This document shows positions 1-64,000 of a stretch of DNA of 64,000 bases, one piece after another. Where the stretch lies: positions 186,001-250,000 of the forward strand of contig NC_013512.1 in assembly GCF_000024885.1 (NCBI RefSeq), read 5' to 3'. Below the pieces are notes generated by a model, which saw only the letters and a list, made by a program, of their open reading frames with translations, was not told the DNA's origin and did not search any database. Position 1 is the first letter of the stretch, and every line of letters starts with the position of its first letter. The position numbers and the translations under genes were made by a program. Source of the stretch: Sulfurospirillum deleyianum DSM 6946 (lineage in GTDB: Bacteria > Campylobacterota > Campylobacteria > Campylobacterales > Sulfurospirillaceae).

Positions 1-588
1 GCCATACATACGATACCCCGCACGGGTAATTTTATACCCTTTACATTCATCAGGCGTGAGTGGCGGAATATTGATATTTAAAAAGCGACGCTCACTTAGA
101 GGAAATGTGCCTTCTAAGATTTTTTTCGCTAAATCATGCACCGTTTTCTCCGCCAAATCATACCCATGGGTGAGTTCAATGTTTTGAGGCCCTCCCACAT
201 AGACTTGTGAAATCGCAATCGAGGGAATACCGTGCAAAGCGCCTTCCATAGCCGCACTGGCTGTTCCGCTGTACGTAATGTCCTCGCCTAAATTGGAGCC
301 TTTATTGATGCCACTTACAATGAGGTCGGGTTTGTTTGAACCTTCAAAAAGAGCGTTCAATGAGAGGTAGATACAATCCGTGGGTGTGCCATCATCGAGT
401 TTAAAAAAGTCATCTTCAAGAGAGATAAAACGAAGCGGACGGGTCAGGGTAAGGGAGTGTCCGCAGGCAGATTTTTCAGAACTTGGAGCGACAATAGTCA
501 CATGCCCTAAAGGACGAAGCGCACGAGCAAGTGCGTGAAGCCCTGCACTTTCAAAACCATCATCATTCGTAATTAAAATGCGTTTCAT
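1..588 (-). CDS. surE: 5'/3'-nucleotidase SurE (partial; C-terminus beyond left edge)
   Basis: Read on the minus strand from an ATG at 586-588, the frame stays open to the window edge (196 codons; the family is usually about 250-260). The protein opens with the SurE signature MKRILITNDDGFESAGL, holding the DD metal ligands, followed by the APSSEKSACGHSLT segment and a later VSGINKGSNLGEDITYSGTA block typical of SurE. SurE is a metal-dependent phosphatase of nucleoside 5'/3'-monophosphates in the cytoplasm. It is divergent from lpxB. A TATAAT-type -10 lies about 23 bp upstream of the start. Family assignment is secure; only the C-terminal part is unseen. Confidence 0.95.
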   Translation of the reverse strand, partial: MKRILITNDDGFESAGLHALARALRPLGHVTIVAPSSEKSACGHSLTLTRPLRFISLEDDFFKLDDGTPTDCIYLSLNALFEGSNKPDLIVSGINKGSNLGEDITYSGTASAAMEGALHGIPSIAISQVYVGGPQNIELTHGYDLAEKTVHDLAKKILEGTFPLSERRFLNINIPPLTPDECKGYKITRAGYRMYG

Positions 589-610
589 TTATAAACCTTG
601 TTTTTGGGAT

Positions 611-616
611 ATTATA
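611..616 (-). promoter_or_regulatory. Putative -10 box for surE
   Basis: On the minus strand this reads TATAAT, 22 nt before the surE start codon. No convincing -35 is visible, as is usual for sigma70 promoters in this phylum. The rest of the 132-bp divergent spacer holds a weaker TATAGA (683-688) facing lpxB. Confidence 0.5.
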
Positions 617-720
617 ACGAAAGAGACTTATGTTAGACTTCCTTTAAAGCACAAAAGCGAGTCTATTTTTAAGAGATTTTTGTATAGACTTCGTCATAAA
701 GAATTAAAAAAGGCACTGTT

Positions 721-1752
721 GTGAAATTATTGATTTCTGCGCTTGAACCCTCCGCCAATCTCCATTTAGAGCCTATTTTAAATGGAATAGAGGGGTGCGA
801 AATTTATGGCGTTTTTGATGAACGTTTTGGTAACCCCGTGATGCCTTCAAAAGCATTTTCCATTATGGGTTTTCTAGACGCATTGCCTAAAATTCGTAAG
901 GCTAAAAAAGCGATAAAAATTATGGCTCGGATGAGTTTTTTCGTGGATAAAGTTATTTTAATTGATTCACCTGCGTTTAATTTGCCTTTAGCCAAAGCGA
1001 TTAAAACAATTAATCCCAATGTGCCAATTATTTATTATATCTTGCCCAAAGTGTGGGCGTGGAAACCCAAACGTGTTAAAGCGATGCAGCGTTATTGCGA
1101 TGTTTTAGCCTCCATTTTTCCTTTTGAAGATCAGTTTTACACCAAATCGACTTATGTGGGCAATCCTCTTTTAGATGAGATTCCACTCTTTAAACTTCAA
1201 TGTGACACGAGTGGCGTGGTTGCCTTTTTACCAGGAAGTCGTAAAAGTGAGATTAAAACGCTCTTTCCCATTTATAAAGAGGTGGCAGCTAAGTTGGTAG
1301 ATAAGGAGAAGATTTTGGTGATTCCCCCTCATTTTGATTATCGAGAGATTGCTGAAATTTACGGGGATATTCACGATTTTAAAATCTGTAGAAATACTTA
1401 TGAGGCATTTGCCAAAAGCGAGTTTGCCTTTATTTGTTCGGGCACAGCAACCCTTGAAGCCGCACTGGTTGGTGTGCCATTTGTATTGGCTTACAGGGCT
1501 AAAGCGATTGATTTTTGGATTGCGAAACATTTTGTGAAATTGAGGCATGTGGGCTTAGCCAATATTTTATTTGATTTTGCCCATAAATCTGCTTTGCATG
1601 AAGAGCTTTTGCAAGAAGAGGTGAGTGTTGAGGGTTTGCTTCACGCTTATAAAAATGTCGATAAAGAGGCATTTTTAATACAGGCAAAGGAGCTTCGAGG
1701 CATGTTAAAGCACGGTGCCACAGAGGCAATGATAAGTATTATTAAGGCATAA
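721..1752 (+). CDS. lpxB: Lipid-A-disaccharide synthase LpxB
   Basis: 343 aa with a GTG start preceded by AAAAAGG at 7-nt spacing. LpxB condenses UDP-2,3-diacylglucosamine with lipid X to form the lipid A disaccharide at the inner membrane. Diagnostic segments are the N-terminal SALEPSANLHLEPI (the GE-x-SGD region of other LpxB proteins, here altered), DSPAFNLPLAK, YYILPKVWAWKPKR, LPGSRKSEI and CSGTATLEAALVGVPFVLAYR. It lies 28 nt before greA. Length matches the short epsilonproteobacterial form. lpxH, which makes its substrate, lies 1.5 kb downstream. Confidence 0.93.
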   Translation: MKLLISALEPSANLHLEPILNGIEGCEIYGVFDERFGNPVMPSKAFSIMGFLDALPKIRKAKKAIKIMARMSFFVDKVILIDSPAFNLPLAKAIKTINPNVPIIYYILPKVWAWKPKRVKAMQRYCDVLASIFPFEDQFYTKSTYVGNPLLDEIPLFKLQCDTSGVVAFLPGSRKSEIKTLFPIYKEVAAKLVDKEKILVIPPHFDYREIAEIYGDIHDFKICRNTYEAFAKSEFAFICSGTATLEAALVGVPFVLAYRAKAIDFWIAKHFVKLRHVGLANILFDFAHKSALHEELLQEEVSVEGLLHAYKNVDKEAFLIQAKELRGMLKHGATEAMISIIKA

Positions 1753-1780
1753 TTATTGGAAGGATATAAGGAGTATACGA

Positions 1781-2284
1781 ATGAATACTAAAGAACCGAT
1801 GACTGAATATGGCTATAAAAAATTAACCGATGAACTGAGTGACTTAAAAAAAAGACAACGTCCAGAGACGGTGATAGAGCTTGATATCGCACGAAGCCAC
1901 GGCGATTTAAAAGAGAATGCGGAATACCATGCGGCGAAAGAGAAATTGGCGTTTATTGATTCTCGTATTGCAGAACTCAGCGATTTGGTATCGCGCTCGC
2001 AAGTGATTGACCCTAGCACGTATGAGCATGACAAAGTGCGTTTTGGCTCAACCATTACGCTAGAGAATTTAGAAACCAATGAAGAGGTAACGTATAGTAT
2101 TGTAGGCAGTACGGAGAGCAATCCTGATTTAGGGCTAATTTCGTATCATTCACCGCTTTCTAAACAGTTGATGGGGCGTTGTGTGGATGAGGAAGTGATG
2201 ATTAAATTGCCCGTAGGAACGCAAGAGTATGCCATTTTAAACATTACGTATTGTGAAATTAGCTTTGAGGTAAAATCTAAATGA
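1781..2284 (+). CDS. greA: Transcription elongation factor GreA
   Basis: 167 aa. GreA rescues backtracked RNA polymerase by stimulating cleavage of the transcript 3' end through its secondary channel. The N-terminal coiled coil carries the conserved ARSHGDLKENAEYHAAKE block with the acidic tip, and the C-terminal FKBP-like domain has the GLISYHSPLSKQLMGR region. The start is fixed by AAGGAG 7 nt upstream. A longer than usual N-terminus (MNTKEPMTEYGY) precedes the coiled coil. Its TGA stop overlaps the argC ATG (ATGA), so the two are probably translationally coupled. Confidence 0.96.
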   Translation: MNTKEPMTEYGYKKLTDELSDLKKRQRPETVIELDIARSHGDLKENAEYHAAKEKLAFIDSRIAELSDLVSRSQVIDPSTYEHDKVRFGSTITLENLETNEEVTYSIVGSTESNPDLGLISYHSPLSKQLMGRCVDEEVMIKLPVGTQEYAILNITYCEISFEVKSK

Positions 2285-3285
2285 GAGTCGCGATTATTGG
2301 GGCGAGTGGGTATACAGGCTTAGAGCTGATTAAAATGCTCATTTCTCATCCACATTTTGAGATTACCTATATTGCCACCACAGAGGGTGGCGTTAAGGCG
2401 AGTGCATTGCATCCAAGTTTGGTGGGTGTCTTTGAACAAGAGGTGCTTAAAGCCGATGCTAAAGAGGTAGCAAAACATGCGGATTTGGCATTTTTAGCCC
2501 TTCCTCATCAAGCGGCGATGGGCTTTGCCAAAGAACTTTTAGAGTTACATGTAAAGGTAGTTGATCTCTCAGCGGATTATCGTTTAGAGCTTGAAGCCTA
2601 TGAAAAACACTACTGTGAACATCAAGATAAAGAGCATCTTCAAGAGGCGGTCTATGGGCTTCCTGAGATTCATAAAGAGAAAATTAAAGCAGCTCGTTTG
2701 ATTGCCAATCCCGGCTGTTACCCTACCGCTTCACTCTTAGCGGTTTTACCGTTTCTTTCGTATCTTAAAAAAGACGCACCCATTTTTCTTGATGCAAAAA
2801 GTGGGGTCTCGGGTGCGGGTAAAAAACTCTCTCAAACATCGCATTTTGTTACGATTAATGAGAATATTTTTGCTTACAATCCTCTCAAACACCGTCATGA
2901 GCCAGAGATTGCAGAAAAGATTGCTCAAGCGAGTGGACACGCTTACGAGGTCAATTTTATTCCCCATCTTTTGCCTGTGAGTCGAGGGATGTTGGTGAGT
3001 GCGTATTTGCAAACGAGTGAAGTGATTGATGCTAAAGCCGTCCTTCAATCTTTTTACAAAGAGGCTCGTTTTGTGAGAGTAAGAGAAAATCCTGTGGATA
3101 TTAAGTCGGTGGCAGGAACGAACTTTTGTGATTTGTTTGTGACCCAAAAAGGGACATCACTTTTTGTCTCTTCAGCGATCGACAATCTTTTAAGAGGCGC
3201 TTCTTCTCAAGCAGTGGTGAATGCCAACCTTATGTGTGGGTTTGAAGAGAGCGCTGGAATCCCCATCATTGCGTATGTCCCCTAA
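2281..3285 (+). CDS. argC: N-acetyl-gamma-glutamyl-phosphate reductase ArgC
   Basis: 334 aa. ArgC reduces N-acetyl-glutamyl phosphate to the semialdehyde with NADPH in arginine synthesis. The Rossmann motif GASGYTGLELIKML is at the N-terminus, the catalytic Cys lies in ANPGCYPTAS, and the SGVSGAGKK and PHLLPVSRGML blocks are as in the family. It overlaps greA by 4 nt and lpxH by 11 nt. Residues around LELHVKVVD are encoded across one copy of the TTACATGTAA palindrome (2545-2554). Confidence 0.96.
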   Translation: MRVAIIGASGYTGLELIKMLISHPHFEITYIATTEGGVKASALHPSLVGVFEQEVLKADAKEVAKHADLAFLALPHQAAMGFAKELLELHVKVVDLSADYRLELEAYEKHYCEHQDKEHLQEAVYGLPEIHKEKIKAARLIANPGCYPTASLLAVLPFLSYLKKDAPIFLDAKSGVSGAGKKLSQTSHFVTINENIFAYNPLKHRHEPEIAEKIAQASGHAYEVNFIPHLLPVSRGMLVSAYLQTSEVIDAKAVLQSFYKEARFVRVRENPVDIKSVAGTNFCDLFVTQKGTSLFVSSAIDNLLRGASSQAVVNANLMCGFEESAGIPIIAYVP

Positions 3286-4015
3286 TCTTGTCATTCGTGA
3301 AGGAGCGCATTTTATCGCCGATGCGCACGATAGCTCTCAGCGCTCCTTTTTCTTTGAATACCTTTTACATGTAAAGAAAGATCCTCCACCCCAACTCTTT
3401 TTAATGGGCGATATGTTTGATCTATTGGTTGGTGAAGTGCGTCATGGCGTCAAGCAATACGCCCACTATATTGCCCTCTTAGAAGAGATTGCACAGAGCT
3501 GTGAGGTGTACTATTTTGAGGGCAATCATGACTTTTGTCTCTCAAAACTCTTTAACCATGTAAAGGTGATACCTCTTTCTCAACAACCTCTTACATGTAA
3601 ACTTCCTAGCGGACAAAGCTGTTTGTTACTGCATGGTGATAAATACGGTAACGATTGGCTCAACCGTCTCTACACGGCTTTGATTCGAAATCCTCTGATG
3701 TTGCGTTTTTTAAATGGCTGTGATGGGTTAAGTCATGGAGCCATTTCAAAGGCGATTGAAAAATCCCAAACTCAAAAGAACTTATGCAAACGTATTCCTC
3801 ATTTTACAACGCTCATACAACGCAAGCTCTCTTTCTACCCTAAAGCGGAGGTGATCGCAGAAGGTCATTACCATCAGAATCACGCTTTTATGGTATCTGG
3901 TGTGCATTATATAAATTTTTCATCTTTTGCGTGCAATCAAAGCTACTTTAGTGTACAATCCTCACTAGAGACACCATTTGCACCCATGCAATTGAGGTCA
4001 TGTCCAAGTCAATAA
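3275..4015 (+). CDS. lpxH: UDP-2,3-diacylglucosamine diphosphatase (LpxH-type metallophosphoesterase)
   Basis: 246 aa, starting at the ATG that reads MSPNLVIREGAHF and overlaps the end of argC; an upstream in-frame ATG at 3221 lies inside argC and gives an unrelated-looking N-terminus. Calcineurin-type metal-binding motifs are present: FIADAHD, GDMFDLL, EGNHD, LLHGD and EGHYHQNH. LpxH removes UMP from UDP-diacylglucosamine to give lipid X, the step before LpxB (encoded 1.5 kb upstream). Two copies of the TTACATGTAA palindrome lie in the gene, read LHVK and LTCK. Confidence 0.82.
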   Translation: MSPNLVIREGAHFIADAHDSSQRSFFFEYLLHVKKDPPPQLFLMGDMFDLLVGEVRHGVKQYAHYIALLEEIAQSCEVYYFEGNHDFCLSKLFNHVKVIPLSQQPLTCKLPSGQSCLLLHGDKYGNDWLNRLYTALIRNPLMLRFLNGCDGLSHGAISKAIEKSQTQKNLCKRIPHFTTLIQRKLSFYPKAEVIAEGHYHQNHAFMVSGVHYINFSSFACNQSYFSVQSSLETPFAPMQLRSCPSQ

Positions 4016-4024
4016 GGGGCAGTA

Positions 4025-4975
4025 ATGGCGAAAGAAAGTATTTTAAAAGTAGGCTCTAATGAGATGGAGCTGGTTGACTTCCGTATTTTTAAAAAGGAAG
4101 AAAACGGGGTATATGAGGGAATTTATGGTGTGAATGTCGCCAAAGTGCGCGAAATCATCAAAATCCCTAATCTTACAGAACTTCCAGGTGTTCCTGATTA
4201 TATTGAGGGAATTTTTGATTTGCGTGGGATTGTGATTCCTGTGGTCAATCTTGCCAAATGGATGAACATCAAAGAGCCTGATGATGGGTCGATTAAACCA
4301 CGTATTATTATTACCGAATTTAGCGATATTTTAATTGGTTTTGTTGTTCATGAGGCGAAACGTATTCGTCGTATTAGTTGGAAAGATATCGAACCAGCAT
4401 CGTTTGTCGCAGGGATGGGCTCACTGGATAAGAGTCAGATTACGGGTGTGACACGGATTGAAAACGATGAGGTTTTGTTGATTTTAGACCTTGAAAGCGT
4501 TGTACAATCTTTGGGTATTTACCAGCCAAAAATTGATGTGGAAGATGATCAAATTCAAAAAATTGATGGTACAGCGTTGATTTTGGATGACAGTATGACC
4601 GCTCGAAAACTGGTCAGTGATGCACTTCGTAAAATGGGTATGCGTGTGGTCGAGGCAAAAGACGGCATGGAAGGCTTAGAGAGACTAAATGAGTTATACG
4701 CAAACTATCATGAGGATTTAACCGATGTGGTTAAAATTATCATTAGTGATGTGGAAATGCCTCAAATGGATGGGTTTCACTTTGCTGCCAATGTCAAAGA
4801 AGACCCAAGGTTTAAAAATATTCCGATTGTTTTTAACTCATCTATTAGCGATCATTTTAGTGAGATTAGAGGCAAAGAGGCGGGCGGTGAAGCCTATTTA
4901 ACCAAGTTTGATGCGGGTATCTTCTATAAAGAAGTCTCAAAAGTCATCAAAGCACATGTGAAAACAGCACAATAG
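4025..4975 (+). CDS. cheV: Chemotaxis coupling protein CheV (CheW-receiver)
   Basis: 316 aa. An N-terminal CheW-like domain (about 10-170, with VPDYIEGIFDLRGIVIPVVNL) is followed by a receiver domain (about 180-310) with the phosphoacceptor Asp in SDVEMPQMDGF, the acidic pair in LILDDSMTARK and the Lys in LTKFD. CheV links chemoreceptors to CheA and may act as a phosphate sink or adaptation device. It is the first gene of cheV-cheAY-cheW, with 10-nt spacings. Confidence 0.95.
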   Translation: MAKESILKVGSNEMELVDFRIFKKEENGVYEGIYGVNVAKVREIIKIPNLTELPGVPDYIEGIFDLRGIVIPVVNLAKWMNIKEPDDGSIKPRIIITEFSDILIGFVVHEAKRIRRISWKDIEPASFVAGMGSLDKSQITGVTRIENDEVLLILDLESVVQSLGIYQPKIDVEDDQIQKIDGTALILDDSMTARKLVSDALRKMGMRVVEAKDGMEGLERLNELYANYHEDLTDVVKIIISDVEMPQMDGFHFAANVKEDPRFKNIPIVFNSSISDHFSEIRGKEAGGEAYLTKFDAGIFYKEVSKVIKAHVKTAQ

Positions 4976-4985
4976 GGGTAGAACG

Positions 4986-7310
4986 ATGGAAGATATTCAA
5001 GAAATTTTAGAAGATTTTTTGGTTGAAGCGTTCGAACTTATTGAACAACTTGATCAAAATTTGGTAGAGCTAGAGTCAAATCCTGATGATTTGGAACTGC
5101 TTAATAGCATTTTTAGGGTGGCACATACGATTAAAGGGTCATCATCGTTTTTAAATTTTGATATCCTTACAGGTCTTACACACCATATGGAAGATGTCTT
5201 AAATAAGGCACGTCATGGTGAACTTAAGCTCACACACGATGTTATGGATGTGGTTTTAGAGTCGATTGACTTAATGAAAAGCTTACTTCATGCGATTCGT
5301 GACCATGGCAATGATACTTCTATTGGTATTGATATCACGGATATTTGTCATCGTTTGGATTTAATTTCAAATGGAGAAGAAGTACGTGCACCAGCGGCAC
5401 CTGTTCAGATGGATCCTGTGGAAACACCGATGAATGAGGATAATGTTGATTATTCAAAACTCAGCGATAAAGAGGTGGAAGACGAGATTGAGAGACTTCT
5501 TAAAATGCGTAAAGAAGAGGATCGTCAGCGCAAACAACACAGTGCAAAACCTGCTGCATCAACGCCAACACCTGTTTCTTCGCTTTTGGATGAAGAGAAT
5601 GAGGATGAAAAAGAGATACCAAAAGCCTCTGAACCCGTTAAACGTGCTGCAAGTAATGAAAACAATGCCCCTGCGAAAAAAGATGCATCCAGTTCTATGG
5701 AACAAACGATTCGTGTTGAGGTCAAACGACTTGACCACTTGATGAATTTAATTGGGGAGTTGGTTTTAGGTAAAAATAGATTGCTTAAAATTTATGACGA
5801 TGTGGAAGAGCGTTATGAGGGTGAGAAGTTTCTTGAAGAACTCAATCAAGTCGTCTCGTCTATTTCTTTGGTCACTACTGACTTACAAATTGCGGTGATG
5901 AAAACCAGAATGCTTCCGATTGCCAAAGTGTTCAATAAATTTCCACGCATGGTACGTGATCTTTCTCGTGAACTGGGTAAACAAATTGAGCTTGAAATTT
6001 CAGGTGAGGAAACAGAACTGGATAAATCCATTGTTGAAGAGATTGGTGATCCATTGGTACATATTATTCGAAACTCATGCGATCATGGTATCGAAGATGT
6101 CGAGAGCAGACGTGCAAAAGGTAAACCTGATACGGGACTCATTCAGCTTAAAGCGTACAATGAGGGCAATAATATTGTCATTGAAATTACCGATGATGGT
6201 AAAGGTTTAGATCCTGATTTACTCCGTTCAAAAGCGATTGAAAAAGGGATGATTACCGAGCGAGAAGCGGATGGTATGAGTGATAAAGAGGCGTATGCGC
6301 TTATCTTTAAACCTTCACTTTCTACGGCGAAAGTCGTGACCAACGTTTCAGGTCGTGGCGTGGGTATGGACGTTGTTAAGACCAATATTGAAAAACTCAA
6401 TGGTATTATTGATGTGGATAGTGAGGTAGGTCATGGAACGGTGATTCGTTTGAAGATTCCATTAACCCTTGCCATTATTCAAGCTTTATTGGTTGGGGCG
6501 CAAGAAGAGTATTATGCGATTCCTTTAGCCTCTGTTTTAGAGACTGTGCGTATCCCACTCGATGAGATTTACACGATTGAGGGTAAAAATGTTTTAAGAC
6601 TTCGAGATGAAGTGCTCTCTTTGGTTCGTCTCTCTGATATTTTTGGTGTTAAACAGGTCTATGAAGGTGGTGAACATACCTATGTCGTTGTCATAGGACT
6701 TGCCGAGTCAAAGCTAGGCATTGTGGTCGATACTTTAGTGGGTCAAGAGGAGATTGTTATTAAATCTCTAGGAGATTATTTGCAAGGGATTGAAGGCATT
6801 GCAGGAGCTACGATTCGAGGCGATGGTCGTGTGACATTGATTGTGGATGTTGCAGCATTGATGAATCTTGCTAAAGGGATTAATGTTGATATTCGTGCCA
6901 GTGCAGAAACAGTTGTTAAGACGAAGAGCGTCCCAAGTGATTATGTGGTCTTAGTGGTGGATGATAGTGCCATGGATAGAAACATTATGAAAAAATCAAT
7001 GGAACCGATTGGGGTTAAAACCATTGAGGCAAGCAACGGTCAAGAAGCACTCAATATGATTAAATCCTCAGAACACAGTATTGATGCGGTGTTGATTGAT
7101 ATTGAAATGCCACGCATGGATGGGTACACACTTGCAGGTGAAATTCGTAAGTATTCAAAATATAAAAATCTTCCACTTATCGCGGTGACTTCTCGTACCT
7201 CAAAATCAGATAGACTCAGAGGTGTTGAATCAGGCATGAGTGAATATATCACGAAACCTTACTCTCCAGAATACCTTGAGAGTGTTGTTCGAAAAAATAT
7301 TAAATTATAG
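4986..7310 (+). CDS. cheA: Hybrid chemotaxis histidine kinase CheAY (CheA with C-terminal receiver)
   Basis: 774 aa. Order: Hpt domain with the phosphorylated His47 in AHTIKGSSSFLNF; an acidic/Lys-rich linker at about 150-235; dimerisation domain; HATPase with N box NSCDHGIE, DDGKGLD and GRGVGMDVV; CheW-like regulatory domain; and a C-terminal receiver (about 655-770) with DDSAMDR, the acceptor Asp in LIDIEMPRMDGY, and TKPY. The CheA-receiver fusion is the standard form in this phylum. It phosphorylates CheY proteins in response to MCPs. There is no recognisable P2 domain between Hpt and linker. Confidence 0.95.
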   Translation: MEDIQEILEDFLVEAFELIEQLDQNLVELESNPDDLELLNSIFRVAHTIKGSSSFLNFDILTGLTHHMEDVLNKARHGELKLTHDVMDVVLESIDLMKSLLHAIRDHGNDTSIGIDITDICHRLDLISNGEEVRAPAAPVQMDPVETPMNEDNVDYSKLSDKEVEDEIERLLKMRKEEDRQRKQHSAKPAASTPTPVSSLLDEENEDEKEIPKASEPVKRAASNENNAPAKKDASSSMEQTIRVEVKRLDHLMNLIGELVLGKNRLLKIYDDVEERYEGEKFLEELNQVVSSISLVTTDLQIAVMKTRMLPIAKVFNKFPRMVRDLSRELGKQIELEISGEETELDKSIVEEIGDPLVHIIRNSCDHGIEDVESRRAKGKPDTGLIQLKAYNEGNNIVIEITDDGKGLDPDLLRSKAIEKGMITEREADGMSDKEAYALIFKPSLSTAKVVTNVSGRGVGMDVVKTNIEKLNGIIDVDSEVGHGTVIRLKIPLTLAIIQALLVGAQEEYYAIPLASVLETVRIPLDEIYTIEGKNVLRLRDEVLSLVRLSDIFGVKQVYEGGEHTYVVVIGLAESKLGIVVDTLVGQEEIVIKSLGDYLQGIEGIAGATIRGDGRVTLIVDVAALMNLAKGINVDIRASAETVVKTKSVPSDYVVLVVDDSAMDRNIMKKSMEPIGVKTIEASNGQEALNMIKSSEHSIDAVLIDIEMPRMDGYTLAGEIRKYSKYKNLPLIAVTSRTSKSDRLRGVESGMSEYITKPYSPEYLESVVRKNIKL

Positions 7311-7321
7311 GCGGTAGTGCG

Positions 7322-7816
7322 ATGAATGATAAATTAAATCAAATTATCCAAAAACAACAAAAACAGATTGATGAGCCTTATAAAAAAGAGGATGATGTTG
7401 TTCAACTCGTTGGATTTATAATTGGTCAAGAAGAGTACGCAGTGCCTATTTTGAGTATTCAAGAGATTATTAAACCGATTGAATATACCAGAGTTCCGAG
7501 TGTGCCTGATTATATTTTAGGTGTCTTTAATCTTCGAGGAAGTGTCATTCCTTTGATTGATTTGCGCCGTAAATTTAAAATGGACTCCGTTAAGCCAACA
7601 GAGGATACACGCTATATTGTGATGAAAGGGCATGATAATACCGCTGGATTTGTGATTGATAGACTCACCGAGGCGATTCGTATTAAAAGCAGTCGTATTG
7701 GACCACCACCTGAGACGATTCATGCGGAAAAAGGATTAGTTTATGGTATTGGTATGCGAGAGGAAAGTATTTTGACGATTTTAAAGGTTGAAGCGCTTTT
7801 AAAACGTGATTTTTAA
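7322..7816 (+). CDS. cheW: Chemotaxis adaptor CheW
   Basis: 164 aa, a single CheW domain after a charged N-terminal tail of about 22 residues. The block VGFIIGQEEYAVPILSIQEI and the VPDYILGVFNLRGSVIPLIDLR segment are classic CheW. It bridges MCPs and CheA. It is last in the cheV-cheAY-cheW operon, followed at once by a hairpin terminator. Confidence 0.95.
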   Translation: MNDKLNQIIQKQQKQIDEPYKKEDDVVQLVGFIIGQEEYAVPILSIQEIIKPIEYTRVPSVPDYILGVFNLRGSVIPLIDLRRKFKMDSVKPTEDTRYIVMKGHDNTAGFVIDRLTEAIRIKSSRIGPPPETIHAEKGLVYGIGMREESILTILKVEALLKRDF

Positions 7817-7825
7817 ATCTCTGTA

Positions 7826-7862
7826 AGAGCTAAGCCAGAAGGTTTAGCTCTTTACATGTAAA
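7826..7862. terminator. Bidirectional hairpin terminator between cheW and metF-like gene
   Basis: An 11-bp stem AGAGCTAAGCC / GGTTTAGCTCT (one G:U) with an AGAA loop lies between the convergent genes. It runs directly into a full TTTACATGTAAA palindrome (7851-7862), which shares the last stem base. Confidence 0.75.
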
Positions 7863-7864
7863 GA

Positions 7865-8779
7865 TTAATCTGCTAATAAATCTGCAATTAACTCAAAGTT
7901 ATTCGCACTCATCATATGAATTTTAGGGTGAACTTTTTTCAGCATACGAAATGTTTGGAGTGAAAGTTCAAAACCGACTTTATGTTCTTCTGCTTCACTG
8001 ATTTTTTTCGCATGGGCTAGTTTTTCCATCCAAAGTGTGGGAACATGCACTCCTGGAACGTGCGCGCTCAAAAATTGAGCAGTACGTAGCTTGATAATCG
8101 GGAAAAATCCTAAAATAAGCTCGGCCTCATGCGTCTCTTTTCCTATCTCTTTTTTCGCCTCTTTTAAGAGTTCTACAAGCATGGTAGCATTTTCCATACT
8201 GTAGACAGGCTGGGTGATAATGCCTACGGCTCCATGACTCATTTTTGTTGCCATTTTTTTCATTAAATGACGAGGTGTGTTGGCGTGAGCGTTACAAACC
8301 GCAAAGGGATAAATGGGTTTTGGTTGTGTTTTAAAAGGTTTGCCTGAATAATCAATCCCTGCATTAAAGCATTGAATAATATCCATTAAAAGGGTGCTAT
8401 TTCCCTCAAAAACACCTTTAAGAGCAGGTTGATCACTCGCACTTGCTGGATCACCTGTAAGGCATAAAATGGTGCGAAGGTCGTTTTCATTAGCGCCTAA
8501 AAGGTCTGATTGAAGGGCTAATTTGTTGCGATCACGCATGCTCATGGTTGCAATAACCGGTTTATGAAAACGATTTTGCAGTTTTAAAGCACCAAAAAGT
8601 GCGTTGTATTTCAAACGGGCTAAGGGGTTATCGGTGGTGCTAAAACCATCCACTTTTTTATCCAACCCAAGCTGTGCAATTTTCTCAATAATAGGCTCAA
8701 ATGTAGGCTCATGAATGGGTGTTGTCTCTAGCGTTAAGAGGCTATCATGTTTGAGTTTTTCAATAAAAGATTCTAACAT
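7865..8779 (-). CDS. metF: Methylenetetrahydrofolate reductase family protein (MetF-like)
   Basis: 304 aa with an ATG start. It has the (beta/alpha)8 MTHFR features: LTLETTP near the N-terminus (usual FEFFPP replaced), the ILCLTGDPASASDQP block that binds FAD in this family, a substrate-binding TQPVYSMENA segment and a LGFFPIIKLRTAQFLSAHVPGVHVP segment. Family members reduce 5,10-methylene-THF to 5-methyl-THF for methionine synthesis. The gene is monocistronic and convergent with cheW. Some homologues in anaerobes act with partner proteins; nothing here decides that. Confidence 0.8.
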   Translation of the reverse strand: MLESFIEKLKHDSLLTLETTPIHEPTFEPIIEKIAQLGLDKKVDGFSTTDNPLARLKYNALFGALKLQNRFHKPVIATMSMRDRNKLALQSDLLGANENDLRTILCLTGDPASASDQPALKGVFEGNSTLLMDIIQCFNAGIDYSGKPFKTQPKPIYPFAVCNAHANTPRHLMKKMATKMSHGAVGIITQPVYSMENATMLVELLKEAKKEIGKETHEAELILGFFPIIKLRTAQFLSAHVPGVHVPTLWMEKLAHAKKISEAEEHKVGFELSLQTFRMLKKVHPKIHMMSANNFELIADLLAD

Positions 8780-8893
8780 AAGGCTATCCGTACGATTAAT
8801 TTTTTTGTATTATAACCGAAAACGTGTTGGAATGTTGCCTAAGGTTTGGAGTGCTATAATAAACCCTTTATTCGTAATGAAGGAGCAATGAGA

Positions 8894-9514
8894 ATGAAAT
8901 TGTGTGTGTTTGATTTTGATTCAACCCTCATGGATGGTGAAACGATAGATTTTTTAGCAAAAGAGCATGGGGTAGAAAAAGAGGTCTGTGCGATTACGGA
9001 AGCAGCGATGCGTGGAGAGCTTGATTTCTTTGAGAGTTTAACGACCCGTGTCGGACTTTTAAAAGGGATGAATGCGAGAAAAGCCGAAGAGATTTGTGCT
9101 CATTTACCTTTAATGAATGGCGCATGTGATGCGATTGCAGGACTCAAAGCCAATGGGTATACCGTGATAGTCTTTAGTGGAGGATTTCGTATAGGCACAA
9201 CGCCTGCCAAAGCGATTTTAGGCTTTGATGCGGACTTTGCGAATATTTTACATGTAAGAGACAATCACTTAAGCGGGCTTGTGGGTGGCGATATGATGTT
9301 TGGATTTTCCAAGGGTGACATGTTAAGAAGGGTGCAAAATCTTTTACATGTAACAGAGGAAAATACAATGGCGGTGGGTGATGGAGCCAATGATTTGTCG
9401 ATGTTTGAACATGCGAGTAAAAAAGTGGCATTTTGTGCCAAACCTATTTTGAAGAGTGCCGCAAATATTGTAATTGATGAGAAAGATATGCGCAATCTTC
9501 TTGAATTTATTTAG
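8894..9514 (+). CDS. serB: Phosphoserine phosphatase SerB
   Basis: 206 aa. HAD-family enzyme for the last step of serine synthesis. Motif I is FDFDSTL with nucleophile Asp7 and general acid Asp9, motif II is VIVFSGGFR, and motif IV is GDGANDLSM. AAGGAG lies 8 nt before the chosen ATG (MKLCVF); the ATG two codons upstream is only 2 nt from it. Two TTACATGTAA copies lie 96 bp apart (read ILHVRD and LLHVTE). tal follows after 15 nt. Confidence 0.95.
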   Translation: MKLCVFDFDSTLMDGETIDFLAKEHGVEKEVCAITEAAMRGELDFFESLTTRVGLLKGMNARKAEEICAHLPLMNGACDAIAGLKANGYTVIVFSGGFRIGTTPAKAILGFDADFANILHVRDNHLSGLVGGDMMFGFSKGDMLRRVQNLLHVTEENTMAVGDGANDLSMFEHASKKVAFCAKPILKSAANIVIDEKDMRNLLEFI

Positions 9515-9529
9515 AAAAGAGTGTGAAGT

Positions 9530-10525
9530 ATGTATAACAATGAATTAAAATTTTCGTTATGGTGTGATTTTGTTGAGAGAAGTTTTTTAGAGAATGAGTT
9601 TTCGAGTTTGATTGAAAAAAAGATTGTCAATGCGGCGACCAGCAATCCTTCTATTTTTAAGGCAGCGTTTTTGGGCTCTCCTGCGTATGCGCATTCTAAA
9701 GCGTTGGTGCAAGGGCAAGCTCCTAAAGCAATTTATGAGGCACTCGCCATTGAAGATATTCAAAAAGCGGCTTCTTTGCTTTTGGATTCGTATCAAAAAG
9801 GAGATGATGGGTTTATTAGCATTGAGGTCGATCCTTTTTTATGTGATGATGCCAATGCCACCATTGAAGAGGGTCAGCGTCTTTTTAAGACCATTGGCTA
9901 TCCGAATGTGATGATTAAAGTTCCTGCAACAGAAGCAGGATTTGTAGCAATGGAAGCACTTTTGAGTCAAGGTATTCATGTCAATGCGACCCTTATTTTT
10001 TCAGAAAAACAGACTAAAGGGTGTTTAGAAGCGTTTAAACGTGCCAATGACACTTTAAAAGAAAAAGGTAGTCAAACTTTCCCTTCTGCGGTGATTAGTA
10101 TTTTTGTGAGTCGTTTTGACCGAAAGTTAGATGAAAAGCTAGCTGCGATTGATTTTCCAACAGGACGTGTGGGTATTATGAATGCATTGCGCTGTTATGA
10201 TGTTATTGAAGCAGAAGGACTTCCAAATGTAAGAGCCCTTTTTGCAAGCACAGGGGTCAAAGGGGAGAGTTTACGAGCAGACTATTATATTCAAGAACTT
10301 TTGGTGAAAAATGCTATCAATACAGCGCCTTTAAATACGATTCATGCGTTTGTAATGGCAGAAGAGGTAAAACCTATTGAATACACACCTGAGATGATTG
10401 AAAATTTTTTTAACGCACTTGCCGCCAATGAAATTAATTTGCAAGGCGTGTGTGATGAATTGATAGAAGAGGGATTACACGCTTTTAAAGAGGCTTTTGT
10501 GGAGATTTTAAACGAACTCAAATAG
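9530..10525 (+). CDS. tal: Transaldolase
   Basis: 331 aa. It transfers dihydroxyacetone units between sugar phosphates in the non-oxidative pentose phosphate pathway through a Schiff-base Lys, here in NVMIKVPATEAGF. Other family blocks: SLWCDFVERSFL, NAATSNPSIFKAAF, and VNATLIFSEKQ. It sits between serB and pilT with about 15-nt gaps, the same neighbourhood as in Campylobacter. Confidence 0.95.
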   Translation: MYNNELKFSLWCDFVERSFLENEFSSLIEKKIVNAATSNPSIFKAAFLGSPAYAHSKALVQGQAPKAIYEALAIEDIQKAASLLLDSYQKGDDGFISIEVDPFLCDDANATIEEGQRLFKTIGYPNVMIKVPATEAGFVAMEALLSQGIHVNATLIFSEKQTKGCLEAFKRANDTLKEKGSQTFPSAVISIFVSRFDRKLDEKLAAIDFPTGRVGIMNALRCYDVIEAEGLPNVRALFASTGVKGESLRADYYIQELLVKNAINTAPLNTIHAFVMAEEVKPIEYTPEMIENFFNALAANEINLQGVCDELIEEGLHAFKEAFVEILNELK

Positions 10526-10539
10526 TCAAAGGAGAAGGC

Positions 10540-11739
10540 ATGGCTGAGAGTGTTAATGTCAGTGAACTCACGTTTGAAATGACTAAAAAGCTTAAGTTTT
10601 ACTTGAGTAAATTGGTTGAGCATGGTGGAAGTGATTTACATGTAAAAACAGGAACGAGTATTCGGGGGCGTATCAATGGTGAAATCCTCCCTTTTTCAAA
10701 AGAGGTTTTAGCTTATCAAGAGGGTCTTACGTTAGCTAAGGAGCTTCTTCGTGGACGTTTCCCTGAGTTTGTGGAAAAGAAAAACATTGACTTCACCTTT
10801 AAACTCAACGATGAATATCGCTTTCGTGTCAATATGTTTTTTCAAGTGGATGGCGTTTCTGCTGTTTTTAGAACGATTCCTATGGTTTTGCCTACCGTTG
10901 AATCCTTGCATTTACCAGAAGTACTCAACTCTTTATGTGATTTATCACGGGGACTTGTTTTGGTTACAGGACCGACAGGTTCAGGAAAGACAACCACACT
11001 GGCTTCAATGATTAACCGTATTAATAAAAACCAAAAGAAGCATATTATTACGATTGAAGATCCTGTGGAGTTTATCTATAAAGATGAGTCGTGTGTGGTC
11101 AATCAACGTGCTATTGGTCAAGATGCTCTCTCTTTTGCAGACGCCCTTCGTGCGGCGCTTCGTGAAGACCCTGATGTTATTTTGGTCGGGGAAATGCGTG
11201 ATTTGGAGACCATTGAAACAGCGATGCATGCTGCTGAAACGGGGCATTTAGTGCTTTCAACACTTCATACCGTTGATGCCAAAGAGACGATTGGTCGTAT
11301 TATTGGTATGTTTCCTGGCAGTGAGCAAAACCGCATCAAAATGTCTTTAGCCTCTGTTTTACAAGGGGTTATTGCGCAACGATTGGTTAAAACTGTGGAG
11401 AGAGGTCGTACTGCTGCCGTAGAAGTTTTGGTGAAAAATGCACGGATTGAAGCGTTAATTTTAGAGGGTCGAGAGATGGAAATTCCTGATGCTTTAAAAG
11501 AAGGAAAAGAGGTGTATAAAACGCAAACCTTTGATCAAGCGCTTTTAGAGCTTTATGCAGAGGGAAGAATTGAGCGTAGTGAAGCGATTAAAGCATCGAC
11601 GAGTCGCAATGATATTACCATGGCATTAGATTTTTATGATGCTGAAAAAACGCAAAAAGATAAACGTAAAAATGAAGCACCTGTGAATTTAAGTGAGCTC
11701 AAAACGTATGATAAAGATATTATCGGTTTAAAACAGTAG
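10540..11739 (+). CDS. pilT: PilT-family twitching/retraction ATPase
   Basis: 399 aa. N-terminal PAS-like domain with the SDLHVKTG motif, then a RecA-like ATPase: Walker A GPTGSGKTTT (144-153), Asp box ITIEDPVEF, Walker B-type DPDVILVGEMRD, His box THLVL-like TGHLVLSTLHT, and the AIRNLIRE-region replaced by VLVKNARIEALILEG. It powers type IV pilus retraction or a related secretion system at the inner membrane. No pilus genes are nearby. The LHV of the conserved SDLH motif is encoded by a full TTTACATGTAAA palindrome. Confidence 0.9.
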   Translation: MAESVNVSELTFEMTKKLKFYLSKLVEHGGSDLHVKTGTSIRGRINGEILPFSKEVLAYQEGLTLAKELLRGRFPEFVEKKNIDFTFKLNDEYRFRVNMFFQVDGVSAVFRTIPMVLPTVESLHLPEVLNSLCDLSRGLVLVTGPTGSGKTTTLASMINRINKNQKKHIITIEDPVEFIYKDESCVVNQRAIGQDALSFADALRAALREDPDVILVGEMRDLETIETAMHAAETGHLVLSTLHTVDAKETIGRIIGMFPGSEQNRIKMSLASVLQGVIAQRLVKTVERGRTAAVEVLVKNARIEALILEGREMEIPDALKEGKEVYKTQTFDQALLELYAEGRIERSEAIKASTSRNDITMALDFYDAEKTQKDKRKNEAPVNLSELKTYDKDIIGLKQ

Positions 11740-11812
11740 TGTGGTAGATATTTAGAGAGATTTTAGGTTTTTTTGGGTAAAATCATTCCCTTATTTTCAA
11801 AAAAGGAAAACC

Positions 11813-12349
11813 ATGTTAGAAGGCATCATTAGAGATAGTATCGAAAAAAAGGCTACCAAAGCGCTTCGTAGAGATGGATATCTAATTGCTAATATTTACG
11901 GTAAGGGTGAACAAAACATCAATGCTGCATTTAAAGCAAACGAATTCATCAAAGCAGCAAAGAGCAAAGACAGTCTCATTTTCCCTGTTAAAGTTGCGGG
12001 TACTGAGTACAATGTCGTGATTCAAGATTACCAAAGAGACCCTGTAAACAGCAATCTTTTACATGTTGATTTAAGAATCGCACTTCCAGGTGTTTTAACA
12101 AAATATTTGGTTCCCGTTAAAACCGTAGGTATCCCAAAAGGTACAAAAAACAAAGGTGTTTTAATTCAATCTAAAAAACGTTTAGCAGTTAAATGTACAG
12201 CAGAAAACTTGCCAAATGATTTTACCGTTGATGTCAGTGAACTTGATGTAGGTGAGACTATCCTTGTGCGTGATATTCAGGTTCCAGCCAATGTGAAAAT
12301 TATGGATGAAACACGTGTATCTATTGCCGGAGTCATTAAAGCGAAGTAA
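11813..12349 (+). CDS. rplY: 50S ribosomal protein L25/Ctc
   Basis: 178 aa, the long CTC/TL5 form: an N-terminal 5S-rRNA-binding L25 domain (about 1-92, [33 protein letters not shown]) and a C-terminal beta domain ([23 protein letters not shown]). It is preceded by AAAAAAGG and a possible -10 TAAAAT in the 73-nt gap after pilT. It heads rplY-pth-lptF/G. Confidence 0.95.
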
Positions 12350-12355
12350 CGCTTA

Positions 12356-12931
12356 ATGACACTGATTGTTGGATTAGGAAATCCTGACTTCCAATATAAA
12401 AATAACCGACATAATGTTGGTTTTATGGTCATCGATGCTTTACTCGATGACCATCCTCTTGCTGAAAAAATTTCCAAAACTGCTTTTAAGGGTGAATTGT
12501 TCAAAGCCCCTTCAATATTACTACTGAAACCTAATACGTATATGAATCTCTCAGGTGAGAGTGTTCGTGCGGTGAGTGATTATTTTAAACCTGAGCAAAT
12601 TATTGTGATTCATGACGATTTAGACCTTCCTTTTGGAACCCTTCGTTTCAAAATAGGTGGAGGACACGGAGGGCACAATGGACTTCGCTCGATTGATGCA
12701 CATATGGGTAGTGAGTATATACGGGTTCGCATTGGGATTGGAAAACCCACGCATAAAAGTGATGTTGCCAAATATGTGCTTTCGGATTTTTCGGCGTGTC
12801 AGAGGGAAGCTTTACCCGCACTGCTTTTACATGTAAAAAGAAGTGTGATGGCTTTGTTGAAAGAGGATTTAAAAGAAGTTGCGTTACACTATGCTCTTAA
12901 ACAAACGCTATGTGATAAGGATAAAGTATGA
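12356..12931 (+). CDS. pth: Peptidyl-tRNA hydrolase
   Basis: 191 aa. Pth cleaves the ester bond of peptidyl-tRNA released from stalled ribosomes. The catalytic His19 is in NNRHNVGF, the paired Asp lies in VIHDDLDLPFG, and Asn10-equivalent is in GLGNPDFQY; GGGHGGHNGLRSI is also conserved. It overlaps the next gene by 4 nt. Near the C-terminus a TTTACATGTAAA palindrome encodes LLHVKR. Confidence 0.96.
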   Translation: MTLIVGLGNPDFQYKNNRHNVGFMVIDALLDDHPLAEKISKTAFKGELFKAPSILLLKPNTYMNLSGESVRAVSDYFKPEQIIVIHDDLDLPFGTLRFKIGGGHGGHNGLRSIDAHMGSEYIRVRIGIGKPTHKSDVAKYVLSDFSACQREALPALLLHVKRSVMALLKEDLKEVALHYALKQTLCDKDKV

Positions 12932-13989
12932 AACTTTTTGAGACATATATTATTAAAAACTATCTCAAAAATTTTCTTGTTATTTTTATCGGATTGGATT
13001 TATTCTATGTGGGTGTTGATCTGCTCACCAACTATAAAAATATCCCTGATTCAGCGAATTTACAGATTTTGTATGCTCTTTTTCAAGCGATGAGTGCTAT
13101 TAATTATGTTTTACCGCTCTCCATCGTTTTTGCCATGATTGTTACGTATTTTGCGATGCTTAAAACCAATGAATTGATTTGTATGTATGCTTCGAGTATT
13201 ACGAAAAAAGCGCTGGTTCGTCCTCTTTTTGGTGTCGCATTGGTGTTGAGTCTTTTGCATATAGGACTCAATTACACCGAGTTTGCCTATGCGTATGAGT
13301 ATGGCTCTAACTTGAAAAAGTACAATCGTATTTCAAATAGTTCTGAAGATTTATTTATCAAACATGACCAGCAATATGTCTATTTTAAAAAATTAGACCC
13401 TCTCAAACAAGTTGCCTATGATGTAACGATTTTTGATGTCGAAAGTGCGGATGTTAAGCGTATTATTCGTGCAAAAATGGCCTCTTTTGTGAAGGATGTT
13501 TGGTGGCTCAAAGAGGTTGAAATTACGCATAAACCCTCTATCACTTCTTTAGATGATAAAGGTTTTTGGATAGAAAAACAAGAAACGCTTCAAGCCATGA
13601 AAAATTTTAAACCAAAAATTATGGACAATGTGTATCAAAGTGATTTTTCTCTCTCCATTCGTGATGGCATTGATGCTTTACGTTTTTTTGAAACACAAGG
13701 TGTGAATACCAGCAAAATTAAATCAACCCTTTTTTATCAGCTTTTTTTCCCCTTTTTTGCTCCTTTTTTAAGTGTCATTCTTTTTTATAATGCCCCTTTG
13801 ATGGGACGTTACTTCAATACGGCATTGGTAGCCTCCTCATTTGCTTTTGTCACTTTATTGGTCTGGAGTTCACTCTTCTTGTTGAGTCGTTTAGCGATTA
13901 ATAGTGTCTTAATTCCAGAAATTGCTATTTTCTTACCGATTGTCATGCTTGCTTTTATCGCACTATATTTTTATGTCAAACGAGCGTAA
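12928..13989 (+). CDS. LptF/LptG-family LPS export permease
   Basis: 353 aa of the YjgP/YjgQ family. Two N-terminal membrane segments (about 12-32, 52-80), a third near 95-115, a periplasmic beta-jellyroll domain (about 125-250) and three C-terminal membrane segments (about 268-350) give the LptF/G layout. The motif LFETYIIKNYLKNFLVIF opens the protein. With LptB it forms the ABC transporter pulling LPS from the inner membrane. Whether it is LptF or LptG cannot be told from this window; only one copy is here. Confidence 0.85.
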   Translation: MKLFETYIIKNYLKNFLVIFIGLDLFYVGVDLLTNYKNIPDSANLQILYALFQAMSAINYVLPLSIVFAMIVTYFAMLKTNELICMYASSITKKALVRPLFGVALVLSLLHIGLNYTEFAYAYEYGSNLKKYNRISNSSEDLFIKHDQQYVYFKKLDPLKQVAYDVTIFDVESADVKRIIRAKMASFVKDVWWLKEVEITHKPSITSLDDKGFWIEKQETLQAMKNFKPKIMDNVYQSDFSLSIRDGIDALRFFETQGVNTSKIKSTLFYQLFFPFFAPFLSVILFYNAPLMGRYFNTALVASSFAFVTLLVWSSLFLLSRLAINSVLIPEIAIFLPIVMLAFIALYFYVKRA

Positions 13990-14023
13990 GAGCCTTTTAA
14001 TTATTTTTTGTTTAACTTTTTGA

Positions 14024-14029
14024 TAGAAT
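14024..14029 (+). promoter_or_regulatory. Putative -10 for lysA operon
   Basis: TAGAAT preceded by a T-rich stretch with roughly periodic T runs (TTTTTTG, TTTAAC, TTTTTG) instead of a -35, the usual sigma70 promoter style in Campylobacterota. It lies 34 bp before the lysA ATG. Confidence 0.45.
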
Positions 14030-14062
14030 AAACAATTATTGTTATCTCTCATAAGGTTTAAA

Positions 14063-15268
14063 ATGACGAAATTCTCAGCATTAGCACACACATATGGCAC
14101 ACCGCTTTATCTCTATGATTTTGATAGTATCACACATAAATTTTCCGCTCTTAAGGATGTTTTCAAAGCACGTAAATCGCTTATTTGTTTTGCGGTAAAA
14201 TCCAATTCAAATCTTTCAGTGTTAAAACATATGGCGCATTTAGGTGCAGGATGTGATTGTGTCTCCATTGGGGAAGTCAAACGAGCGCTTTTGGCGGGGA
14301 TTCCTAAGTATAAAATTATTTTTAGTGGTGTGGGTAAAAGGGACGATGAGATTGAAGAAGCCCTTCGCAATGATATTTTAATGCTTAATCTTGAAAGCGA
14401 AGAAGAGATGAAGCGTGTGGAAATCATAGCTCAAAAATTAGGTGTTGTTGCACGTATTAGCATTCGTGTCAATCCAAACATTGACCCTAAAACCCATCCG
14501 TATATCTCAACAGGTTTGCATGAAAATAAATTTGGCGTGGATATTGAAAGTGCGAAGCGTATGTACATTCATGCGAAAAATAGCGCTTCACTTGATCCAG
14601 TCGGCATTCACTTTCATATTGGCAGTCAAATTACAGATGTCAATCCCTTTAAAGAAGCAGCAGACGTTTTAGCCAATTTGGTACGCAATTTAAAAGCCCT
14701 TAAAATTGATATTAAATTTTTTGATGTGGGTGGTGGTATTGGTATCCAGTACAAAGAAGAAGAGACGATTGCGCTTTATGACTATGCTCAATCCATTTTT
14801 GCTGCATTAGGAGGCTTAGATGTCACCCTTGTATGTGAACCTGGACGTTATTTAGTGGGAGATTGTGGCTACTTTCTTACCAAAGTTTTGTATGAAAAAT
14901 ATAATGGATTTAAGCGTTTTGTCATTGTGGATGGAGCGATGAACGACTTGATTCGACCAAGCCTTTATCAAGCGTATCATGCCATTGAGGTTGAAGGAAA
15001 AGAGGGGACTGAAAAAAGTCTCTGTGATGTGGTAGGTCCTGTATGTGAAAGCGGTGACTTTTTGGCTAAAAATATTGAACTTCCCGCTTTAGAGCACGAT
15101 GATATTTTGGTGGTAAAAAGTGCAGGGGCGTATGGATTTACCATGAGTAGTAATTACAATACCCGTATGCGTGTGGCAGAAGTCGCCCTTGAAAATGGCG
15201 AAGATCGTTTGATTCGCAGACGTGAGACATTTGAAGATGTGATTGCATTGGAGAAAGAGTACCTATGA
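14063..15268 (+). CDS. lysA: Diaminopimelate decarboxylase
   Basis: 401 aa. The start is the ATG reading MTKFSALAH, with AAGG 6 nt upstream; an in-frame ATG at 14039 has no Shine-Dalgarno site. Fold-type III PLP enzyme making lysine. The PLP Lys is in CFAVKSNSNLSVL; IHFHIGSQI, FFDVGGGIGI and CEPGRYLVGDCG are conserved, and CESGDFL holds the intersubunit Cys. It overlaps the HAD gene by 4 nt (ATGA). Confidence 0.96.
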   Translation: MTKFSALAHTYGTPLYLYDFDSITHKFSALKDVFKARKSLICFAVKSNSNLSVLKHMAHLGAGCDCVSIGEVKRALLAGIPKYKIIFSGVGKRDDEIEEALRNDILMLNLESEEEMKRVEIIAQKLGVVARISIRVNPNIDPKTHPYISTGLHENKFGVDIESAKRMYIHAKNSASLDPVGIHFHIGSQITDVNPFKEAADVLANLVRNLKALKIDIKFFDVGGGIGIQYKEEETIALYDYAQSIFAALGGLDVTLVCEPGRYLVGDCGYFLTKVLYEKYNGFKRFVIVDGAMNDLIRPSLYQAYHAIEVEGKEGTEKSLCDVVGPVCESGDFLAKNIELPALEHDDILVVKSAGAYGFTMSSNYNTRMRVAEVALENGEDRLIRRRETFEDVIALEKEYL

Positions 15269-16044
15269 GTTATTTTATTGATGTGCAAGGTACATTGATT
15301 GATGATGTGCAAAAGAAGCCGATTAAAGGGGCGATTGAGTTTATTGACGCGCTTAATAGGGCGAATATTCCGTATGTGGTCATTACCAACAACACCAAAA
15401 TTCCTAGTCAAGAGTTTCATGATTTCTTAAATCATTTAGGCTTTTCTATTCCACAAGGACACTATCTTGACCCTTTTATGGCGTTAGAGAAAGTCTTACA
15501 TGTAAAAGCTATTCGAAGTTTTGGTGCGCAAGAATTTGTGGATGTTATGGAGAAGTTAGGGTATGAGCAAGATGCGAAAAATCCTGAGGCGATTGTGATT
15601 GCGAGTAAAAAAGATTTTGATGCCAATGATTATGCCAGCATGATAGAATTAGTTCTAGGTGGCGCAAAAATTGTGGGAATGCATGCGACAAGTATTTATG
15701 CCAAAGATAAACGCCGTTTTCCAGGTGTTGGAGCAATTTTACAGATGCTTTCCTATGCAACAGGCGCAGAATACAGTGTGGTGGGAAAACCTAGCACACT
15801 CTTTTACACAGAAGCGTTGAAGCTTTTAGAAGCACAAGGTTTTACGAAAGATTTTGAGGCAGTGACGATTATCAGCGATGATGCCATTGGTGATCTCATC
15901 GGAGCGAAGGCGCTAGGGATGAAAACTATTTTAGTCCTAAGTGGTAAATGCCAAAGAGAAGAAGAAGTTTTACATGTAAAAGAGTCTTTAGACGCTGTTG
16001 TAGCAGATATTGGGCAGATAAAGGGTGTAACATGCAAACAATAG
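15265..16044 (+). CDS. HAD-IIA family hydrolase-like protein with altered motif I
   Basis: 259 aa, NagD/HAD-IIA type: motif I FIDVQGTLID, motif II TNNTK, a C2 cap with FPGVGAILQMLSYATG and VVGKPS, and motif IV ISDDAIGDLIGA. In active HAD phosphatases the second Asp of DxD is the general acid/base; here it is Gln8, so activity may be changed or lost. It is coupled to lysA and pheA (13-nt overlap). Two TTACATGTAA palindromes encode VLHVKA and VLHVKE. Specific substrate unknown. Confidence 0.75.
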   Translation: MSYFIDVQGTLIDDVQKKPIKGAIEFIDALNRANIPYVVITNNTKIPSQEFHDFLNHLGFSIPQGHYLDPFMALEKVLHVKAIRSFGAQEFVDVMEKLGYEQDAKNPEAIVIASKKDFDANDYASMIELVLGGAKIVGMHATSIYAKDKRRFPGVGAILQMLSYATGAEYSVVGKPSTLFYTEALKLLEAQGFTKDFEAVTIISDDAIGDLIGAKALGMKTILVLSGKCQREEEVLHVKESLDAVVADIGQIKGVTCKQ

Positions 16045-17099
16045 AAGAGTATCGAAAAGCGATTGATGGGATTGATGATCGTATCTTAAAACTCTTAAAC
16101 GAGCGTATGGAACTCGTGAGAGAGATTGGCAAAGTAAAACAAACGAGTGGAACAGCGATTTATCGACCTGAGAGAGAAAAAGAGATTTTGGATCGCTTAA
16201 AATCTTTGAATCATGGTGTTTTAAATGAAAAGGCGATTGATGCAATCTTTTTAGAAGTGTTTGCTGTCAGTCGAAATCTTGAATTTCCTGAGAAGATTGC
16301 TTTTATGGGGCCAGAGGGAAGCTATACCCATCAAGCCGCAGAGAGCCGCTTTGGAGCAATGGGTAGTTATATTGAGCTTAGTTCCATTGAAGCGGTATTT
16401 CATGTGCTAGAAAATGGTGAAGCAAAGTATGGTGTCGTTCCCGTAGAAAACAATACCGCAGGTGCCGTGGGTACAACGCTGGATTGTTTGGGAAAATTTA
16501 ATTCCAAGATTGTTGCAGAACTGTACATGGATATTCATCACTCTTTTGCGACCGTGTGTGAAGATATTAAAAAAATCAAACGCATCTATTCTCATCCTCA
16601 AGGATACAATCAGTGCCGTCACTTTTTAGAAGAGCATATGCTTTTAGGTGTGGAATTTATTCCTACCAAATCCACCGCAGAGGCAGCACGAAAAGCAAGT
16701 GTGGATCATGACGCCGCAGCCATTTGTTCGCATATCGCAGCAAAATTATGCAATCTTCCTGTTTTATTTGAAAAAATTGAGGACAATCTTGCCAATCAAA
16801 CACGCTTTCTCATTTTGAGTGATTTTAAAAATAAAAAAGGGATTCACAATAAAACCTCCATTCTAGCAAAGACGGATGATAAACCTGGTGGTTTGGTTGA
16901 ATTTTTACAAACCTTTCAAAATCAAAAAGTTAATTTAACTAAAATTGAGTCACGTCCTACGAAAGAAAAAGGATTTCAGTCTATTTTTTATATGGATTTT
17001 GAAGGGCATATTGACGATGAAAATGTTCAAAAAGTGATTGAGGAAAATAGAGATAAATATGATATTAAATGGCTTGGCAGCTATATTTGTGGAGAATAA
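16032..17099 (+). CDS. pheA: Bifunctional chorismate mutase/prephenate dehydratase
   Basis: 355 aa. Start at ATG (MQTIEEYR) with AAGGG 6 nt upstream, inside the end of the HAD gene. N-terminal AroQ chorismate mutase (about 1-85, IDGIDDRILKLLNERMELVREIGKVK) is followed by prephenate dehydratase (about 95-270, AFMGPEGSYTHQAAE, VPVENNTAGAV, TRFLIL) and an ACT domain (about 280-355) with the Phe-binding-type segment KIESRPTKEK. Makes phenylpyruvate for phenylalanine synthesis. 3 nt upstream of hisC. Confidence 0.95.
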   Translation: MQTIEEYRKAIDGIDDRILKLLNERMELVREIGKVKQTSGTAIYRPEREKEILDRLKSLNHGVLNEKAIDAIFLEVFAVSRNLEFPEKIAFMGPEGSYTHQAAESRFGAMGSYIELSSIEAVFHVLENGEAKYGVVPVENNTAGAVGTTLDCLGKFNSKIVAELYMDIHHSFATVCEDIKKIKRIYSHPQGYNQCRHFLEEHMLLGVEFIPTKSTAEAARKASVDHDAAAICSHIAAKLCNLPVLFEKIEDNLANQTRFLILSDFKNKKGIHNKTSILAKTDDKPGGLVEFLQTFQNQKVNLTKIESRPTKEKGFQSIFYMDFEGHIDDENVQKVIEENRDKYDIKWLGSYICGE

Positions 17100-17102
17100 A
17101 AA

Positions 17103-18203
17103 ATGCAATTTAATGCGGTGTTAGATCAACTAAAACTTTATGAAGCAGGGAAACCTATTGAGCTAGTGGTGCGAGAGTATGGTATTGAAGCAAAGGATGT
17201 GATTAAACTTGCGAGCAATGAAAATCCAAGAGGATGTAGTCTAAAAGTGATTGAAGCTGTACGCGAGGAAGCCTCAAAAATGAATCTCTATCCTGATGAT
17301 AGTATGTATGAACTCAAAGGGGCATTGGCGACTAAATTTGGCGTTCATGACGAGAATGTGATTATTGGCTCAGGCAGTGATCAAGTGATTGAGTTTGCGA
17401 TTCATGCCAAATCAAATCCCTCTTCTAAAGTCTTAATGGCAGGTATTACCTTTGCGATGTATGAAATTTATACCCTTCAAACAGGTGGTAAAGTTTTAAA
17501 AACGGCTTCAGCACAGCACGATTTAGCTCAGATGCTTGAACTCTACAAAGCAAATAAAGATGTTGCGATTATTATATTGTGTATTCCCAATAATCCACTA
17601 GGAGAGTGTGTGGACACAAAAGATGTGTACGCCTTTTTGGATGAAATTAGTCCTGAAACGTTGGTGATTATTGATGGGGCGTATCAGGAGTATGCGAGTT
17701 TTAAAGATTCAGCTAAAAAAATTATTCCTAGTGATATTATCGCGAAATATCCCAATACGCTTTATACAGGAACGTTTTCTAAAGCCTATGGATTAGGAGG
17801 GATGCGTTGTGGATATGGTATTGCTCAGCCTGAAGTTATTAAAGCACTCTTAAAACTTCGAGCCCCATTTAATATCACTAATCTTACTCTCAAAGCAGCG
17901 ATTGTTGCGTTAAGTGACGAGTCCTTTGTCGAAGCATCCGTGAGAGAAAATTTTGAGCAAATGAAAGCGTATGAAGCCTTTGCAAAAGAATTGGGCTTTG
18001 AGATTATTGAGAGTTATACCAATTTTATTGTGTTTACATTTGATAAGGATAAAAAGAGTGCTGAGATAGCGCAAAAACTGATGGAAAAAGGTATAATCGT
18101 GAGGAATTTAGGCTCTTATGGAATGAATGCTATTCGAGTAACGATAGGAACGCCTGAGCAAAACGCACGCTTTTTTGAATCGTTTAAAACACTTTACATG
18201 TAA
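17103..18203 (+). CDS. hisC: Histidinol-phosphate/aromatic aminotransferase HisC
   Basis: 366 aa fold-type I PLP aminotransferase. PLP Lys in [31 protein letters not shown] and the C-terminal [13 protein letters not shown] Arg are conserved. Next to pheA it may also serve phenylalanine/tyrosine transamination (inference). Its last codons TAC ATG TAA are part of a TTACATGTAA palindrome, which therefore supplies the stop codon. Confidence 0.93.
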
Positions 18204-18214
18204 GAGAATCAAAG

Positions 18215-19939
18215 ATGGATTTTAAAACACTTTTAAATCAAATTGCAACATTGATTCAAAACTTGACCTTACGTCAAAAAATTGTTTCAGCAGTCTCCAT
18301 TGTTGTTTTAATTGGTTTTCTTGTGTTTTTAATGTTGTATAAAAATACCAGCTCCTCTTCCATGAGTGGTTATACAATTTTATTTGAGAAAACAACAGCG
18401 GGCGATTCGGCGTTGATTATTCAACAGCTTGAAAAAGATAAAGTACCTTATAAAGTACTCGATGAAGGAACGATTGCAGTACCAAATGATATGGTGCATA
18501 AGCAACGTATTGCTATTGCAGCGCTTGGTATCCCAAAAAACAGCAAAGTTGGTTTTGAAATTTTTGATAAAACTGAATTTGGTGCAACCGATTTTGAACA
18601 AAAAATCAAATACATTAGGGCACTAGAAGGTGAGTTAGCGCGCACCATAGAAAGCTTAGGACCTATCGCTAATGCCAGTGTGCATATTGCCATTCCTAAA
18701 GAGAGTGTCTTTGCTCAAAAGCAAGTACCTGCTACTGCGTCTATTGTGCTGAATATTAGACAAGGTATGGCACTTTCTGTGAAACAAATCGTAGGTATTC
18801 GAAATCTTGTTGCCGCCTCCATTGCCAATCTCCCCGCAGAAAATGTCTCTATCGTCAATCAAGATGGAGAACCTTTAGGGGATGAAGAGAGCAATCTTTT
18901 TCAAGGCGAACTCGTTAAGAGTCAAATACGCTATAAAAAAGAGTTTGAGCATAATATTGAGCAAAAAATTATTAATGTTCTAGCGCCTGTGATTGGTGGC
19001 GTGGATAAGGTCAATGCGAAAGTGACGATTGATTTTGATTTTTCACAACAAGATTATGTCAGTGAGGTGTATGACCCCAATTCTGTTCCTAGAAGCGAAC
19101 AGAGTGTGGAAGAGAAACGTGAAGGAAAAGAGCCTCAAGACGTCGGTGGCGTACCAGGGGCGATTAGTAACATTGGACCTGTTCAAGGCTTAGAGAGTAC
19201 TAAAAAAGGTGAAACGTATCAAAAAAGTTCGACAACCACAAATTATGAGATTTCTAAAAAAGTGGTTAATTCTAAAGATGAGTTTGCCAAAATCAAACGC
19301 TTAACGGCTGCTGTTGTGGTTGATGGTACGTATAAATACGGTCTTGATGCCGATGGTAATAAAAAAAATGAGTTGGAGTATTTTCCTTTAAGCAAAGAGC
19401 AGATGGATGCTATCCGTGATGTTGTAAGACAAACAGTAGGGTACAACGCTACACGTGGAGATGAAGTTACTGTCAGTAATTTAGAGTTTAAACCCCTCTC
19501 TAGTGATGGAACAAGGGTTCCTCCCAAAAGTTTTATGGAGGAGGTTTTAAGTTACCTTATCAAATTAACACCTTTACTTAAATACATTCTTGTGGCTGGT
19601 TTATTATTTATTTTTTATAAAAAAGTTATTCTTCCTTTCAGTCAAAAAATGGTCGAAACAAAGTTGGATGATTTTGAGGATGAGGTTGAACCGATTAAAT
19701 TAGAAGATGAGAGTGTTGAAGATACCTTAGAGAAATTTAAAGAGGCACGCAAGAAAGTAGAAGACCAATTAGGTATTGGTCAAGATTTCAATGAAGAAGC
19801 GTTAAAATATGATGTTCTTTTGGAAAAACTCAAGCACATTGCCGATGAGAAAAGTGAGGATTTTGCAAGTATCATTCAATCCATGATACGCAATGAAGGT
19901 GAATTTGAGGGAAGAAATAGCGCAAGGGATATTGGATAA
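18215..19939 (+). CDS. fliF: Flagellar MS-ring protein FliF
   Basis: 574 aa. Two membrane segments (about 24-45 and 449-470) flank the periplasmic ring-building motifs (YTILFEKTTAGDSALIIQQLEKDKVPY and ALEGELARTIESLGPIANASVHIAIPKESVF regions in shorter blocks). The C-terminal cytosolic tail binds FliG. Start of fliF-fliG-fliH; hisC ends 11 nt before. Overlaps fliG by 1 nt (TAATG). Confidence 0.96.
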   Translation: MDFKTLLNQIATLIQNLTLRQKIVSAVSIVVLIGFLVFLMLYKNTSSSSMSGYTILFEKTTAGDSALIIQQLEKDKVPYKVLDEGTIAVPNDMVHKQRIAIAALGIPKNSKVGFEIFDKTEFGATDFEQKIKYIRALEGELARTIESLGPIANASVHIAIPKESVFAQKQVPATASIVLNIRQGMALSVKQIVGIRNLVAASIANLPAENVSIVNQDGEPLGDEESNLFQGELVKSQIRYKKEFEHNIEQKIINVLAPVIGGVDKVNAKVTIDFDFSQQDYVSEVYDPNSVPRSEQSVEEKREGKEPQDVGGVPGAISNIGPVQGLESTKKGETYQKSSTTTNYEISKKVVNSKDEFAKIKRLTAAVVVDGTYKYGLDADGNKKNELEYFPLSKEQMDAIRDVVRQTVGYNATRGDEVTVSNLEFKPLSSDGTRVPPKSFMEEVLSYLIKLTPLLKYILVAGLLFIFYKKVILPFSQKMVETKLDDFEDEVEPIKLEDESVEDTLEKFKEARKKVEDQLGIGQDFNEEALKYDVLLEKLKHIADEKSEDFASIIQSMIRNEGEFEGRNSARDIG

Positions 19940-20964
19940 TGAAACTCACAGAAGAGCAAAAAACACTTTACAATGAACTGACAATGTCTGAAAAATCAGC
20001 TATTTTGCTGATTCAGTTAGGTGAAGATGCAACAGCCAATCTTTTTTCACATATGGAAATTGATGTTGTCACGGATATTTCAAAGCACATTGCTACGGCA
20101 AAAAATATTGATAAATCTGTGGCTAACGCTGTTTTGGAAGAGTTTTATGTTATTTTGCAATCCAACCAGTATATTAGAAGTGGTGGTTTGGAGTATGCTA
20201 AAGAGATTTTATACCGAACTTTTGGTGCGGAGGGAGCACAAAAGATTTTAGATAAACTCTCAAAATCGATGGAAAATTCTCAAAGTTTTGGCTATCTCTC
20301 TCAAATTAAACCTCAACAGTTAGGTGATTTTATTATCAATGAGCATCCTCAAACCGTGGCACTGATTTTAGCCCATATGGATCCAAGTAGTGCTGCTGAA
20401 ACCCTCTCCTATTTTCCTGATCAAATACGCAGTGAAGTGACCATTAGAATGGCAAATTTAGGTGAGATTTCACCTTCGGTGGTGAAACGTGTTTCCGCCG
20501 TTTTGGAAAATAAATTAGAGTCCTTAACGTCTTATAAAGTAGAAGTGGGTGGTCCTCGTGCTGTGGCTGAAATCTTAAATCGTTTAGGTCAAAAAGCTTC
20601 TAAAACGACGATTGCGTACATTGAACAAGCGGATGAAAAACTCGCTTCTGTTATTAAAGATATGATGTTTACGTTTGAGGATATTATGAAATTAGATGGC
20701 AATTCTGTGCGTGAAATTCTTAAGGTTGCCGATAAAAAAGATTTAATGGTTGCCCTAAAAGGCGCTGTTCCTGAATTGCAGCAAAAGTTTTTTGATAATA
20801 TGTCTCAGCGTGCGCAAGAAGCCTTTGTGGAAGAGATGAATTTTTTAGGTGCGGTGCGTGTGAAAGATGTGGAAGAAGCGCAACGAAAAATTGTTGAAGA
20901 GGTTCAAAAACTTGCAGAACAAGGTGTTCTCCAAATTGGTGAAGCCGAGGAAATGATAGGTTAA
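19939..20964 (+). CDS. fliG: Flagellar motor switch protein FliG
   Basis: 341 aa, three-domain switch protein that couples rotor and stator. The middle-domain EHPQ motif (NEHPQTVALILAHM) and the C-terminal torque helix segment (MFTFEDIMKLDGNSVREIL) are visible. It overlaps fliF by 1 nt and fliH starts 1 nt after its stop. Confidence 0.97.
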   Translation: MKLTEEQKTLYNELTMSEKSAILLIQLGEDATANLFSHMEIDVVTDISKHIATAKNIDKSVANAVLEEFYVILQSNQYIRSGGLEYAKEILYRTFGAEGAQKILDKLSKSMENSQSFGYLSQIKPQQLGDFIINEHPQTVALILAHMDPSSAAETLSYFPDQIRSEVTIRMANLGEISPSVVKRVSAVLENKLESLTSYKVEVGGPRAVAEILNRLGQKASKTTIAYIEQADEKLASVIKDMMFTFEDIMKLDGNSVREILKVADKKDLMVALKGAVPELQQKFFDNMSQRAQEAFVEEMNFLGAVRVKDVEEAQRKIVEEVQKLAEQGVLQIGEAEEMIG

Positions 20965-20965
20965 T

Positions 20966-21757
20966 ATGACTGAAAATATCATCGTCAAAGAAAATTTAGA
21001 AGAACACTCTATACAGCGGTATCGCTTCAAAGTATTGGGTACGGTAGAAAATCCTGTTCCTTTACATGTAACAGAAGAAGTCTATCCAGCACAAGCGGAA
21101 GTCAATGAACCCATAAAGGATGAAATTGTCTCTATCGCACGTATCGAAGAGGGACGACAGAGTCAGTTTATTGAGGAACTTTTGAAAAAAACGGATGAGT
21201 TAACATCCAATGTCATTAAGCTTCAGATACAAATTGAAAAGCAAGAAGAAGATTTTTTAAAACGGTTAACTGAAGCGGTTGAACGTGAGCGTGAAAATGC
21301 CTATAATCAAGGATATCAAAAAGCAAAAGAGGAGAGTGAACTTGCCATTTCTGAAGCAAAATCACGTTATTTAAAATCTATCACTCATCTTGATACCCTT
21401 TATAAAACGATTGATGAGAGATTAGGACACATTGAAACAGAGATGAGTGTCAGTGCTTTTGAAATTGCTAAAGAGGTGATCAAAAAAGAGTTGAATATTT
21501 CCAGTTCTCAGGTTGCAGCATCACTCTCAAAAGCTTTGCTCCAAGAGGTAAAGGACGCTTTAAAAATTGAACTAAGGGTTCATCCTAAAGATGTAGAAGC
21601 ACTTAAAGAACTTTATGCCAATGAAGAAAAAATTAAAGTTGTAGCCGATGACGCAGTTGCAATTGGTGGTGTGGTGGTCTTAAGTGATGTGGGAAATCTT
21701 GATGGAACGTTGGCGATGCGCTTAGAAAAAGTGAAGTATTTACTACAAGAAAATTAA
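20966..21757 (+). CDS. fliH: Flagellar export regulator FliH
   Basis: 263 aa. An N-terminal variable region, a long charged coiled coil (about 60-150, rich in Glu/Lys) and a C-terminal V-ATPase-E-like domain (AFEIAKEVIKKEL...RVHPKDVEALKE, VLSDVGNLDGTLAMRL). FliH holds the FliI ATPase at the flagellar export gate. A TTACATGTAA palindrome encodes LHVTEE near residue 35, in the non-conserved part. Confidence 0.93.
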   Translation: MTENIIVKENLEEHSIQRYRFKVLGTVENPVPLHVTEEVYPAQAEVNEPIKDEIVSIARIEEGRQSQFIEELLKKTDELTSNVIKLQIQIEKQEEDFLKRLTEAVERERENAYNQGYQKAKEESELAISEAKSRYLKSITHLDTLYKTIDERLGHIETEMSVSAFEIAKEVIKKELNISSSQVAASLSKALLQEVKDALKIELRVHPKDVEALKELYANEEKIKVVADDAVAIGGVVVLSDVGNLDGTLAMRLEKVKYLLQEN

Positions 21758-21772
21758 GAAGTATTGGAAGAC

Positions 21773-23605
21773 ATGAAAACATTAAAAGAATATTCTATTG
21801 AAGAATTAGAAGTATATTGTGAGCAAATTAGAACAAAAATTATTGAGACAGTAAGCCACAATGGAGGGCATCTTAGTAGCAATATTGGGGCTGTTGAATT
21901 GATTGTTGCGATGCATTATGTCTTTGATGTCAAAAAAGACCCTTTTATTTTTGATGTGAGTCACCAAGCCTATACGCACAAACTCATTACCGATCGATGG
22001 GAACGGTTTGATACGTTAAGAGAACTTGATGGCATTAGTGGATATACACGACCTGATGAATCACCGTATGACTATTTTGTCGCAGGGCATAGTTCTACCT
22101 CTATTTCTCTAGCCGTTGGCGCAGCTAAAGCGATTGCCTTAAAAAATGAACAGTCTGAACGTCTGCCTGTAGCATTGATTGGTGATGGTTCTTTAAGTGC
22201 GGGTATGGTGTATGAAGCGCTTAATGAATTAGGATTTAGACGCTATCCAGTGGTGATTATTTTAAATGATAATAAAATGAGTATTGCAAAGCCAATCGGA
22301 GCCATTAGCAAGTTTTTATCCCAAGCGATGGCTGGTGAGTTTTACCAAAAAATTAAAAAAACAACCGAACAAATTTTGCAGTATTTGCCAGAGAGTGCTA
22401 CGTATATGGCTAAGAAATTTGAAGAGGGCTTTAAACTGATTACACCAGGTATTTTGTTTGAAGAGTTAGGGATTGATTATATTGGACCGATTGACGGACA
22501 TGATGTAGAGAGCTTGATTCGAGCGATGCAATCAGCACGTAGTCTTAAAAAGCCTGTGATTATTCATACCCAGACCCTTAAAGGAAAAGGGTATGAGATG
22601 GCTGAGGGGTATTATGAAAAATGGCATGGCGTTGGACCTTTTGATGTTGCCAGTGGCGAAGCAATTAAACAAGGAGTTGGGAAAAACGCAACGACCATGT
22701 ATTCTGAAGCGTTAATAGCATTGGCTAAGAAATATGAAAATGTCGTCGGTGTTACAGCAGCAATGCCAAGTGGCACGGGATTAAGTCCTTTGATTCAATC
22801 GTATCCTAATCGTTTTTGGGATGTTGCTATTGCAGAACAACATGCCGTAACGTCCATGTGTGCGATGGCAAAAGAGGGTTTTAAACCTTACATTAGTATT
22901 TATTCAACATTTTTACAACGGGCGTACGACCAAGTGATTCATGATGCGTGTATTATGAATTTAAATGTTGTTTTTGCCATTGATAGAGCAGGTATTGTAG
23001 GAGAAGATGGTGAAACCCATCAAGGAGCTTTTGACATTGCTTATTTAAGTGCTATCCCTAATATGACGTTAATGGCACCATGTGATGAGCAAAGTATGCA
23101 TGCAGCGCTTGAATATGCCTATAACCATCAAGGTCCCATAGCGATTCGTTATCCCAGAGGTGCTTTTTTACCTTCTCTGCCATCCATGCCTCTTCCTTAT
23201 GAATATGGCAAGGCAGCGTTACTAAAAAAGGGTACAAGTCGTCACATCATTTTGGGGTACGGGAATGGTGTGGGAAAGGCATTGGTGGTAGCGAAGGCTT
23301 TAGAAGAGAAAGGGATAGAGGTTGGTATTGTGGATTTACGATTTGCAAAGCCACTGGATGAAGCTTTACTCCTATCTTTAAAAGAGTCGTATGATACATG
23401 GTACGTCATCAGTGAAAGTGCTAAAATAGGTGGCGTAGGTTCTTTACTCTCTGCGTTTAAAGAGAAATATACGTTATATGTAAAGATAAAAAGCTTTGAA
23501 TATGAGGATGCGTTTATTACTCATGGGGCAACTCATTTGATTGAAGAGAGATTAGGTATTACCCCGCAACAGATTGCCGATAAAATTCTAAAAGATATTT
23601 ATTAA
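21773..23605 (+). CDS. dxs: 1-deoxy-D-xylulose-5-phosphate synthase
   Basis: 610 aa. TPP-dependent condensation of pyruvate and glyceraldehyde-3-phosphate, first step of the MEP isoprenoid pathway. TPP motif GDGSLSAGMVYEALN...NDNKMSI, N-terminal VSHQAYTHK, and transketolase-like second half (DRAGIVGEDGETHQGAFD, RYPRGAF). I chose the ATG (MKTLKEYS); a TTG three codons upstream (21764) is an alternative. It follows fliH by 15 nt, as in Campylobacter. Confidence 0.95.
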   Translation: MKTLKEYSIEELEVYCEQIRTKIIETVSHNGGHLSSNIGAVELIVAMHYVFDVKKDPFIFDVSHQAYTHKLITDRWERFDTLRELDGISGYTRPDESPYDYFVAGHSSTSISLAVGAAKAIALKNEQSERLPVALIGDGSLSAGMVYEALNELGFRRYPVVIILNDNKMSIAKPIGAISKFLSQAMAGEFYQKIKKTTEQILQYLPESATYMAKKFEEGFKLITPGILFEELGIDYIGPIDGHDVESLIRAMQSARSLKKPVIIHTQTLKGKGYEMAEGYYEKWHGVGPFDVASGEAIKQGVGKNATTMYSEALIALAKKYENVVGVTAAMPSGTGLSPLIQSYPNRFWDVAIAEQHAVTSMCAMAKEGFKPYISIYSTFLQRAYDQVIHDACIMNLNVVFAIDRAGIVGEDGETHQGAFDIAYLSAIPNMTLMAPCDEQSMHAALEYAYNHQGPIAIRYPRGAFLPSLPSMPLPYEYGKAALLKKGTSRHIILGYGNGVGKALVVAKALEEKGIEVGIVDLRFAKPLDEALLLSLKESYDTWYVISESAKIGGVGSLLSAFKEKYTLYVKIKSFEYEDAFITHGATHLIEERLGITPQQIADKILKDIY

Positions 23606-23660
23606 TAAATAAAAAATATTAGTTGATTTATTTTTATCTTATTTCATAGTAATTATGGAA

Positions 23661-23666
23661 TAATAT
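23661..23666 (+). promoter_or_regulatory. Putative -10 of perR
   Basis: TAATAT, 28 bp before the perR ATG and preceded by T-rich DNA. The flanking AATAATAT-CG-AAAATAATT is an imperfect AT-rich dyad of the size of a Fur/PerR box, so autoregulation is possible. Confidence 0.4.
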
Positions 23667-23694
23667 CGAAAATAATTGAAAGGAGGTGTGTAAA

Positions 23695-24114
23695 ATGCAT
23701 GATGTTATTCAGATGTTAAAAACAAAAGATCTCAAAGCGACACCTCAGCGAATTTCCGTTTTAAAAGAGTTAGGTCAAAAAAAACACCCGACGATGGATG
23801 ATTTGTATGAGGCACTTAGGAGAGAAAATCCGTCTATGTCTTTAGCAACAGTGTATAAAAATATTGCGACACTTAAAGAAAAAGGTGTTGTCATTGAAGT
23901 GAATGTTGCTGATGGTAAGATGCGTTACGACATCTATTCAAAACCACATATTCATATTGTGTGCCAAGGATGTGGGGCGATAGAAGATGTAGATTGTGAT
24001 GCAAATTTATTGCAGTATCAAAATTGTTTGGAAGAAAACCAAAATGTAAAAATTGAACGTATGGATATTATCGCGAGTGTCACGTCGTGCCCGATGTGTT
24101 CTAAAAAATCGTAG
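23695..24114 (+). CDS. perR: Fur-family peroxide regulator PerR
   Basis: 139 aa. A perfect AAGGAGG 8 nt upstream sets the ATG start (MHDVIQML). The winged helix holds KATPQRISVLKEL and SLATVYKNIATLKEKG; the metal site includes HIHIVCQGCGAIED, and two CxxC zinc motifs are seen (CQGC, CPMC). I prefer PerR over Fur because it resembles Campylobacter PerR and is convergent with a peroxiredoxin gene. Represses peroxide-defence genes until its metal centre is oxidised. Confidence 0.85.
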   Translation: MHDVIQMLKTKDLKATPQRISVLKELGQKKHPTMDDLYEALRRENPSMSLATVYKNIATLKEKGVVIEVNVADGKMRYDIYSKPHIHIVCQGCGAIEDVDCDANLLQYQNCLEENQNVKIERMDIIASVTSCPMCSKKS

Positions 24115-24118
24115 ATTT

Positions 24119-24145
24119 CAAGAGAAGGGTTTTTCCCTTCTCTTG
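24119..24145. terminator. Bidirectional terminator between perR and peroxiredoxin gene
   Basis: Perfect 11-bp stem CAAGAGAAGGG / CCCTTCTCTTG with a 5-T loop between two convergent genes. Confidence 0.85.
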
Positions 24146-24154
24146 TAAAATCTA

Positions 24155-24751
24155 TTAAAGTTTTTCTGCATTGTTTGCTAGATAATCTGCAACACCTTCT
24201 GTACTTGCTCTCATCCCTTGATCTCCTTTTTGCCATCCTGCTGGGCATACTTCCCCGTATTCATTGGTAAAGAGCATGGTGTCAATCATACGGATCATCT
24301 CATCAATATTTCTTCCCAAAGGCAAGTCATTGATCACTGCATGTCTGATCGTGCCATCTTTGTCGAGTAAGAAAGAACCACGGAGTGCTACACCTTCTTT
24401 AAAAAGGACATCATAATCACGTGAGATTTGTTTGGTAATATCTGCTACCATAGGGAAACGTACATGTCCGATACCGCCTTGATTGATAGGGGTGTTTTTC
24501 CAAGCAAAGTGCGAAAATTGTGAATCCACAGAAACAGAGATAACATTGATACCACGGCTGGTAAATTCTTCAAGTCTTTTATCAAATGCAATAATTTCTG
24601 ACGGACAAACAAATGTAAAATCTAAAGGGTAAAAGAATAAAACAGCACCTTTTGAACCTAGATTTTCATAAAGATTAAAGTTATCAACAATTTGATTGTC
24701 ACCTAAAACAGCGGTTGCTGTAAAATCTGGAGCTTTATTGGTTACTAACAT
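24155..24751 (-). CDS. 2-Cys peroxiredoxin (AhpC/Tsa)
   Basis: 198 aa. Typical 2-Cys peroxiredoxin: peroxidatic Cys49 in LDFTFVCPSEI and resolving Cys in NEYGEVCPAGWQKGD near residue 170. It reduces hydrogen peroxide and alkyl hydroperoxides in the cytoplasm, usually recycled by thioredoxin or AhpF. Convergent with perR, its likely regulator. Equivalent to the ahpC/tsaA of Campylobacter and Helicobacter. Confidence 0.95.
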   Translation of the reverse strand: MLVTNKAPDFTATAVLGDNQIVDNFNLYENLGSKGAVLFFYPLDFTFVCPSEIIAFDKRLEEFTSRGINVISVSVDSQFSHFAWKNTPINQGGIGHVRFPMVADITKQISRDYDVLFKEGVALRGSFLLDKDGTIRHAVINDLPLGRNIDEMIRMIDTMLFTNEYGEVCPAGWQKGDQGMRASTEGVADYLANNAEKL

Positions 24752-25110
24752 GTAAAATCCTTAATAATAAATTTTATTGACGAAGAAATTATATAGAAAA
24801 ATGTAAAAACTATTTTGATTAAATAGGATTAATTGTGTCTTATAAAGGTTAATTTAATATTCAGAAGAGGAGAAAAAGCGTGAAGTGCTCATTGTGCACT
24901 GAGGCTATTTTCATGCTATGAAGAGAGTGTAGAATAGTGCTATCAAAACGGTTTTGAAAAAAAGTCTATTCAGAAAAATATGGTGCCTGTTCAAAGAGGT
25001 TAGATTAAGTCATTTTTGAGTTTTCAACTAGCAAATTGGGTTAATATCAATTTCAATTTTGTTTCGATATAGTTTTTAGTTAGTAAAAAATACCAGTTCA
25101 AGGAGAAATT
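24752..25110. other. Intergenic region (359 bp) between peroxiredoxin and ferredoxin genes
   Basis: AT-rich divergent spacer. It holds a TATAGT (25068-25073) likely to be the -10 of the ferredoxin gene, an AAGGAG at its end, and a mini-ORF at 24880-24921 (GTG start, AGAGGAG 7 nt upstream, product MKCSLCTEAIFML) overlapping an AGTGC-N7-GCACT dyad. No tRNA or known riboswitch seen. Confidence 0.5.
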
Positions 25111-25395
25111 ATGGCAGTAAAAATTACAGATATTTGTATCGCATGTGGCGCCTGTATTGATGAGTGTCCAGTAGAGGCAATCGTGGATGATAGTGATAAC
25201 CCAACAGGTGCTGATATTTATTATGTTTATGCAGATAAATGTGTTGAGTGTGTAGGTCACCATGATGCACCAGCATGTGCTGAAGCATGTCCAACTGAAG
25301 GATGTATCGTATGGGATGCTCCATATCCTGGACAACCAAGCCGTGATGAAATCAGTGCGGATATGAGAAAAGGCACAACGCCTTGTGCTGAGTAA
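25111..25395 (+). CDS. fdxA: 2[4Fe-4S] ferredoxin
   Basis: 94 aa. Two cluster motifs: ICIACGACIDECP and a second with the Alvin-type insertion, CVECVGHHDAPACAEACP, followed by a short C-terminal extension with a final Cys. Low-potential electron carrier of the cytoplasm. In Campylobacter this gene lies beside ahpC and ndk as here. Start supported by AAGGAG. Followed by a clear terminator. Confidence 0.93.
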   Translation: MAVKITDICIACGACIDECPVEAIVDDSDNPTGADIYYVYADKCVECVGHHDAPACAEACPTEGCIVWDAPYPGQPSRDEISADMRKGTTPCAE

Positions 25396-25403
25396 AAAAG
25401 AGC

Positions 25404-25426
25404 AAAGGAGGGAGTTTCCCTCTTTT
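25404..25426 (+). terminator. Terminator of ferredoxin gene
   Basis: 10-bp stem AAAGGAGGGA / TCCCTCTTTT (one G:T pair) with a GTT loop, then GTTTT. Confidence 0.7.
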
Positions 25427-25453
25427 GTTTTACCTAAAAGTAAAATCGTTTAA

Positions 25454-25482
25454 TTGATATTAAAAAAAAATTCTGCTATACT
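25454..25482 (+). promoter_or_regulatory. Sigma70-type promoter of ndk operon
   Basis: TTGATA (25454-25459) and TATACT (25477-25482) with a 17-bp spacer, 57 bp upstream of the ndk start. One of the few promoters here with both boxes. Confidence 0.6.
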
Positions 25483-25538
25483 CCCCCGTTCTAATTCCCT
25501 ACAAAGTTATGAAATTCAATTATATATAGGAGAAGATT

Positions 25539-25952
25539 GTGGAGAGCACATTATCCATTATCAAGCCAGATGCAGTCGCTAAAAATGTTATTGGTAAAAT
25601 TGTTGACAGATTTGAATCAAATGGTTTAAGAATTGCTGCAATGAAAAAAGTACAACTTAGCCAAGCAGATGCAGAAGCGTTTTATGCAGTACATGCGAGT
25701 AGACCTTTCTTTGGTGATTTGGTTAAATTTATGATCAGTGGTCCAGTTGTTATTATGGTTTTAGAAGGCGAAAATGCTGTTCTTAAAAACCGTGATCTTA
25801 TGGGTGCAACTAATCCTAAAGAAGCAGCAAAAGGTACAATCAGAGCAGATTTTGCAGAGAGTATTGATGCGAACGCTGTTCATGGCAGTGACAGTTTAGA
25901 AAATGCAAAAATTGAGATTAATTTCTTTTTTGCACAAAGAGAGATTAACTAA
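25539..25952 (+). CDS. ndk: Nucleoside diphosphate kinase
   Basis: 137 aa, GTG start with AGGAG 6 nt upstream. Phosphotransfer from ATP to NDPs; the catalytic His is in NAVHGSDS and the N-terminal [11 protein letters not shown] is canonical. Heads ndk-yceD-rpmF-plsX-fabH. Confidence 0.96.
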
Positions 25953-25957
25953 TTCCG

Positions 25958-26326
25958 ATGCAAATTGAATTCAAAAAAATCTCCTTAAACGGGGTTCATT
26001 TTGAAACATCTTTGGATGAAATTAGATTTTCTGGAGAAGCTATTAAAAGTGGTCATTCACTCGTAAAATGCACAGGTGTTATGGAGGGAACTCTTGCACA
26101 TGTATGTGATCGTTGTGGTGAGGCTTTTAATATAGCAGTCAATGAGCGTGTTGAAGTTTTTGCTAGTGAAGGTCTTTATCAAGATCAAGAAGGTGAAGAA
26201 CTTTTAAATGTGATAGAATTTTTTGATGGTTCGATTGATTTAACAGAGATGTTACAAAGTGAGATTGAAGCTTTCAAAAGTGACTACCACTATTGTGGAC
26301 AATGTGAACAATTAAAAGGAGAATAA
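25958..26326 (+). CDS. YceD/DUF177-family protein
   Basis: 122 aa. DUF177 proteins almost always precede rpmF, as here, and in other bacteria and plants the family is linked to 23S rRNA accumulation. Cys pairs CDRC and CGQC may bind zinc, replacing the usual C-terminal pattern. The product lies 1 nt before rpmF. Confidence 0.8.
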
Positions 26327-26327
26327 A

Positions 26328-26480
26328 ATGGCAGTACCTAAGAGACGTGTAAGCAAAACAAGAGCTGCAAAAAGAAGAACTCACTACAAAGTGACACTTC
26401 CTATGCCTGTAAAAGATAGTGATGGCACATGGAAAATGCCTCATAGAGTGAACAAAACAACAGGCGAATATAAAAACTAA
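26328..26480 (+). CDS. rpmF: 50S ribosomal protein L32
   Basis: 50 aa: opens [19 protein letters not shown], ending in [10 protein letters not shown] short basic ribosomal protein lacking the Cys pair of zinc-binding L32 paralogues. Preceded by AAAGGAG; flanked by DUF177 and plsX at 1 nt each. Confidence 0.96.
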
Positions 26481-26481
26481 G

Positions 26482-27474
26482 ATGCTAACAATAGCAGTTG
26501 ATGCGATGGGCGGAGACTTCGGTCCCGCTCCCATTGTTGAAGGAACCCTTCATGCGCTCAAAGAGCGTGAGTTCAAAGCACTTCTTGTCGGGAACGTATC
26601 TGTTCTTAAACCTCTTATTCCATCTGAATATTTAGATCGAGTCTCTTTTATTGAATCAACCGATGTCCTAGATATGCATGAAGCAGCAACCAATGCGCTT
26701 AAGCGAAAAGAGACGTCGATTTATAAAGCTGTTGATTTAGTAAAAGATAATGTTGCTGATGCTGTGGTTTCTATGGGGCATAGTGGTGCAACCATGAGCT
26801 TGGCAACGCTTCGAATAGGAAGACTCAAAGGTGTTTTACGTCCAGCTATAGCAACCATTATGCCAACAGCCGTAAACGGAAAAGTGAGCCTTGTATTAGA
26901 CGTAGGTGCTAATGTGGATTGTAAAGCTGAGCATTTGGCACAGTTTGCTGTTATGGGCGAAGCTTATGTCAAAGATATTCTAAAAGTGGCTCATCCAAAA
27001 GTTGGACTTCTCTCTAACGGAGAAGAAGAAAGCAAAGGAAATGAGATTACGAAAGAGGCTTTTTTACTTTTAAAACAACTCAAAAGCTTTGTAGGTAATG
27101 TTGAAGGTAATAATATTTTTGATGGTTCAGTTGATGTCATTGTGTGTGATGGATTTGTCGGTAATATTTTGCTGAAAACCAGTGAAGGTGTGGCAGATTC
27201 TATTACGAAAATCATCAAACAAAATGTAAGACGTTCACCCTTAGCCATTGCAGGTGCAGTTTTAATGCGTAAGGTATTTACAGTCCTTAAAAAGCAGGTG
27301 GATTATGCTGAATACGGTGGTGCTCCACTGATTGGTATTAATGGCTGTGCGATTATTGGTCATGGTAAAAGTAATGCTAAAGCCGTTAAAAATGCCATTT
27401 TTCAAGCAATTAATTTTTCAAGCTCTAACATCAATACAGACATTGAAAATAAACTTGCACAACTAGAGTTATAA
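26482..27474 (+). CDS. plsX: Phosphate acyltransferase PlsX
   Basis: 330 aa. Makes acyl-phosphate from acyl-ACP for PlsY (encoded at 36 kb). [17 protein letters not shown] opens the protein; [10 protein letters not shown] and [12 protein letters not shown] are conserved. Coupled to rpmF and followed by fabH after 9 nt. Confidence 0.96.
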
Positions 27475-27483
27475 AGGAAACAT

Positions 27484-28476
27484 GTGTACGCATCTTTAAA
27501 ATCCATTGGGGCTTATGCTCCTGAACGCATTTTAAATAATTTTCATCTCGAAGAAATGGTTGAAACCAGTGATGAATGGATTGAAAAACGTACAGGTATT
27601 AAAGAAAGACGCATTGCTTCAGAAGATGAGTCTACGAGTGATTTAGGTGTCAAAGCAGCAGAACAAGCGATAGAAAGAGCGGGCATTGCTAAAGAAGAGA
27701 TTGATTTAATTATCTGTGCCACACTCTCCCCTGATTATTTGTGTATGCCTTCAACAGCGTGTGTGATTGCAGGAAAACTTGGCATACATAATGTCATGGC
27801 ATTTGATATCAGTGCAGCATGTAGTGGATTTGTCTATATGCTTTCTATGGCAAAGGCTTTTATTGAGTCGGGAATGAAGAAAAATATTTTGCTTATTGGC
27901 GCTGAGAAAATTAGCAGTCTTGTTGATTATACGGATCGAGGAACGTGTATTTTATTTGGTGATGGTGCGGGGGCTGCGATTATTGGTCGAACGGAAGATA
28001 AAAATGAAGCCATTGTGGATATTCATGCATCCGCAGATGGACGTTATGGTGAACTTTTGATGACACCAGGATGTGGTTCAAAATATCCTTGTTCTCAAGA
28101 AACACTGGATAATAAACTTAATTTTATTAAAATGCAGGGAAATGATGTCTATAAAATCGCTGTGAAAACACTGACCAATGATGTGATTGATATTTTGGAA
28201 AAAAATAATGTACAAGTCTCTGATGTAGATCATTTTATTCCACATCAGGCAAACCTACGTATTATTGAGGCGGTACGTACCAAACTAGAATTTCCACTTG
28301 AAAAAACCGTACTGACTGTTGCCAAATATGGCAATACTTCCGCAGCTTCTATTCCGATGGCAATGAACGATGCTTATGAACAAGGGCGTATTAAAAAAGG
28401 TGATTTAATGCTTTTAGATACGTTTGGTGGCGGATTTACATGGGCAAGTGCTTTGGTGAGATTTGGTGGTCATTAA
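27484..28476 (+). CDS. fabH: 3-oxoacyl-ACP synthase III (FabH)
   Basis: 330 aa, GTG start with AAGGA 5 nt upstream. Condenses acetyl-CoA with malonyl-ACP to start fatty-acid synthesis. Catalytic triad Cys-His-Asn is visible: [20 protein letters not shown] and YGNTSAASI. Last gene of the ndk-fabH set; ends just before a palindromic hairpin. Confidence 0.96.
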
Positions 28477-28486
28477 GCGTTAAAAG

Positions 28487-28524
28487 CTTACATGTAAACA
28501 TAGCAAGGCATGTTTACATGTAAA
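28487..28524. terminator. Palindrome-built hairpin between fabH and tyrA
   Basis: Two TTACATGTAA copies (28488-28497, 28514-28523) lie so that TTACATGTAAACAT pairs with ATGTTTACATGTAA: a 14-bp stem around AGCAAGGC. It sits between convergent genes and may be a bidirectional terminator, though without a strong T run. Confidence 0.6.
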
Positions 28525-28530
28525 GCATAA

Positions 28531-29358
28531 TTATAAAATTTTGTGCAGTGTCGTCGCTTTACTCATCCACGATTCTAACCCTTCCCAATCTTCTTCTTCC
28601 ATCATTTTCTTTGATTTATGCAACTCTTCTTCAAATATCTCAATGGATTTTAAAATATTTTGTTTGTTTTGTTTAAAAATGTTCGACCACATTTGTGGTG
28701 AACTCTTGGCAATCCTACTCATATCACGAAATCCTCCTGCTGCGAGCAATAATATACTCTTAGGGTCTTCTTGTCCCATAACGCTGTTGGCAAGTGCATA
28801 ACTGAGCGCATGGGGAAGATGTGAGATAAAAGCAGCATGGGCATCATGGGAGTGTGGATCCATAAAGACAATTTTCATACCAATATGTGAGAAGATTTGA
28901 ATAGCTCTATTTTTATGTAAATCACCACTTTGATCTGTATCGCATAGGACAACCACTTTATCATGATAGAGATTTTGAATGGCAGCACTAGGACCAAATT
29001 TTTCTGTACCTGTCATCGGATGTGCAGCAATGAAATTTTGTCGAATGTTATGGGGAACGGCATCAAGAATTTCTGCTTTCGTACTTCCTAAGTCAATAAT
29101 CGTTGTTTTTTCTGAAACATCTTTGAGCTCTTGGAGTGCTTTAATAATCCCTCCAACAGGAATAGCTAGAAAGATAATATCGCAGGTTTTAATTTCATTA
29201 AATGAGACAATTTCATGGACAAGCCCCAATCTAAGAGCTTCTTCACAGTGGCTAAGGTTATGGTCAAACCCTACAATTTTTGAGACCAATTTTGTATTTT
29301 GAAGTGCTAATCCTAATGAGCCTCCCATTAACCCTAATCCCACAATTCCAACTATCAT
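28531..29358 (-). CDS. tyrA: Prephenate dehydrogenase
   Basis: 275 aa. NAD(P)-binding GLGLMGGSLGLAL at the N-terminus, HPMTGTEKFGPSAA with the substrate-binding His, and HDAHAAFISHLPHALS. It converts prephenate to hydroxyphenylpyruvate for tyrosine. No chorismate mutase or ACT domain is fused. Monocistronic, convergent with fabH. Confidence 0.93.
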   Translation of the reverse strand: MIVGIVGLGLMGGSLGLALQNTKLVSKIVGFDHNLSHCEEALRLGLVHEIVSFNEIKTCDIIFLAIPVGGIIKALQELKDVSEKTTIIDLGSTKAEILDAVPHNIRQNFIAAHPMTGTEKFGPSAAIQNLYHDKVVVLCDTDQSGDLHKNRAIQIFSHIGMKIVFMDPHSHDAHAAFISHLPHALSYALANSVMGQEDPKSILLLAAGGFRDMSRIAKSSPQMWSNIFKQNKQNILKSIEIFEEELHKSKKMMEEEDWEGLESWMSKATTLHKIL

Positions 29359-29489
29359 TTTGAATCCTTTTTTAGCCTGAAGATAAGCTCCAAAAAGCTG
29401 TAAATACCTTTAATGGGCGCTTAATTCTAGAGATGGTATTATATTTTAAAATATCTAAAAATTCTATTCTATCATTAGGGCTCAATAGT

Positions 29490-31727
29490 ATGAAAAAAAT
29501 AACTGCTCTGTCTCTCATTGTTGCAACATCTTTGTACGCAGTACCGTTGAAAAGTATTCAGTTTGATGGATTAATTCGTCTCTCTCCTGAGATGGCTTCT
29601 GAAATGATCGACATGAAAGCAGGTGATTCTGTTGATATGGAAAAGATCGATAAAGCCATTAAAACACTCTATAAACAAAACTATTTTGAAGATATCTGGA
29701 TTGAAGATGGCGGTGAAGGTTCTTTGGTGGTGCACGTCAAAGAAAAACCTGTCATTGCTAAAGTGGATTTCACAGGAATTAGTGAAAATGATGTTGAAGA
29801 GATGCATAAAATCTCAGGTGTAAAAAAAGGTGAAGTGTATGATCCTGAAAGAGCAGAATCTGCTAAACAAAAAATCGTAAAATTTTATGAAGAAAAAGGG
29901 TATTTTGATACCGTGGTTGAAGTCAAAACAGCACCTTTAAATGAAAAGCTCTCAACGTCACTTGATTTTATCATTAACCGTGGTGAGAATGTTGTCATTA
30001 AAAATGTGGCATTGTGTGGATCAAAAGCCTTAGATTATGATGATGTAGAACCTACTATCGCCAATAAATCTGAAGAGTGGCTTCCTTGGATGTGGGGATT
30101 TAATGATGGTAAACTTAGATTGAATGATTTAGAACATGATTCTGCACGGATTAAAGATGCTTACATGCAAAAAGGGTATCTTGATTGTAAAGTGAGTCAG
30201 CCCTTCTTAAAAACGTATATGGACAGTTATACAGCTGATTTGGTTTACAGTGTCAGTGAGGGTGAACAGTATACGATAGGTGATATTGCGATTGAGATTC
30301 CAGAAGGATTTATTGATACGCAAGAGACGATAAAAGAGATGTTTTTACAAAATGGTAAAGTGTTTAACGTTGCAAAATTACGTAAGGATATGACCTTAAT
30401 CGAAACAAAAGTAGCAGACCTCGGATACGCTTTTGTGAAAGTGATGCCTGATGTTAAAAGCGATAAAACAAAGCATGTCGCTAACATTACGTATCGCGTT
30501 CTCCCTGGAGATAAGGTTTATATCAATAGTGTACGTATTGCTGGAAATAGCCGAACGATTGATAGAGTGGTACGACGTGAAATTTATTTGGCTGATGGTG
30601 AACTCTACCGCAGAACAGATGTCACAGATACCAAAAGTGCGTTAAAACGAACGGGTTATTTTGAAGATGTTGAGATTAAAGAAGAGCGTTTAAGTAAAAA
30701 TTCGATGGATTTAGCTATCAACGTTAAAGAAGCTTCAACAGGTTCTATTGGTGGTGGTATTGGTTATGGCTCTTCTGATGGTCTTTTGTTAAGTGCGAAT
30801 CTTTCTGATGGTAACATTTTTGGTTCAGGTCTTAGAGCGGGCATTGACGTTGAGCGAAGTGATAGTGAATTAAACGGTGGTATTTCACTCTCAAATCCTC
30901 GTTTATTTGACTCTGTGTATAGTCTCAGTGGTCGAATTTATGCCGCTGATAACGACTTTGATTACTACGATGAAGAGCGATACGGAATTAATGTGGTCTT
31001 AGGACGTAAAATCGCACGCCACTGGGGTGTGTCACTGGGATATATTATTGAGCAAAATAAGTTGTCTGAGCTTGATAGCGAGTTGACACCTTATAAAGAC
31101 ATATTATGGACAGATGAAACAACGATTAAAAGTTCTGTCGTTCCTGGTATCTCTTTTAATAACACAGATGATTATTATTTACCACGTAGCGGTATTTCAG
31201 CGAGTAGTACGCTGGAAATTGCAGGATTAGGTGGTGATGAAAAGTTTGCAAGCAGTGTTAATAAATTTGCTTACTATTATGGTTTACAAGATGTGATTGA
31301 TTATGATTTGATTTTCCGTTATAAAGCACAATTTAAATACCTTGCTATTGATGATGCTGATGAAAAATACTCTTTTGGTGAGAAGTTTTATATGGGTGGT
31401 GTTCGAACCGTTCGTGGTTATGAATCCAACTCACTCTCTCCAAAAATCCCAGGGAAAGATGTACTTATTGGTGGTAATACCATGTTTGTCAACACCGTTG
31501 AATTTAGTTTCCCATTGGTTGAGAGACTTAAGATGCGTGGAGCGCTCTTTTTTGATTATGGTATGATCGGGGAAGATGACCTTAATATTAAGCGTGGTGG
31601 TACAGGTGTTGCCCTTGAATGGATTTCACCACTTGGACCGATTGGTTTGATTTTTGCACAACCTGTGATGGATAAAAGTGGCGATGAGAAGGCGTCATTT
31701 GAATTTACTATTGGTCAAAAGTTTTAA
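29490..31727 (+). CDS. bamA: Outer membrane assembly factor BamA
   Basis: 745 aa. I start at the ATG of MKKITALSLIVATSLYA, a clear signal peptide. POTRA repeats fill about 22-420; the C-terminal Omp85 barrel contains the GGVRTVRGYESNSL loop (VRGF/Y motif) and ends in a terminal Phe (TIGQKF) as outer-membrane proteins do. Inserts beta-barrel proteins into the outer membrane. Single gene, ending at a strong terminator. Confidence 0.95.
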   Translation: MKKITALSLIVATSLYAVPLKSIQFDGLIRLSPEMASEMIDMKAGDSVDMEKIDKAIKTLYKQNYFEDIWIEDGGEGSLVVHVKEKPVIAKVDFTGISENDVEEMHKISGVKKGEVYDPERAESAKQKIVKFYEEKGYFDTVVEVKTAPLNEKLSTSLDFIINRGENVVIKNVALCGSKALDYDDVEPTIANKSEEWLPWMWGFNDGKLRLNDLEHDSARIKDAYMQKGYLDCKVSQPFLKTYMDSYTADLVYSVSEGEQYTIGDIAIEIPEGFIDTQETIKEMFLQNGKVFNVAKLRKDMTLIETKVADLGYAFVKVMPDVKSDKTKHVANITYRVLPGDKVYINSVRIAGNSRTIDRVVRREIYLADGELYRRTDVTDTKSALKRTGYFEDVEIKEERLSKNSMDLAINVKEASTGSIGGGIGYGSSDGLLLSANLSDGNIFGSGLRAGIDVERSDSELNGGISLSNPRLFDSVYSLSGRIYAADNDFDYYDEERYGINVVLGRKIARHWGVSLGYIIEQNKLSELDSELTPYKDILWTDETTIKSSVVPGISFNNTDDYYLPRSGISASSTLEIAGLGGDEKFASSVNKFAYYYGLQDVIDYDLIFRYKAQFKYLAIDDADEKYSFGEKFYMGGVRTVRGYESNSLSPKIPGKDVLIGGNTMFVNTVEFSFPLVERLKMRGALFFDYGMIGEDDLNIKRGGTGVALEWISPLGPIGLIFAQPVMDKSGDEKASFEFTIGQKF

Positions 31728-31733
31728 TCTCTT

Positions 31734-31761
31734 AGGGAAGAAGAAATCGCTCTTCTTCCCT
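31734..31761. terminator. Bidirectional terminator between bamA and ppx/gppA
   Basis: Perfect 10-bp stem GGGAAGAAGA / TCTTCTTCCC with an AATCGC loop plus an outer A:T pair, between convergent genes. Confidence 0.85.
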
Positions 31762-31779
31762 TTACCTCACTTTTTGATA

Positions 31780-33246
31780 CTACTTAATAATAATCGCAAA
31801 TGATGCAGGTTTTACCATCTGTTTAATATGTTCTCTTGCAAGAAATAACTTCTTATCTGTTTCAATAGTTAATGTGTGATTTTGGTACTGAAAAGCTATT
31901 TTCTCTTGGCTCATATCGTGGTTGAGTGTTTTGGCAAGGGATAGTAAAAAGCTAAGCCAATTAAGTGTTTTAAGTTCTGGGAGAACGGTTTTATAGGGTG
32001 CAATTTCTTCTTCAAGAGGAAGTTTATTACTTTGGTATTTAATAAGTGTTGCAATCAAAATCTTTTGTTGGTGTGAAAAACCATAGTTAAGATTATTGAG
32101 TACAAAGTAAAAGCTATGGAGATTATTTTGATAAAATCCAAGTTTAATACCAATATTACAGAGTTCACACGCTATACCTAACTCATATTTGTAAGTTTCC
32201 ATCATGTTATGTAAAGGTTGCAAGACGTCAAAAAGCGATAAAGCAACACGTTTGATTGAAAGATTTTCTTTTTCCGTTAGAGAAAAACGATCTTTGAGAC
32301 TTCTAAGACTTAGCTTGAAATTAGAGGGAAATTTATGATGGTTTGTACGCAATAAATCACAGAGATAGACGCCTTCTCGAATTCCTGCACCACTGGTAAT
32401 GATAGTATTTGCCATAAATTTTTTAGCAATGGATTGAAAAATAATACATCCTTCTCGCATCGTATCATAACGGTCTTTTCGAACACCCAATGCTTTCAAT
32501 CCTAAAACATCCGCATTCACAATCGCATCAATGAAAGGCCTATGATCCTCTAAGGCATATTCAAAACCATGGACTGTTTTAAGAGGGTAATTCGTTCTCT
32601 CCATAATGATTTTCGAGAGGGAACGCAGTGTCCCACCTATGCCAATGATGGTTTTACATGTAAACCGCTCAGGGATTTTTTCCAGCAAAGTGTCAATAAA
32701 GAGTCGAATACTGTTTAGGGGAGCTTTTTTATCAAAAAAGAGTTCTTTCAGTCGTACTGTTCCTATATTCAGAGAAAAGGTATCGACAACAATACCATTT
32801 TCGATTTTAGCAAGTTCTGTTGAACCACCGCCAATGTCAATGGTAACGGCTTCATCAAGTTCTCTTAGATAATTTAACGCCCCAATCGCTCCATAATACG
32901 CCTCTTTTTTTCCATCAATAATTTTGATATTAAGTTGAAGATTTTGGCGAATTTGGTTTAAAAGAACAGAAGCGTTAGGTGCATCACGAAGCGCTGATGT
33001 GGCAATACAAAAGACTTTTTCACAGTGATAACTCTGAATGATGGCAGTAAACTCTTCTAATGTATTAAAGGCTCTTTTTAGTGCGGGTTCTTGTAGGACA
33101 CCACCAAAGTTATACGCCCCTTCTCCAATTCGTACACGACCTTTTGTTTCGTTGATCAGATGGAAAGCAAAACGGCTACTTCTCTCAAAGATAGCCATTC
33201 TAGCAGAGTTGGAACCTATATCTATAATGGCCGTACGTTTAGACAT
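31780..33246 (-). CDS. ppx: Exopolyphosphatase/pppGpp phosphohydrolase (Ppx/GppA)
   Basis: 488 aa. N-terminal ASKHA phosphatase: DIGSNSARMAIF, then IDIGGGSTEL and GIGGTLRSLSKI; the C-terminal third is an HD-like helical domain as in Ppx/GppA. Degrades polyphosphate and/or pppGpp; the two activities cannot be separated by sequence reading. Overlaps the ferredoxin stop by 1 nt. A TTTACATGTAAA palindrome encodes RFTCKT. Confidence 0.9.
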   Translation of the reverse strand: MSKRTAIIDIGSNSARMAIFERSSRFAFHLINETKGRVRIGEGAYNFGGVLQEPALKRAFNTLEEFTAIIQSYHCEKVFCIATSALRDAPNASVLLNQIRQNLQLNIKIIDGKKEAYYGAIGALNYLRELDEAVTIDIGGGSTELAKIENGIVVDTFSLNIGTVRLKELFFDKKAPLNSIRLFIDTLLEKIPERFTCKTIIGIGGTLRSLSKIIMERTNYPLKTVHGFEYALEDHRPFIDAIVNADVLGLKALGVRKDRYDTMREGCIIFQSIAKKFMANTIITSGAGIREGVYLCDLLRTNHHKFPSNFKLSLRSLKDRFSLTEKENLSIKRVALSLFDVLQPLHNMMETYKYELGIACELCNIGIKLGFYQNNLHSFYFVLNNLNYGFSHQQKILIATLIKYQSNKLPLEEEIAPYKTVLPELKTLNWLSFLLSLAKTLNHDMSQEKIAFQYQNHTLTIETDKKLFLAREHIKQMVKPASFAIIIK

Positions 33247-33497
33247 TAATTATCGCTATTGAGCTGTTCGTATTTTAGTTTTAACTCTTCAACGCTCTCA
33301 ATATTATCTGGATCAGGAATAATACATTCAACAGGACATACTGAAATACATGCAGGTTCATCATAGTGTCCTACACATTCTGTACAGACGTCTGGATCAA
33401 TAATATAAATAGGATCAGATTCTTCAATTGCTCCATTGGGACATTCATCGCGACAAGCATCGCACGCAATACACTCTTCCGTAATCATTAAAGACAT
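33246..33497 (-). CDS. fdxB: 2[4Fe-4S] ferredoxin, Alvin type
   Basis: 83 aa. Motifs ECIACDACRDECP and CTECVGHYDEPACISVCP, the second with the 6-8 residue insertion of the Allochromatium-type ferredoxins, then an acidic C-terminus. In Campylobacter the fdxB gene is next to cosR; here the kinase gene lies between them. Cotranscribed with ppx (1-nt overlap). Confidence 0.9.
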   Translation of the reverse strand: MSLMITEECIACDACRDECPNGAIEESDPIYIIDPDVCTECVGHYDEPACISVCPVECIIPDPDNIESVEELKLKYEQLNSDN

Positions 33498-33564
33498 ACT
33501 TATTTTCCTTTGTTGAAGTCAAATTTATTGAGGAGTTTATACACTAAAAATACTTTAACGAAAT

Positions 33565-34875
33565 TTAAAGAGCGTGTTTTTTTGATGGCAGAAAGAGGGT
33601 TGCAATAGTTCCTTGCGCATCTTCTCTATTTTTTAACGTGATTTTAGCCCCCAAAGCATCGGCAGCATTTTTTGCAAGAAAGAGTCCTAGCCCTGCACCT
33701 GTTTGATTTCCATAGCGTTTAAAGGGAGCAAAAAGGTCTTTGCTTTCATCAATCCCACTACCCTCGTCAATAACATAAATAAAAAAGCCTTCTGCATCTA
33801 AATGGGCTTGAACGGTTATTTTGCCATATTTAGGAGTAAATTTTATAGCATTTTGAACAAAATTTTGTAAAATATGTACCAATAATGTAGGTTGTGTTGT
33901 CAGTTTATAATGTTTCGGTGCGACTCGTGCTATCAGCTCTTTTTCTTCCATTTTAGCTAGGATTGTATAGTTATTGATTTGTTCTTTAAGGAAAGTAATC
34001 AGGTCAATTTCGATGGGTTTTTCAAATTGTGCACCTTCTTGGCGACCAATTTCTAAAATATTTCCAATCATTTTATTCATATCATTAATGGTCTGGTTAT
34101 TACTTTTAAGGGTTTCAATATATTTTTCAGCCTCTCTGAGTTTTAAAAGAGTGACTTCATTTTTCGTTTTCATCACCGCTAAAGGCGTTTTTAATTCATG
34201 GGCTGCTCCAATGAAAAGCTCTTTTTGGGAGTTTACGAAGATTTGAATACGTTCTACGAGCTTATTAATGCTAGACCCAAGTGGCAAAAATTCTGCTGGA
34301 AGGGTTTTTGTATCAATCATTTGAAGAAAATTTTCGTTCATATTGGCTAGTTTATTGGTAAGAGAACGGATGGGAAGGACAAGCATACGGGATAAAAAAA
34401 GGGCATAAAAGAGAATTAAAAAAATAGCAGTTAAGTTAATAATAAGAACATTGGTAAAAATTTTATCGAGCAAAATGTCCGTGTTAGAGATGTTTTTTGT
34501 AATTGAGACAAAATGATGAGGACGTTTTTCAAGGGGATAAAAAATAGTTAGAAATTTTTGATGATTTTTTTCACTATGTTCAAAAGCAATGGTATTGCCT
34601 TGATTCACACGGATAGCTATGGTAACTTGTGTTTCGGATGGATGATTAATGGAGCTGAGTGAGGGATTAAAGATATTAATTCCCATGTGCTCAACAGAGC
34701 TTGTACGTGAGGATGCAATGACTTGAGCTTGTTTTGTTAGCTCATTCGTGATATCTTCAAAAATAGAAATCTTGATGTAATTATAGAGGATGACGGAGAA
34801 GATTACAATCAGTGTTGCCGAAGCAGACACTAATTGTAAGATAAAACTATCTCTTATACTTTTTTGGGAAAGCAA
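33565..34875 (-). CDS. Sensor histidine kinase, partner of the CosR-type regulator
   Basis: 436 aa. TTG start inside the end of the regulator gene (22-nt overlap), with AGAGG 9 nt upstream; no better start is available. Membrane segments at about 12-34 and 141-163 flank a periplasmic domain of about 105 residues; then HAMP-like linker, HisKA with His226 in AAHELKTPLAVM, and HATPase with N box FVQNAIKFTP, DEGSGI and GAGLGLFLAK. Ligand unknown. Campylobacter and Helicobacter lack a kinase at this spot. Confidence 0.9.
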   Translation of the reverse strand: MLSQKSIRDSFILQLVSASATLIVIFSVILYNYIKISIFEDITNELTKQAQVIASSRTSSVEHMGINIFNPSLSSINHPSETQVTIAIRVNQGNTIAFEHSEKNHQKFLTIFYPLEKRPHHFVSITKNISNTDILLDKIFTNVLIINLTAIFLILFYALFLSRMLVLPIRSLTNKLANMNENFLQMIDTKTLPAEFLPLGSSINKLVERIQIFVNSQKELFIGAAHELKTPLAVMKTKNEVTLLKLREAEKYIETLKSNNQTINDMNKMIGNILEIGRQEGAQFEKPIEIDLITFLKEQINNYTILAKMEEKELIARVAPKHYKLTTQPTLLVHILQNFVQNAIKFTPKYGKITVQAHLDAEGFFIYVIDEGSGIDESKDLFAPFKRYGNQTGAGLGLFLAKNAADALGAKITLKNREDAQGTIATLFLPSKKHAL

Positions 34876-35525
34876 AATCTATAACCTCTTCGTCTTACTG
34901 TCTCAATGGTTGAGATTTCTAATGGTTTATCCATTTTTTGACGAATTTGGTTAATAGCAACTTCAATAACGTTTGGTGTAACCAGCTCTGGCTCTTCCCA
35001 GATAGCATCTAAGAGTTGTTCTTTAGAAACAATTTGATCACTGTGGCGTGCAAGGTGTGTTAAGACTTCAAACGGTTTACCTTTAAGCTCAATCTCTTGA
35101 CCTTTGTAGGTGATTTTTTCTTCATCTGGATCAATGGTTAAATCGTCAATTTTAATGACGTTCGTACCACCAAAACGAAGGCGTGCTTCGATACGTGCGA
35201 CTAAAATATCAAAATCGAATGGTTTTCGAATATAATCATCCGCACCTGCTTTGAGCGCTTTGATTTCACTCTCTTTGTCATCTTTTGCAGAGATAATGAC
35301 CGCAGCAGTTCGAGGTGATTTTTGTTTAATGAGGTTGATAAGATCAACGCCATCACCATCTGGAAGCATCCAATCGGTTAAAACGAGGTCATAATTACGA
35401 ATACCAATGTAGTATTCTGCATCTTTATAGTTCTCTGAGCTGTCTGTTTGGTACCCAAACTCTTGTAAGCCTTCTGCGATGGTTTTATTGAGGGTTACTT
35501 CGTCTTCTACGATTAAAATTCGCAT
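34854..35525 (-). CDS. cosR: OmpR-family response regulator, CosR/HsrA type
   Basis: 223 aa. Receiver with Glu7-Asp8, acceptor Asp51 in VLTDWMLPDGDG, Ser in VIISAKDD and Lys in IRKPFD, so the phosphorylation pocket looks complete. The winged-helix half (KGKPFEVLTHLARHSDQIV, EEPELVTPNVIEVAINQIRQ, VRRRGYRFCFPKK) is nearly what I recall of Campylobacter CosR and Helicobacter HsrA, essential orphan regulators of redox and central genes. Flanked by folB and fdxB as cosR is in Campylobacter. Confidence 0.88.
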   Translation of the reverse strand: MRILIVEDEVTLNKTIAEGLQEFGYQTDSSENYKDAEYYIGIRNYDLVLTDWMLPDGDGVDLINLIKQKSPRTAAVIISAKDDKESEIKALKAGADDYIRKPFDFDILVARIEARLRFGGTNVIKIDDLTIDPDEEKITYKGQEIELKGKPFEVLTHLARHSDQIVSKEQLLDAIWEEPELVTPNVIEVAINQIRQKMDKPLEISTIETVRRRGYRFCFPKKV

Positions 35526-35558
35526 TATAAATTCCTTAGTTGCTAAAATTTAAACGGG

Positions 35559-35564
35559 ATTATA
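35559..35564 (-). promoter_or_regulatory. Putative -10 of cosR-kinase operon
   Basis: On the minus strand reads TGTGATATAATCCC: a TATAAT with a TG-like extension, 34 bp before the start codon, at good distance for a 5' leader ending in AAGGAATT. Confidence 0.55.
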
Positions 35565-35604
35565 TCACAATTTTAGCTAGATTTAAAGTTTTTTTAATTA
35601 AATT

Positions 35605-35940
35605 TTAATTTTTCTCGTAATTTGTTTTATGCGATACCCCAACTAAGGCATTTGAAAGAATAGTGGGTTTTACAATTTTGAGGGTCAATTTAGAAATTTG
35701 AGGATAGCTCGTTTTTAATTTTTTGGATAAATCATTTAAAGCATCTTCAAGAAGCCCATAGCGCATTTCATTCATGTGAGCTTCTAAAAAGGAGGCGACA
35801 TCTGCATAATTAATAAAAGAATTTTCTCTATAATCATAATCCATCTTTACATGTAACACTACTTTTTGAGGGGTATACCGTTCTTCTTCAAGAATACCAA
35901 TGATGGTCTCAAACGTTAAGTTTTTAATATCAATCTGCAT
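35605..35940 (-). CDS. folB: Dihydroneopterin aldolase FolB
   Basis: 111 aa. Matches the T-fold FolB layout: IDIKNLTFETIIGILEEER at the N-terminus, ending in KIVKPTIL. FolB makes 6-hydroxymethyl-dihydropterin for folate. It lies 3 nt after plsY. TTACATGTAA is read VVLHVKM in the variable region. Confidence 0.85.
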   Translation of the reverse strand: MQIDIKNLTFETIIGILEEERYTPQKVVLHVKMDYDYRENSFINYADVASFLEAHMNEMRYGLLEDALNDLSKKLKTSYPQISKLTLKIVKPTILSNALVGVSHKTNYEKN

Positions 35941-35943
35941 AGC

Positions 35944-36570
35944 TTAGATAACTTTGGTTTCTTGACCTTGAAAAAGTCGGATAATGTTGGGAACATGTTT
36001 ATAAACAATCACAAAAGCGATAATCCATAAAGGTGCATGGGTGTGAATGCCTTCTAAATCATAATGAATAATGTACGAAGAAGAGAGCAGAGCACACAGT
36101 GCCAAGAGTGAGGAGAGTGAAGAGATTTTAAGAACTTTGCCCACAATAAACCATGTGAAAAAAGCAATAAGTGTTTCAATGGGAAGCATGACTAAAAGAA
36201 CACCTGCTCCTGTGGCGACACCTTTGCCACCTTCAAATTTTAAGTACGGACTGTAACAATGTCCCACAATGGCAAAAATAGCGATTGCCCAAAGCGTTGC
36301 TATCTCAAGATGTAATATTTTGGCTAGAAGTAGGACAGCAATTCCTTTAAAGGCGTCACAAATAACAGTTAAAATAGCCAATTTTTTTGCTAATTTTGGG
36401 TTGGTTTCTTTGAGGACACGTAAAACATTGGTCGCACCAATGCTTCCACTTCCAGCTTCTCTGATATCTTTTCCTGTAAAGAGTTTTGCAAAAAGTAATC
36501 CACAAGGAATACCTCCGATAAGATAAGCCAAAATATAAAATTGAACGTTGATATTAAAGAGAAATTCCAC
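35944..36570 (-). CDS. plsY: Acyl-phosphate:glycerol-3-phosphate acyltransferase PlsY
   Basis: 208 aa, five predicted membrane segments. Conserved loops: GGIPCGLLFAK, the GSGSIGATNVLR phosphate loop, FKGIAVLLLAK and KFEGGKGVATGAG. Uses acyl-phosphate from PlsX to make lysophosphatidic acid. Heads plsY-folB; divergent from nadA. Confidence 0.95.
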   Translation of the reverse strand: MEFLFNINVQFYILAYLIGGIPCGLLFAKLFTGKDIREAGSGSIGATNVLRVLKETNPKLAKKLAILTVICDAFKGIAVLLLAKILHLEIATLWAIAIFAIVGHCYSPYLKFEGGKGVATGAGVLLVMLPIETLIAFFTWFIVGKVLKISSLSSLLALCALLSSSYIIHYDLEGIHTHAPLWIIAFVIVYKHVPNIIRLFQGQETKVI

Positions 36571-36596
36571 ACGCTATCCTTGATTGAAATGCCCGT

Positions 36597-36638
36597 AGTA
36601 TAGCAATAATTTTGTTATTATTTCTTTAACGCTATAAT
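36597..36638. promoter_or_regulatory. Divergent promoters of plsY and nadA
   Basis: TATACT on the minus strand (36597-36602) faces plsY and TATAAT on the plus strand (36633-36638) faces nadA, within a 99-bp spacer. A weak TTGTTA lies 15 bp before the nadA -10. Confidence 0.5.
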
Positions 36639-36669
36639 AACTTTTTTCGATACATACAAAGGATTTGAG

Positions 36670-37662
36670 GTGAATAATCAAACCATGAAAGAAGAGATTT
36701 TAAAGCTTAAAGAAGCGTTACATGTAAGTATTGTTGCACACTTTTATCAAAAAGATGAGGTGTTTGAATTAGCTGATTATGTGGGAGATTCCTTACAACT
36801 TGCGCAGTGGGCAGCCAAAGATGCCAATCCGTATTTAATTTTTTGTGGCGTAGGATTTATGGGGCAGAGTGTGAAAATTTTAGCGCCCGAAAAACGGGTT
36901 ATGATGCCAAAAATTGCCTGTTGTGCGATGGCAAGAATGATTGATGTGGAGTATTTTGACCAAAATGTGGCACTTTTGGAACAATCAGGCATTGCAAAAG
37001 AAGCTATTTTACCTGTGACCTACATCAACTCTTCGGCTGAAGTGAAGGCTGCTGTGGGAAAAATGGGTGGCTATGTCTGTACCAGCGCTAATGCAAAGAA
37101 AATTATTACCAAAGCGTTAGAGAGTGGGAAGAAGATTTTATTTGTACCAGATCGTTGTTTGGGACAAAATATCGCCAAAGAGATGGGGTTGAAATCGTGT
37201 GTTGTGGGCGATGGAAGTGATCCTAAAGAGGCTGCTATTATCTGTTACAATGGCTTTTGTTCCGTGCATCAACTTTTTGATGTGGAAGATATCGCTTTTT
37301 ATCGTGCCAAATATCCTGATATTTTAATTGCCACACATCCTGAATGCAAACCTGAAGTGTGTGAACAGTCTGATTTTGTGGGCTCTACCAGTCAGATTAT
37401 CGCTTACGTTAAACAACTTCCCTTAGAGCAAAAAGTAGCGATTGGTACTGAGTATAATATGATTCAGCGATTGCGTAAAGAGAACACGTATGTACTCTCT
37501 TCCACCAAGCCTGAGTGCCCAACGATGAATGAAACCACGCTTCAAGACGTCTATCACACACTTCTTAGCATTCAAAAAGGACGTTTTGAAAATGAGATGC
37601 ACATTTCTGAAGAGACACGAAAATGGGCTTATGAAGCACTCAATAGGATGTTTGAACTATGA
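36670..37662 (+). CDS. nadA: Quinolinate synthase NadA
   Basis: 330 aa, GTG start with AAGGA about 7 nt upstream; the ATG five codons later has no site at proper distance. [4Fe-4S] enzyme condensing iminoaspartate with DHAP. Segments: VAHFYQKDEVFELADYVGDS, YINSSAEVKA, VPDRCLGQN, HPECKPEV and SSTKPECPTMN hold the three cluster Cys. Overlaps nadC by 4 nt. Confidence 0.96.
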   Translation: MNNQTMKEEILKLKEALHVSIVAHFYQKDEVFELADYVGDSLQLAQWAAKDANPYLIFCGVGFMGQSVKILAPEKRVMMPKIACCAMARMIDVEYFDQNVALLEQSGIAKEAILPVTYINSSAEVKAAVGKMGGYVCTSANAKKIITKALESGKKILFVPDRCLGQNIAKEMGLKSCVVGDGSDPKEAAIICYNGFCSVHQLFDVEDIAFYRAKYPDILIATHPECKPEVCEQSDFVGSTSQIIAYVKQLPLEQKVAIGTEYNMIQRLRKENTYVLSSTKPECPTMNETTLQDVYHTLLSIQKGRFENEMHISEETRKWAYEALNRMFEL

Positions 37663-38489
37663 TAAAAGATTTTGTTCAAAAAGCGCTTGAAGAGGATGTG
37701 GGTCGAGGTGATTTGTTTGATTTAGTGGGCAAAAATAGTTTAGCGAGTGCTAAGATTATTTGCAAGGATGAAGGTGTTTTTGCGGGTAAAGCGTATGTCC
37801 AAGCGTTGTGTAAAATGAATTACCTAGAAATTGTTTTTCATGTCAATGATGGGGAGCGTGTGCATAAAGCAGATGTGATTGCGTGCGTTGAAGGTGAGTC
37901 AAAAGCGATGTTACGGTGTGAGAGAACACTCTTAAATATGATGCAACATGCCAGTGGCATAGCTACGAATGTGGCAGCGTATAAAAACGTTTTAGAAGGA
38001 TATGCTCTTAAATTATTAGATACACGAAAAACCAGACCTCATTTGCGTGTGTTTGAAAAATATGCGATTCGTTGTGGCGGTGGAAATAACCATCGTATGG
38101 GATTGGATGATTGTTTGATGATTAAAGATACGCATTTGCAAACCATCGATGATTTAAGAGAATTTATGCAAGAAGCACGCGCAAAAATTCCTTTTACATG
38201 TAAAGTGGAAATTGAGTGTGAAGATGTTGCCTTTGCGCAGTTTGCAATGCAGTGTGGTGCGGATATTATCATGTGTGATAACATGTCTCATGAGGATATT
38301 CAGCGTGTTGTTGCGTATAGAAATAGCCATTTTAAACATGTTCTTTTGGAAGCCAGTGGAAATATTACGCAAGAAAATCTCTTAGCTTATGCCAAAACAG
38401 GCGTGGATGCGATTAGCAGTGGCAGTTTGATTCATCAAGCGAGATGGCTTGATTTTTCAATGAAAATTACCCATAAAACGCTTCTATAA
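37659..38489 (+). CDS. nadC: Nicotinate-nucleotide pyrophosphorylase NadC
   Basis: 276 aa. Converts quinolinate and PRPP to NaMN. EEDVGRGDLFD at the start, LLDTRKTRPHLR, CGGGNNHRMGLDD and the C-terminal EASGNI blocks are conserved. Cotranslated with nadA. A TTTACATGTAAA palindrome encodes PFTCKVE. Confidence 0.96.
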   Translation: MIKDFVQKALEEDVGRGDLFDLVGKNSLASAKIICKDEGVFAGKAYVQALCKMNYLEIVFHVNDGERVHKADVIACVEGESKAMLRCERTLLNMMQHASGIATNVAAYKNVLEGYALKLLDTRKTRPHLRVFEKYAIRCGGGNNHRMGLDDCLMIKDTHLQTIDDLREFMQEARAKIPFTCKVEIECEDVAFAQFAMQCGADIIMCDNMSHEDIQRVVAYRNSHFKHVLLEASGNITQENLLAYAKTGVDAISSGSLIHQARWLDFSMKITHKTLL

Positions 38490-38506
38490 TTTAGGAAACC
38501 GTATCT

Positions 38507-39568
38507 GTGGCAGATGATCAAGAAAAGACCGAAGAAGCCACCTCCAAAAAGATAGAGGATGCCAGAAAAGAGGGGAATGTTCCTAAAAGCCAAGATATGA
38601 GCGCTTTTGTGACATTGGTTGTTGCCTTAGGCGCTTTTTTGGCATGGCTCTCTTTTATTGAATCACGCATTATTTACCTGTACCACTATTATCAATCGCT
38701 TATTGGAACAGAAATCACTAAAGAAGTGACGTTTCAAATTTCATTGATTTCATTGCGAGAAGTTGTTTTCATGGTGATCCCTTTGGCTTTAGCCGTAGCG
38801 ATTGCTGGTATTTTAGCCAATGTTATGCAAACGGGATTTTTATTTACAACCAAACCTTTGATGCCTAATTTTGGTAAATTAGACCCCATCAAAGGATTTA
38901 AAAATCTTTTTTCACTGAAAAAATTGATAGAAACGGTTAAAACACTTTTAAAAGTCAGTGTTGTGATGGGAATTTCTTATTTTTTCTTGTGGTCGTTTAC
39001 AAAAGAGTTGCCAACGGTCATCTATTTTCCTCTTCCTGACCAAATGGCATGGCTTAAAGAAAAAATGCTGATTTTAGCAGCTGTTATTTTAATCATTTTG
39101 TTGGTTTTGGCCTTAGCTGACTTAATGCTCGTACGCTTTAACTACTTTAAAGAGTTACGTATGAGTAAACAAGAGGTGAAAGACGAATATAAACAGATGG
39201 AAGGTGATCCTAAAATTAAAGCAAAAATTCGTCAAATACAGATGCAAATGACACGTAAGCGTATGATGCAAGAGATACCTGGTGCGGATGTAGTGATTAC
39301 CAATCCCACCCATTATGCGGTGGCTATTCGTTACCATCAAGATAAAGAAGCTGCGCCAAAAGTGATCGCTAAGGGGACAGATTTGGTTGCACTACGTATC
39401 AAAGAAATTGCCTTGAACCATCATATTCAAATTGTTGAAAATCCTCCCTTAGCCAGAGAGCTTTATAAAAAATGCAATATAGGTGAACTGATTCCTGAAA
39501 ACTTGTATAAAGCTGTTGCCGAAGTTTTAGCTTTTGTCTATAAAAGCTCCAAAAAGTCCTACCCTTAA
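38507..39568 (+). CDS. flhB: Flagellar export apparatus protein FlhB
   Basis: 353 aa, GTG start with AGGA 10 nt upstream. Cytoplasmic head ADDQEKTEEATSKK, four membrane segments (about 30-48, 83-105, 146-165, 184-206) and a C-terminal domain with the autocleavage site in VVITNPTHYAVAIRY. FlhB switches export from rod/hook to filament substrates. Follows nadC by 17 nt. Confidence 0.96.
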   Translation: MADDQEKTEEATSKKIEDARKEGNVPKSQDMSAFVTLVVALGAFLAWLSFIESRIIYLYHYYQSLIGTEITKEVTFQISLISLREVVFMVIPLALAVAIAGILANVMQTGFLFTTKPLMPNFGKLDPIKGFKNLFSLKKLIETVKTLLKVSVVMGISYFFLWSFTKELPTVIYFPLPDQMAWLKEKMLILAAVILIILLVLALADLMLVRFNYFKELRMSKQEVKDEYKQMEGDPKIKAKIRQIQMQMTRKRMMQEIPGADVVITNPTHYAVAIRYHQDKEAAPKVIAKGTDLVALRIKEIALNHHIQIVENPPLARELYKKCNIGELIPENLYKAVAEVLAFVYKSSKKSYP

Positions 39569-39604
39569 TCAACCCCTCTCAATAACTTTTCAGGAAAAAT
39601 TAAG

Positions 39605-39610
39605 TATAAT
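39605..39610 (+). promoter_or_regulatory. Putative -10 upstream of the DHH-to-ribD operon
   Basis: TATAAT preceded by AAG, 28 bp before the DHH gene start, in the 69-nt gap after flhB. Confidence 0.45.
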
Positions 39611-39637
39611 CGTTTTTTTAAAGAAAGCGGGGACTGC

Positions 39638-40582
39638 ATGTATCAACAGGCATGGAAACGGATGTTAGAAGCCGAGCACAGTGTGATTGTTTCGCATGTT
39701 CATCCTGATGGAGATACGCTAGGCAGTGCTTTGGCACTTTATGACGCCTTAGTGCGTGCTGGTAAAAAAGTAACCTTATACAACGTATCCAAAGAGCTTC
39801 CTGCATGTTATGACTTTTTACCTGGTTTTTCGAAAATCAAACATGAATTACCTAAGGCATTTGATTTGGTGATCAGTTGTGATTGTGCAACATTTGAACG
39901 ATTAAAAATTCCTCATGGGGAGTATGAAATTGTCAATATTGATCATCATGTGACCAATCGCTATTTTGGTAAGATTAATGTGGTTATTGATCATTTTAGT
40001 AGTGCTGGGATGGTCGTATATGAGCTTTTAAAAGCCAATGCCGTTACGTTAACTCCTGCATGTGCCATATGTCTTTATACGGCTATTGCGGATGATACAG
40101 GTTTTTTTCTGTATGGTGATATGGACGAATTGACATTTGCGATTGTTTCACAATTAGTCAAGTGTGGAGCTAACCCAAAGGAGATTGCCTCTAAGGTTAA
40201 ACGAAGAGAACCTCTTTCCAAAATACGTTTGTATGGGTATATGCTCAACCATTTTGACTTGCACGAGAATGGTACGGTTGCTACGATTATTTTTGACAAA
40301 GCAACCCTAGAAGCCACAGGCGCAAAACGACACGATACAAAAAATATTGTCAATATGCTTCGTAGCATTGCACATGTTACGATAGCCATTATGATTTTAG
40401 AAGAAAAAGAGGGTGGATACAAAGTTTCATTGCGTAGCAAGGATCTTAATGTTGCCAAAATTGCGTTAGAGTATCAAGGTGGTGGTCACAAAACAGCCGC
40501 TGGATTTGAGGTATCAGGATATGATCCTAAGATACTTCGAGATGAAATTGTAGAAAAGATAAAAAGGATTCAAAGAGTATGA
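39638..40582 (+). CDS. DHH-DHHA1 phosphoesterase (NrnA-like)
   Basis: 314 aa. DHH domain with VSHVHPDGDTLGSAL, SCDCAT, NIDHHVTNRYFG and ADDTGFF, then DHHA1 with YQGGGHKTAAGFE. The set fits NrnA-type oligoribonuclease/pAp phosphatases. Overlaps the M23 gene by 4 nt. First gene of the long operon to ribD. Confidence 0.88.
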   Translation: MYQQAWKRMLEAEHSVIVSHVHPDGDTLGSALALYDALVRAGKKVTLYNVSKELPACYDFLPGFSKIKHELPKAFDLVISCDCATFERLKIPHGEYEIVNIDHHVTNRYFGKINVVIDHFSSAGMVVYELLKANAVTLTPACAICLYTAIADDTGFFLYGDMDELTFAIVSQLVKCGANPKEIASKVKRREPLSKIRLYGYMLNHFDLHENGTVATIIFDKATLEATGAKRHDTKNIVNMLRSIAHVTIAIMILEEKEGGYKVSLRSKDLNVAKIALEYQGGGHKTAAGFEVSGYDPKILRDEIVEKIKRIQRV

Positions 40583-41949
40583 AACGAAAAGGACAAGCTT
40601 CTATTGCAGCGTTGGTTTTAGGTCTTATGTTTTTAATCGGTGTCGGTGGAGTGGTTTATATGTTTACTTCAGATACTTTTGAGAGAGAGGCTCCTCAAAT
40701 TGCTTTGGCTAAAGAGATTGAGTGGAATTTAAAAGAGCCTTTAAAAATTCAAGTTGGTGATACAAGTGGTATTTCATTTGTTGAAGCCGCTTTGTTTGAT
40801 GGGGAAAAAAGTGTTGTAGTGGATACCAAAGAGTTTAAAGAGAAGCAACAGGTTGTAGATATCAATGTTAGTTTTCCTAAAATGGGACTTAACCCTAATC
40901 AAAAAGTGTTTGAATTGACGATTAAAGCGATTGATCAGAGTAAGTGGAATTTCTTTGCAGGCAATACGGCTGAGGTAAAGGCTGTGATTAAAGTAGATAC
41001 CAAACGACCAGAAGTAAATATTATTAACAATTCATATAAAATTACTAAAGGAGGCGTTGCAACTGTCGTTTTTAGAGCATACGATGAGGCAATGAAATCT
41101 TTATATATCGAGACAAATTTTGGAAAGAAATTTTATCCCACACCATTTTATAAAGAGGGGTATTATGTCTCTTTTGTAGCATGGCCTACCGTGATTGAAA
41201 ATTTTAGCGCTTCTATTGTCGCAGTCGATAGAGCAGGTAATATCAGCAGATTTAATATCCCTTATTTTTTACAAGATAAAAAATATAGAACATCTACTAT
41301 TGCCTTACAAGATCGTTTTTTAGAGGGAAAAATTTCGGACTTGATTGCAGAAGTTGCTCCTGCACAATCCTCCCTTTCATCTTTAGAAAAATTTAAATAT
41401 GTGAATGAAGATATGCGTAAAGGCAATGAAGAAGAAATTTTAAAAGCAACCTCTAATGTGCCTGTTGAAATCATTAAAGATTTTCGTTTGAAGCCTTTTT
41501 ATCCTCTTAGAAATGGTCAGGTTGTAGCAAGTTTTGGAGATCATCGTTTTTATGAATACAATAAACAACCTGTGAGTGAATCTTTTCACTTAGGTCTTGA
41601 TTTTGCGAGTAATGCACAAGCCCCTATGCAAACCTCTAACGACGGTATCGTTGTGTTCGCCCGTGAAAATGGCATTTATGGTAATAATATTATTATTGCG
41701 CATGGATTAGGTGTCTATTCATTGTATGGACACTGTTCGAGCTATATGGTGAAAGAAGGGGATAGTGTTAAAGCAGGAGAGACGATTGCTAAGACAGGCG
41801 TGACAGGGTTGGCTTTAGGAGATCACTTACACTTTGGTATGTATGTTCAAGGAGTGGATGTTAGACCTGAAGAGTGGATGGATGAAGTGTGGTTAAAAGA
41901 GAGTGTGTATAGCGTTATGGATGCTTCAAAGAAGATGATTGAACGATGA
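40579..41949 (+). CDS. Membrane-anchored M23 (LytM) murein endopeptidase
   Basis: 456 aa. One N-terminal anchor (about 8-30), two beta-rich domains and a C-terminal LytM domain with FHLGLDFAS (HxxxD) and DHLHFGMYV (HxH) zinc ligands. The family cleaves peptidoglycan cross-links; in Campylobacter/Helicobacter relatives shape helical cells. It precedes minC and lpxC. Confidence 0.9.
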   Translation: MKRKGQASIAALVLGLMFLIGVGGVVYMFTSDTFEREAPQIALAKEIEWNLKEPLKIQVGDTSGISFVEAALFDGEKSVVVDTKEFKEKQQVVDINVSFPKMGLNPNQKVFELTIKAIDQSKWNFFAGNTAEVKAVIKVDTKRPEVNIINNSYKITKGGVATVVFRAYDEAMKSLYIETNFGKKFYPTPFYKEGYYVSFVAWPTVIENFSASIVAVDRAGNISRFNIPYFLQDKKYRTSTIALQDRFLEGKISDLIAEVAPAQSSLSSLEKFKYVNEDMRKGNEEEILKATSNVPVEIIKDFRLKPFYPLRNGQVVASFGDHRFYEYNKQPVSESFHLGLDFASNAQAPMQTSNDGIVVFARENGIYGNNIIIAHGLGVYSLYGHCSSYMVKEGDSVKAGETIAKTGVTGLALGDHLHFGMYVQGVDVRPEEWMDEVWLKESVYSVMDASKKMIER

Positions 41950-42545
41950 AAGTAACACAAAAAAACATACGAGTGTTTCATATTACGATTGATGATGAAG
42001 CACTTTTTTTAGAGTATTTTAGAAAAAATAGCCCTTTGCTAAGGGAATTCTTTTTGCTTATTGAAGGTACGATTACAAAAAATATTGCCTTTGTGTTGGA
42101 ACAAAGCGGTGTATGTTATAAAGATATTAATCAATGTTCTATCCGTTTTGGAGGCATTAAAAAAGAGTCTTCGGTTTTAGATGAGACATCCCAAAAATCA
42201 CCTCAGAATGAGGAAAAGAGCATAGCTTCTACCCTTGTACAAAAGCTTAAGCTTTTTGATCGTCCTATTCGTTCAGGTGAAGAGATTATTGAGAGTGTGC
42301 CTATTGTTATTTTTGGGCGTGTCAATAGTGGTGCTAAAGTTTTTTCTGAAGAGAGTATCAGTATTTATGGTATCATAGACGGATTAGTCCAATGTGATGG
42401 CGAGTATATTGTATTAAATGGTATTAGTCCAAGGGGTCACCTTATTTTTAATGGTGAAATTGTTGATAGAGATACCTTGAAACAAAACGTACTTCAAAAG
42501 ATAGTGATGCGAGATAATGTAATTGAAATAAAGGAAATAGTGTGA
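41946..42545 (+). CDS. minC: Septum site-determining protein MinC
   Basis: 199 aa. Divergent N-terminal domain, linker at about 75-100, and the C-terminal right-handed beta-helix (GRVNSGAKVFSEESISIYG, SPRGHLIFNGEIVD). Inhibits FtsZ away from midcell. minD and minE are not here; minC sits in an envelope operon instead, overlapping both neighbours by 4 nt. Confidence 0.85.
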   Translation: MKVTQKNIRVFHITIDDEALFLEYFRKNSPLLREFFLLIEGTITKNIAFVLEQSGVCYKDINQCSIRFGGIKKESSVLDETSQKSPQNEEKSIASTLVQKLKLFDRPIRSGEEIIESVPIVIFGRVNSGAKVFSEESISIYGIIDGLVQCDGEYIVLNGISPRGHLIFNGEIVDRDTLKQNVLQKIVMRDNVIEIKEIV

Positions 42546-43426
42546 AACAAACCACATTAGCAAAAGCGGTCAGTGGTATTGGGATAGGTTTACATAAGGG
42601 TGAACCTATTAAGATACGATTGGAACCTTTAGAAGCAAACAGTGGCATTGTTTTTTATCGAAGTGATGTTGGTTTGAGTGTTCAGGCATTGCCACAAAAC
42701 GTTGTCAATACACAAATGGCGACGGTTATTGGTCATTCAAATTATGCCATTTCAACGATTGAACATCTCCTCTCTGCGGTGTATGCCTATGGCATTGATA
42801 ATATACGTATTGTCGTTGATGGTGCGGAAGTTCCCGTAATGGATGGAAGTAGTGCGAGTTTTTGTATGATGTTAGATGAAGCAGGTATTCGCAAACTTGA
42901 GGCACCAAAGCGTTTATTGATTATTAAAAAAGAGGTAGAAGTCAGCGAAGGCAATAAATTTGTGCGTGTCACACCTAGTTTAAAGCCAACGTATCATTTT
43001 ATGATTGATTTTAATCACCCTTCGATAGGAAAGCAAGAGTATAGCTTTGAGTTTAGTAAACGCCATTTTATTGAAGAGATAGCCAAAGCACGTACATTTG
43101 GTTTTTTAAAAGATGTACAAATGTTACGTTCTCGTGGACTTGCTTTAGGTGGTTCGTTAGATAATGCTGTGGTCATGGATGAAACAAAAATTTTAAATCC
43201 TGAGGGACTACGTTTTTCAAATGAGTTTGTACGCCATAAAATTTTAGATGCTATTGGTGATTTATCACTTTTAGGCGCTCCATTTTTAGGTGATTATAGT
43301 TCGCATGCGGGAAGCCATAATTTGAATCATGAGTTGACAAAAGCTATTTTACGAGATCCTAGCAATTATGAAATTAAAACATTAAGCACTGAAAAAACAT
43401 ATGATTTTGAGAGGGTCTACGCATAA
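42542..43426 (+). CDS. lpxC: UDP-3-O-acyl-N-acetylglucosamine deacetylase LpxC
   Basis: 294 aa, GTG start overlapping minC. Zinc enzyme committing to lipid A. Motifs: STIEHLLSAVYAYGIDN (catalytic/zinc His), PVMDGSSASF, and C-terminal RHKILDAIGDLSLLG and SHAGSHNLNH. Its TAA stop lies within the tetranucleotide ATAA at which the next gene probably starts. Confidence 0.96.
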   Translation: MKQTTLAKAVSGIGIGLHKGEPIKIRLEPLEANSGIVFYRSDVGLSVQALPQNVVNTQMATVIGHSNYAISTIEHLLSAVYAYGIDNIRIVVDGAEVPVMDGSSASFCMMLDEAGIRKLEAPKRLLIIKKEVEVSEGNKFVRVTPSLKPTYHFMIDFNHPSIGKQEYSFEFSKRHFIEEIAKARTFGFLKDVQMLRSRGLALGGSLDNAVVMDETKILNPEGLRFSNEFVRHKILDAIGDLSLLGAPFLGDYSSHAGSHNLNHELTKAILRDPSNYEIKTLSTEKTYDFERVYA

Positions 43427-43881
43427 AAAGAGTTGTTAATATTGTTGTTATTACACTAACTTCGCCTTTACATGTAGGCATTTATGAAAATAATCAACTG
43501 ATAAAAAAATACAGTGTGGTAGAGCAGACCAGTGAAGCTTTACCCCTTTTGTTTCAAGAAATTTTAAATGAATATACGCCGAAGGGACTTTTTTTTGCAA
43601 GAGGTCCTGGAAGTTTTATGGCAATTAAAATTACCTATATTTTTTTAAAAACATTGAGTATTGCTTTGCATATTCCTCTTCGAGCATCTGATGGTTTTAG
43701 ATTTAACGAGGGAAGACCCATTCGCGCAATGCGAAATCTCTATTTCATAAAAAGAGGTGAAACTATTAGCACAGAACGTTTTGACCACCCCGTAGATCAA
43801 ATTTTTGACTTACCCCATACGCTCAATGAAACATATTTTAGTGAGAATGTGGAACCACTTTATATGTTACCAGCAGTTTAG
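43423..43881 (+). CDS. tsaB: TsaB-like tRNA threonylcarbamoyladenosine protein (probable AUA start)
   Basis: 152 aa if started at ATA (43423), overlapping the lpxC stop as ATAA, with AGAGG 8 nt upstream. The open frame gives the N-terminal strand pair expected of TsaB (VNIVVITLTSPLHVGIYENN), which a later start (GTG at 43516) would delete. Downstream FFARGPGSFMAIKI matches the TsaB GPGSFTGLR motif. TsaB partners TsaD in t6A37 synthesis. Context lpxC-tsaB-thrB agrees with Campylobacter. Confidence 0.75.
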   Translation: MKRVVNIVVITLTSPLHVGIYENNQLIKKYSVVEQTSEALPLLFQEILNEYTPKGLFFARGPGSFMAIKITYIFLKTLSIALHIPLRASDGFRFNEGRPIRAMRNLYFIKRGETISTERFDHPVDQIFDLPHTLNETYFSENVEPLYMLPAV

Positions 43882-43890
43882 GAGTTGTAT

Positions 43891-44775
43891 TTGAATATTA
43901 AGATACCTGCAACCAGTGCCAATTTAGGACCAGGATTTGATTGTTTAGGTCTTGCTATCGCCCTCTATAATGAAGTGTGTATTAAACCCTCAACGTATCA
44001 AAGTATCTCTATTAAAGGTGAGGGAGAAGAAAACGTTAAATTGAAAAAAAATAATATTTTTGTCTCTATTTTTTATGATGTCTATCAAGAATTGGTAGGG
44101 AAAAAAGATTTTTTTCGTTTTGAGTTTTATAACGCTATTCCATTTTCCAGAGGTATGGGAAGTAGTTCAGCTGTTATTGTGGGTGCGATTGCTAGTGCCT
44201 ATGAAATGGCAGGTATCAAGGTAAGTCGAGAAACGATTTTAAACAAAGCCATTCTTTATGAGACCCATCCTGATAATATTGCACCTGCAGTGTATGGTGG
44301 ATTTACAAGCTCTGTTGTGGAAAACGGCAAAGTAAGAACATTGAAAAAAGAGCTTGACGCAACACTCAAGGCCGTGATGGTTATCCCCGATCGTCCAATG
44401 TCTACAGCACAATCAAGAACCCTATTGCCAAAATCGTATTTGATGAAAAATGTGGTTTATAATCTCTCTAGGTCTTCTTTATTAACAGCGGCATTTTTTA
44501 GTGAAAATTGGGATTACTTACGCGTAGCATCCCGTGATTGTATGCATGAAAATCGTCGTATGAGACAGATGAAAGAGTTGTTTGATGTACGTGATATGGC
44601 TCTTAAAAATGGCGCATTAATGAGTACGCTCTCAGGAAGTGGTTCTTCGTTTTTTAATTTGGTTCTTGATGAAAATGTTGATAGAGTAGCAATGGCGTTA
44701 AAGAGCCATTTTGAAATGTTTAGAGTTGAAATCTTTGACTTAGATAATCATGGATTTCAAATTTTAAAAAGCTGA
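43891..44775 (+). CDS. thrB: Homoserine kinase ThrB
   Basis: 294 aa, GHMP kinase of threonine synthesis. I choose the TTG reading MNIKIPATSANLG because AGGAG lies 6 nt before it; the TTG two codons upstream abuts that site. Motifs: GPGFDCLGLA and PFSRGMGSSSAVIVGAI (ATP loop), STLSGSGSSFF near the end. Follows a weak AGCTG/CAGCT hairpin after its stop. Confidence 0.94.
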   Translation: MNIKIPATSANLGPGFDCLGLAIALYNEVCIKPSTYQSISIKGEGEENVKLKKNNIFVSIFYDVYQELVGKKDFFRFEFYNAIPFSRGMGSSSAVIVGAIASAYEMAGIKVSRETILNKAILYETHPDNIAPAVYGGFTSSVVENGKVRTLKKELDATLKAVMVIPDRPMSTAQSRTLLPKSYLMKNVVYNLSRSSLLTAAFFSENWDYLRVASRDCMHENRRMRQMKELFDVRDMALKNGALMSTLSGSGSSFFNLVLDENVDRVAMALKSHFEMFRVEIFDLDNHGFQILKS

Positions 44776-44793
44776 AAAACAGCTAAATTTTGA

Positions 44794-44799
44794 TATAAT
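44794..44799 (+). promoter_or_regulatory. Putative -10 just upstream of ylxR-infB
   Basis: TGATATAATC, an extended -10 ending 11 nt before the ylxR ATG. If used, the mRNA would have a leader of only about 5 nt. Confidence 0.5.
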
Positions 44800-44810
44800 C
44801 AGGCGCAAAA

Positions 44811-45062
44811 ATGAGTCAACCAATACGAATGTGCATTGTTTGTAGGCAAAGGGCTTTGCAAGAAAGCTTACAACGATGGCAGATAATCAATGGAGAACTC
44901 ATACCTTTTTCTAAAACAGGAAGAAGTTTTTATATCTGCAAGGCATGTATGACAAACAATGAAAAGAAAGTTGTGAAGATACTCAACAATAAATGCAAAA
45001 CAAATCACAAAGCAATGATAGATTTTGGTAAAACTTTTAAGGAGACAGTGACGAATGGATAA
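44811..45062 (+). CDS. YlxR/DUF448-family RNA-binding protein
   Basis: 83 aa. [17 protein letters not shown] opens like YlxR, with two CxxC pairs (CIVC, CKAC) and GRSFYIC. YlxR genes lie next to infB/nusA in many bacteria; in Bacillus the protein has nucleoid/RNA roles. Overlaps infB by 8 nt. Confidence 0.85.
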
Positions 45063-47721
45063 GGTTCGCATAACCGAGATAGCAAAAGAATTAGGCATGA
45101 AAAGTAAGGATATTATTGAAAAAGCAGTTGATATGGGGCTAGATGTTAAAGCACCTTCAAGCTCAATAGATCCAGAAGATGCTGAAAAACTCATGAATTA
45201 TGTATTGACTGGAGAGAATACACAAGCAAGTAAACCTTTCTCTTCCGTAAAAGCTCCAGAAGTAAAGAAAGCAGATGTTGTCGAAAAAGTTGAAAAAGTC
45301 GAGAAAGCTGTTATTATCGAAACACCTGTTGCTGAAAAAGTCACTACTCCTAAAACAAAGACATTGAAAGAAAAAGAGCTAGAGGGTGTCCAAACAGTAG
45401 ATACTTCTATGAAAGATGAGAGTCAAAAAGGGGATTCCCTTTTAATGGATGATGAAGTAGACACTGAAGAGAAGAATGACCCTACTAACGTAAGAAAACG
45501 CAGAGGTTTGGTTATTGTTAAAAAGAAAAGACCTGAAGTGGTAGAGCCTGTTGTTGAAGAAAAAAGTTTTAGTCACACTTCTTATGGTAGTTCTGAAAGA
45601 GAGGTTTCTCGTAGTATAGAGTCTATGTTCTCTTCTCCTATAAATCAAGAAGCACAAAAGAAAAAGAAGAAAATTAAAAAAGTACCAGCAGAGAAAAAAT
45701 CAAATGCTGAGAAGCTTGATATTGCACTTAATATTGAAATGGCTGATACCAATATTGATATAGAAGATGATGATATGATTGTGCTTCCTGATTTAAATGC
45801 AGGTATCACAGTCAATGAAGAAGTCAAAAAGAAAAAACAGATTGACCCCACACAAATTCGCACAACGAAGAAAACCAATTTTGTGATGCAAGGTATTCAA
45901 AGAGTTGGACGTAAAAAAAGACGTCGTAATGTGACGACTCAAGAAGCAGAAGCGATTAGTGCGATTGAAATTCCTGAAGAGATTCGTGTGTATGAGTTTG
46001 CGGAGAAAATTAACAAGCCTGTGGGCGAAGTGATTAAAGAGCTTTTCTCTTTAGGTGTTATGTTTACGAAAAACGACTTTTTAGATAAAGATTCCATTGA
46101 AATTTTGGCCGATACGTTTGGTATTAATGTGACAACTGTAAATGATCAAGAATCATTTGACTATGTCAAAGCGTACGACGAAGAGGGCGAAGCAAGTGAG
46201 CAAAACCTCGTAGAACGTGCACCTGTTATTACCATTATGGGTCACGTTGATCATGGTAAAACGTCATTGCTTGATTACATTCGAAGTGCAAAAGTCGCTG
46301 CGGGTGAAGCGGGTGGTATTACCCAGCACGTGGGTGCTTATATGGTCGAGAAAAATGGTCGCAATATTACCTTTATCGATACCCCAGGTCACGAGGCCTT
46401 TACAGAGATGCGTTCTCGTGGAGCGAAAGTAACGGATATTGTTATTGTGGTTGTGGCTGCAGATGATGGTGTAAAACCTCAAACCAAAGAGGCTGTTGAA
46501 CATGCTAAGGCAGCGGGAGTTCCTATTATCATTGCTGTGAATAAAATGGATAAAGAATCTGCGAATCCAGATTTGGTGAAGGCACAACTTGCAGAACTTG
46601 GCATTACACCGATTGATTGGGGTGGAGAGCATGAGTTTGTTCCTGTTTCTGCTAAGACGGGTATGGGGATTGAAGATTTACTCGAAACCATTTTATTGCA
46701 AGCAGATGTATTAGAACTCAAAGCAGATCCTAGTCGTGATGTTAAAGCAACTGTTATTGAAAGCTCTCTTGAAAAAGGTCGTGGTCCTGTGGCAACCGTT
46801 GTTGTACAAGATGGTACGATGCGAGTCGGTGACATTGTTGTTGCTGGAATTGCATTTGGTAAGGTCAAAGCGCTCCTTAATGACAGAGGCATTGCGGTAA
46901 AAGAAGCCCTTCCTGGGGAGCCTGTGGTTGTTTTGGGTCTGAGTGAAGTTCCAGGTGCTGGTGAGACACTTATTAACGTGAAGAGTGATAAAATTGCACG
47001 TGAGTATGCAAAGAAAAAAGCAGAATATTTACGCCAAAAAGAGCTTTCAAAATCAACCAAAGTGAGTCTTGATGAGCTGAGCGATATGATTGCAGAGGGG
47101 GCACTTAAAACCTTGCCTGTTATCATTAAAGCCGATGTTCAAGGAAGTTTAGAGGCGATTAAAGGCAGTTTGGAAAAAATTAGAAACGCTGAAACAAAAG
47201 TTAATATTGTAAGTGCAGGTATTGGTGGAATTACTGAGAGTGATGTGGCACTTGCTAGTGCGAGTTCAAACTGTATCATTTTAGGTTTCCATGTACGTCC
47301 AACAGGGATTGTAAAAGAGAAGGCAAAAAGCTCAGGCGTTGAGATTAAAACCTATAATATCATTTATGATTTGATTGATGATGTAACAAGTCTTGTTACC
47401 GGGCTTATGGCGCCAGTCATTCGTGAGGAAAATATTGGTCAAGCGATGGTTAGAGAAGTGTTTGCCGTGCCAAAATTAGGTCATATTGCAGGGTGTATCG
47501 TAACGGATGGTACCATTAATCGTGGTGTAAAAATCAGGGTTATTCGTGATGGTGTGATTATTTATGAAGGTAGTGTCTCCTCTCTTAAACGTTTCAAAGA
47601 TGATGTCAAAGAAGTGGGCAAAGGATACGAGTGTGGTGTGGGCATTGAAGGCTACACCGATATTAAAGTAGGCGATTATATCGAAAGCTTTAAAGAGGTT
47701 GAAGAAAAAGCAAAATTATGA
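45055..47721 (+). CDS. infB: Translation initiation factor IF-2
   Basis: 888 aa. Charged N-terminal region (about 60-330, Lys/Glu rich), IF2-N domain, then GTPase with G1 [11 protein letters not shown]3 DTPGHEAF and G4 NKMD, followed by C-terminal domains that bind fMet-tRNA. Promotes subunit joining. No copy of the palindrome occurs in its 2.7 kb. Confidence 0.97.
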
Positions 47722-48095
47722 TGGATAAAAGTATAAAAATCCAACGTACGCAGAGTATTTTAAAAGAGCTGATTCCTGAAGCACTCAGTACCCTTGAAGA
47801 TGAGATGCTTCGAGGGGTTTGTGTCATTGATGTGGAATGCAGTCGTGGAAAATACGATGCGATTGTCTATTTAGATGGTTCTGTGTATGATGAAGCTGAG
47901 AAGCGTTATATCCTTTCTCATTTAGACCGTGTACAACGTCATATTCAAACCCATTGTATGCAAGCAGAGGGTTGGTTTCGCTGCCCTCATTTTCGTTTTC
48001 GTTTTGATGATAGTTTAGAGCGTCAAAATAAAATGGATACTTTGTTTGCAAGAGTAGCAGAAGAGTTAGCAAAAGGAAAGAAGAGCGATGATTGA
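47718..48095 (+). CDS. rbfA: Ribosome-binding factor A
   Basis: 125 aa, KH-like fold: [18 protein letters not shown] at the N-terminus, and the [33 protein letters not shown] region near the C-terminus. Late 30S maturation factor. ATGATG start overlapping infB; overlaps rimP by 8 nt. Confidence 0.92.
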
Positions 48096-48516
48096 TACAG
48101 AACAACTGATTAAAATCATAGAAAGTTGTGGCGTAAGCCTTTATGATACGGAAGTCGTGAGTGAATTTGATAAAAAAATTTTTCGTATTTATATCACCTC
48201 AAAAGAGGGTATTAATTTAGATAAATGTGCGGAAGTTAGTCGTATTTTATCACCTATTTTTGATGTAGAACCTCCTTTGGAAGGTGAATATCTTTTTGAA
48301 GTGAGCTCTCCTGGTATTGAGCGAAAACTTTTAAAGCCTGAGCATTTTAGTGTTTCTGTGGGTGAAAAAGTGAAGATTAAGCTGAAAAATAAAGAGAAAT
48401 TTATTGGTATTTTAGAAGGATTTGCAAACAATACTCTTCAAGTACGTGTTGAAAATGAGGTAAAAGAAATTGCCTTGGATGATATTGAAAAAGCACGTAC
48501 TTACTTTGAATGGTAA
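48088..48516 (+). CDS. rimP: Ribosome maturation factor RimP
   Basis: 142 aa. Two-domain RimP: KIFRIYITSKEGINLDKCAEVSR, VSSPGIERKLLKPEHF and a C-terminal Sm-like barrel. 30S assembly. infB-rbfA-rimP order is the epsilonproteobacterial form. Overlaps ribD by 7 nt. Confidence 0.92.
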   Translation: MIDTEQLIKIIESCGVSLYDTEVVSEFDKKIFRIYITSKEGINLDKCAEVSRILSPIFDVEPPLEGEYLFEVSSPGIERKLLKPEHFSVSVGEKVKIKLKNKEKFIGILEGFANNTLQVRVENEVKEIALDDIEKARTYFEW

Positions 48517-49526
48517 ACGCATTAGATAACGCCCTGATGCAAAAGGCACTGGATGCCGCATGGCATTATCAAGTGCTAACCTTCCCTAATCCTGCCGTGG
48601 GTGCGGTTGTCAGTAATGATGCTGGAGAGATTTTAGGCATGGGTGCGCACCGCAAAGCAGGAACACCTCATGCTGAAGTCTTAGCACTTAAAGAGGCATA
48701 TCTTACATTAACCCACGATACACGCATTGAAGCACTGAGTGATTCAATGGCACTGCATCTTTTTTTAAAAGAAAATCACCAACACCTTTTTTCAAATCTT
48801 TCTTTACATGTAACGCTTGAGCCGTGTCATCATTTTGGGAAAACCCCTCCGTGTTCTTCTTTAATTGAAGCATTGGGTATTAAACGTGTGGTGATTGGCT
48901 CTTATGATGAGAGCTTACGTGCAAAAGGTGGTGGTGCGTATTTGCAAAGCAGAGGGGTTGATGTCAGTTTTGGATGCCTCAAAGAAGCGTGCGACACCCT
49001 TTTAACCCCTTTTACATGTAAAGAAAAAAAAGAACCATTTATTTTCTATAAACTAGCGTTAAGTGCGAACAGTGTTGCCACAGGTGGAACCATTACATCG
49101 CTTGAATCACGCACAATGGTGCATCGTTTAAGAGATTGTTGTGATTTAATGGTGATAGGGGGCAATACTGTAAGGGTAGACCGTCCAACGCTTGATGCAA
49201 GGTTATGTGAAGGTAAAGCACCTGATATTTTGATTTATTCACATGAGAATACATTTGATAGAACCATTCCTCTTTTTCAATGCCCTTCTCGAAAGGTGTT
49301 TATTGAAAAGAGTCTTGAGCGCATAAGGGAGTATCGTATGGTGATGATAGAAGGTGGAGCGAGTATGCTCAAGGCGATGGAAGAGCAGGTAGAGTGGTAT
49401 TTGATTTTTCGCTCCCCGCACATTAAAGAAGGCGAGGAAATTAAACTTCCTCAAGGCTTGAAAGAGATTTTTTCATGTGAGATAGGCGAAGATAGAATGA
49501 GTTGGTATCGACGTGTTGGGGAATGA
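48510..49526 (+). CDS. ribD: Riboflavin biosynthesis deaminase/reductase RibD
   Basis: 338 aa. Deaminase domain with HAEVLAL and LEPCHHFGKTPPC zinc ligands, then a reductase domain (about 185-335, LALSANSVATGG, RVDRPTLDARL, EGGASML). Two steps of riboflavin synthesis. The deaminase carries a 20-odd residue insertion (LTLTHDTRIEALSDSMALHL region). Two palindrome copies (LSLHVTLEP, PFTCKEK). Confidence 0.93.
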   Translation: MVNALDNALMQKALDAAWHYQVLTFPNPAVGAVVSNDAGEILGMGAHRKAGTPHAEVLALKEAYLTLTHDTRIEALSDSMALHLFLKENHQHLFSNLSLHVTLEPCHHFGKTPPCSSLIEALGIKRVVIGSYDESLRAKGGGAYLQSRGVDVSFGCLKEACDTLLTPFTCKEKKEPFIFYKLALSANSVATGGTITSLESRTMVHRLRDCCDLMVIGGNTVRVDRPTLDARLCEGKAPDILIYSHENTFDRTIPLFQCPSRKVFIEKSLERIREYRMVMIEGGASMLKAMEEQVEWYLIFRSPHIKEGEEIKLPQGLKEIFSCEIGEDRMSWYRRVGE

Positions 49527-50262
49527 AATTTTTTGGTATGAGGCATGTATTGTCTTTTTTGCGGGGATTGTGCATGGCATTTTAGGGTTTGGTTTTCCTA
49601 TGTTAGCCACACCTTTATTTGCCCTCTTCTTAGATTTGAAAAAGGCTGTTTTATTGACACTTTTTCCTACCATTGCCGTTAATTTCTTAAGCTTGAAACG
49701 AGATAACTCTTTTGGCGAGATTTGGCGTGAATATCGCTTGCTGATTGTAAGTATTATTGGCGGGAGTATTATTGGCACCAATCTTTTAGTGGTCTATTAC
49801 AGTGAATATTATAAATTGGTGTTAGCAGGGGTGATTCTACTCTATCTAAACAAAGCCAGACTCAAAATTTCGCTAAGCCATAGTGTGGCAACCTATCCTG
49901 TTTTGATGACGATTTTATTTGGATTTTTAAGTGGGATTGTGGGTGGAATCGCCAATATTATGATTCCTGTTTTGATTATTTTGATTTTAGAGCTTAATTT
50001 AGATAAAAAGCGTGCCATTGGTGTGATGAGCTTTTGTTTTATTACCAATAAAATTCTGCAAGTTTTGATTTTTGGTTATCATGGCGAATTAAGTACGAAC
50101 AGTGTGTGGGTGATTTTACCCTTTGTCGTGATTGCGATTGGCGGATTTTTTATCGGTAGTCGTTTGCAAGATCACATTGACGAAGCATTGTATAAAAAGA
50201 TTTTAAATGGCGTTTTGTGGGTTTTATCGCTCTATTTGACCTATTCTACTTTTTACATGTAA
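49513..50262 (+). CDS. TauE/SafE (TSUP) family permease
   Basis: 249 aa, GTG start, 14-nt overlap with ribD. About seven to eight hydrophobic segments and the TSUP duplicated layout; motif GILGFGFPMLATPLFAL at the start, GFLSGIVGGIANIMIPV in the second half. Family members export or import sulfite, sulfoacetate or related anions; substrate unknown. Its stop TAA comes from the shared TTTACATGTAAA palindrome. Confidence 0.85.
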   Translation: MLGNEIFWYEACIVFFAGIVHGILGFGFPMLATPLFALFLDLKKAVLLTLFPTIAVNFLSLKRDNSFGEIWREYRLLIVSIIGGSIIGTNLLVVYYSEYYKLVLAGVILLYLNKARLKISLSHSVATYPVLMTILFGFLSGIVGGIANIMIPVLIILILELNLDKKRAIGVMSFCFITNKILQVLIFGYHGELSTNSVWVILPFVVIAIGGFFIGSRLQDHIDEALYKKILNGVLWVLSLYLTYSTFYM

Positions 50263-50263
50263 A
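50252..50263. repeat. TTTACATGTAAA palindrome shared by two convergent stop codons
   Basis: The 12-bp palindrome encodes Tyr-Met-stop at the end of the TauE-like gene on the plus strand and, by symmetry, Tyr-Met-stop at the end of the DUF309 gene on the minus strand, so the two genes overlap within it. Confidence 0.9.
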
Positions 50264-50567
50264 GGGTATATTTTTGCGCTAAAAGCTTTTGGGCTTTTTG
50301 ATAGAGCGCTTGAGACTCGCTTGGTGTGATTTGAATGAGGGGAGCATACTTCTCATAGGTTTGCCAAACACGTATTGCACCCTCTTTTTTTCCTTTGCAC
50401 GCAAGGGCTAATGCGGTAGAAGCGTTAATCAATCCTTTTAAAATCTTTGCTTCATTTTCAAACATAGGAGTGTGCTTAAGGCGCTTCCACTCCTCTTCTA
50501 AAACCTCATGCCCTTCGACAAATTCATCTTTTGAGACAACTTCCAAAAAGTGTTCGATTGCTTTCAT
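50253..50567 (-). CDS. DUF309 family protein
   Basis: 104 aa, all-helical. Contains the DUF309 motif FVEGHEVLEEEWKR and a second helix pair (ILKGLINASTALALACKGK). Function not established for the family. Its start overlaps the stop of the GGDEF-EAL gene (ATGA). Ends ...TLYM by reading the shared palindrome. Confidence 0.8.
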   Translation of the reverse strand: MKAIEHFLEVVSKDEFVEGHEVLEEEWKRLKHTPMFENEAKILKGLINASTALALACKGKKEGAIRVWQTYEKYAPLIQITPSESQALYQKAQKLLAQKYTLYM

Positions 50568-53074
50568 AGTTGTATAGACTCTTTGGGCGCTGGTTCATGC
50601 AGGTAAAATCCTTGTGCATAGTCTATAGGAAGTTCTTTGATTTTCTCCAGTACGTCAGCACTATGGACAAATTCTGCGACCACTTCGATACCTAGATTTT
50701 TAGCAAAGGTACTGATAGTCTTAACCGTAGCGTAGGCGGTGGCATCTTTGTCAATATTTTTAATAAGGGAGCCATCAATTTTTATAAAATCAACACTTAA
50801 TCGTAAAAGATATTCGAAGTTTGAATAGCCAGAACCAAAGTCATCAATGGCTAATAAACAACCTTTTTCGTGTGCTTTTTGAAGGAAAGAGCGCACTTCT
50901 GAAACATCTTCTATTCCCTCAGATTCAACAAGTTCAAGAATGATATGCCCCTTAAGTTCAGGATATTGGCTTAAAAGAGCAAATAAAAGCGTCGTGGTTT
51001 CATGATGCAAAATATCTTCTTTGGTAATGTTAATAGAAACATCGCACCCTAGATGCAAGGCGACTTGCACACTCTCTTCAAGGACAAAGTGGGTAATTTG
51101 TGCGTAAAGGTGTAAGCGTTTTGCTAAATCAATAAAATGAAAAGGCGATATGACACGATTATTTTCATCAATAAGGCGAATGAGCACTTCATATTTTTTA
51201 CGTGCATTGGGTTTTACATGTAAAGGAACAATCTCTTGTAAAAAGAGGGTAAAGCGTTTATTAATCAGAGCTTCACGTAGGGTTTTATTCCACTGAATAT
51301 CCTCTTTGAGGCGCTCTTGAAACCCGTCTCTATCATCATAGATCACCAATGATTTATGCGAATTGCGTGCTTCTTTGAGTGCGATTTCCGCTCGGTTATA
51401 GAGATAAGAGAGCCCATTAGCAATTCCAATACGACAGGCCACAGTATAAGATTTGTTTTTGATGGTAAGACCTTCTTGCTGAAGGCGGGTGAGTAAGGTA
51501 TCACAAAAGGTATTGAAGGCTTCTTCGCTGACTTCTTTATCGCAGTAGAGGGCAAATTCATCTCCTTGGAGGTGAAAAACGACCATTCCTTTACGAATGT
51601 ATTTTTGAAGGTTTTGGGCAAATTCATAAAGATATGCATCCCCAAATGCCTGACCATATAAGGCATTAATTTCTCGAAAATCACAAATATTCAAAATGGC
51701 AAGGTGTGGATATTTTGATTTTTCAATTTGCTCTAAAAGGTGTTTACGGCTAGGAAGATTGAGTGTGCTTGTTTGCTGTAATACTTCGAGTTGTTCAAAC
51801 AAATCGCTGACATCGTGGCGAATTGCCATATAAGATTCGATTTTACCATCTAAGGAGAGCAGGGGCATAATGACCGATTTGACATAATAAACGCTTCCAT
51901 CTTTGCGCCTATTTTTAATAATCCCCTTCCATGTCTTACCCGCTTTGAGCACCTCCCACATCTCTTGAAAAAAGTGCGATGGATTGTCTGGATGACGAAC
52001 AATATTGTGCGGTTTTCCTATCAGTTCTTCTTTAGAATAGCCTGAAATAGCAAGAAACTGCTCATTGGCATAGGTGATAATCCCTTTGGCATTTGTGCGT
52101 GAGACAATCGTATTTTCATCAATGGCTTCTTTATACTCTTCGAGAAGTTTTTTTTGCTTTTCATGCTCGTAAATAAGATGGGCGATTTCACCTAACTCAT
52201 TTTTCTGCTTTGAAAGGGCAAAGATGTAACCGAGATGATGTGTGCGGAGTGTCATAGAGATAAGATGAATGGGTTTTAAAAATGTAAGTTTAGTTAAGAG
52301 ATAAAAGAGCATTAAAGCGATACCTAAAAGAATGAGTCCCGCAAGCAGTAGAGAATTTTGTAAGTTTGAGATAAATACAATCACCAAAGGATGATAATCA
52401 AACTGAATATACCCAACTGTTTCATTGAGAAGAGAAGGAAGTTCTACATAAAAAGAGCTTGATTGATTTTCCAAAGGTTTTTTTTGAATTAAAGAGGAGC
52501 GACCAAGGGTAATCTCTTCCATCTTTTCAAAAAACACATCATCCAAAACGCGTCCCAAAATAAAATAACCCAAAGGTTTCCCTTTACGCTCCACATCTGA
52601 AAAAGGATGAATGGGTGCTAAAAAGTATTGGATACATTTGCCCTCAGAAAAAGCGTAAAACTCTTTAAATTCAGGTTTTTCGTCTGAGAGAGGTTCAAGT
52701 ATGGGCGCTGGGGTGTTTTTTTTGAGTGCGTCATAGCTATAAACAAGTTTTTTATGTTCATTATAAACATAAATATAAGAGACACCAAATGTTTTGACCA
52801 TAGGTTCTTCAAGGTTGTCTTTGCTCCATGCGTGATTGGGTTCTTTGGCAAAATCAACCATTTCATCCCAAAAAGAGTAATCCGCAACGGTTTTTCTAAT
52901 TAAGGTCTTTTCTAAATCTAAAACAGCTTTGTAGCGTTCAAAAACGGTGATACGCTCTTGCTGAATGTGGTGTTCTTCTTGTATTTTCTTACCAAACCAG
53001 ACGCTGAGCAAAAGGGTAATTGTAAAAATAAGAATAAAAGCACCGTAAAGTGCGTAGGTTTTTGCTATTTTCAT
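50564..53074 (-). CDS. Membrane PAS-GGDEF-EAL cyclic-di-GMP protein
   Basis: 836 aa from the ATG of MKIAKTYALYG (a TTG six codons upstream is possible). Membrane segments about 8-28 and 235-258 flank a CHASE4-like periplasmic domain (LIRKTVADYSFWDEMV). Then PAS with NAKGIITYANEQFLAISGYS, a degenerate GGDEF (HLQGDEFALYC; first Gly replaced) and an EAL domain with YEVLIRL, INITKED, ELVESEG, DDFGSGYSN, KIDGSLI and QGFYLHEP. Probably a phosphodiesterase; the cyclase half looks inactive. Confidence 0.88.
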   Translation of the reverse strand: MKIAKTYALYGAFILIFTITLLLSVWFGKKIQEEHHIQQERITVFERYKAVLDLEKTLIRKTVADYSFWDEMVDFAKEPNHAWSKDNLEEPMVKTFGVSYIYVYNEHKKLVYSYDALKKNTPAPILEPLSDEKPEFKEFYAFSEGKCIQYFLAPIHPFSDVERKGKPLGYFILGRVLDDVFFEKMEEITLGRSSLIQKKPLENQSSSFYVELPSLLNETVGYIQFDYHPLVIVFISNLQNSLLLAGLILLGIALMLFYLLTKLTFLKPIHLISMTLRTHHLGYIFALSKQKNELGEIAHLIYEHEKQKKLLEEYKEAIDENTIVSRTNAKGIITYANEQFLAISGYSKEELIGKPHNIVRHPDNPSHFFQEMWEVLKAGKTWKGIIKNRRKDGSVYYVKSVIMPLLSLDGKIESYMAIRHDVSDLFEQLEVLQQTSTLNLPSRKHLLEQIEKSKYPHLAILNICDFREINALYGQAFGDAYLYEFAQNLQKYIRKGMVVFHLQGDEFALYCDKEVSEEAFNTFCDTLLTRLQQEGLTIKNKSYTVACRIGIANGLSYLYNRAEIALKEARNSHKSLVIYDDRDGFQERLKEDIQWNKTLREALINKRFTLFLQEIVPLHVKPNARKKYEVLIRLIDENNRVISPFHFIDLAKRLHLYAQITHFVLEESVQVALHLGCDVSINITKEDILHHETTTLLFALLSQYPELKGHIILELVESEGIEDVSEVRSFLQKAHEKGCLLAIDDFGSGYSNFEYLLRLSVDFIKIDGSLIKNIDKDATAYATVKTISTFAKNLGIEVVAEFVHSADVLEKIKELPIDYAQGFYLHEPAPKESIQL

Positions 53075-53262
53075 GCATTCAGTATAGGTCAATTACAATT
53101 TATATTTGCTTTATTTTGAAAAATAAGATACACTATTTTCCTAGAAAGATGAGGTTCGAGTTCATCTTTGGTAGTTTTGTGATACGTGACCTTTAGTTAG
53201 CATCCTAAATACTCCAAAAATACTCAATTTTCTACTTTTCGATTTTACAACAGGAGCATAGA

Positions 53263-53478
53263 ATGGCTTTATTAGAGGGAACCGTTAAATGGTTTAACAA
53301 TGAAAAAGGTTTTGGTTTTATCCAACCAAATGATGGCGGAAAAGATGTATTCGTACACTTTCGTCAAGTGAACAGAACAGGTTACGGCCGTGTTTCTTTA
53401 GCAGAAGGTCAAAAAGTGACTTATGAACTAGGCGAAGGTCCAAAAGGTCCTCAAGCTGAGAACGTAACAGGTCTATAA
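53263..53478 (+). CDS. Cold-shock domain protein (CspA family)
   Basis: 71 aa. RNP1 KGFGFIQP and RNP2 [24 protein letters not shown] opens the protein. Single-strand nucleic acid chaperone. A possible -10 TACACT (53129-53134) would give a leader of about 125 nt, typical of csp mRNAs. Single gene with a strong terminator. Confidence 0.96.
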
Positions 53479-53484
53479 GACTTT

Positions 53485-53512
53485 AGGAGGAGAATTTCTC
53501 CTCCTTTTTTTT
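53485..53512 (+). terminator. Rho-independent terminator of csp
   Basis: AGGAGGAGAA / TTCTCCTCCT perfect inverted repeat with minimal loop followed by a run of T; also faces the end of the kinase gene on the other strand. Confidence 0.9.
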
Positions 53513-54650
53513 ACTTCAATTTATAAACAAACTCTGAGCCTTTTTTCTCTTCTGATTTTACTTCAATCACCATTTTATATTTATCACAAATACTTTTAAC
53601 AATACTAAGCCCTATTCCAAATCCACCTTTATAAATATCTCCCCGATAGTGCCTTTCAAAGATTTTTTCAACATCTTTAATGCCCATCCCCTCATCTTTA
53701 AAACTGAGATAAAGACCATCGGTGTTTTCATACAGTGCAATAAATAGGGTTGTTTGTGGTGGAGAGTATTTGATGGCGTTGGTAATGGTGTTGTCGATAA
53801 TGCGTTGAAACTCAATGCGGTTGATGTGTAAGGTATGGTGTGATGCGATGGACGAGACAATGCGTATGGCTTTGGAGGAGCTCAGTGCTTCAAAGTAAGC
53901 AATGCGCTCCTCTAAAAAATGGGAAATATCTAAAAGCTCTTTGGTGTAGGTGATGGTTTTATTTTTAATGAGATACTCCAAATCCTCATACAACGTCGAA
54001 AGCGTTGAAAGTGCGGCTAGGGAACGACTGAGCTGTTTGTTGTGGAGGTGTTGCGCTAAGCTTTCAAGATTGAGCTGCATAATGCCTAGAGGCGTTTTGA
54101 GCTCATGCATCACATCGGTAAAAAAGTGTTGCATGCGTGTTGAGGTTTCGACATAAGGTTTTAAAAGCAGTTTTAAAAGCAAGGTTGTGAACAAAAACAT
54201 GCCTATTAAAATGACCCCGACCATCCATAAACTTTCCAAAAAAAGACGTGCGTGAGAGATCTCTTTTTGGATGATTAAGCTTTTTACATGTAAGAGATTA
54301 GGCGCTAGGGGATGTTGGTAAAAGAGTGCGCCATTATGAGGTACAAACGAGCTGTTCATCAGAGGAATAGGTTCTTCAATCAAAGAGAAAACGATCTGTT
54401 CTTTTTCATCTACAAGGGCGACTTTATAGAGGATGGAGCGGGGAAAGAGAAAGGTTTTTTGAACAGGTAAAATCCCTTGAATACTCTGCTCAATCTCTTT
54501 GGCATAGGCTTTGAGTTGATTTTCTTGCGTGAGCTGATGAAGGCGTAAAGAGACGGAAAGATACTGAAAAAGAGGGAATGAGACCAAAAGAAGGGTTAAA
54601 AACGTTAAAATGATGGCAAAAAGAAGTGCGTTTTTGGTCTCATTTTTCAA
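53511..54650 (-). CDS. Sensor histidine kinase of the tsdA-linked system
   Basis: 379 aa. Membrane segments about 8-30 and 140-163; periplasmic part of roughly 105 residues. HisKA with His182 in MHELKTPLGIMQL, HATPase with NTITNAIKYSP, DEGMGI and GGFGIGLSIV. Overlaps the regulator gene by 11 nt and is third in dCache-RR-HK. TTACATGTAA is read NLLHVKSL in the sensor region. Confidence 0.9.
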   Translation of the reverse strand: MKNETKNALLFAIILTFLTLLLVSFPLFQYLSVSLRLHQLTQENQLKAYAKEIEQSIQGILPVQKTFLFPRSILYKVALVDEKEQIVFSLIEEPIPLMNSSFVPHNGALFYQHPLAPNLLHVKSLIIQKEISHARLFLESLWMVGVILIGMFLFTTLLLKLLLKPYVETSTRMQHFFTDVMHELKTPLGIMQLNLESLAQHLHNKQLSRSLAALSTLSTLYEDLEYLIKNKTITYTKELLDISHFLEERIAYFEALSSSKAIRIVSSIASHHTLHINRIEFQRIIDNTITNAIKYSPPQTTLFIALYENTDGLYLSFKDEGMGIKDVEKIFERHYRGDIYKGGFGIGLSIVKSICDKYKMVIEVKSEEKKGSEFVYKLK

Positions 54651-55299
54651 TTTTATATCCTATGCCTTTGGCGGTGATAATAAAATCTTTATCGGTTTTA
54701 TCTCTGAGTTTTTTAATCAGCATCCGAATATCATTCTCCCCAATCTCCTTACCTTCCCACACAGCTTCGTGGATGCGCTCCATCGAGACAAAATGCCCTC
54801 GATTTTTGACGAATATAAAGAGGAGTTTTCGTTCGTAGTTGCTCAAAGTAATCTCTACATTTTCAAACCAAAGCGTTTGTTCATCAGTGCAATAGGAAAA
54901 CCCATGCGAAAGTGGGATGCGCTCTAGAGTAGAGTGCAGATGGTAACTTTTGAGCGTTTGGCAGACACGGTACTGTAACTCTTTGAGTGAGAAGGGTTTG
55001 CGTAAGTAATCATTGCATCCTAGCTCGTAGCCTAAAGAGAGGTTGTTAATATCTGTGAGCGAGGTAATAAAAATAATAGGCACATCCAGTTTGGCTTTAC
55101 GAATCTCTTTTAAAATTTCATACCCATCCATACTGGGCACACGAATATCTAACAGAGCCAAATGGTACTGTTTTTCAAACAACGCATCCAATGCTTTTTC
55201 ACCATCATCGTACGCATCAACGCTGTATCCCATTGCTTCAAGGGAGTCTTGAATGCTCTCTTGGTAGGTAAAATCATCTTCAAGCAGTAAAATTTTCAT
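54640..55299 (-). CDS. OmpR-family response regulator of the tsdA-linked system
   Basis: 219 aa. Receiver: LLLEDDF acidic pair, acceptor Asp51 in LALLDIRVPSMDGY, Thr in FITSLTD, Lys in LRKPFS. C-terminal winged helix with ISNYERKLLF-like and NDIRMLIKKLRDKT recognition helix, ending TAKGIGYKI. Start overlaps the dCache stop by 4 nt (ATGA). Confidence 0.92.
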   Translation of the reverse strand: MKILLLEDDFTYQESIQDSLEAMGYSVDAYDDGEKALDALFEKQYHLALLDIRVPSMDGYEILKEIRKAKLDVPIIFITSLTDINNLSLGYELGCNDYLRKPFSLKELQYRVCQTLKSYHLHSTLERIPLSHGFSYCTDEQTLWFENVEITLSNYERKLLFIFVKNRGHFVSMERIHEAVWEGKEIGENDIRMLIKKLRDKTDKDFIITAKGIGYKIEK

Positions 55300-56234
55300 C
55301 GGATTTCTATCTCGTGGTTTTGGGGAATTTCAGGGTGTAAATGGGTTACATGTAAAGATTTGAGCGTGGGACTGAGTGAGGCTTTGAGTAAAAGAGATTC
55401 GTTCAGCAAAGACTCATCAAACCAGACTCCAATGTACCCGACCTGTTTGGCTTCAATGTCAAAAAGAGGCGTAAAGCCAAAAAGGGTGTTGTTTTCACGT
55501 GCAAAACCATTGCGCAGCGTGTGTGGCTCAATTAAAGATGGAAGGGTAGACACGCACTCAACGCATTCGCTATTTAAAAGCACATACTCTTTGATAATCT
55601 GCTTCTCTTTCATCCATTCTCCAATCTCCAGAAACGATTTTTCCATCAGAATGGCAAAATGAATCTTCTTCTCACGCAGTTTGTGTGCGATGGTCTCAAA
55701 ATCCAAAATGACCTCTAGGGAGCCTATAAATTTACCTTCTAAAAACACAGGAGCGATGGCTTTGATGTTGAGGCGTTTGCCTAGTTCAACGGAGACAAAA
55801 GGGGTTTGGTGTTTTTGTACGAGGGTAACGCCTTTGCGAAAGGAGAGCAACTCATCCCCATGACTCCCAAAATCCCAACTTCGCACCAACGCCTTTCCCT
55901 CTTTGGAATGGAGTTGCACTTCAAGAGTCTCCATGGCTAGGTAGCGTTTAATGTTGGGAATTTCCTCGTGGAGGGTTGCAAAAAGCAAGGAGCGGTTATT
56001 TTCAAGATACCCTTTTTTAAGGGTTTCATTTTGGCTTAACATCAAAGCGACACTTAAAGCGAGTTGTTTTTCGTGCTCCAAAAGTTCTTGCGTGAGGGTT
56101 AAAACACTCTCCACGCTGTTTTTGGCATCTTCAAGATAGAGTGCGTGGTTGACTTTGTAAATCAAAAATCCCAACCCTGTCATTGAAAGGATAAACAATG
56201 CAAATAAAAGTGCGTAAATGCGAAGGGTTTTAAT
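55296..56234 (-). CDS. Stand-alone membrane dCache sensor (probable AUU start)
   Basis: About 312 aa if begun at ATT (56232-56234), which has AAGGAG 6 nt upstream and restores a whole membrane anchor (KTLRIYALLFALFILSMTG). The first conventional start, TTG at 56198, would cut the helix. The rest is periplasmic and dCache_3-like (VRSWDFGSHGDELLSFRKG, IAPVFLEGKFIGSLEV). No HAMP, kinase or MCP output domain is present. Overlaps the regulator by 4 nt. Confidence 0.75.
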   Translation of the reverse strand: MKTLRIYALLFALFILSMTGLGFLIYKVNHALYLEDAKNSVESVLTLTQELLEHEKQLALSVALMLSQNETLKKGYLENNRSLLFATLHEEIPNIKRYLAMETLEVQLHSKEGKALVRSWDFGSHGDELLSFRKGVTLVQKHQTPFVSVELGKRLNIKAIAPVFLEGKFIGSLEVILDFETIAHKLREKKIHFAILMEKSFLEIGEWMKEKQIIKEYVLLNSECVECVSTLPSLIEPHTLRNGFARENNTLFGFTPLFDIEAKQVGYIGVWFDESLLNESLLLKASLSPTLKSLHVTHLHPEIPQNHEIEIR

Positions 56235-56294
56235 GATGCGCTCCTTAAGTCAAAACAGCTTTAAAAGTATATCCAAAAAGTTAAATCATAAAAT

Positions 56295-56311
56295 TGACGA
56301 AAAAGTGACGA
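56295..56311. promoter_or_regulatory. Direct repeat TGACGA, 11-bp period, upstream of tsdA
   Basis: TGACGA at 56295-56300 and 56306-56311, about 44 bp before the tsdA ATG and 60 bp from the divergent sensor operon. Spacing of one helical turn is what OmpR-type regulators bind. A GATAA-N8-TTATC dyad follows at 56323-56340. Confidence 0.45.
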
Positions 56312-56354
56312 TGGAAGTTTATGATAACAGGAAGATTATCTTAAGGAGGTAGTG

Positions 56355-57350
56355 ATGAAACATGTTTCATTGGTGTCATTAGTAGCATTGCTTGTGGGCA
56401 CAAGTACGCTTTTAGCACTCGATTTGGCAACGCTTAATCAGCGTTCCAATAAAGGGTTTGAACCTGTGGTGATTAAAGATTGGAAGGCTCCTGATGAGAG
56501 CACCATTCCCAATAATCTTTTTGGCGATACCGTACGCTACGGAAAAGCGTTGGTGAGTGAGACGTATAAGTACATCGGTCCTGAAGTAGCTGATCCTAAA
56601 ATGCGTTATGCGGGCAATAACTTCGCCTGTGCAACGTGTCACCAAGAAGCAGGTACGAAAAAGTGGTCAGCGCCTTTTATGGCAACCATGGGTAATTTCC
56701 CTCAATACCGAAACCGTGATGAAAACATCGGTAGCATCGAGGAGCGAGTCAATGGTTGTATGGAACGTAGTATGAACGGTAGAGCACTTCCAGAGAATGG
56801 CAAAGAGATGCGAGCTATTGTGACGTATATGCACTGGTTAGCGCAAGGTATTCCTGTAGGTGCAAAAGTATCGGGAGCAGAGTTTCCACAAGTCGATCGC
56901 AAGATGGTGATGAGCCGTGCGGCTGATCCGATTGCGGGTGAGAAAGTGTATAAAGAGCATTGTGCTTCTTGCCATGGCGAAAATGGTGAGGGTGTTAAGC
57001 GTGAAGGCAAAGCCAATGGCTATGAGTTCCCAGCACTTTGGGGCAAAGACAGTTACAACACGGGTGCGGGAATGTACCGTGTGCTTCGTTCGGCGGATTG
57101 GATTGTGGCAAATATGCCTTTAGGTGCAGACAATCACAATCGTGTCTTAACCGATGCGCAAGCATACGATGTTGCGGCGTATATCAATAATTACGATAAG
57201 CCACGTCCTGTGAAAAAAGACCGTGAAAAAGATTTCCCCGATGCCAAAGTAAAAGTGCCAGATAGTGATGTGGGACCGTATGATACGAACCACACACGTC
57301 ACCAACATAAATTTGGTCCTTACAAAGGGATTATCATCCCCGCAAAATAG
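56355..57350 (+). CDS. tsdA: Diheme cytochrome TsdA (thiosulfate dehydrogenase/tetrathionate reductase)
   Basis: 331 aa. AAGGAGG lies 5 nt before the ATG of MKHVSLVSLV, a signal peptide ending near residue 22. Heme 1 binds CATCH (92-96), heme 2 CASCH (203-207). The TsdA hallmark NGCMERSMNG carries Cys135, the axial heme ligand. TsdA interconverts thiosulfate and tetrathionate in the periplasm; in Campylobacter jejuni the enzyme mainly reduces tetrathionate. Direction here is not decidable. Confidence 0.92.
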   Translation: MKHVSLVSLVALLVGTSTLLALDLATLNQRSNKGFEPVVIKDWKAPDESTIPNNLFGDTVRYGKALVSETYKYIGPEVADPKMRYAGNNFACATCHQEAGTKKWSAPFMATMGNFPQYRNRDENIGSIEERVNGCMERSMNGRALPENGKEMRAIVTYMHWLAQGIPVGAKVSGAEFPQVDRKMVMSRAADPIAGEKVYKEHCASCHGENGEGVKREGKANGYEFPALWGKDSYNTGAGMYRVLRSADWIVANMPLGADNHNRVLTDAQAYDVAAYINNYDKPRPVKKDREKDFPDAKVKVPDSDVGPYDTNHTRHQHKFGPYKGIIIPAK

Positions 57351-57362
57351 TGTGTAGCTTCG

Positions 57363-57393
57363 GTACGGTGTCCAATGAAAAGAGACACCGTAC
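57363..57393 (+). terminator. Terminator after tsdA
   Basis: Perfect 10-bp stem GTACGGTGTC / GACACCGTAC around an 11-nt loop, followed 3 nt later by a full TTTACATGTAAA and a T-rich stretch. Confidence 0.7.
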
Positions 57394-57456
57394 GCTTTAC
57401 ATGTAAAGGTTTTCTTTACTCTTTTTCTCTATAATAAAACAAAAAAAAGAGAAACA

Positions 57457-57804
57457 ATGACTCCTGAAAAACTCCAAAACGATAGCCAGACGTTACACCG
57501 TTTTATTCAACTTCATTGCGACAAAAAACACCATGATGTTCCCAAGAAAAAGGGTGTGCTGGAGGTTGCTTTTCAAGAAAAGTCTTTGTGTGAATTGCCC
57601 TATCATCTCTGCGAAGAGTGTGAGACGCTGTTCATATATGCCTATGGAAGGCTTAAAAATTGTCCGCATGAGCATAAACCCAGTTGTCGTAAATGTCCCA
57701 ATCCTTGTTATGAAAAGTCGATGTGGAACAAGATGGCAAAGGTAATGATGTTTAGCGGAATGCAGTTAGGTTTAACCAAAATACGCAAACTCTTTTTTAA
57801 ATAA
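57457..57804 (+). CDS. YgbA-family (nitrous oxide-stimulated promoter) Cys-rich protein
   Basis: 115 aa. The block LCEECETLFIYAYGRL, then CPHEHKPSCRKCPNPCY and MFSGMQLGL match the YgbA family, whose E. coli member is in the NO/NsrR stress regulon. Cys motifs suggest an Fe-S or zinc site. Overlaps the next gene by 1 nt. Confidence 0.75.
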   Translation: MTPEKLQNDSQTLHRFIQLHCDKKHHDVPKKKGVLEVAFQEKSLCELPYHLCEECETLFIYAYGRLKNCPHEHKPSCRKCPNPCYEKSMWNKMAKVMMFSGMQLGLTKIRKLFFK

Positions 57805-59498
57805 TGCTCCCCTATCTTAGCCATAAAGAAGCGATGAAATGCCATTATGGCGAAGCGCTTTTTAGCATCCCTGTCAATTTAGACTTTGGCTGTCCCAACC
57901 GAGAACGTGATGGGAATGGAGGGTGCACTTTTTGTCCCGAACACGGTGCTCGTGCGGCACAAATTGCTGATGCTAAAAATGTTGAAGAGCAGATAGAAAA
58001 AGCGATTGTATTTGCCAAAAAACGTTACAACGCCACCTCTTTTGCGCTCTATATTCAAGCCTACACAGGAACCTTTGCCTCCATTTTAAAACAAAAAGAG
58101 GCGTATGAGAGGCTTTTAAATCTTTATCCCTTTAAAGCGTTGCACATTGGTACACGACCTGATTGTTTGAGTGAAGCAACGCTGGAATATTTAGCAGAGC
58201 TCAACAGCCGTTTGGATGTGGTGGTGGAGCTTGGTGTGCAAAGTCTGCAGGATGTAAGTCTAGAGCGCATCAACCGTGGGCACAGTGCGCACGCTTCGCT
58301 TGAAGCGATTGAGCGGTTACATGTAAAGGGTTTAAAGGTCTATGCGCATTTGATTTTAGGGTTACCCGATGAGAGTTTTTGCATGTGGGAAGAGAGTGTG
58401 AAAGGCTTGGTGGAAGCGGGTATTGATGGGATAAAATTTCATAATTTGCATATTATCTCTGGTACGCAGTTGGCTCGTGAGTATGAGGTAGCGCCCTTTC
58501 AACTCTTAAATGAATACGAATACGCTGAGGCTCTGATAAGCCTTTTGCGTCTCATTCCCTCACATATTCCCATTATTCGTCTCGCAACCGATACTCCTAA
58601 AAAAGAGCTGATAGCCCCACTGTGGCAGATGGAAAAAGCTCACTTTGGTGAATACGTGGCGCAAAGTATGCGCTACCGAGGTATCAGACAGGGCGATTTG
58701 GTGGAAGCGCAACCTCCCTTAAGTTATGAAATACCTCACGCTATAAGCTTAGAAGATGGAAGTATGACCTTTTACAGTGCGAACTATAAGGATTATTACC
58801 ATCCCAAAGCGGGAGCGTTCATGCAAGCACATACACTTTTTATTAAGGGCTCTAAGCTTAAAGAGCGTCTGGACAAGAGCGATGTTACGCTTTTAGACAT
58901 TGGTTTTGGCATGGGATACAACACCCTTGAAGCGTTGCGTGTTGCCCAACAATGCTCCACGTTTTCTTTACATGTAAAAGCGATGGAACAGGATAGAATG
59001 CTTCTCAAACAGAGTGCTGAGGTTGTAGGAGATGCTTTACATGTAAAGCTTCTTGAAGCACTTTTTACATGTAAACGCTATGAAGAACATTATGCGACAG
59101 TATCGTTTTTCAATAGAGAAGCACGTTATGGTGTGCAGAGATTGGATGGGCTTTTTGATGTGATTTTTCTTGACCCATTTGTGGAGCACAACAACGCTTC
59201 ATTGGTGAGTTTAGAGTTTATCAAGCTCTTAAAAATACATCTCAAACCCACAGGCGTTTTGGTCGCCTCAACCTCGTATCAAGCCGTATACGATGCTTTG
59301 ATTTTAGCAGGGTTTGAGGTCGAAAGAGTACAGTATGAGGGAAGTGACATCAAAGGGATCATCGCCAAACCTTTAGAGGTTTCAAGTATTTTACATGTAA
59401 GCCATCCTTATCGTGATGAACACTTAATTTTAAGTGATAAAGCGATAGAAAGAGCGCATCAAAAAAGTGTAATCCAACATGGCAGAAAGGTTTTTTAA
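57804..59498 (+). CDS. Radical SAM (YtqA/MnmL-like)-methyltransferase (MnmC2-like) fusion
   Basis: 564 aa. Residues 1-300 are a YtqA/YhcC-type radical SAM enzyme: Cys30, Cys41, Cys44 cluster ligands (FGCPNRER...CTFC), IQAYTGTF, IGTRPDCL, ELGVQS and GLPDE. Residues 305-530 are a Rossmann methyltransferase of the MnmC (DUF752) type: LEDGSMTFYSANYKDYYHP, LLDIGFGMGYN (363-373) and DVIFLDPF. Known pairs make mnm5(s2)U34 in tRNA; the fusion likely joins these steps (inference). Five palindrome copies lie in the gene. Confidence 0.8.
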   Translation: MLPYLSHKEAMKCHYGEALFSIPVNLDFGCPNRERDGNGGCTFCPEHGARAAQIADAKNVEEQIEKAIVFAKKRYNATSFALYIQAYTGTFASILKQKEAYERLLNLYPFKALHIGTRPDCLSEATLEYLAELNSRLDVVVELGVQSLQDVSLERINRGHSAHASLEAIERLHVKGLKVYAHLILGLPDESFCMWEESVKGLVEAGIDGIKFHNLHIISGTQLAREYEVAPFQLLNEYEYAEALISLLRLIPSHIPIIRLATDTPKKELIAPLWQMEKAHFGEYVAQSMRYRGIRQGDLVEAQPPLSYEIPHAISLEDGSMTFYSANYKDYYHPKAGAFMQAHTLFIKGSKLKERLDKSDVTLLDIGFGMGYNTLEALRVAQQCSTFSLHVKAMEQDRMLLKQSAEVVGDALHVKLLEALFTCKRYEEHYATVSFFNREARYGVQRLDGLFDVIFLDPFVEHNNASLVSLEFIKLLKIHLKPTGVLVASTSYQAVYDALILAGFEVERVQYEGSDIKGIIAKPLEVSSILHVSHPYRDEHLILSDKAIERAHQKSVIQHGRKVF

Positions 59499-59662
59499 AT
59501 GGTGTTGGTGTAAAAATTGAAAATGATGCGTTATCAATTAAAAAAGTAAACTCCTGAACCCTGTTTTTTAAATCATTAGTATTATTAGATTTGAAAGATT
59601 TTTATAAAAATAATGACGAAAATATGATACCATTCACGCTTATGTTTTTCAAAGGAAAATAG

Positions 59663-61615
59663 ATGCTCAAAGGTACTCATATTTCGGCTCAGATTATACG
59701 CTTGATGGTGCTAATCGCTCTTTTTACGGTGGTGATTGTTTCGCTTATTAGTTTTAATGCGCAATCTTTTTTAAGTGAAAAGGAAAAAACACAAGAGCGT
59801 GATTATTTGGCTATGAAGATTCAAGATGAGTTACATGTAAAAAACGATGTGGGGATTATTGCTTCTGTTGAGTTAGCTGAAATGGCTGCATTGCAAGAGA
59901 GTATCAAAAATAACGATCGTGAAAGTACCCATCTTATTTTGAAAAATGTAGCCAATTCTTTTAAAAATAAAACCAATTATCAAGGCATACGCATTCACGT
60001 TGCAACGGCAGATTTAAAATCTTTTTCACGCAGTTGGGATGCAAAAAAGTTTGGCGATGATTTGTCTATGCTATCAAATTATGTAGTGGCTATTCAAACA
60101 AAAAAACTTCAATCGAGTTGGGCAGTGCAACACAGTGGATTTGTACTTGCAACCGTGGCGCCGATTATCACAAAAGAGGGTACTTTGTTGGGTGTGGTCA
60201 ATCTCTCTCAGGGTGTAGGAAGTATCTCCCGTGATTTTGAAAAAGAGGGTGTTAAATATATTCAACTCATTGATGCGTCTGTTGCTTCTAAACATCCTCT
60301 TCTTTCAAAAATGGAGATGGTGGGTGCCTATGCTATGAGCAATGATAAATGGTTTTCTAAAGAGGTGAAAGATTTTGCAAAATCCCTTGATATGGAAGCC
60401 TTAATCAAAGAGAAGTATCTTTTTTCTGGAGACTATTTTGTGGTATCTCTTCCTGTTTATGATAATAACAATCAACGTATCGGATACAATATTTTAGGTG
60501 TTCCTAAAGAAAAAGTTGAAAGCAAAATTAGTGAAACGCTTAAAATTAGTTATTATTATATTGCTTTAATTGGTGTGATTTTTATGGCAACGGTTTTAGT
60601 CATATTTCTAGGATTAAAACGCTTAGTGGTTACTCCCCTTCGAATATTAGAGACCGAAATTACCCACAGTGCTCAAGAAAAAGATTTACGCACAAAATTA
60701 GAGATACCGTGTCGCAATGAAGTTTCGTTGATTGCAGATGCAACGTCTGAATTATTGCTCTCTTTTGCGACATCTCTAAGAGAAGTTAAAGCGTCTGGAT
60801 ATGAAAATTTAACACTAGCCAATCAGCTTTTTAGTACCTCTTCTGCGATTGGTGATAATGCCTTAAAAGAGTCAACATTGCTTCAAAATGCTTCAGAAAA
60901 AGGAAAAGCAATCACGCAGGATTTAAACAATGCAATGATTACGATGAATCAAACACAAGAGGATATTAGCAAAGCGGTTGAGGCACTTGAAACATCACAA
61001 ATGCATCTACTGACTCTCGTCAATAATGTGGAAAACACAGCAAAAAATGAGATGGATATTGCGTATAAATTAACCGAATTAAGCAATCAAGCCAATGATG
61101 TACGAGGTGTTCTTGGTGTGATATCTGATATTGCTGATCAGACCAATCTTCTAGCGCTGAATGCTGCCATTGAAGCGGCGCGTGCGGGAGAACATGGACG
61201 TGGCTTTGCCGTAGTTGCAGATGAAGTTCGTAAGTTAGCAGAGCGAACGCAAAAGAGTTTAGTTGAAATTAATGTGACGATTAATGTGATTGTTCAAGCT
61301 ATTAGTCATAGCGCAGATGCAATAAATCATAACGCCAAATCCATGACATTATTAGTAGATGATTCTCGTAATGTCCAAGAAGCGATTCAAAATGTTTCAC
61401 AAACCATGGAGCATGCAAATCGCACTAATCAAGCAATGGCGAAGCTCTCAGATTCTAACACGCACCAAACGCATGCTATTTTAGAAGCCATTGGGGAGAT
61501 TTATAAACTTTCTAGTGAAAATACACGCAGTGTTGAAGAGATTTCTCAAGCATCCAAGCATTTAACTGAACGAGCTGAAAATTTGGGGATGACTATTGAT
61601 CGTTTTAAAATTTAA
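59663..61615 (+). CDS. Methyl-accepting chemotaxis protein with dCache sensor
   Basis: 650 aa. Membrane segments about 11-31 and 292-313; periplasmic dCache_3-like domain with [18 protein letters not shown], similar to the stand-alone sensor 3.5 kb away. HAMP, then a signalling domain with the tip [27 protein letters not shown] (quoted in parts: [19 protein letters not shown]). Feeds CheV/CheW/CheA. TATGAT (59623-59628) may be its -10. The 164-nt gap before it is otherwise empty. Confidence 0.92.
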
Positions 61616-61667
61616 TAACCGCCTTTCTTACCTAGAGTCGGTTAGATAATAAAATTAAGGAAAAGTG

Positions 61668-62630
61668 ATGAATATTTTAGTGGTACGTACAGATAAATTA
61701 GGTGATTTTATAACAGCGCTTCCCACGTTTTATGTACTAAAACACTATGATCCAAAAAATAAAATTATTGCTTGTGTCGCACCGCTTAATAAAACATTGG
61801 CACAAAGTTGCGATTTTATAGATGAGGTGATTGTGGATAATGGCGAGAATGTCTTTGATTTGGCAAAAAAAATTAAAAGAGCAAAAATAGATGCTTCTGT
61901 AACCCTGTTTTCAAATACAAGAGTTGCTATTGCCCAGTTTTTAGCACGAATACCCACAAGAATAGCACCTGCAACAAAAATTGCTCAAATTTTTTATACC
62001 AAAAGAGTGCTGCAAAGACGAAGCGAAGTGAAGATGGCAGAGTTTGAGTATAACTTAGAACTCTCAAAAGCTCTGTTTAGTGATATCAATTTAGCGTATA
62101 AAAAACCGCTTTTGGAGTTTAATGATGCAAAGGCTATTTATGATGATTTTTGTAAAAAGCATCAAATAACTCAACCCATAATAGCTTTTCATGTAGGTTT
62201 TGGAGGCTCAAGCGATGCAAATTTGAATCTTGATGAGTATGAAGTGCTTATCCGTGAAGTTATCAAACAAGGCAGATATCAAGTCGTACTTACATTTGGC
62301 CCGGATGAAAAAGCTCTTTATGAAACGATGCAAAAGAGACTCGTTGATGTCAATGCCCTTTTTTATCTCTCGATTGAAGGATTGGTTTACTTTGCAAAAT
62401 TAGTGAGTCATTTTAAACTCTTTATTTCTACTTCAACCGGAACGTATCATCTCGCTTCGCTGATGGGAACACCGACTATGACATTTTTTGCAGATAATCT
62501 TTTTGCAAGTCCTAAAAGGTGGAAGAGCATTGGAGAAGAAAACTTCCAAAAGTATTTTAGTTTACCACGTGATAATGAGAATAAAAAAATAGTGCTAGAA
62601 GAGGTCAAAAAGAATTTGGTAGAGCTTTAA
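61668..62630 (+). CDS. Glycosyltransferase family 9 (heptosyltransferase-like)
   Basis: 320 aa. ATG with AAGGA 6 nt upstream (a GTG one codon earlier is possible). N-terminal VVRTDKLGDFITALPT and the C-terminal STSTGTYHLASLMGTPTM match the GT9 heptosyltransferase fold. Likely adds a sugar to the LPS core or to a glycan. More AT-rich than its neighbours. Convergent overlap of 4 nt with the next gene. Confidence 0.85.
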   Translation: MNILVVRTDKLGDFITALPTFYVLKHYDPKNKIIACVAPLNKTLAQSCDFIDEVIVDNGENVFDLAKKIKRAKIDASVTLFSNTRVAIAQFLARIPTRIAPATKIAQIFYTKRVLQRRSEVKMAEFEYNLELSKALFSDINLAYKKPLLEFNDAKAIYDDFCKKHQITQPIIAFHVGFGGSSDANLNLDEYEVLIREVIKQGRYQVVLTFGPDEKALYETMQKRLVDVNALFYLSIEGLVYFAKLVSHFKLFISTSTGTYHLASLMGTPTMTFFADNLFASPKRWKSIGEENFQKYFSLPRDNENKKIVLEEVKKNLVEL

Positions 62631-63178
62631 TGCTCCCAACTGATGCCTTCTTTGACAATTTTTGCGGGGTTACCGGCTGCTATGGCATTGCATGGGATTG
62701 ATTTTGTCAAAACAGAGCCTATCCCGATCACAGAGTTTGCTCCGATATGCACACCCTTGAGTATTACTACATTATCGGCTATCCATATTTTATCGCTTAG
62801 TATAATATCTTTAGCGCAGTTTATTACCTGTGCGTTCTGAACGATAGGATGCCCATCAGAGGTCATCAGCTTAGCATTTCTACTCAGCATACAATCATCG
62901 CCTATTGTTAATGTTATATCTTTTTCTTTTGCAGAGAGATAACATCCATCACCTATAATTGAATTTTTGCCTATTATTATTTGACAATTATCGCCAACTA
63001 TTTCTATAAAAGAACCGTTCATCTTGACACCATTTTTGATATGCAAGGTGTTGTTTGATCCTTTAATGACGACTTTTGTTTTAGATATTTTTATAGTGCC
63101 ATCAACTAATATTTTATTGTTCTGTCCCTTTATTTTGATTTTATTTTTTAATGTTTGAAAAAACGTTAATTGATTCAT
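62627..63178 (-). CDS. Left-handed beta-helix (hexapeptide repeat) acyltransferase
   Basis: 183 aa. Irregular hexapeptide repeats (IGDGCYLS, IGDDCMLS, IWIADNVVILKGVHIGANSVIGIGSVLT) and a closing AAGNPAKIVKEG typical of LbH O-acetyltransferases that decorate surface glycans. The N-terminal half has imperfect repeats (IVDGTIKI, VVIKGSNNTLHIKNG). Low G+C supports an accessory surface-glycan origin. Confidence 0.82.
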   Translation of the reverse strand: MNQLTFFQTLKNKIKIKGQNNKILVDGTIKISKTKVVIKGSNNTLHIKNGVKMNGSFIEIVGDNCQIIIGKNSIIGDGCYLSAKEKDITLTIGDDCMLSRNAKLMTSDGHPIVQNAQVINCAKDIILSDKIWIADNVVILKGVHIGANSVIGIGSVLTKSIPCNAIAAGNPAKIVKEGISWEH

Positions 63179-63416
63179 GTTTGTTCTTTATGTATTAGAT
63201 TTTGTTCACAACCCATTGAAATAAGCGTTTTTAAACATAGCACATCACTTTTGAAACTCTTGATATTTCAAGGGGTCATACAAGAAGTCTAATGTAAAAT
63301 GTCTCTATTTGTCAAGTAAAATATAAAATTAAAAGGCTCAGGTTTCTATTCTTAACGTTTGGCAATTTTAGTATAAGAAGTAAATGCAACTTCCAGAAGA
63401 ACACCTCACATGTAAA

Positions 63417-63451
63417 ACGTAAAAACATAAAATTTTACTATGTTTTTACGT
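63417..63451. repeat. Long perfect inverted repeat upstream of molybdoenzyme gene
   Basis: ACGTAAAAACATA (63417-63429) and TATGTTTTTACGT (63439-63451) are exact reverse complements around a 9-nt spacer. No T run follows on the plus strand, so it may be an operator or a leader hairpin rather than a terminator. Confidence 0.7.
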
Positions 63452-63530
63452 CACTCATCTACTTCAATTCCCACAAAAAGCCTCTTAGTTTAAAATCAAA
63501 CAAAAAAATATAAATTAAAATTCGTCTTTC

Positions 63531-63552
63531 AAATTTACATAAAATTTACATA
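63531..63552 (+). promoter_or_regulatory. Tandem AAATTTACATA repeat
   Basis: Two perfect abutting copies of an 11-bp unit, 45 bp before the molybdoenzyme ATG; one-helical-turn spacing suits an OmpR/PhoB-type regulator. Confidence 0.5.
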
Positions 63553-63597
63553 GCTTTCCTAAGATACCACTATCAAATCTTATGAAAAGGATGAAAG

Positions 63598-64000
63598 ATG
63601 ACTCAAATGCTTAGCCGAAGAGGCTTTCTCAAGCTCTCTTCTACTGCAGCAGCCGTTGCAGGTTTTTCGAGCATCCCTGGAACTTTAGGTGCCATGGATG
63701 AGATCAAAAAACAGTACAAGGGCAACACAAAATTTACACCGAGTATTTGTGAAATGTGTACGAGTTCTTGTACCATCGAAGCACGTGTGGAAGATGGAAA
63801 AGGGATGTTCATTCGTGGCAATCCAAAGGATAAAAGCCGTGGGGGAAAAGTGTGTGCGAGAGGTTCGGCAGGGTTTAATCAGCTTTATGACCCACAACGT
63901 TTAGTCAAACCTATTATGCGTGTGGGCGAGAGAGGTGAGGGAAAGTGGAAAGAGGTCAGTTGGGACGAAGCATACACTTTCATTGCCAAAAAACTCGATG
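63598..64000 (+). CDS. Tat-exported molybdopterin oxidoreductase, PsrA/PhsA type (partial, N-terminus)
   Basis: First 134 residues; continues beyond the right edge. AGG lies 7 nt upstream of the ATG. Tat signal [14 protein letters not shown]; then the N-terminal [4Fe-4S] ligands CEMCTSSC (51, 54, 58) and CARG (Cys86) with Lys84 as in catalytic subunits of polysulfide or thiosulfate reductase. Sulfur respiration is likely; the exact substrate needs the rest of the operon. Confidence 0.88.

Follow-up and report, generated by a model that had tools for sequence, protein, structure and literature searches.

A highly iterated, CATG-centred palindrome with dialects in Sulfurospirillum and its relatives, possibly the target of a chromosome-wide DNA-binding protein

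Known iterated motifs and the Sulfurospirillum palindrome

Highly iterated palindromes have been puzzling for a long time, with most of the work done on cyanobacteria, and the case described here adds another phylum. Other chromosomal motifs also bear on it: the NBS of Noc and the SBS of SlmA are palindromes of 12 to 14 bp, spread over the chromosome in tens of sites and read by homodimers; DUS and USS are, to our knowledge, not palindromes; and the CtsM motif of C. jejuni is RAATTY, for which we know of no strong over-representation. As described in parts of Elhai (2015; PMC4390886), HIP1 (GCGATCGC) and the alternate HIPs of cyanobacteria are highly iterated palindromes, HIP1 occurring about once per kb and giving way to a different palindrome in certain relatives. 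In C. jejuni, DNA is taken up with a short CtsM-methylated motif, printed as RATTY in the portion of PMC8468864 that concerns it and as RAATTY in other listings.

The palindrome considered here, TTACATGTAA (10 bp, often extended to the 12-bp TTTACATGTAAA), recurs throughout the window, the whole 64-kb stretch of Sulfurospirillum deleyianum DNA that was analysed. Like the Noc and SlmA sites, it is a palindrome spread over the chromosome, and a homodimer is proposed to read it as well; unlike them, it has ~1,100 sites, and unlike Noc, it has no extra ParB family member in its genome (G000) and declines only weakly away from coordinate 0. It departs from DUS and USS in being palindromic and in having no surplus of inner one-mismatch forms. 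With HIP1 it has in common that other palindromes replace it in some relatives, but it is A/T-rich, longer (10 to 14 bp), from a different phylum and less dense (one per 2 kb versus one per kb; PMC4390886, in part), and its best methyltransferase candidate is dispensable; GCGATCGC itself does not rank among the top five 8-mer palindromes in G000. Going by portions of PMC3630211 and PMC1939737, DUS and uptake enhancing sequences are similar in the order of their copy number, in having dialects around a fixed core and in lying in both genes and spacers. The CtsM case (PMC8468864, in part) likewise combines a short motif with a methyltransferase in the same order, although that motif differs in sequence. 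Within the terms searched, we found no published description of the palindrome in the open-access literature, consistent with the earlier note, which knew of none in this group.

Abundance and placement in the window and genome

The earlier note had counted 31 exact copies of TTACATGTAA between positions 2545 and 59840, 15 of them TTTACATGTAAA, and we recover every one at the same place (our expectation for TTTACATGTAAA, 0.02). Its estimate of a more than 100-fold enrichment also holds: the shuffle expectation is 0.10 (largest count in 100 shuffles of the window, 1), and under an order-2 Markov model the palindrome ranks top among the window's 10-mers and 12-mers. As the note had it, sites lie in ORFs as well as in spacers; these spacers are of every orientation, and the note's "both strands" is meaningless where a palindrome is perfect. 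The sites, all exact matches, are:

2545..2554, unstranded, TTACATGTAA
3364..3375, unstranded, TTTACATGTAAA
3591..3600, unstranded, TTACATGTAA
7851..7862, unstranded, TTTACATGTAAA, in a spacer
9248..9257, unstranded, TTACATGTAA
9344..9353, unstranded, TTACATGTAA
10635..10646, unstranded, TTTACATGTAAA, within a T2SSE-family gene
12826..12837, unstranded, TTTACATGTAAA
15496..15505, unstranded, TTACATGTAA
15969..15980, unstranded, TTTACATGTAAA
18194..18203, unstranded, TTACATGTAA, provides the stop codon of ORF 17103-18203
21062..21071, unstranded, TTACATGTAA
28488..28497, unstranded, TTACATGTAA, in a spacer, first of a close pair
28513..28524, unstranded, TTTACATGTAAA, second of the pair with 28488..28497 (26 bp apart)
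32653..32664, unstranded, TTTACATGTAAA
35847..35856, unstranded, TTACATGTAA
36718..36727, unstranded, TTACATGTAA
38193..38204, unstranded, TTTACATGTAAA
48804..48813, unstranded, TTACATGTAA
49011..49022, unstranded, TTTACATGTAAA
50252..50263, unstranded, TTTACATGTAAA, spans the stop codon of ORF 49513-50262
51213..51224, unstranded, TTTACATGTAAA
54284..54293, unstranded, TTACATGTAA
55346..55355, unstranded, TTACATGTAA
57396..57407, unstranded, TTTACATGTAAA
58317..58326, unstranded, TTACATGTAA, within ORF 57804-59498 (radical SAM protein)
58967..58978, unstranded, TTTACATGTAAA, within the same ORF
59036..59047, unstranded, TTTACATGTAAA, within the same ORF
59064..59075, unstranded, TTTACATGTAAA, within the same ORF
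59391..59400, unstranded, TTACATGTAA, within the same ORF
59831..59840, unstranded, TTACATGTAA, within ORF 59663-61615 (chemotaxis receptor family)

Genome-wide, TTACATGTAA has 1,099 copies in 2.31 Mb, against 3 of a reversed-pattern control; the count is thus neither near expectation nor limited to the window, the two outcomes that had been named as speaking against the motif. A 464-kb sample (the window plus 20 evenly spaced 20-kb stretches) contains 218 copies, where Markov models of order 2 and order 3 predict 0.96 and 0.64, so that the enrichment is roughly 230- to 340-fold and extends beyond the window. Within ORFs lie 144 of these 218; spacers hold the other 74 (0.17 expected), a ~2.4-fold extra spacer enrichment after composition is accounted for, and 15 of the 74 fall between divergent ORFs. 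Spacing is Poisson-like rather than regular (CV 1.04, KS p 0.88, over 250 contiguous kb). Successive sites are 20 to 36 bp apart in 13 of 197 cases in the 464-kb sample, and the contiguous 250 kb has 5 close pairs versus 2.6 expected.

Site density declines weakly away from coordinate 0, suggesting a weak ori-ter gradient (Spearman -0.51, p 0.011, for 24 stretches from a single genome, including two with a 6-kb overlap) that is partly explained by mobile DNA. Among the 20 stretches, the three with the fewest sites carry 1, 2, and 5 and contain, respectively, a conjugative element, an RTX gene, and a glycosyltransferase cluster. Plasmid pSDCE1 has 4 copies of TTACATGTAA versus 17 at chromosomal density; since its core is not clearly depleted (14 versus 19), the plasmid is no proof that foreign DNA is free of sites.

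Consensus, conservation and dialects

The consensus extends to about CTTTACATGTAAAG, with half-sites that are independent of each other and a weak A/T preference 12 to 13 bp from the palindrome's center. Flank preferences are symmetric in spacers, on both sides of coding sites, and in another family. In the 464-kb sample, the joint table of positions -1 and +1 gives 123 T..A combinations, exactly the 123 expected from the marginals, and no C..G; the first flanking positions thus show no stem covariation. This tells against an RNA-level element, in which the palindrome would form a short hairpin once transcribed: RNA with a perfect palindrome is able to pair with itself, and 144 of the 218 sampled sites are in coding sequence, but the sites between divergent ORFs do not suit a hairpin, the codon-level conservation described below is explained equally well at the DNA level, and we regard this reading as very improbable. 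One-mismatch forms concentrate at the outermost positions (31 versus 8 expected at the two outer positions, in the same sample), and the inner three have no surplus (16 versus 20). At least 80 viral loci carry CTTTACATGTAAAG, with a single TTACATGTAA in 60 among the matches listed; among these matches, a few phages have site pairs 132 to 145 bp apart, for which we found no link there.

Of 28 loci, conservation was assessed at 9 site-rich and 10 site-poor ones; the remaining 9 were omitted as distant, short, or poorly aligned (L034, L035, L037, L039, L040, L041, L045, L046, and L048). Of the 69 sites in the nine site-rich loci, which are syntenic, 57 match letter for letter, versus 3,099 of 22,840 control 10-mers (14%), and codons for the same residue are identical in 159 of 162 instances within sites versus 6,449 of 11,322 (57%) elsewhere. 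The ten site-poor loci retain 10 of 65 sites and 88 of 122 same-residue codons, a contrast that is partly built in by grouping loci according to their own site density; moreover, a shift of dialect, not decay, accounts for some of them (L023, L032, L033, L036, and L038). Mutational or compositional bias without function, with which Poisson spacing taken alone is compatible, is barely credible in view of the conserved codons within sites, of the conservation of sites at the same positions, and of the near absence of TTACATGTAA from one member of the genus (G020) despite similar GC content (0.387 versus 0.390).

Across 44 genomes of the family, TTACATGTAA counts range from 6 to 1,496, and two other families include members in which the core TACATGTA is abundant too. 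Dialects have a common core, ACATGT or CATG: G156 prefers C at the first flanking position, S. cavolei uses TGACATGTAA, the arcachonense group CTACATGTAA, and G010 TATCATGATA. The last of these holds only 7 copies of TTACATGTAA, and its alternate CATG-centred palindrome, ATCATGAT, reaches 685 copies versus 25 to 112 in 59 other genomes. Given the site identity, the unchanged codons, the enrichment, and the dialects, the palindrome is HIP1-like: iterated, under selection, and present in several dialects. Copy number, Poisson spacing, placement in ORFs, dialects, and codon conservation likewise bear out the earlier proposal that it is closer in kind to HIP1 or uptake sequences than to the operators of a regulator.

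Methyltransferases, DNA uptake and candidate readers

Under a HIP1-type explanation, the inner CATG would be the target of an orphan adenine methyltransferase, which, together with methylation-dependent repair or a reader, would create and keep the sites. The candidate enzyme is a D12 methyltransferase of ~325 aa (G000:C1 2136383-2137351), close relatives of which occur in 15 of 24 genomes of the genus, all site-rich. Those 15 have 362 to 520 sites per Mb, the 7 without D12 have 19 to 467 (two of the seven are <90% complete), and the values for the 2 with a divergent D12 are 152 and 233; the 15 and the 7 differ by a Mann-Whitney test (p 0.0008, ancestry ignored). All dialects seen center on CATG, and the D12 neighbors (10 scanned in the genus) include a response regulator, a histidine-kinase-like protein, a transglutaminase-like protein, and small proteins, with no restriction enzyme among them. 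Among 12 phage records containing a homologue, five carry the annotation "ulcer associated adenine specific DNA" methyltransferase, a name that we take to be that of the H. pylori CATG enzyme; going by this annotation and name, D12 is possibly CATG-specific. The end bias of deviations also fits, being reported in part of Elhai (PMC4390886) for HIP1 too, where deviations are likewise most tolerated at the ends and least at the center, although one-off forms are scarce here and, per Elhai, common in many cyanobacteria.

Judged by gene presence, D12 therefore tracks high copy number within the genus, as an orphan-methyltransferase role would have it, but the enzyme is dispensable: it is absent from site-rich G024 (99% complete, 934 sites), G035, G168, and G008 (379 copies of TACATGTA), as well as from G029, the sister of G024 (840 sites, but 86% complete). 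Nor is it sufficient, since G058 and G053 have D12 with background counts and G201 has it with few sites (TACATGTA 99 versus control 29), and D12 as sole cause is rejected. G024 and G168 lack D12 yet show no surplus of inner-position mismatches, so that sites there are kept by something else. The search covered D12 and, in part, the N6_N4 and N6_Mtase families. No N6_N4 (beta-class) match was found in G000 and ten other site-rich genomes (including G012-G017 and G022). The single N6_Mtase match in G000 is a 985-aa frame, of which G013, G017, G024, G035, G168, and G156 have none of that length; by frame length only, no N6_Mtase match recurs among site-rich genomes (23 genomes). We consider the HIP1-type explanation unlikely.

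Equally doubtful in our view is a DNA-uptake or self-recognition signal, accumulated through the preference of a competence receptor and recombination in the manner of DUS and USS; those sequences are, as far as we know, non-palindromic, unlike this one. The density of 1,099 copies genome-wide, the mixed placement in genes and spacers with its extra spacer enrichment, and the Poisson spacing all suit such a signal, as do dialects with a common core and graded flanks, known from Neisseriaceae DUS (PMC3630211, in part), and the same-order precedent of methylated-motif uptake in C. jejuni (PMC8468864, in part). Known uptake sequences, however, keep over-represented singly mismatched forms (a part of PMC1939737), whereas no inner-position surplus exists here. 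With ComEC alone standing for the competence machinery, 57 of 60 genomes score positive, but these include site-poor G020, G028, and G032, with a partial match in G033; ComEC loss is thus rejected as the cause of site loss.

A conserved palindrome of ~1,100 copies points to a genome-wide DNA recognition system, and we put at even odds that TTACATGTAA is the binding site of a putative homodimeric DNA-binding protein. Such a reader would bind with one subunit per TGTAA(A)(G/A) half-site, would occupy ~1,100 places, one per 2 kb, and would serve chromosome-wide maintenance or organisation rather than gene-by-gene regulation; in low-copy lineages, it would have been lost or have changed specificity. 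A broader reading, to which we assign a probability of about 0.45, is that a patchily inherited DNA-binding protein of changing specificity reads the CATG-centred palindrome in an undescribed chromosome-wide system, with as many as ~1,500 selected sites in a genome, that the Sulfurospirillaceae share with certain members of two further families of the Campylobacterota. If so, the dialects could mark a chromosome as belonging to its lineage. Because the case offers species with and without sites, common-core dialects, near-perfect codon conservation, and a dispensable methyltransferase candidate, the questions of what reads the sites and how they are kept up become directly testable by comparison of closely related genomes, for instance those of Sulfurospirillum with many and with few sites.

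We sought a reader gene among ParB/Noc, S24/LexA-like, and methyltransferase candidates and found none. Exactly one ParB_N gene is present in 41 of 46 genomes, G000 included, and an extra ParB family member occurs, among the site-rich genomes examined, only in G015 and G038; its absence from G000 rejects a ParB/Noc paralog. An S24-type regulator is present in 56 of 60 genomes, but its HTH-region residues are the same in site-poor G020 and G028, and the chromosomal S24/LexA-like repressor is therefore rejected as the reader; only in G023 does a chromosomal copy have an upstream TTACATGTAA within 400 bp. On pSDCE1, 3 of the 4 copies of TTACATGTAA adjoin S24/LexA-like genes, and 4 of 5 plasmid-type S24 genes have a TTACATGTAA 92 to 95 bp before their start. 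A reader role may still apply to the plasmid gene itself, but with the chromosomal homologue unaltered in site-poor genomes and with sites recurring within the plasmid-type S24 gene too, these S24-adjacent sites look like ordinary site conservation.

Abundance and placement of the palindrome

The earlier note's counts of 31 copies of the ten-letter palindrome TTACATGTAA and 15 of its 12-bp form TTTACATGTAAA in the window are exact, against shuffle expectations of 0.10 and 0.02, respectively, and TTACATGTAA ranks first among the window's 10-mers. The enrichment is real and genome-wide: the whole S. deleyianum genome, in which the window occupies positions 186001-250000 of one contig of 2,306,351 bases, holds 1,099 copies versus 3 of a reversed control pattern, and a 464-kb sample (twenty 20-kb stretches spaced round the chromosome plus the window, about one-fifth of the genome) holds 218 sites versus 0.96 (order-2 model) or 0.64 (order-3 model) expected.

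Within this sample, 144 of the 218 sites lie in open reading frames (ORFs) and 74 in spacers, which make up ~9% of the sequence (as split by a simple ORF caller, minimum 100 codons); adjusted for composition, enrichment is ~2.4-fold greater in spacers (74 observed versus 0.17 expected there). Site spacing is Poisson across 250 contiguous kb (CV 1.04; KS p 0.88), where 5 gaps are <40 bp (2.6 expected), and 13 of 197 successive spacings in the 464-kb sample measure 20 to 36 bp. Sparse stretches include L007 (1 site), L009 (2 sites), and L016 (5 sites, 4 of them in the first 3.6 kb), the last a low-GC glycosyltransferase cluster; the first two hold the following features:

G000:C1 760001-780000 (L007, in the S. 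deleyianum genome): conjugative element carrying a relaxase, TrbL, and a pair of DDE transposases equal in length and score
L009 5251-19647: gene for an RTX/cadherin-repeat protein of 4,798 residues

In one genome (24 stretches), sites tend to thin out with distance from coordinate 0 (Spearman -0.51, p 0.011), a weak trend that owes part to mobile DNA. The palindrome supplies an ORF stop codon in six cases in the sample; in the window, it does so at 18194-18203 and 50253-50262, in a Tyr-Met-stop frame. Also in the window, a gene at 57804-59498 holds five palindromes; its product, 564 residues long, is a radical SAM protein whose C-terminal part is Methyltransf_30-like.

Conservation, dialects, and decay

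The palindrome is under selection. A FliF search yielded 28 loci, none longer than 21.7 kb; 9 were used as site-rich and 10 as site-poor (nine others were left out). Letter identity holds for 57 of 69 aligned window sites in the site-rich loci (56 in another alignment), versus 3,099 of 22,840 control 10-mers; in the site-poor loci, it holds for 10 of 65, a contrast that is partly built in because loci were grouped by their own site density. Less affected by this grouping is a within-locus codon control, which considers codons wholly inside sites at which the same residue is kept (L, H, V, T, C, Y, K, and N): 159 of 162 are unchanged in the site-rich loci (6,449 of 11,322 elsewhere), as are 88 of 122 in the site-poor loci (5,240 of 10,252 elsewhere). 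Decay does not account for every site-poor locus: L023, 21.7 kb from S. cavolei UCH003, carries 14 ACATGT and 3 TGACATGTAA (the dialect of genome G021) and not one TTACATGTAA, and L032, L033, L036, and L038 together hold 10 CTACATGTAA and 19 cores versus a single TTACATGTAA.

Counts of TTACATGTAA range from 6 to 1,496 across 44 genomes of the Sulfurospirillaceae and from 49 to 1,496 across 24 Sulfurospirillum genomes; outside the family, among 298 genomes drawn across the class, only five members of family f8 (G156, G168, G221, G201, and G234) exceed 10. The core TACATGTA, common to several lineages, reaches further.

Counts of TACATGTA outside the family (397 genomes scanned in all)
Family f8, upper: G221 848; G391 782; G381 675; G168 611; G156 608
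Family f8, lower: G354 527; G333 368; G234 221; G366 113; G201 99
Family f3: G361 1,480; G346 246; G263 91
Other genomes: at most 61 (reversed control, 0 to 76)

Mild enrichment of the core is seen in five genomes of genus g44, family f2 (G244, G300, G309, G312, and G320; 28 to 50 versus 2 to 8 for the control), and little or none in three others of that genus (G197, G274, and G351).

The flanks vary by lineage around a common centre, CATG: G156 has C at -1, G021 tolerates G at the second position (14 TGACATGTAA in 140 kb), and G221 has looser flanks. Genome G010 is not enriched for TACATGTA (28 versus 25 for the control) and has 685 ATCATGAT, versus 25 to 112 in 59 other genomes; it also has an excess of another palindrome, ACCGGT/TACCGGTA (samples L109-L118 and L147; 60 versus 23.5 for the 6-mer). 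In G020, with ~19 sites per Mb, the one-mismatch surplus lies near the neutral-decay expectation (55 versus 74 per Mb; 200-kb sample); in G028, it falls below (45 versus 172 per Mb; 100-kb sample), so simple decay does not fit.

Motif shape, candidate enzymes, and known systems

Flank preferences beyond TTACATGTAA are symmetric across the 218 sampled sites: T occupies 75% of -1 positions and C or T 82% of -2 positions, A is rare from -1 to -3, and positions -7 and -8 (12 to 13 bp from the centre) are A/T-rich. In spacers as well as on both flanks of coding sites, the principal preferences (-1 and -2) recur. Left and right flanks vary independently; the -1/+1 pair T..A is seen 123 times, matching the marginals, and C..G not once, so there is no stem-like covariation. 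We favor, at about even odds (0.5), a putative homodimeric DNA-binding protein as the reader of these sites. Exactly one ParB_N gene occurs in 41 of 46 genomes. An S24/LexA-like repressor, a lead from plasmid pSDCE1, did not hold as reader for the chromosome.

Like the DNA uptake sequence dialects described in PMC3630211, the palindrome combines a fixed core with graded flanks, and uptake in C. jejuni requires a methylated motif (PMC8468864). Even so, an uptake signal seems an unlikely explanation: one-mismatch forms, over-represented for uptake sequences (PMC1939737), are scarce here (47 versus 28 expected in the 464-kb sample), with the excess confined to the outer two positions (31 versus 8) and none at the inner three (16 versus 20). 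ComEC is retained in site-poor genomes, and its loss was rejected as a cause of site loss.

A D12-family adenine methyltransferase of ~325 residues sits in a conserved gene neighborhood within the genus; no restriction enzyme turned up among ten neighboring genes scanned, and in ten Sulfurospirillum genomes the D12 gene itself contains no site. An N6_N4 methyltransferase search had no match in S. deleyianum. Of 12 phage records with a D12 homologue, five bear the name given to the H. pylori CATG enzyme; by that name, D12 may methylate the palindrome's centre. Fifteen of the 24 Sulfurospirillum genomes carry the close form (at least 57% identity; one case fragmented), each with 362 to 520 sites per Mb, and 2 carry a divergent form (152 and 233); the 7 without D12, two of them <90% complete, span 19 to 467. 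G024 and G029, neither of which has D12, are both rich in sites and pair as sisters in a tree built from a single chromosomal locus of 26 genomes; site upkeep thus seems not to need the enzyme, as G035, G168, and G008 likewise indicate; G058 and G053 have D12 with site counts at background.

The closest published description is that of the cyanobacterial HIP1 (Elhai 2015, PMC4390886), with a protected centre, variable ends, and alternates that replace the main palindrome. The Sulfurospirillum palindrome likewise has a protected centre, variable ends, and alternate palindromes in relatives. A methylation-driven mechanism of the HIP kind seems about as unlikely as an uptake signal. For HIP1, Elhai describes a matching methyltransferase in every such genome; here, the candidate D12 is missing from several site-rich genomes. 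The palindrome works like HIP with uptake-sequence-like dialects, yet differs from both. Titles and abstract openings of the open-access literature yielded no account of the sequence, of Sulfurospirillum methylomes, or of iterated palindromes in the group.

Sites on a plasmid and phage contigs

Plasmid pSDCE1 of S. diekertiae carries 4 TTACATGTAA versus 17 predicted from its chromosome's density, and 14 cores versus 19 predicted (0.75 by chance). Nine of the 14 cores fall in or around two features, with four TACATGTA in the D12 gene and five in or beside the S24 repressor/DNA polymerase IV module:

L355/L356 1692-2732 and 20494-21355: D12 methyltransferase gene, and S24 repressor/DNA polymerase IV module

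In four of five plasmid-type S24 genes, TTACATGTAA lies 92 to 95 bp upstream of the start codon. Among the matches listed for viral contigs (L254, L269, L298, L313, and L252), phage CTTTACATGTAAAG pairs stand 132 to 145 bp apart, and L252 has five TTACATGTAA within <200 bp.
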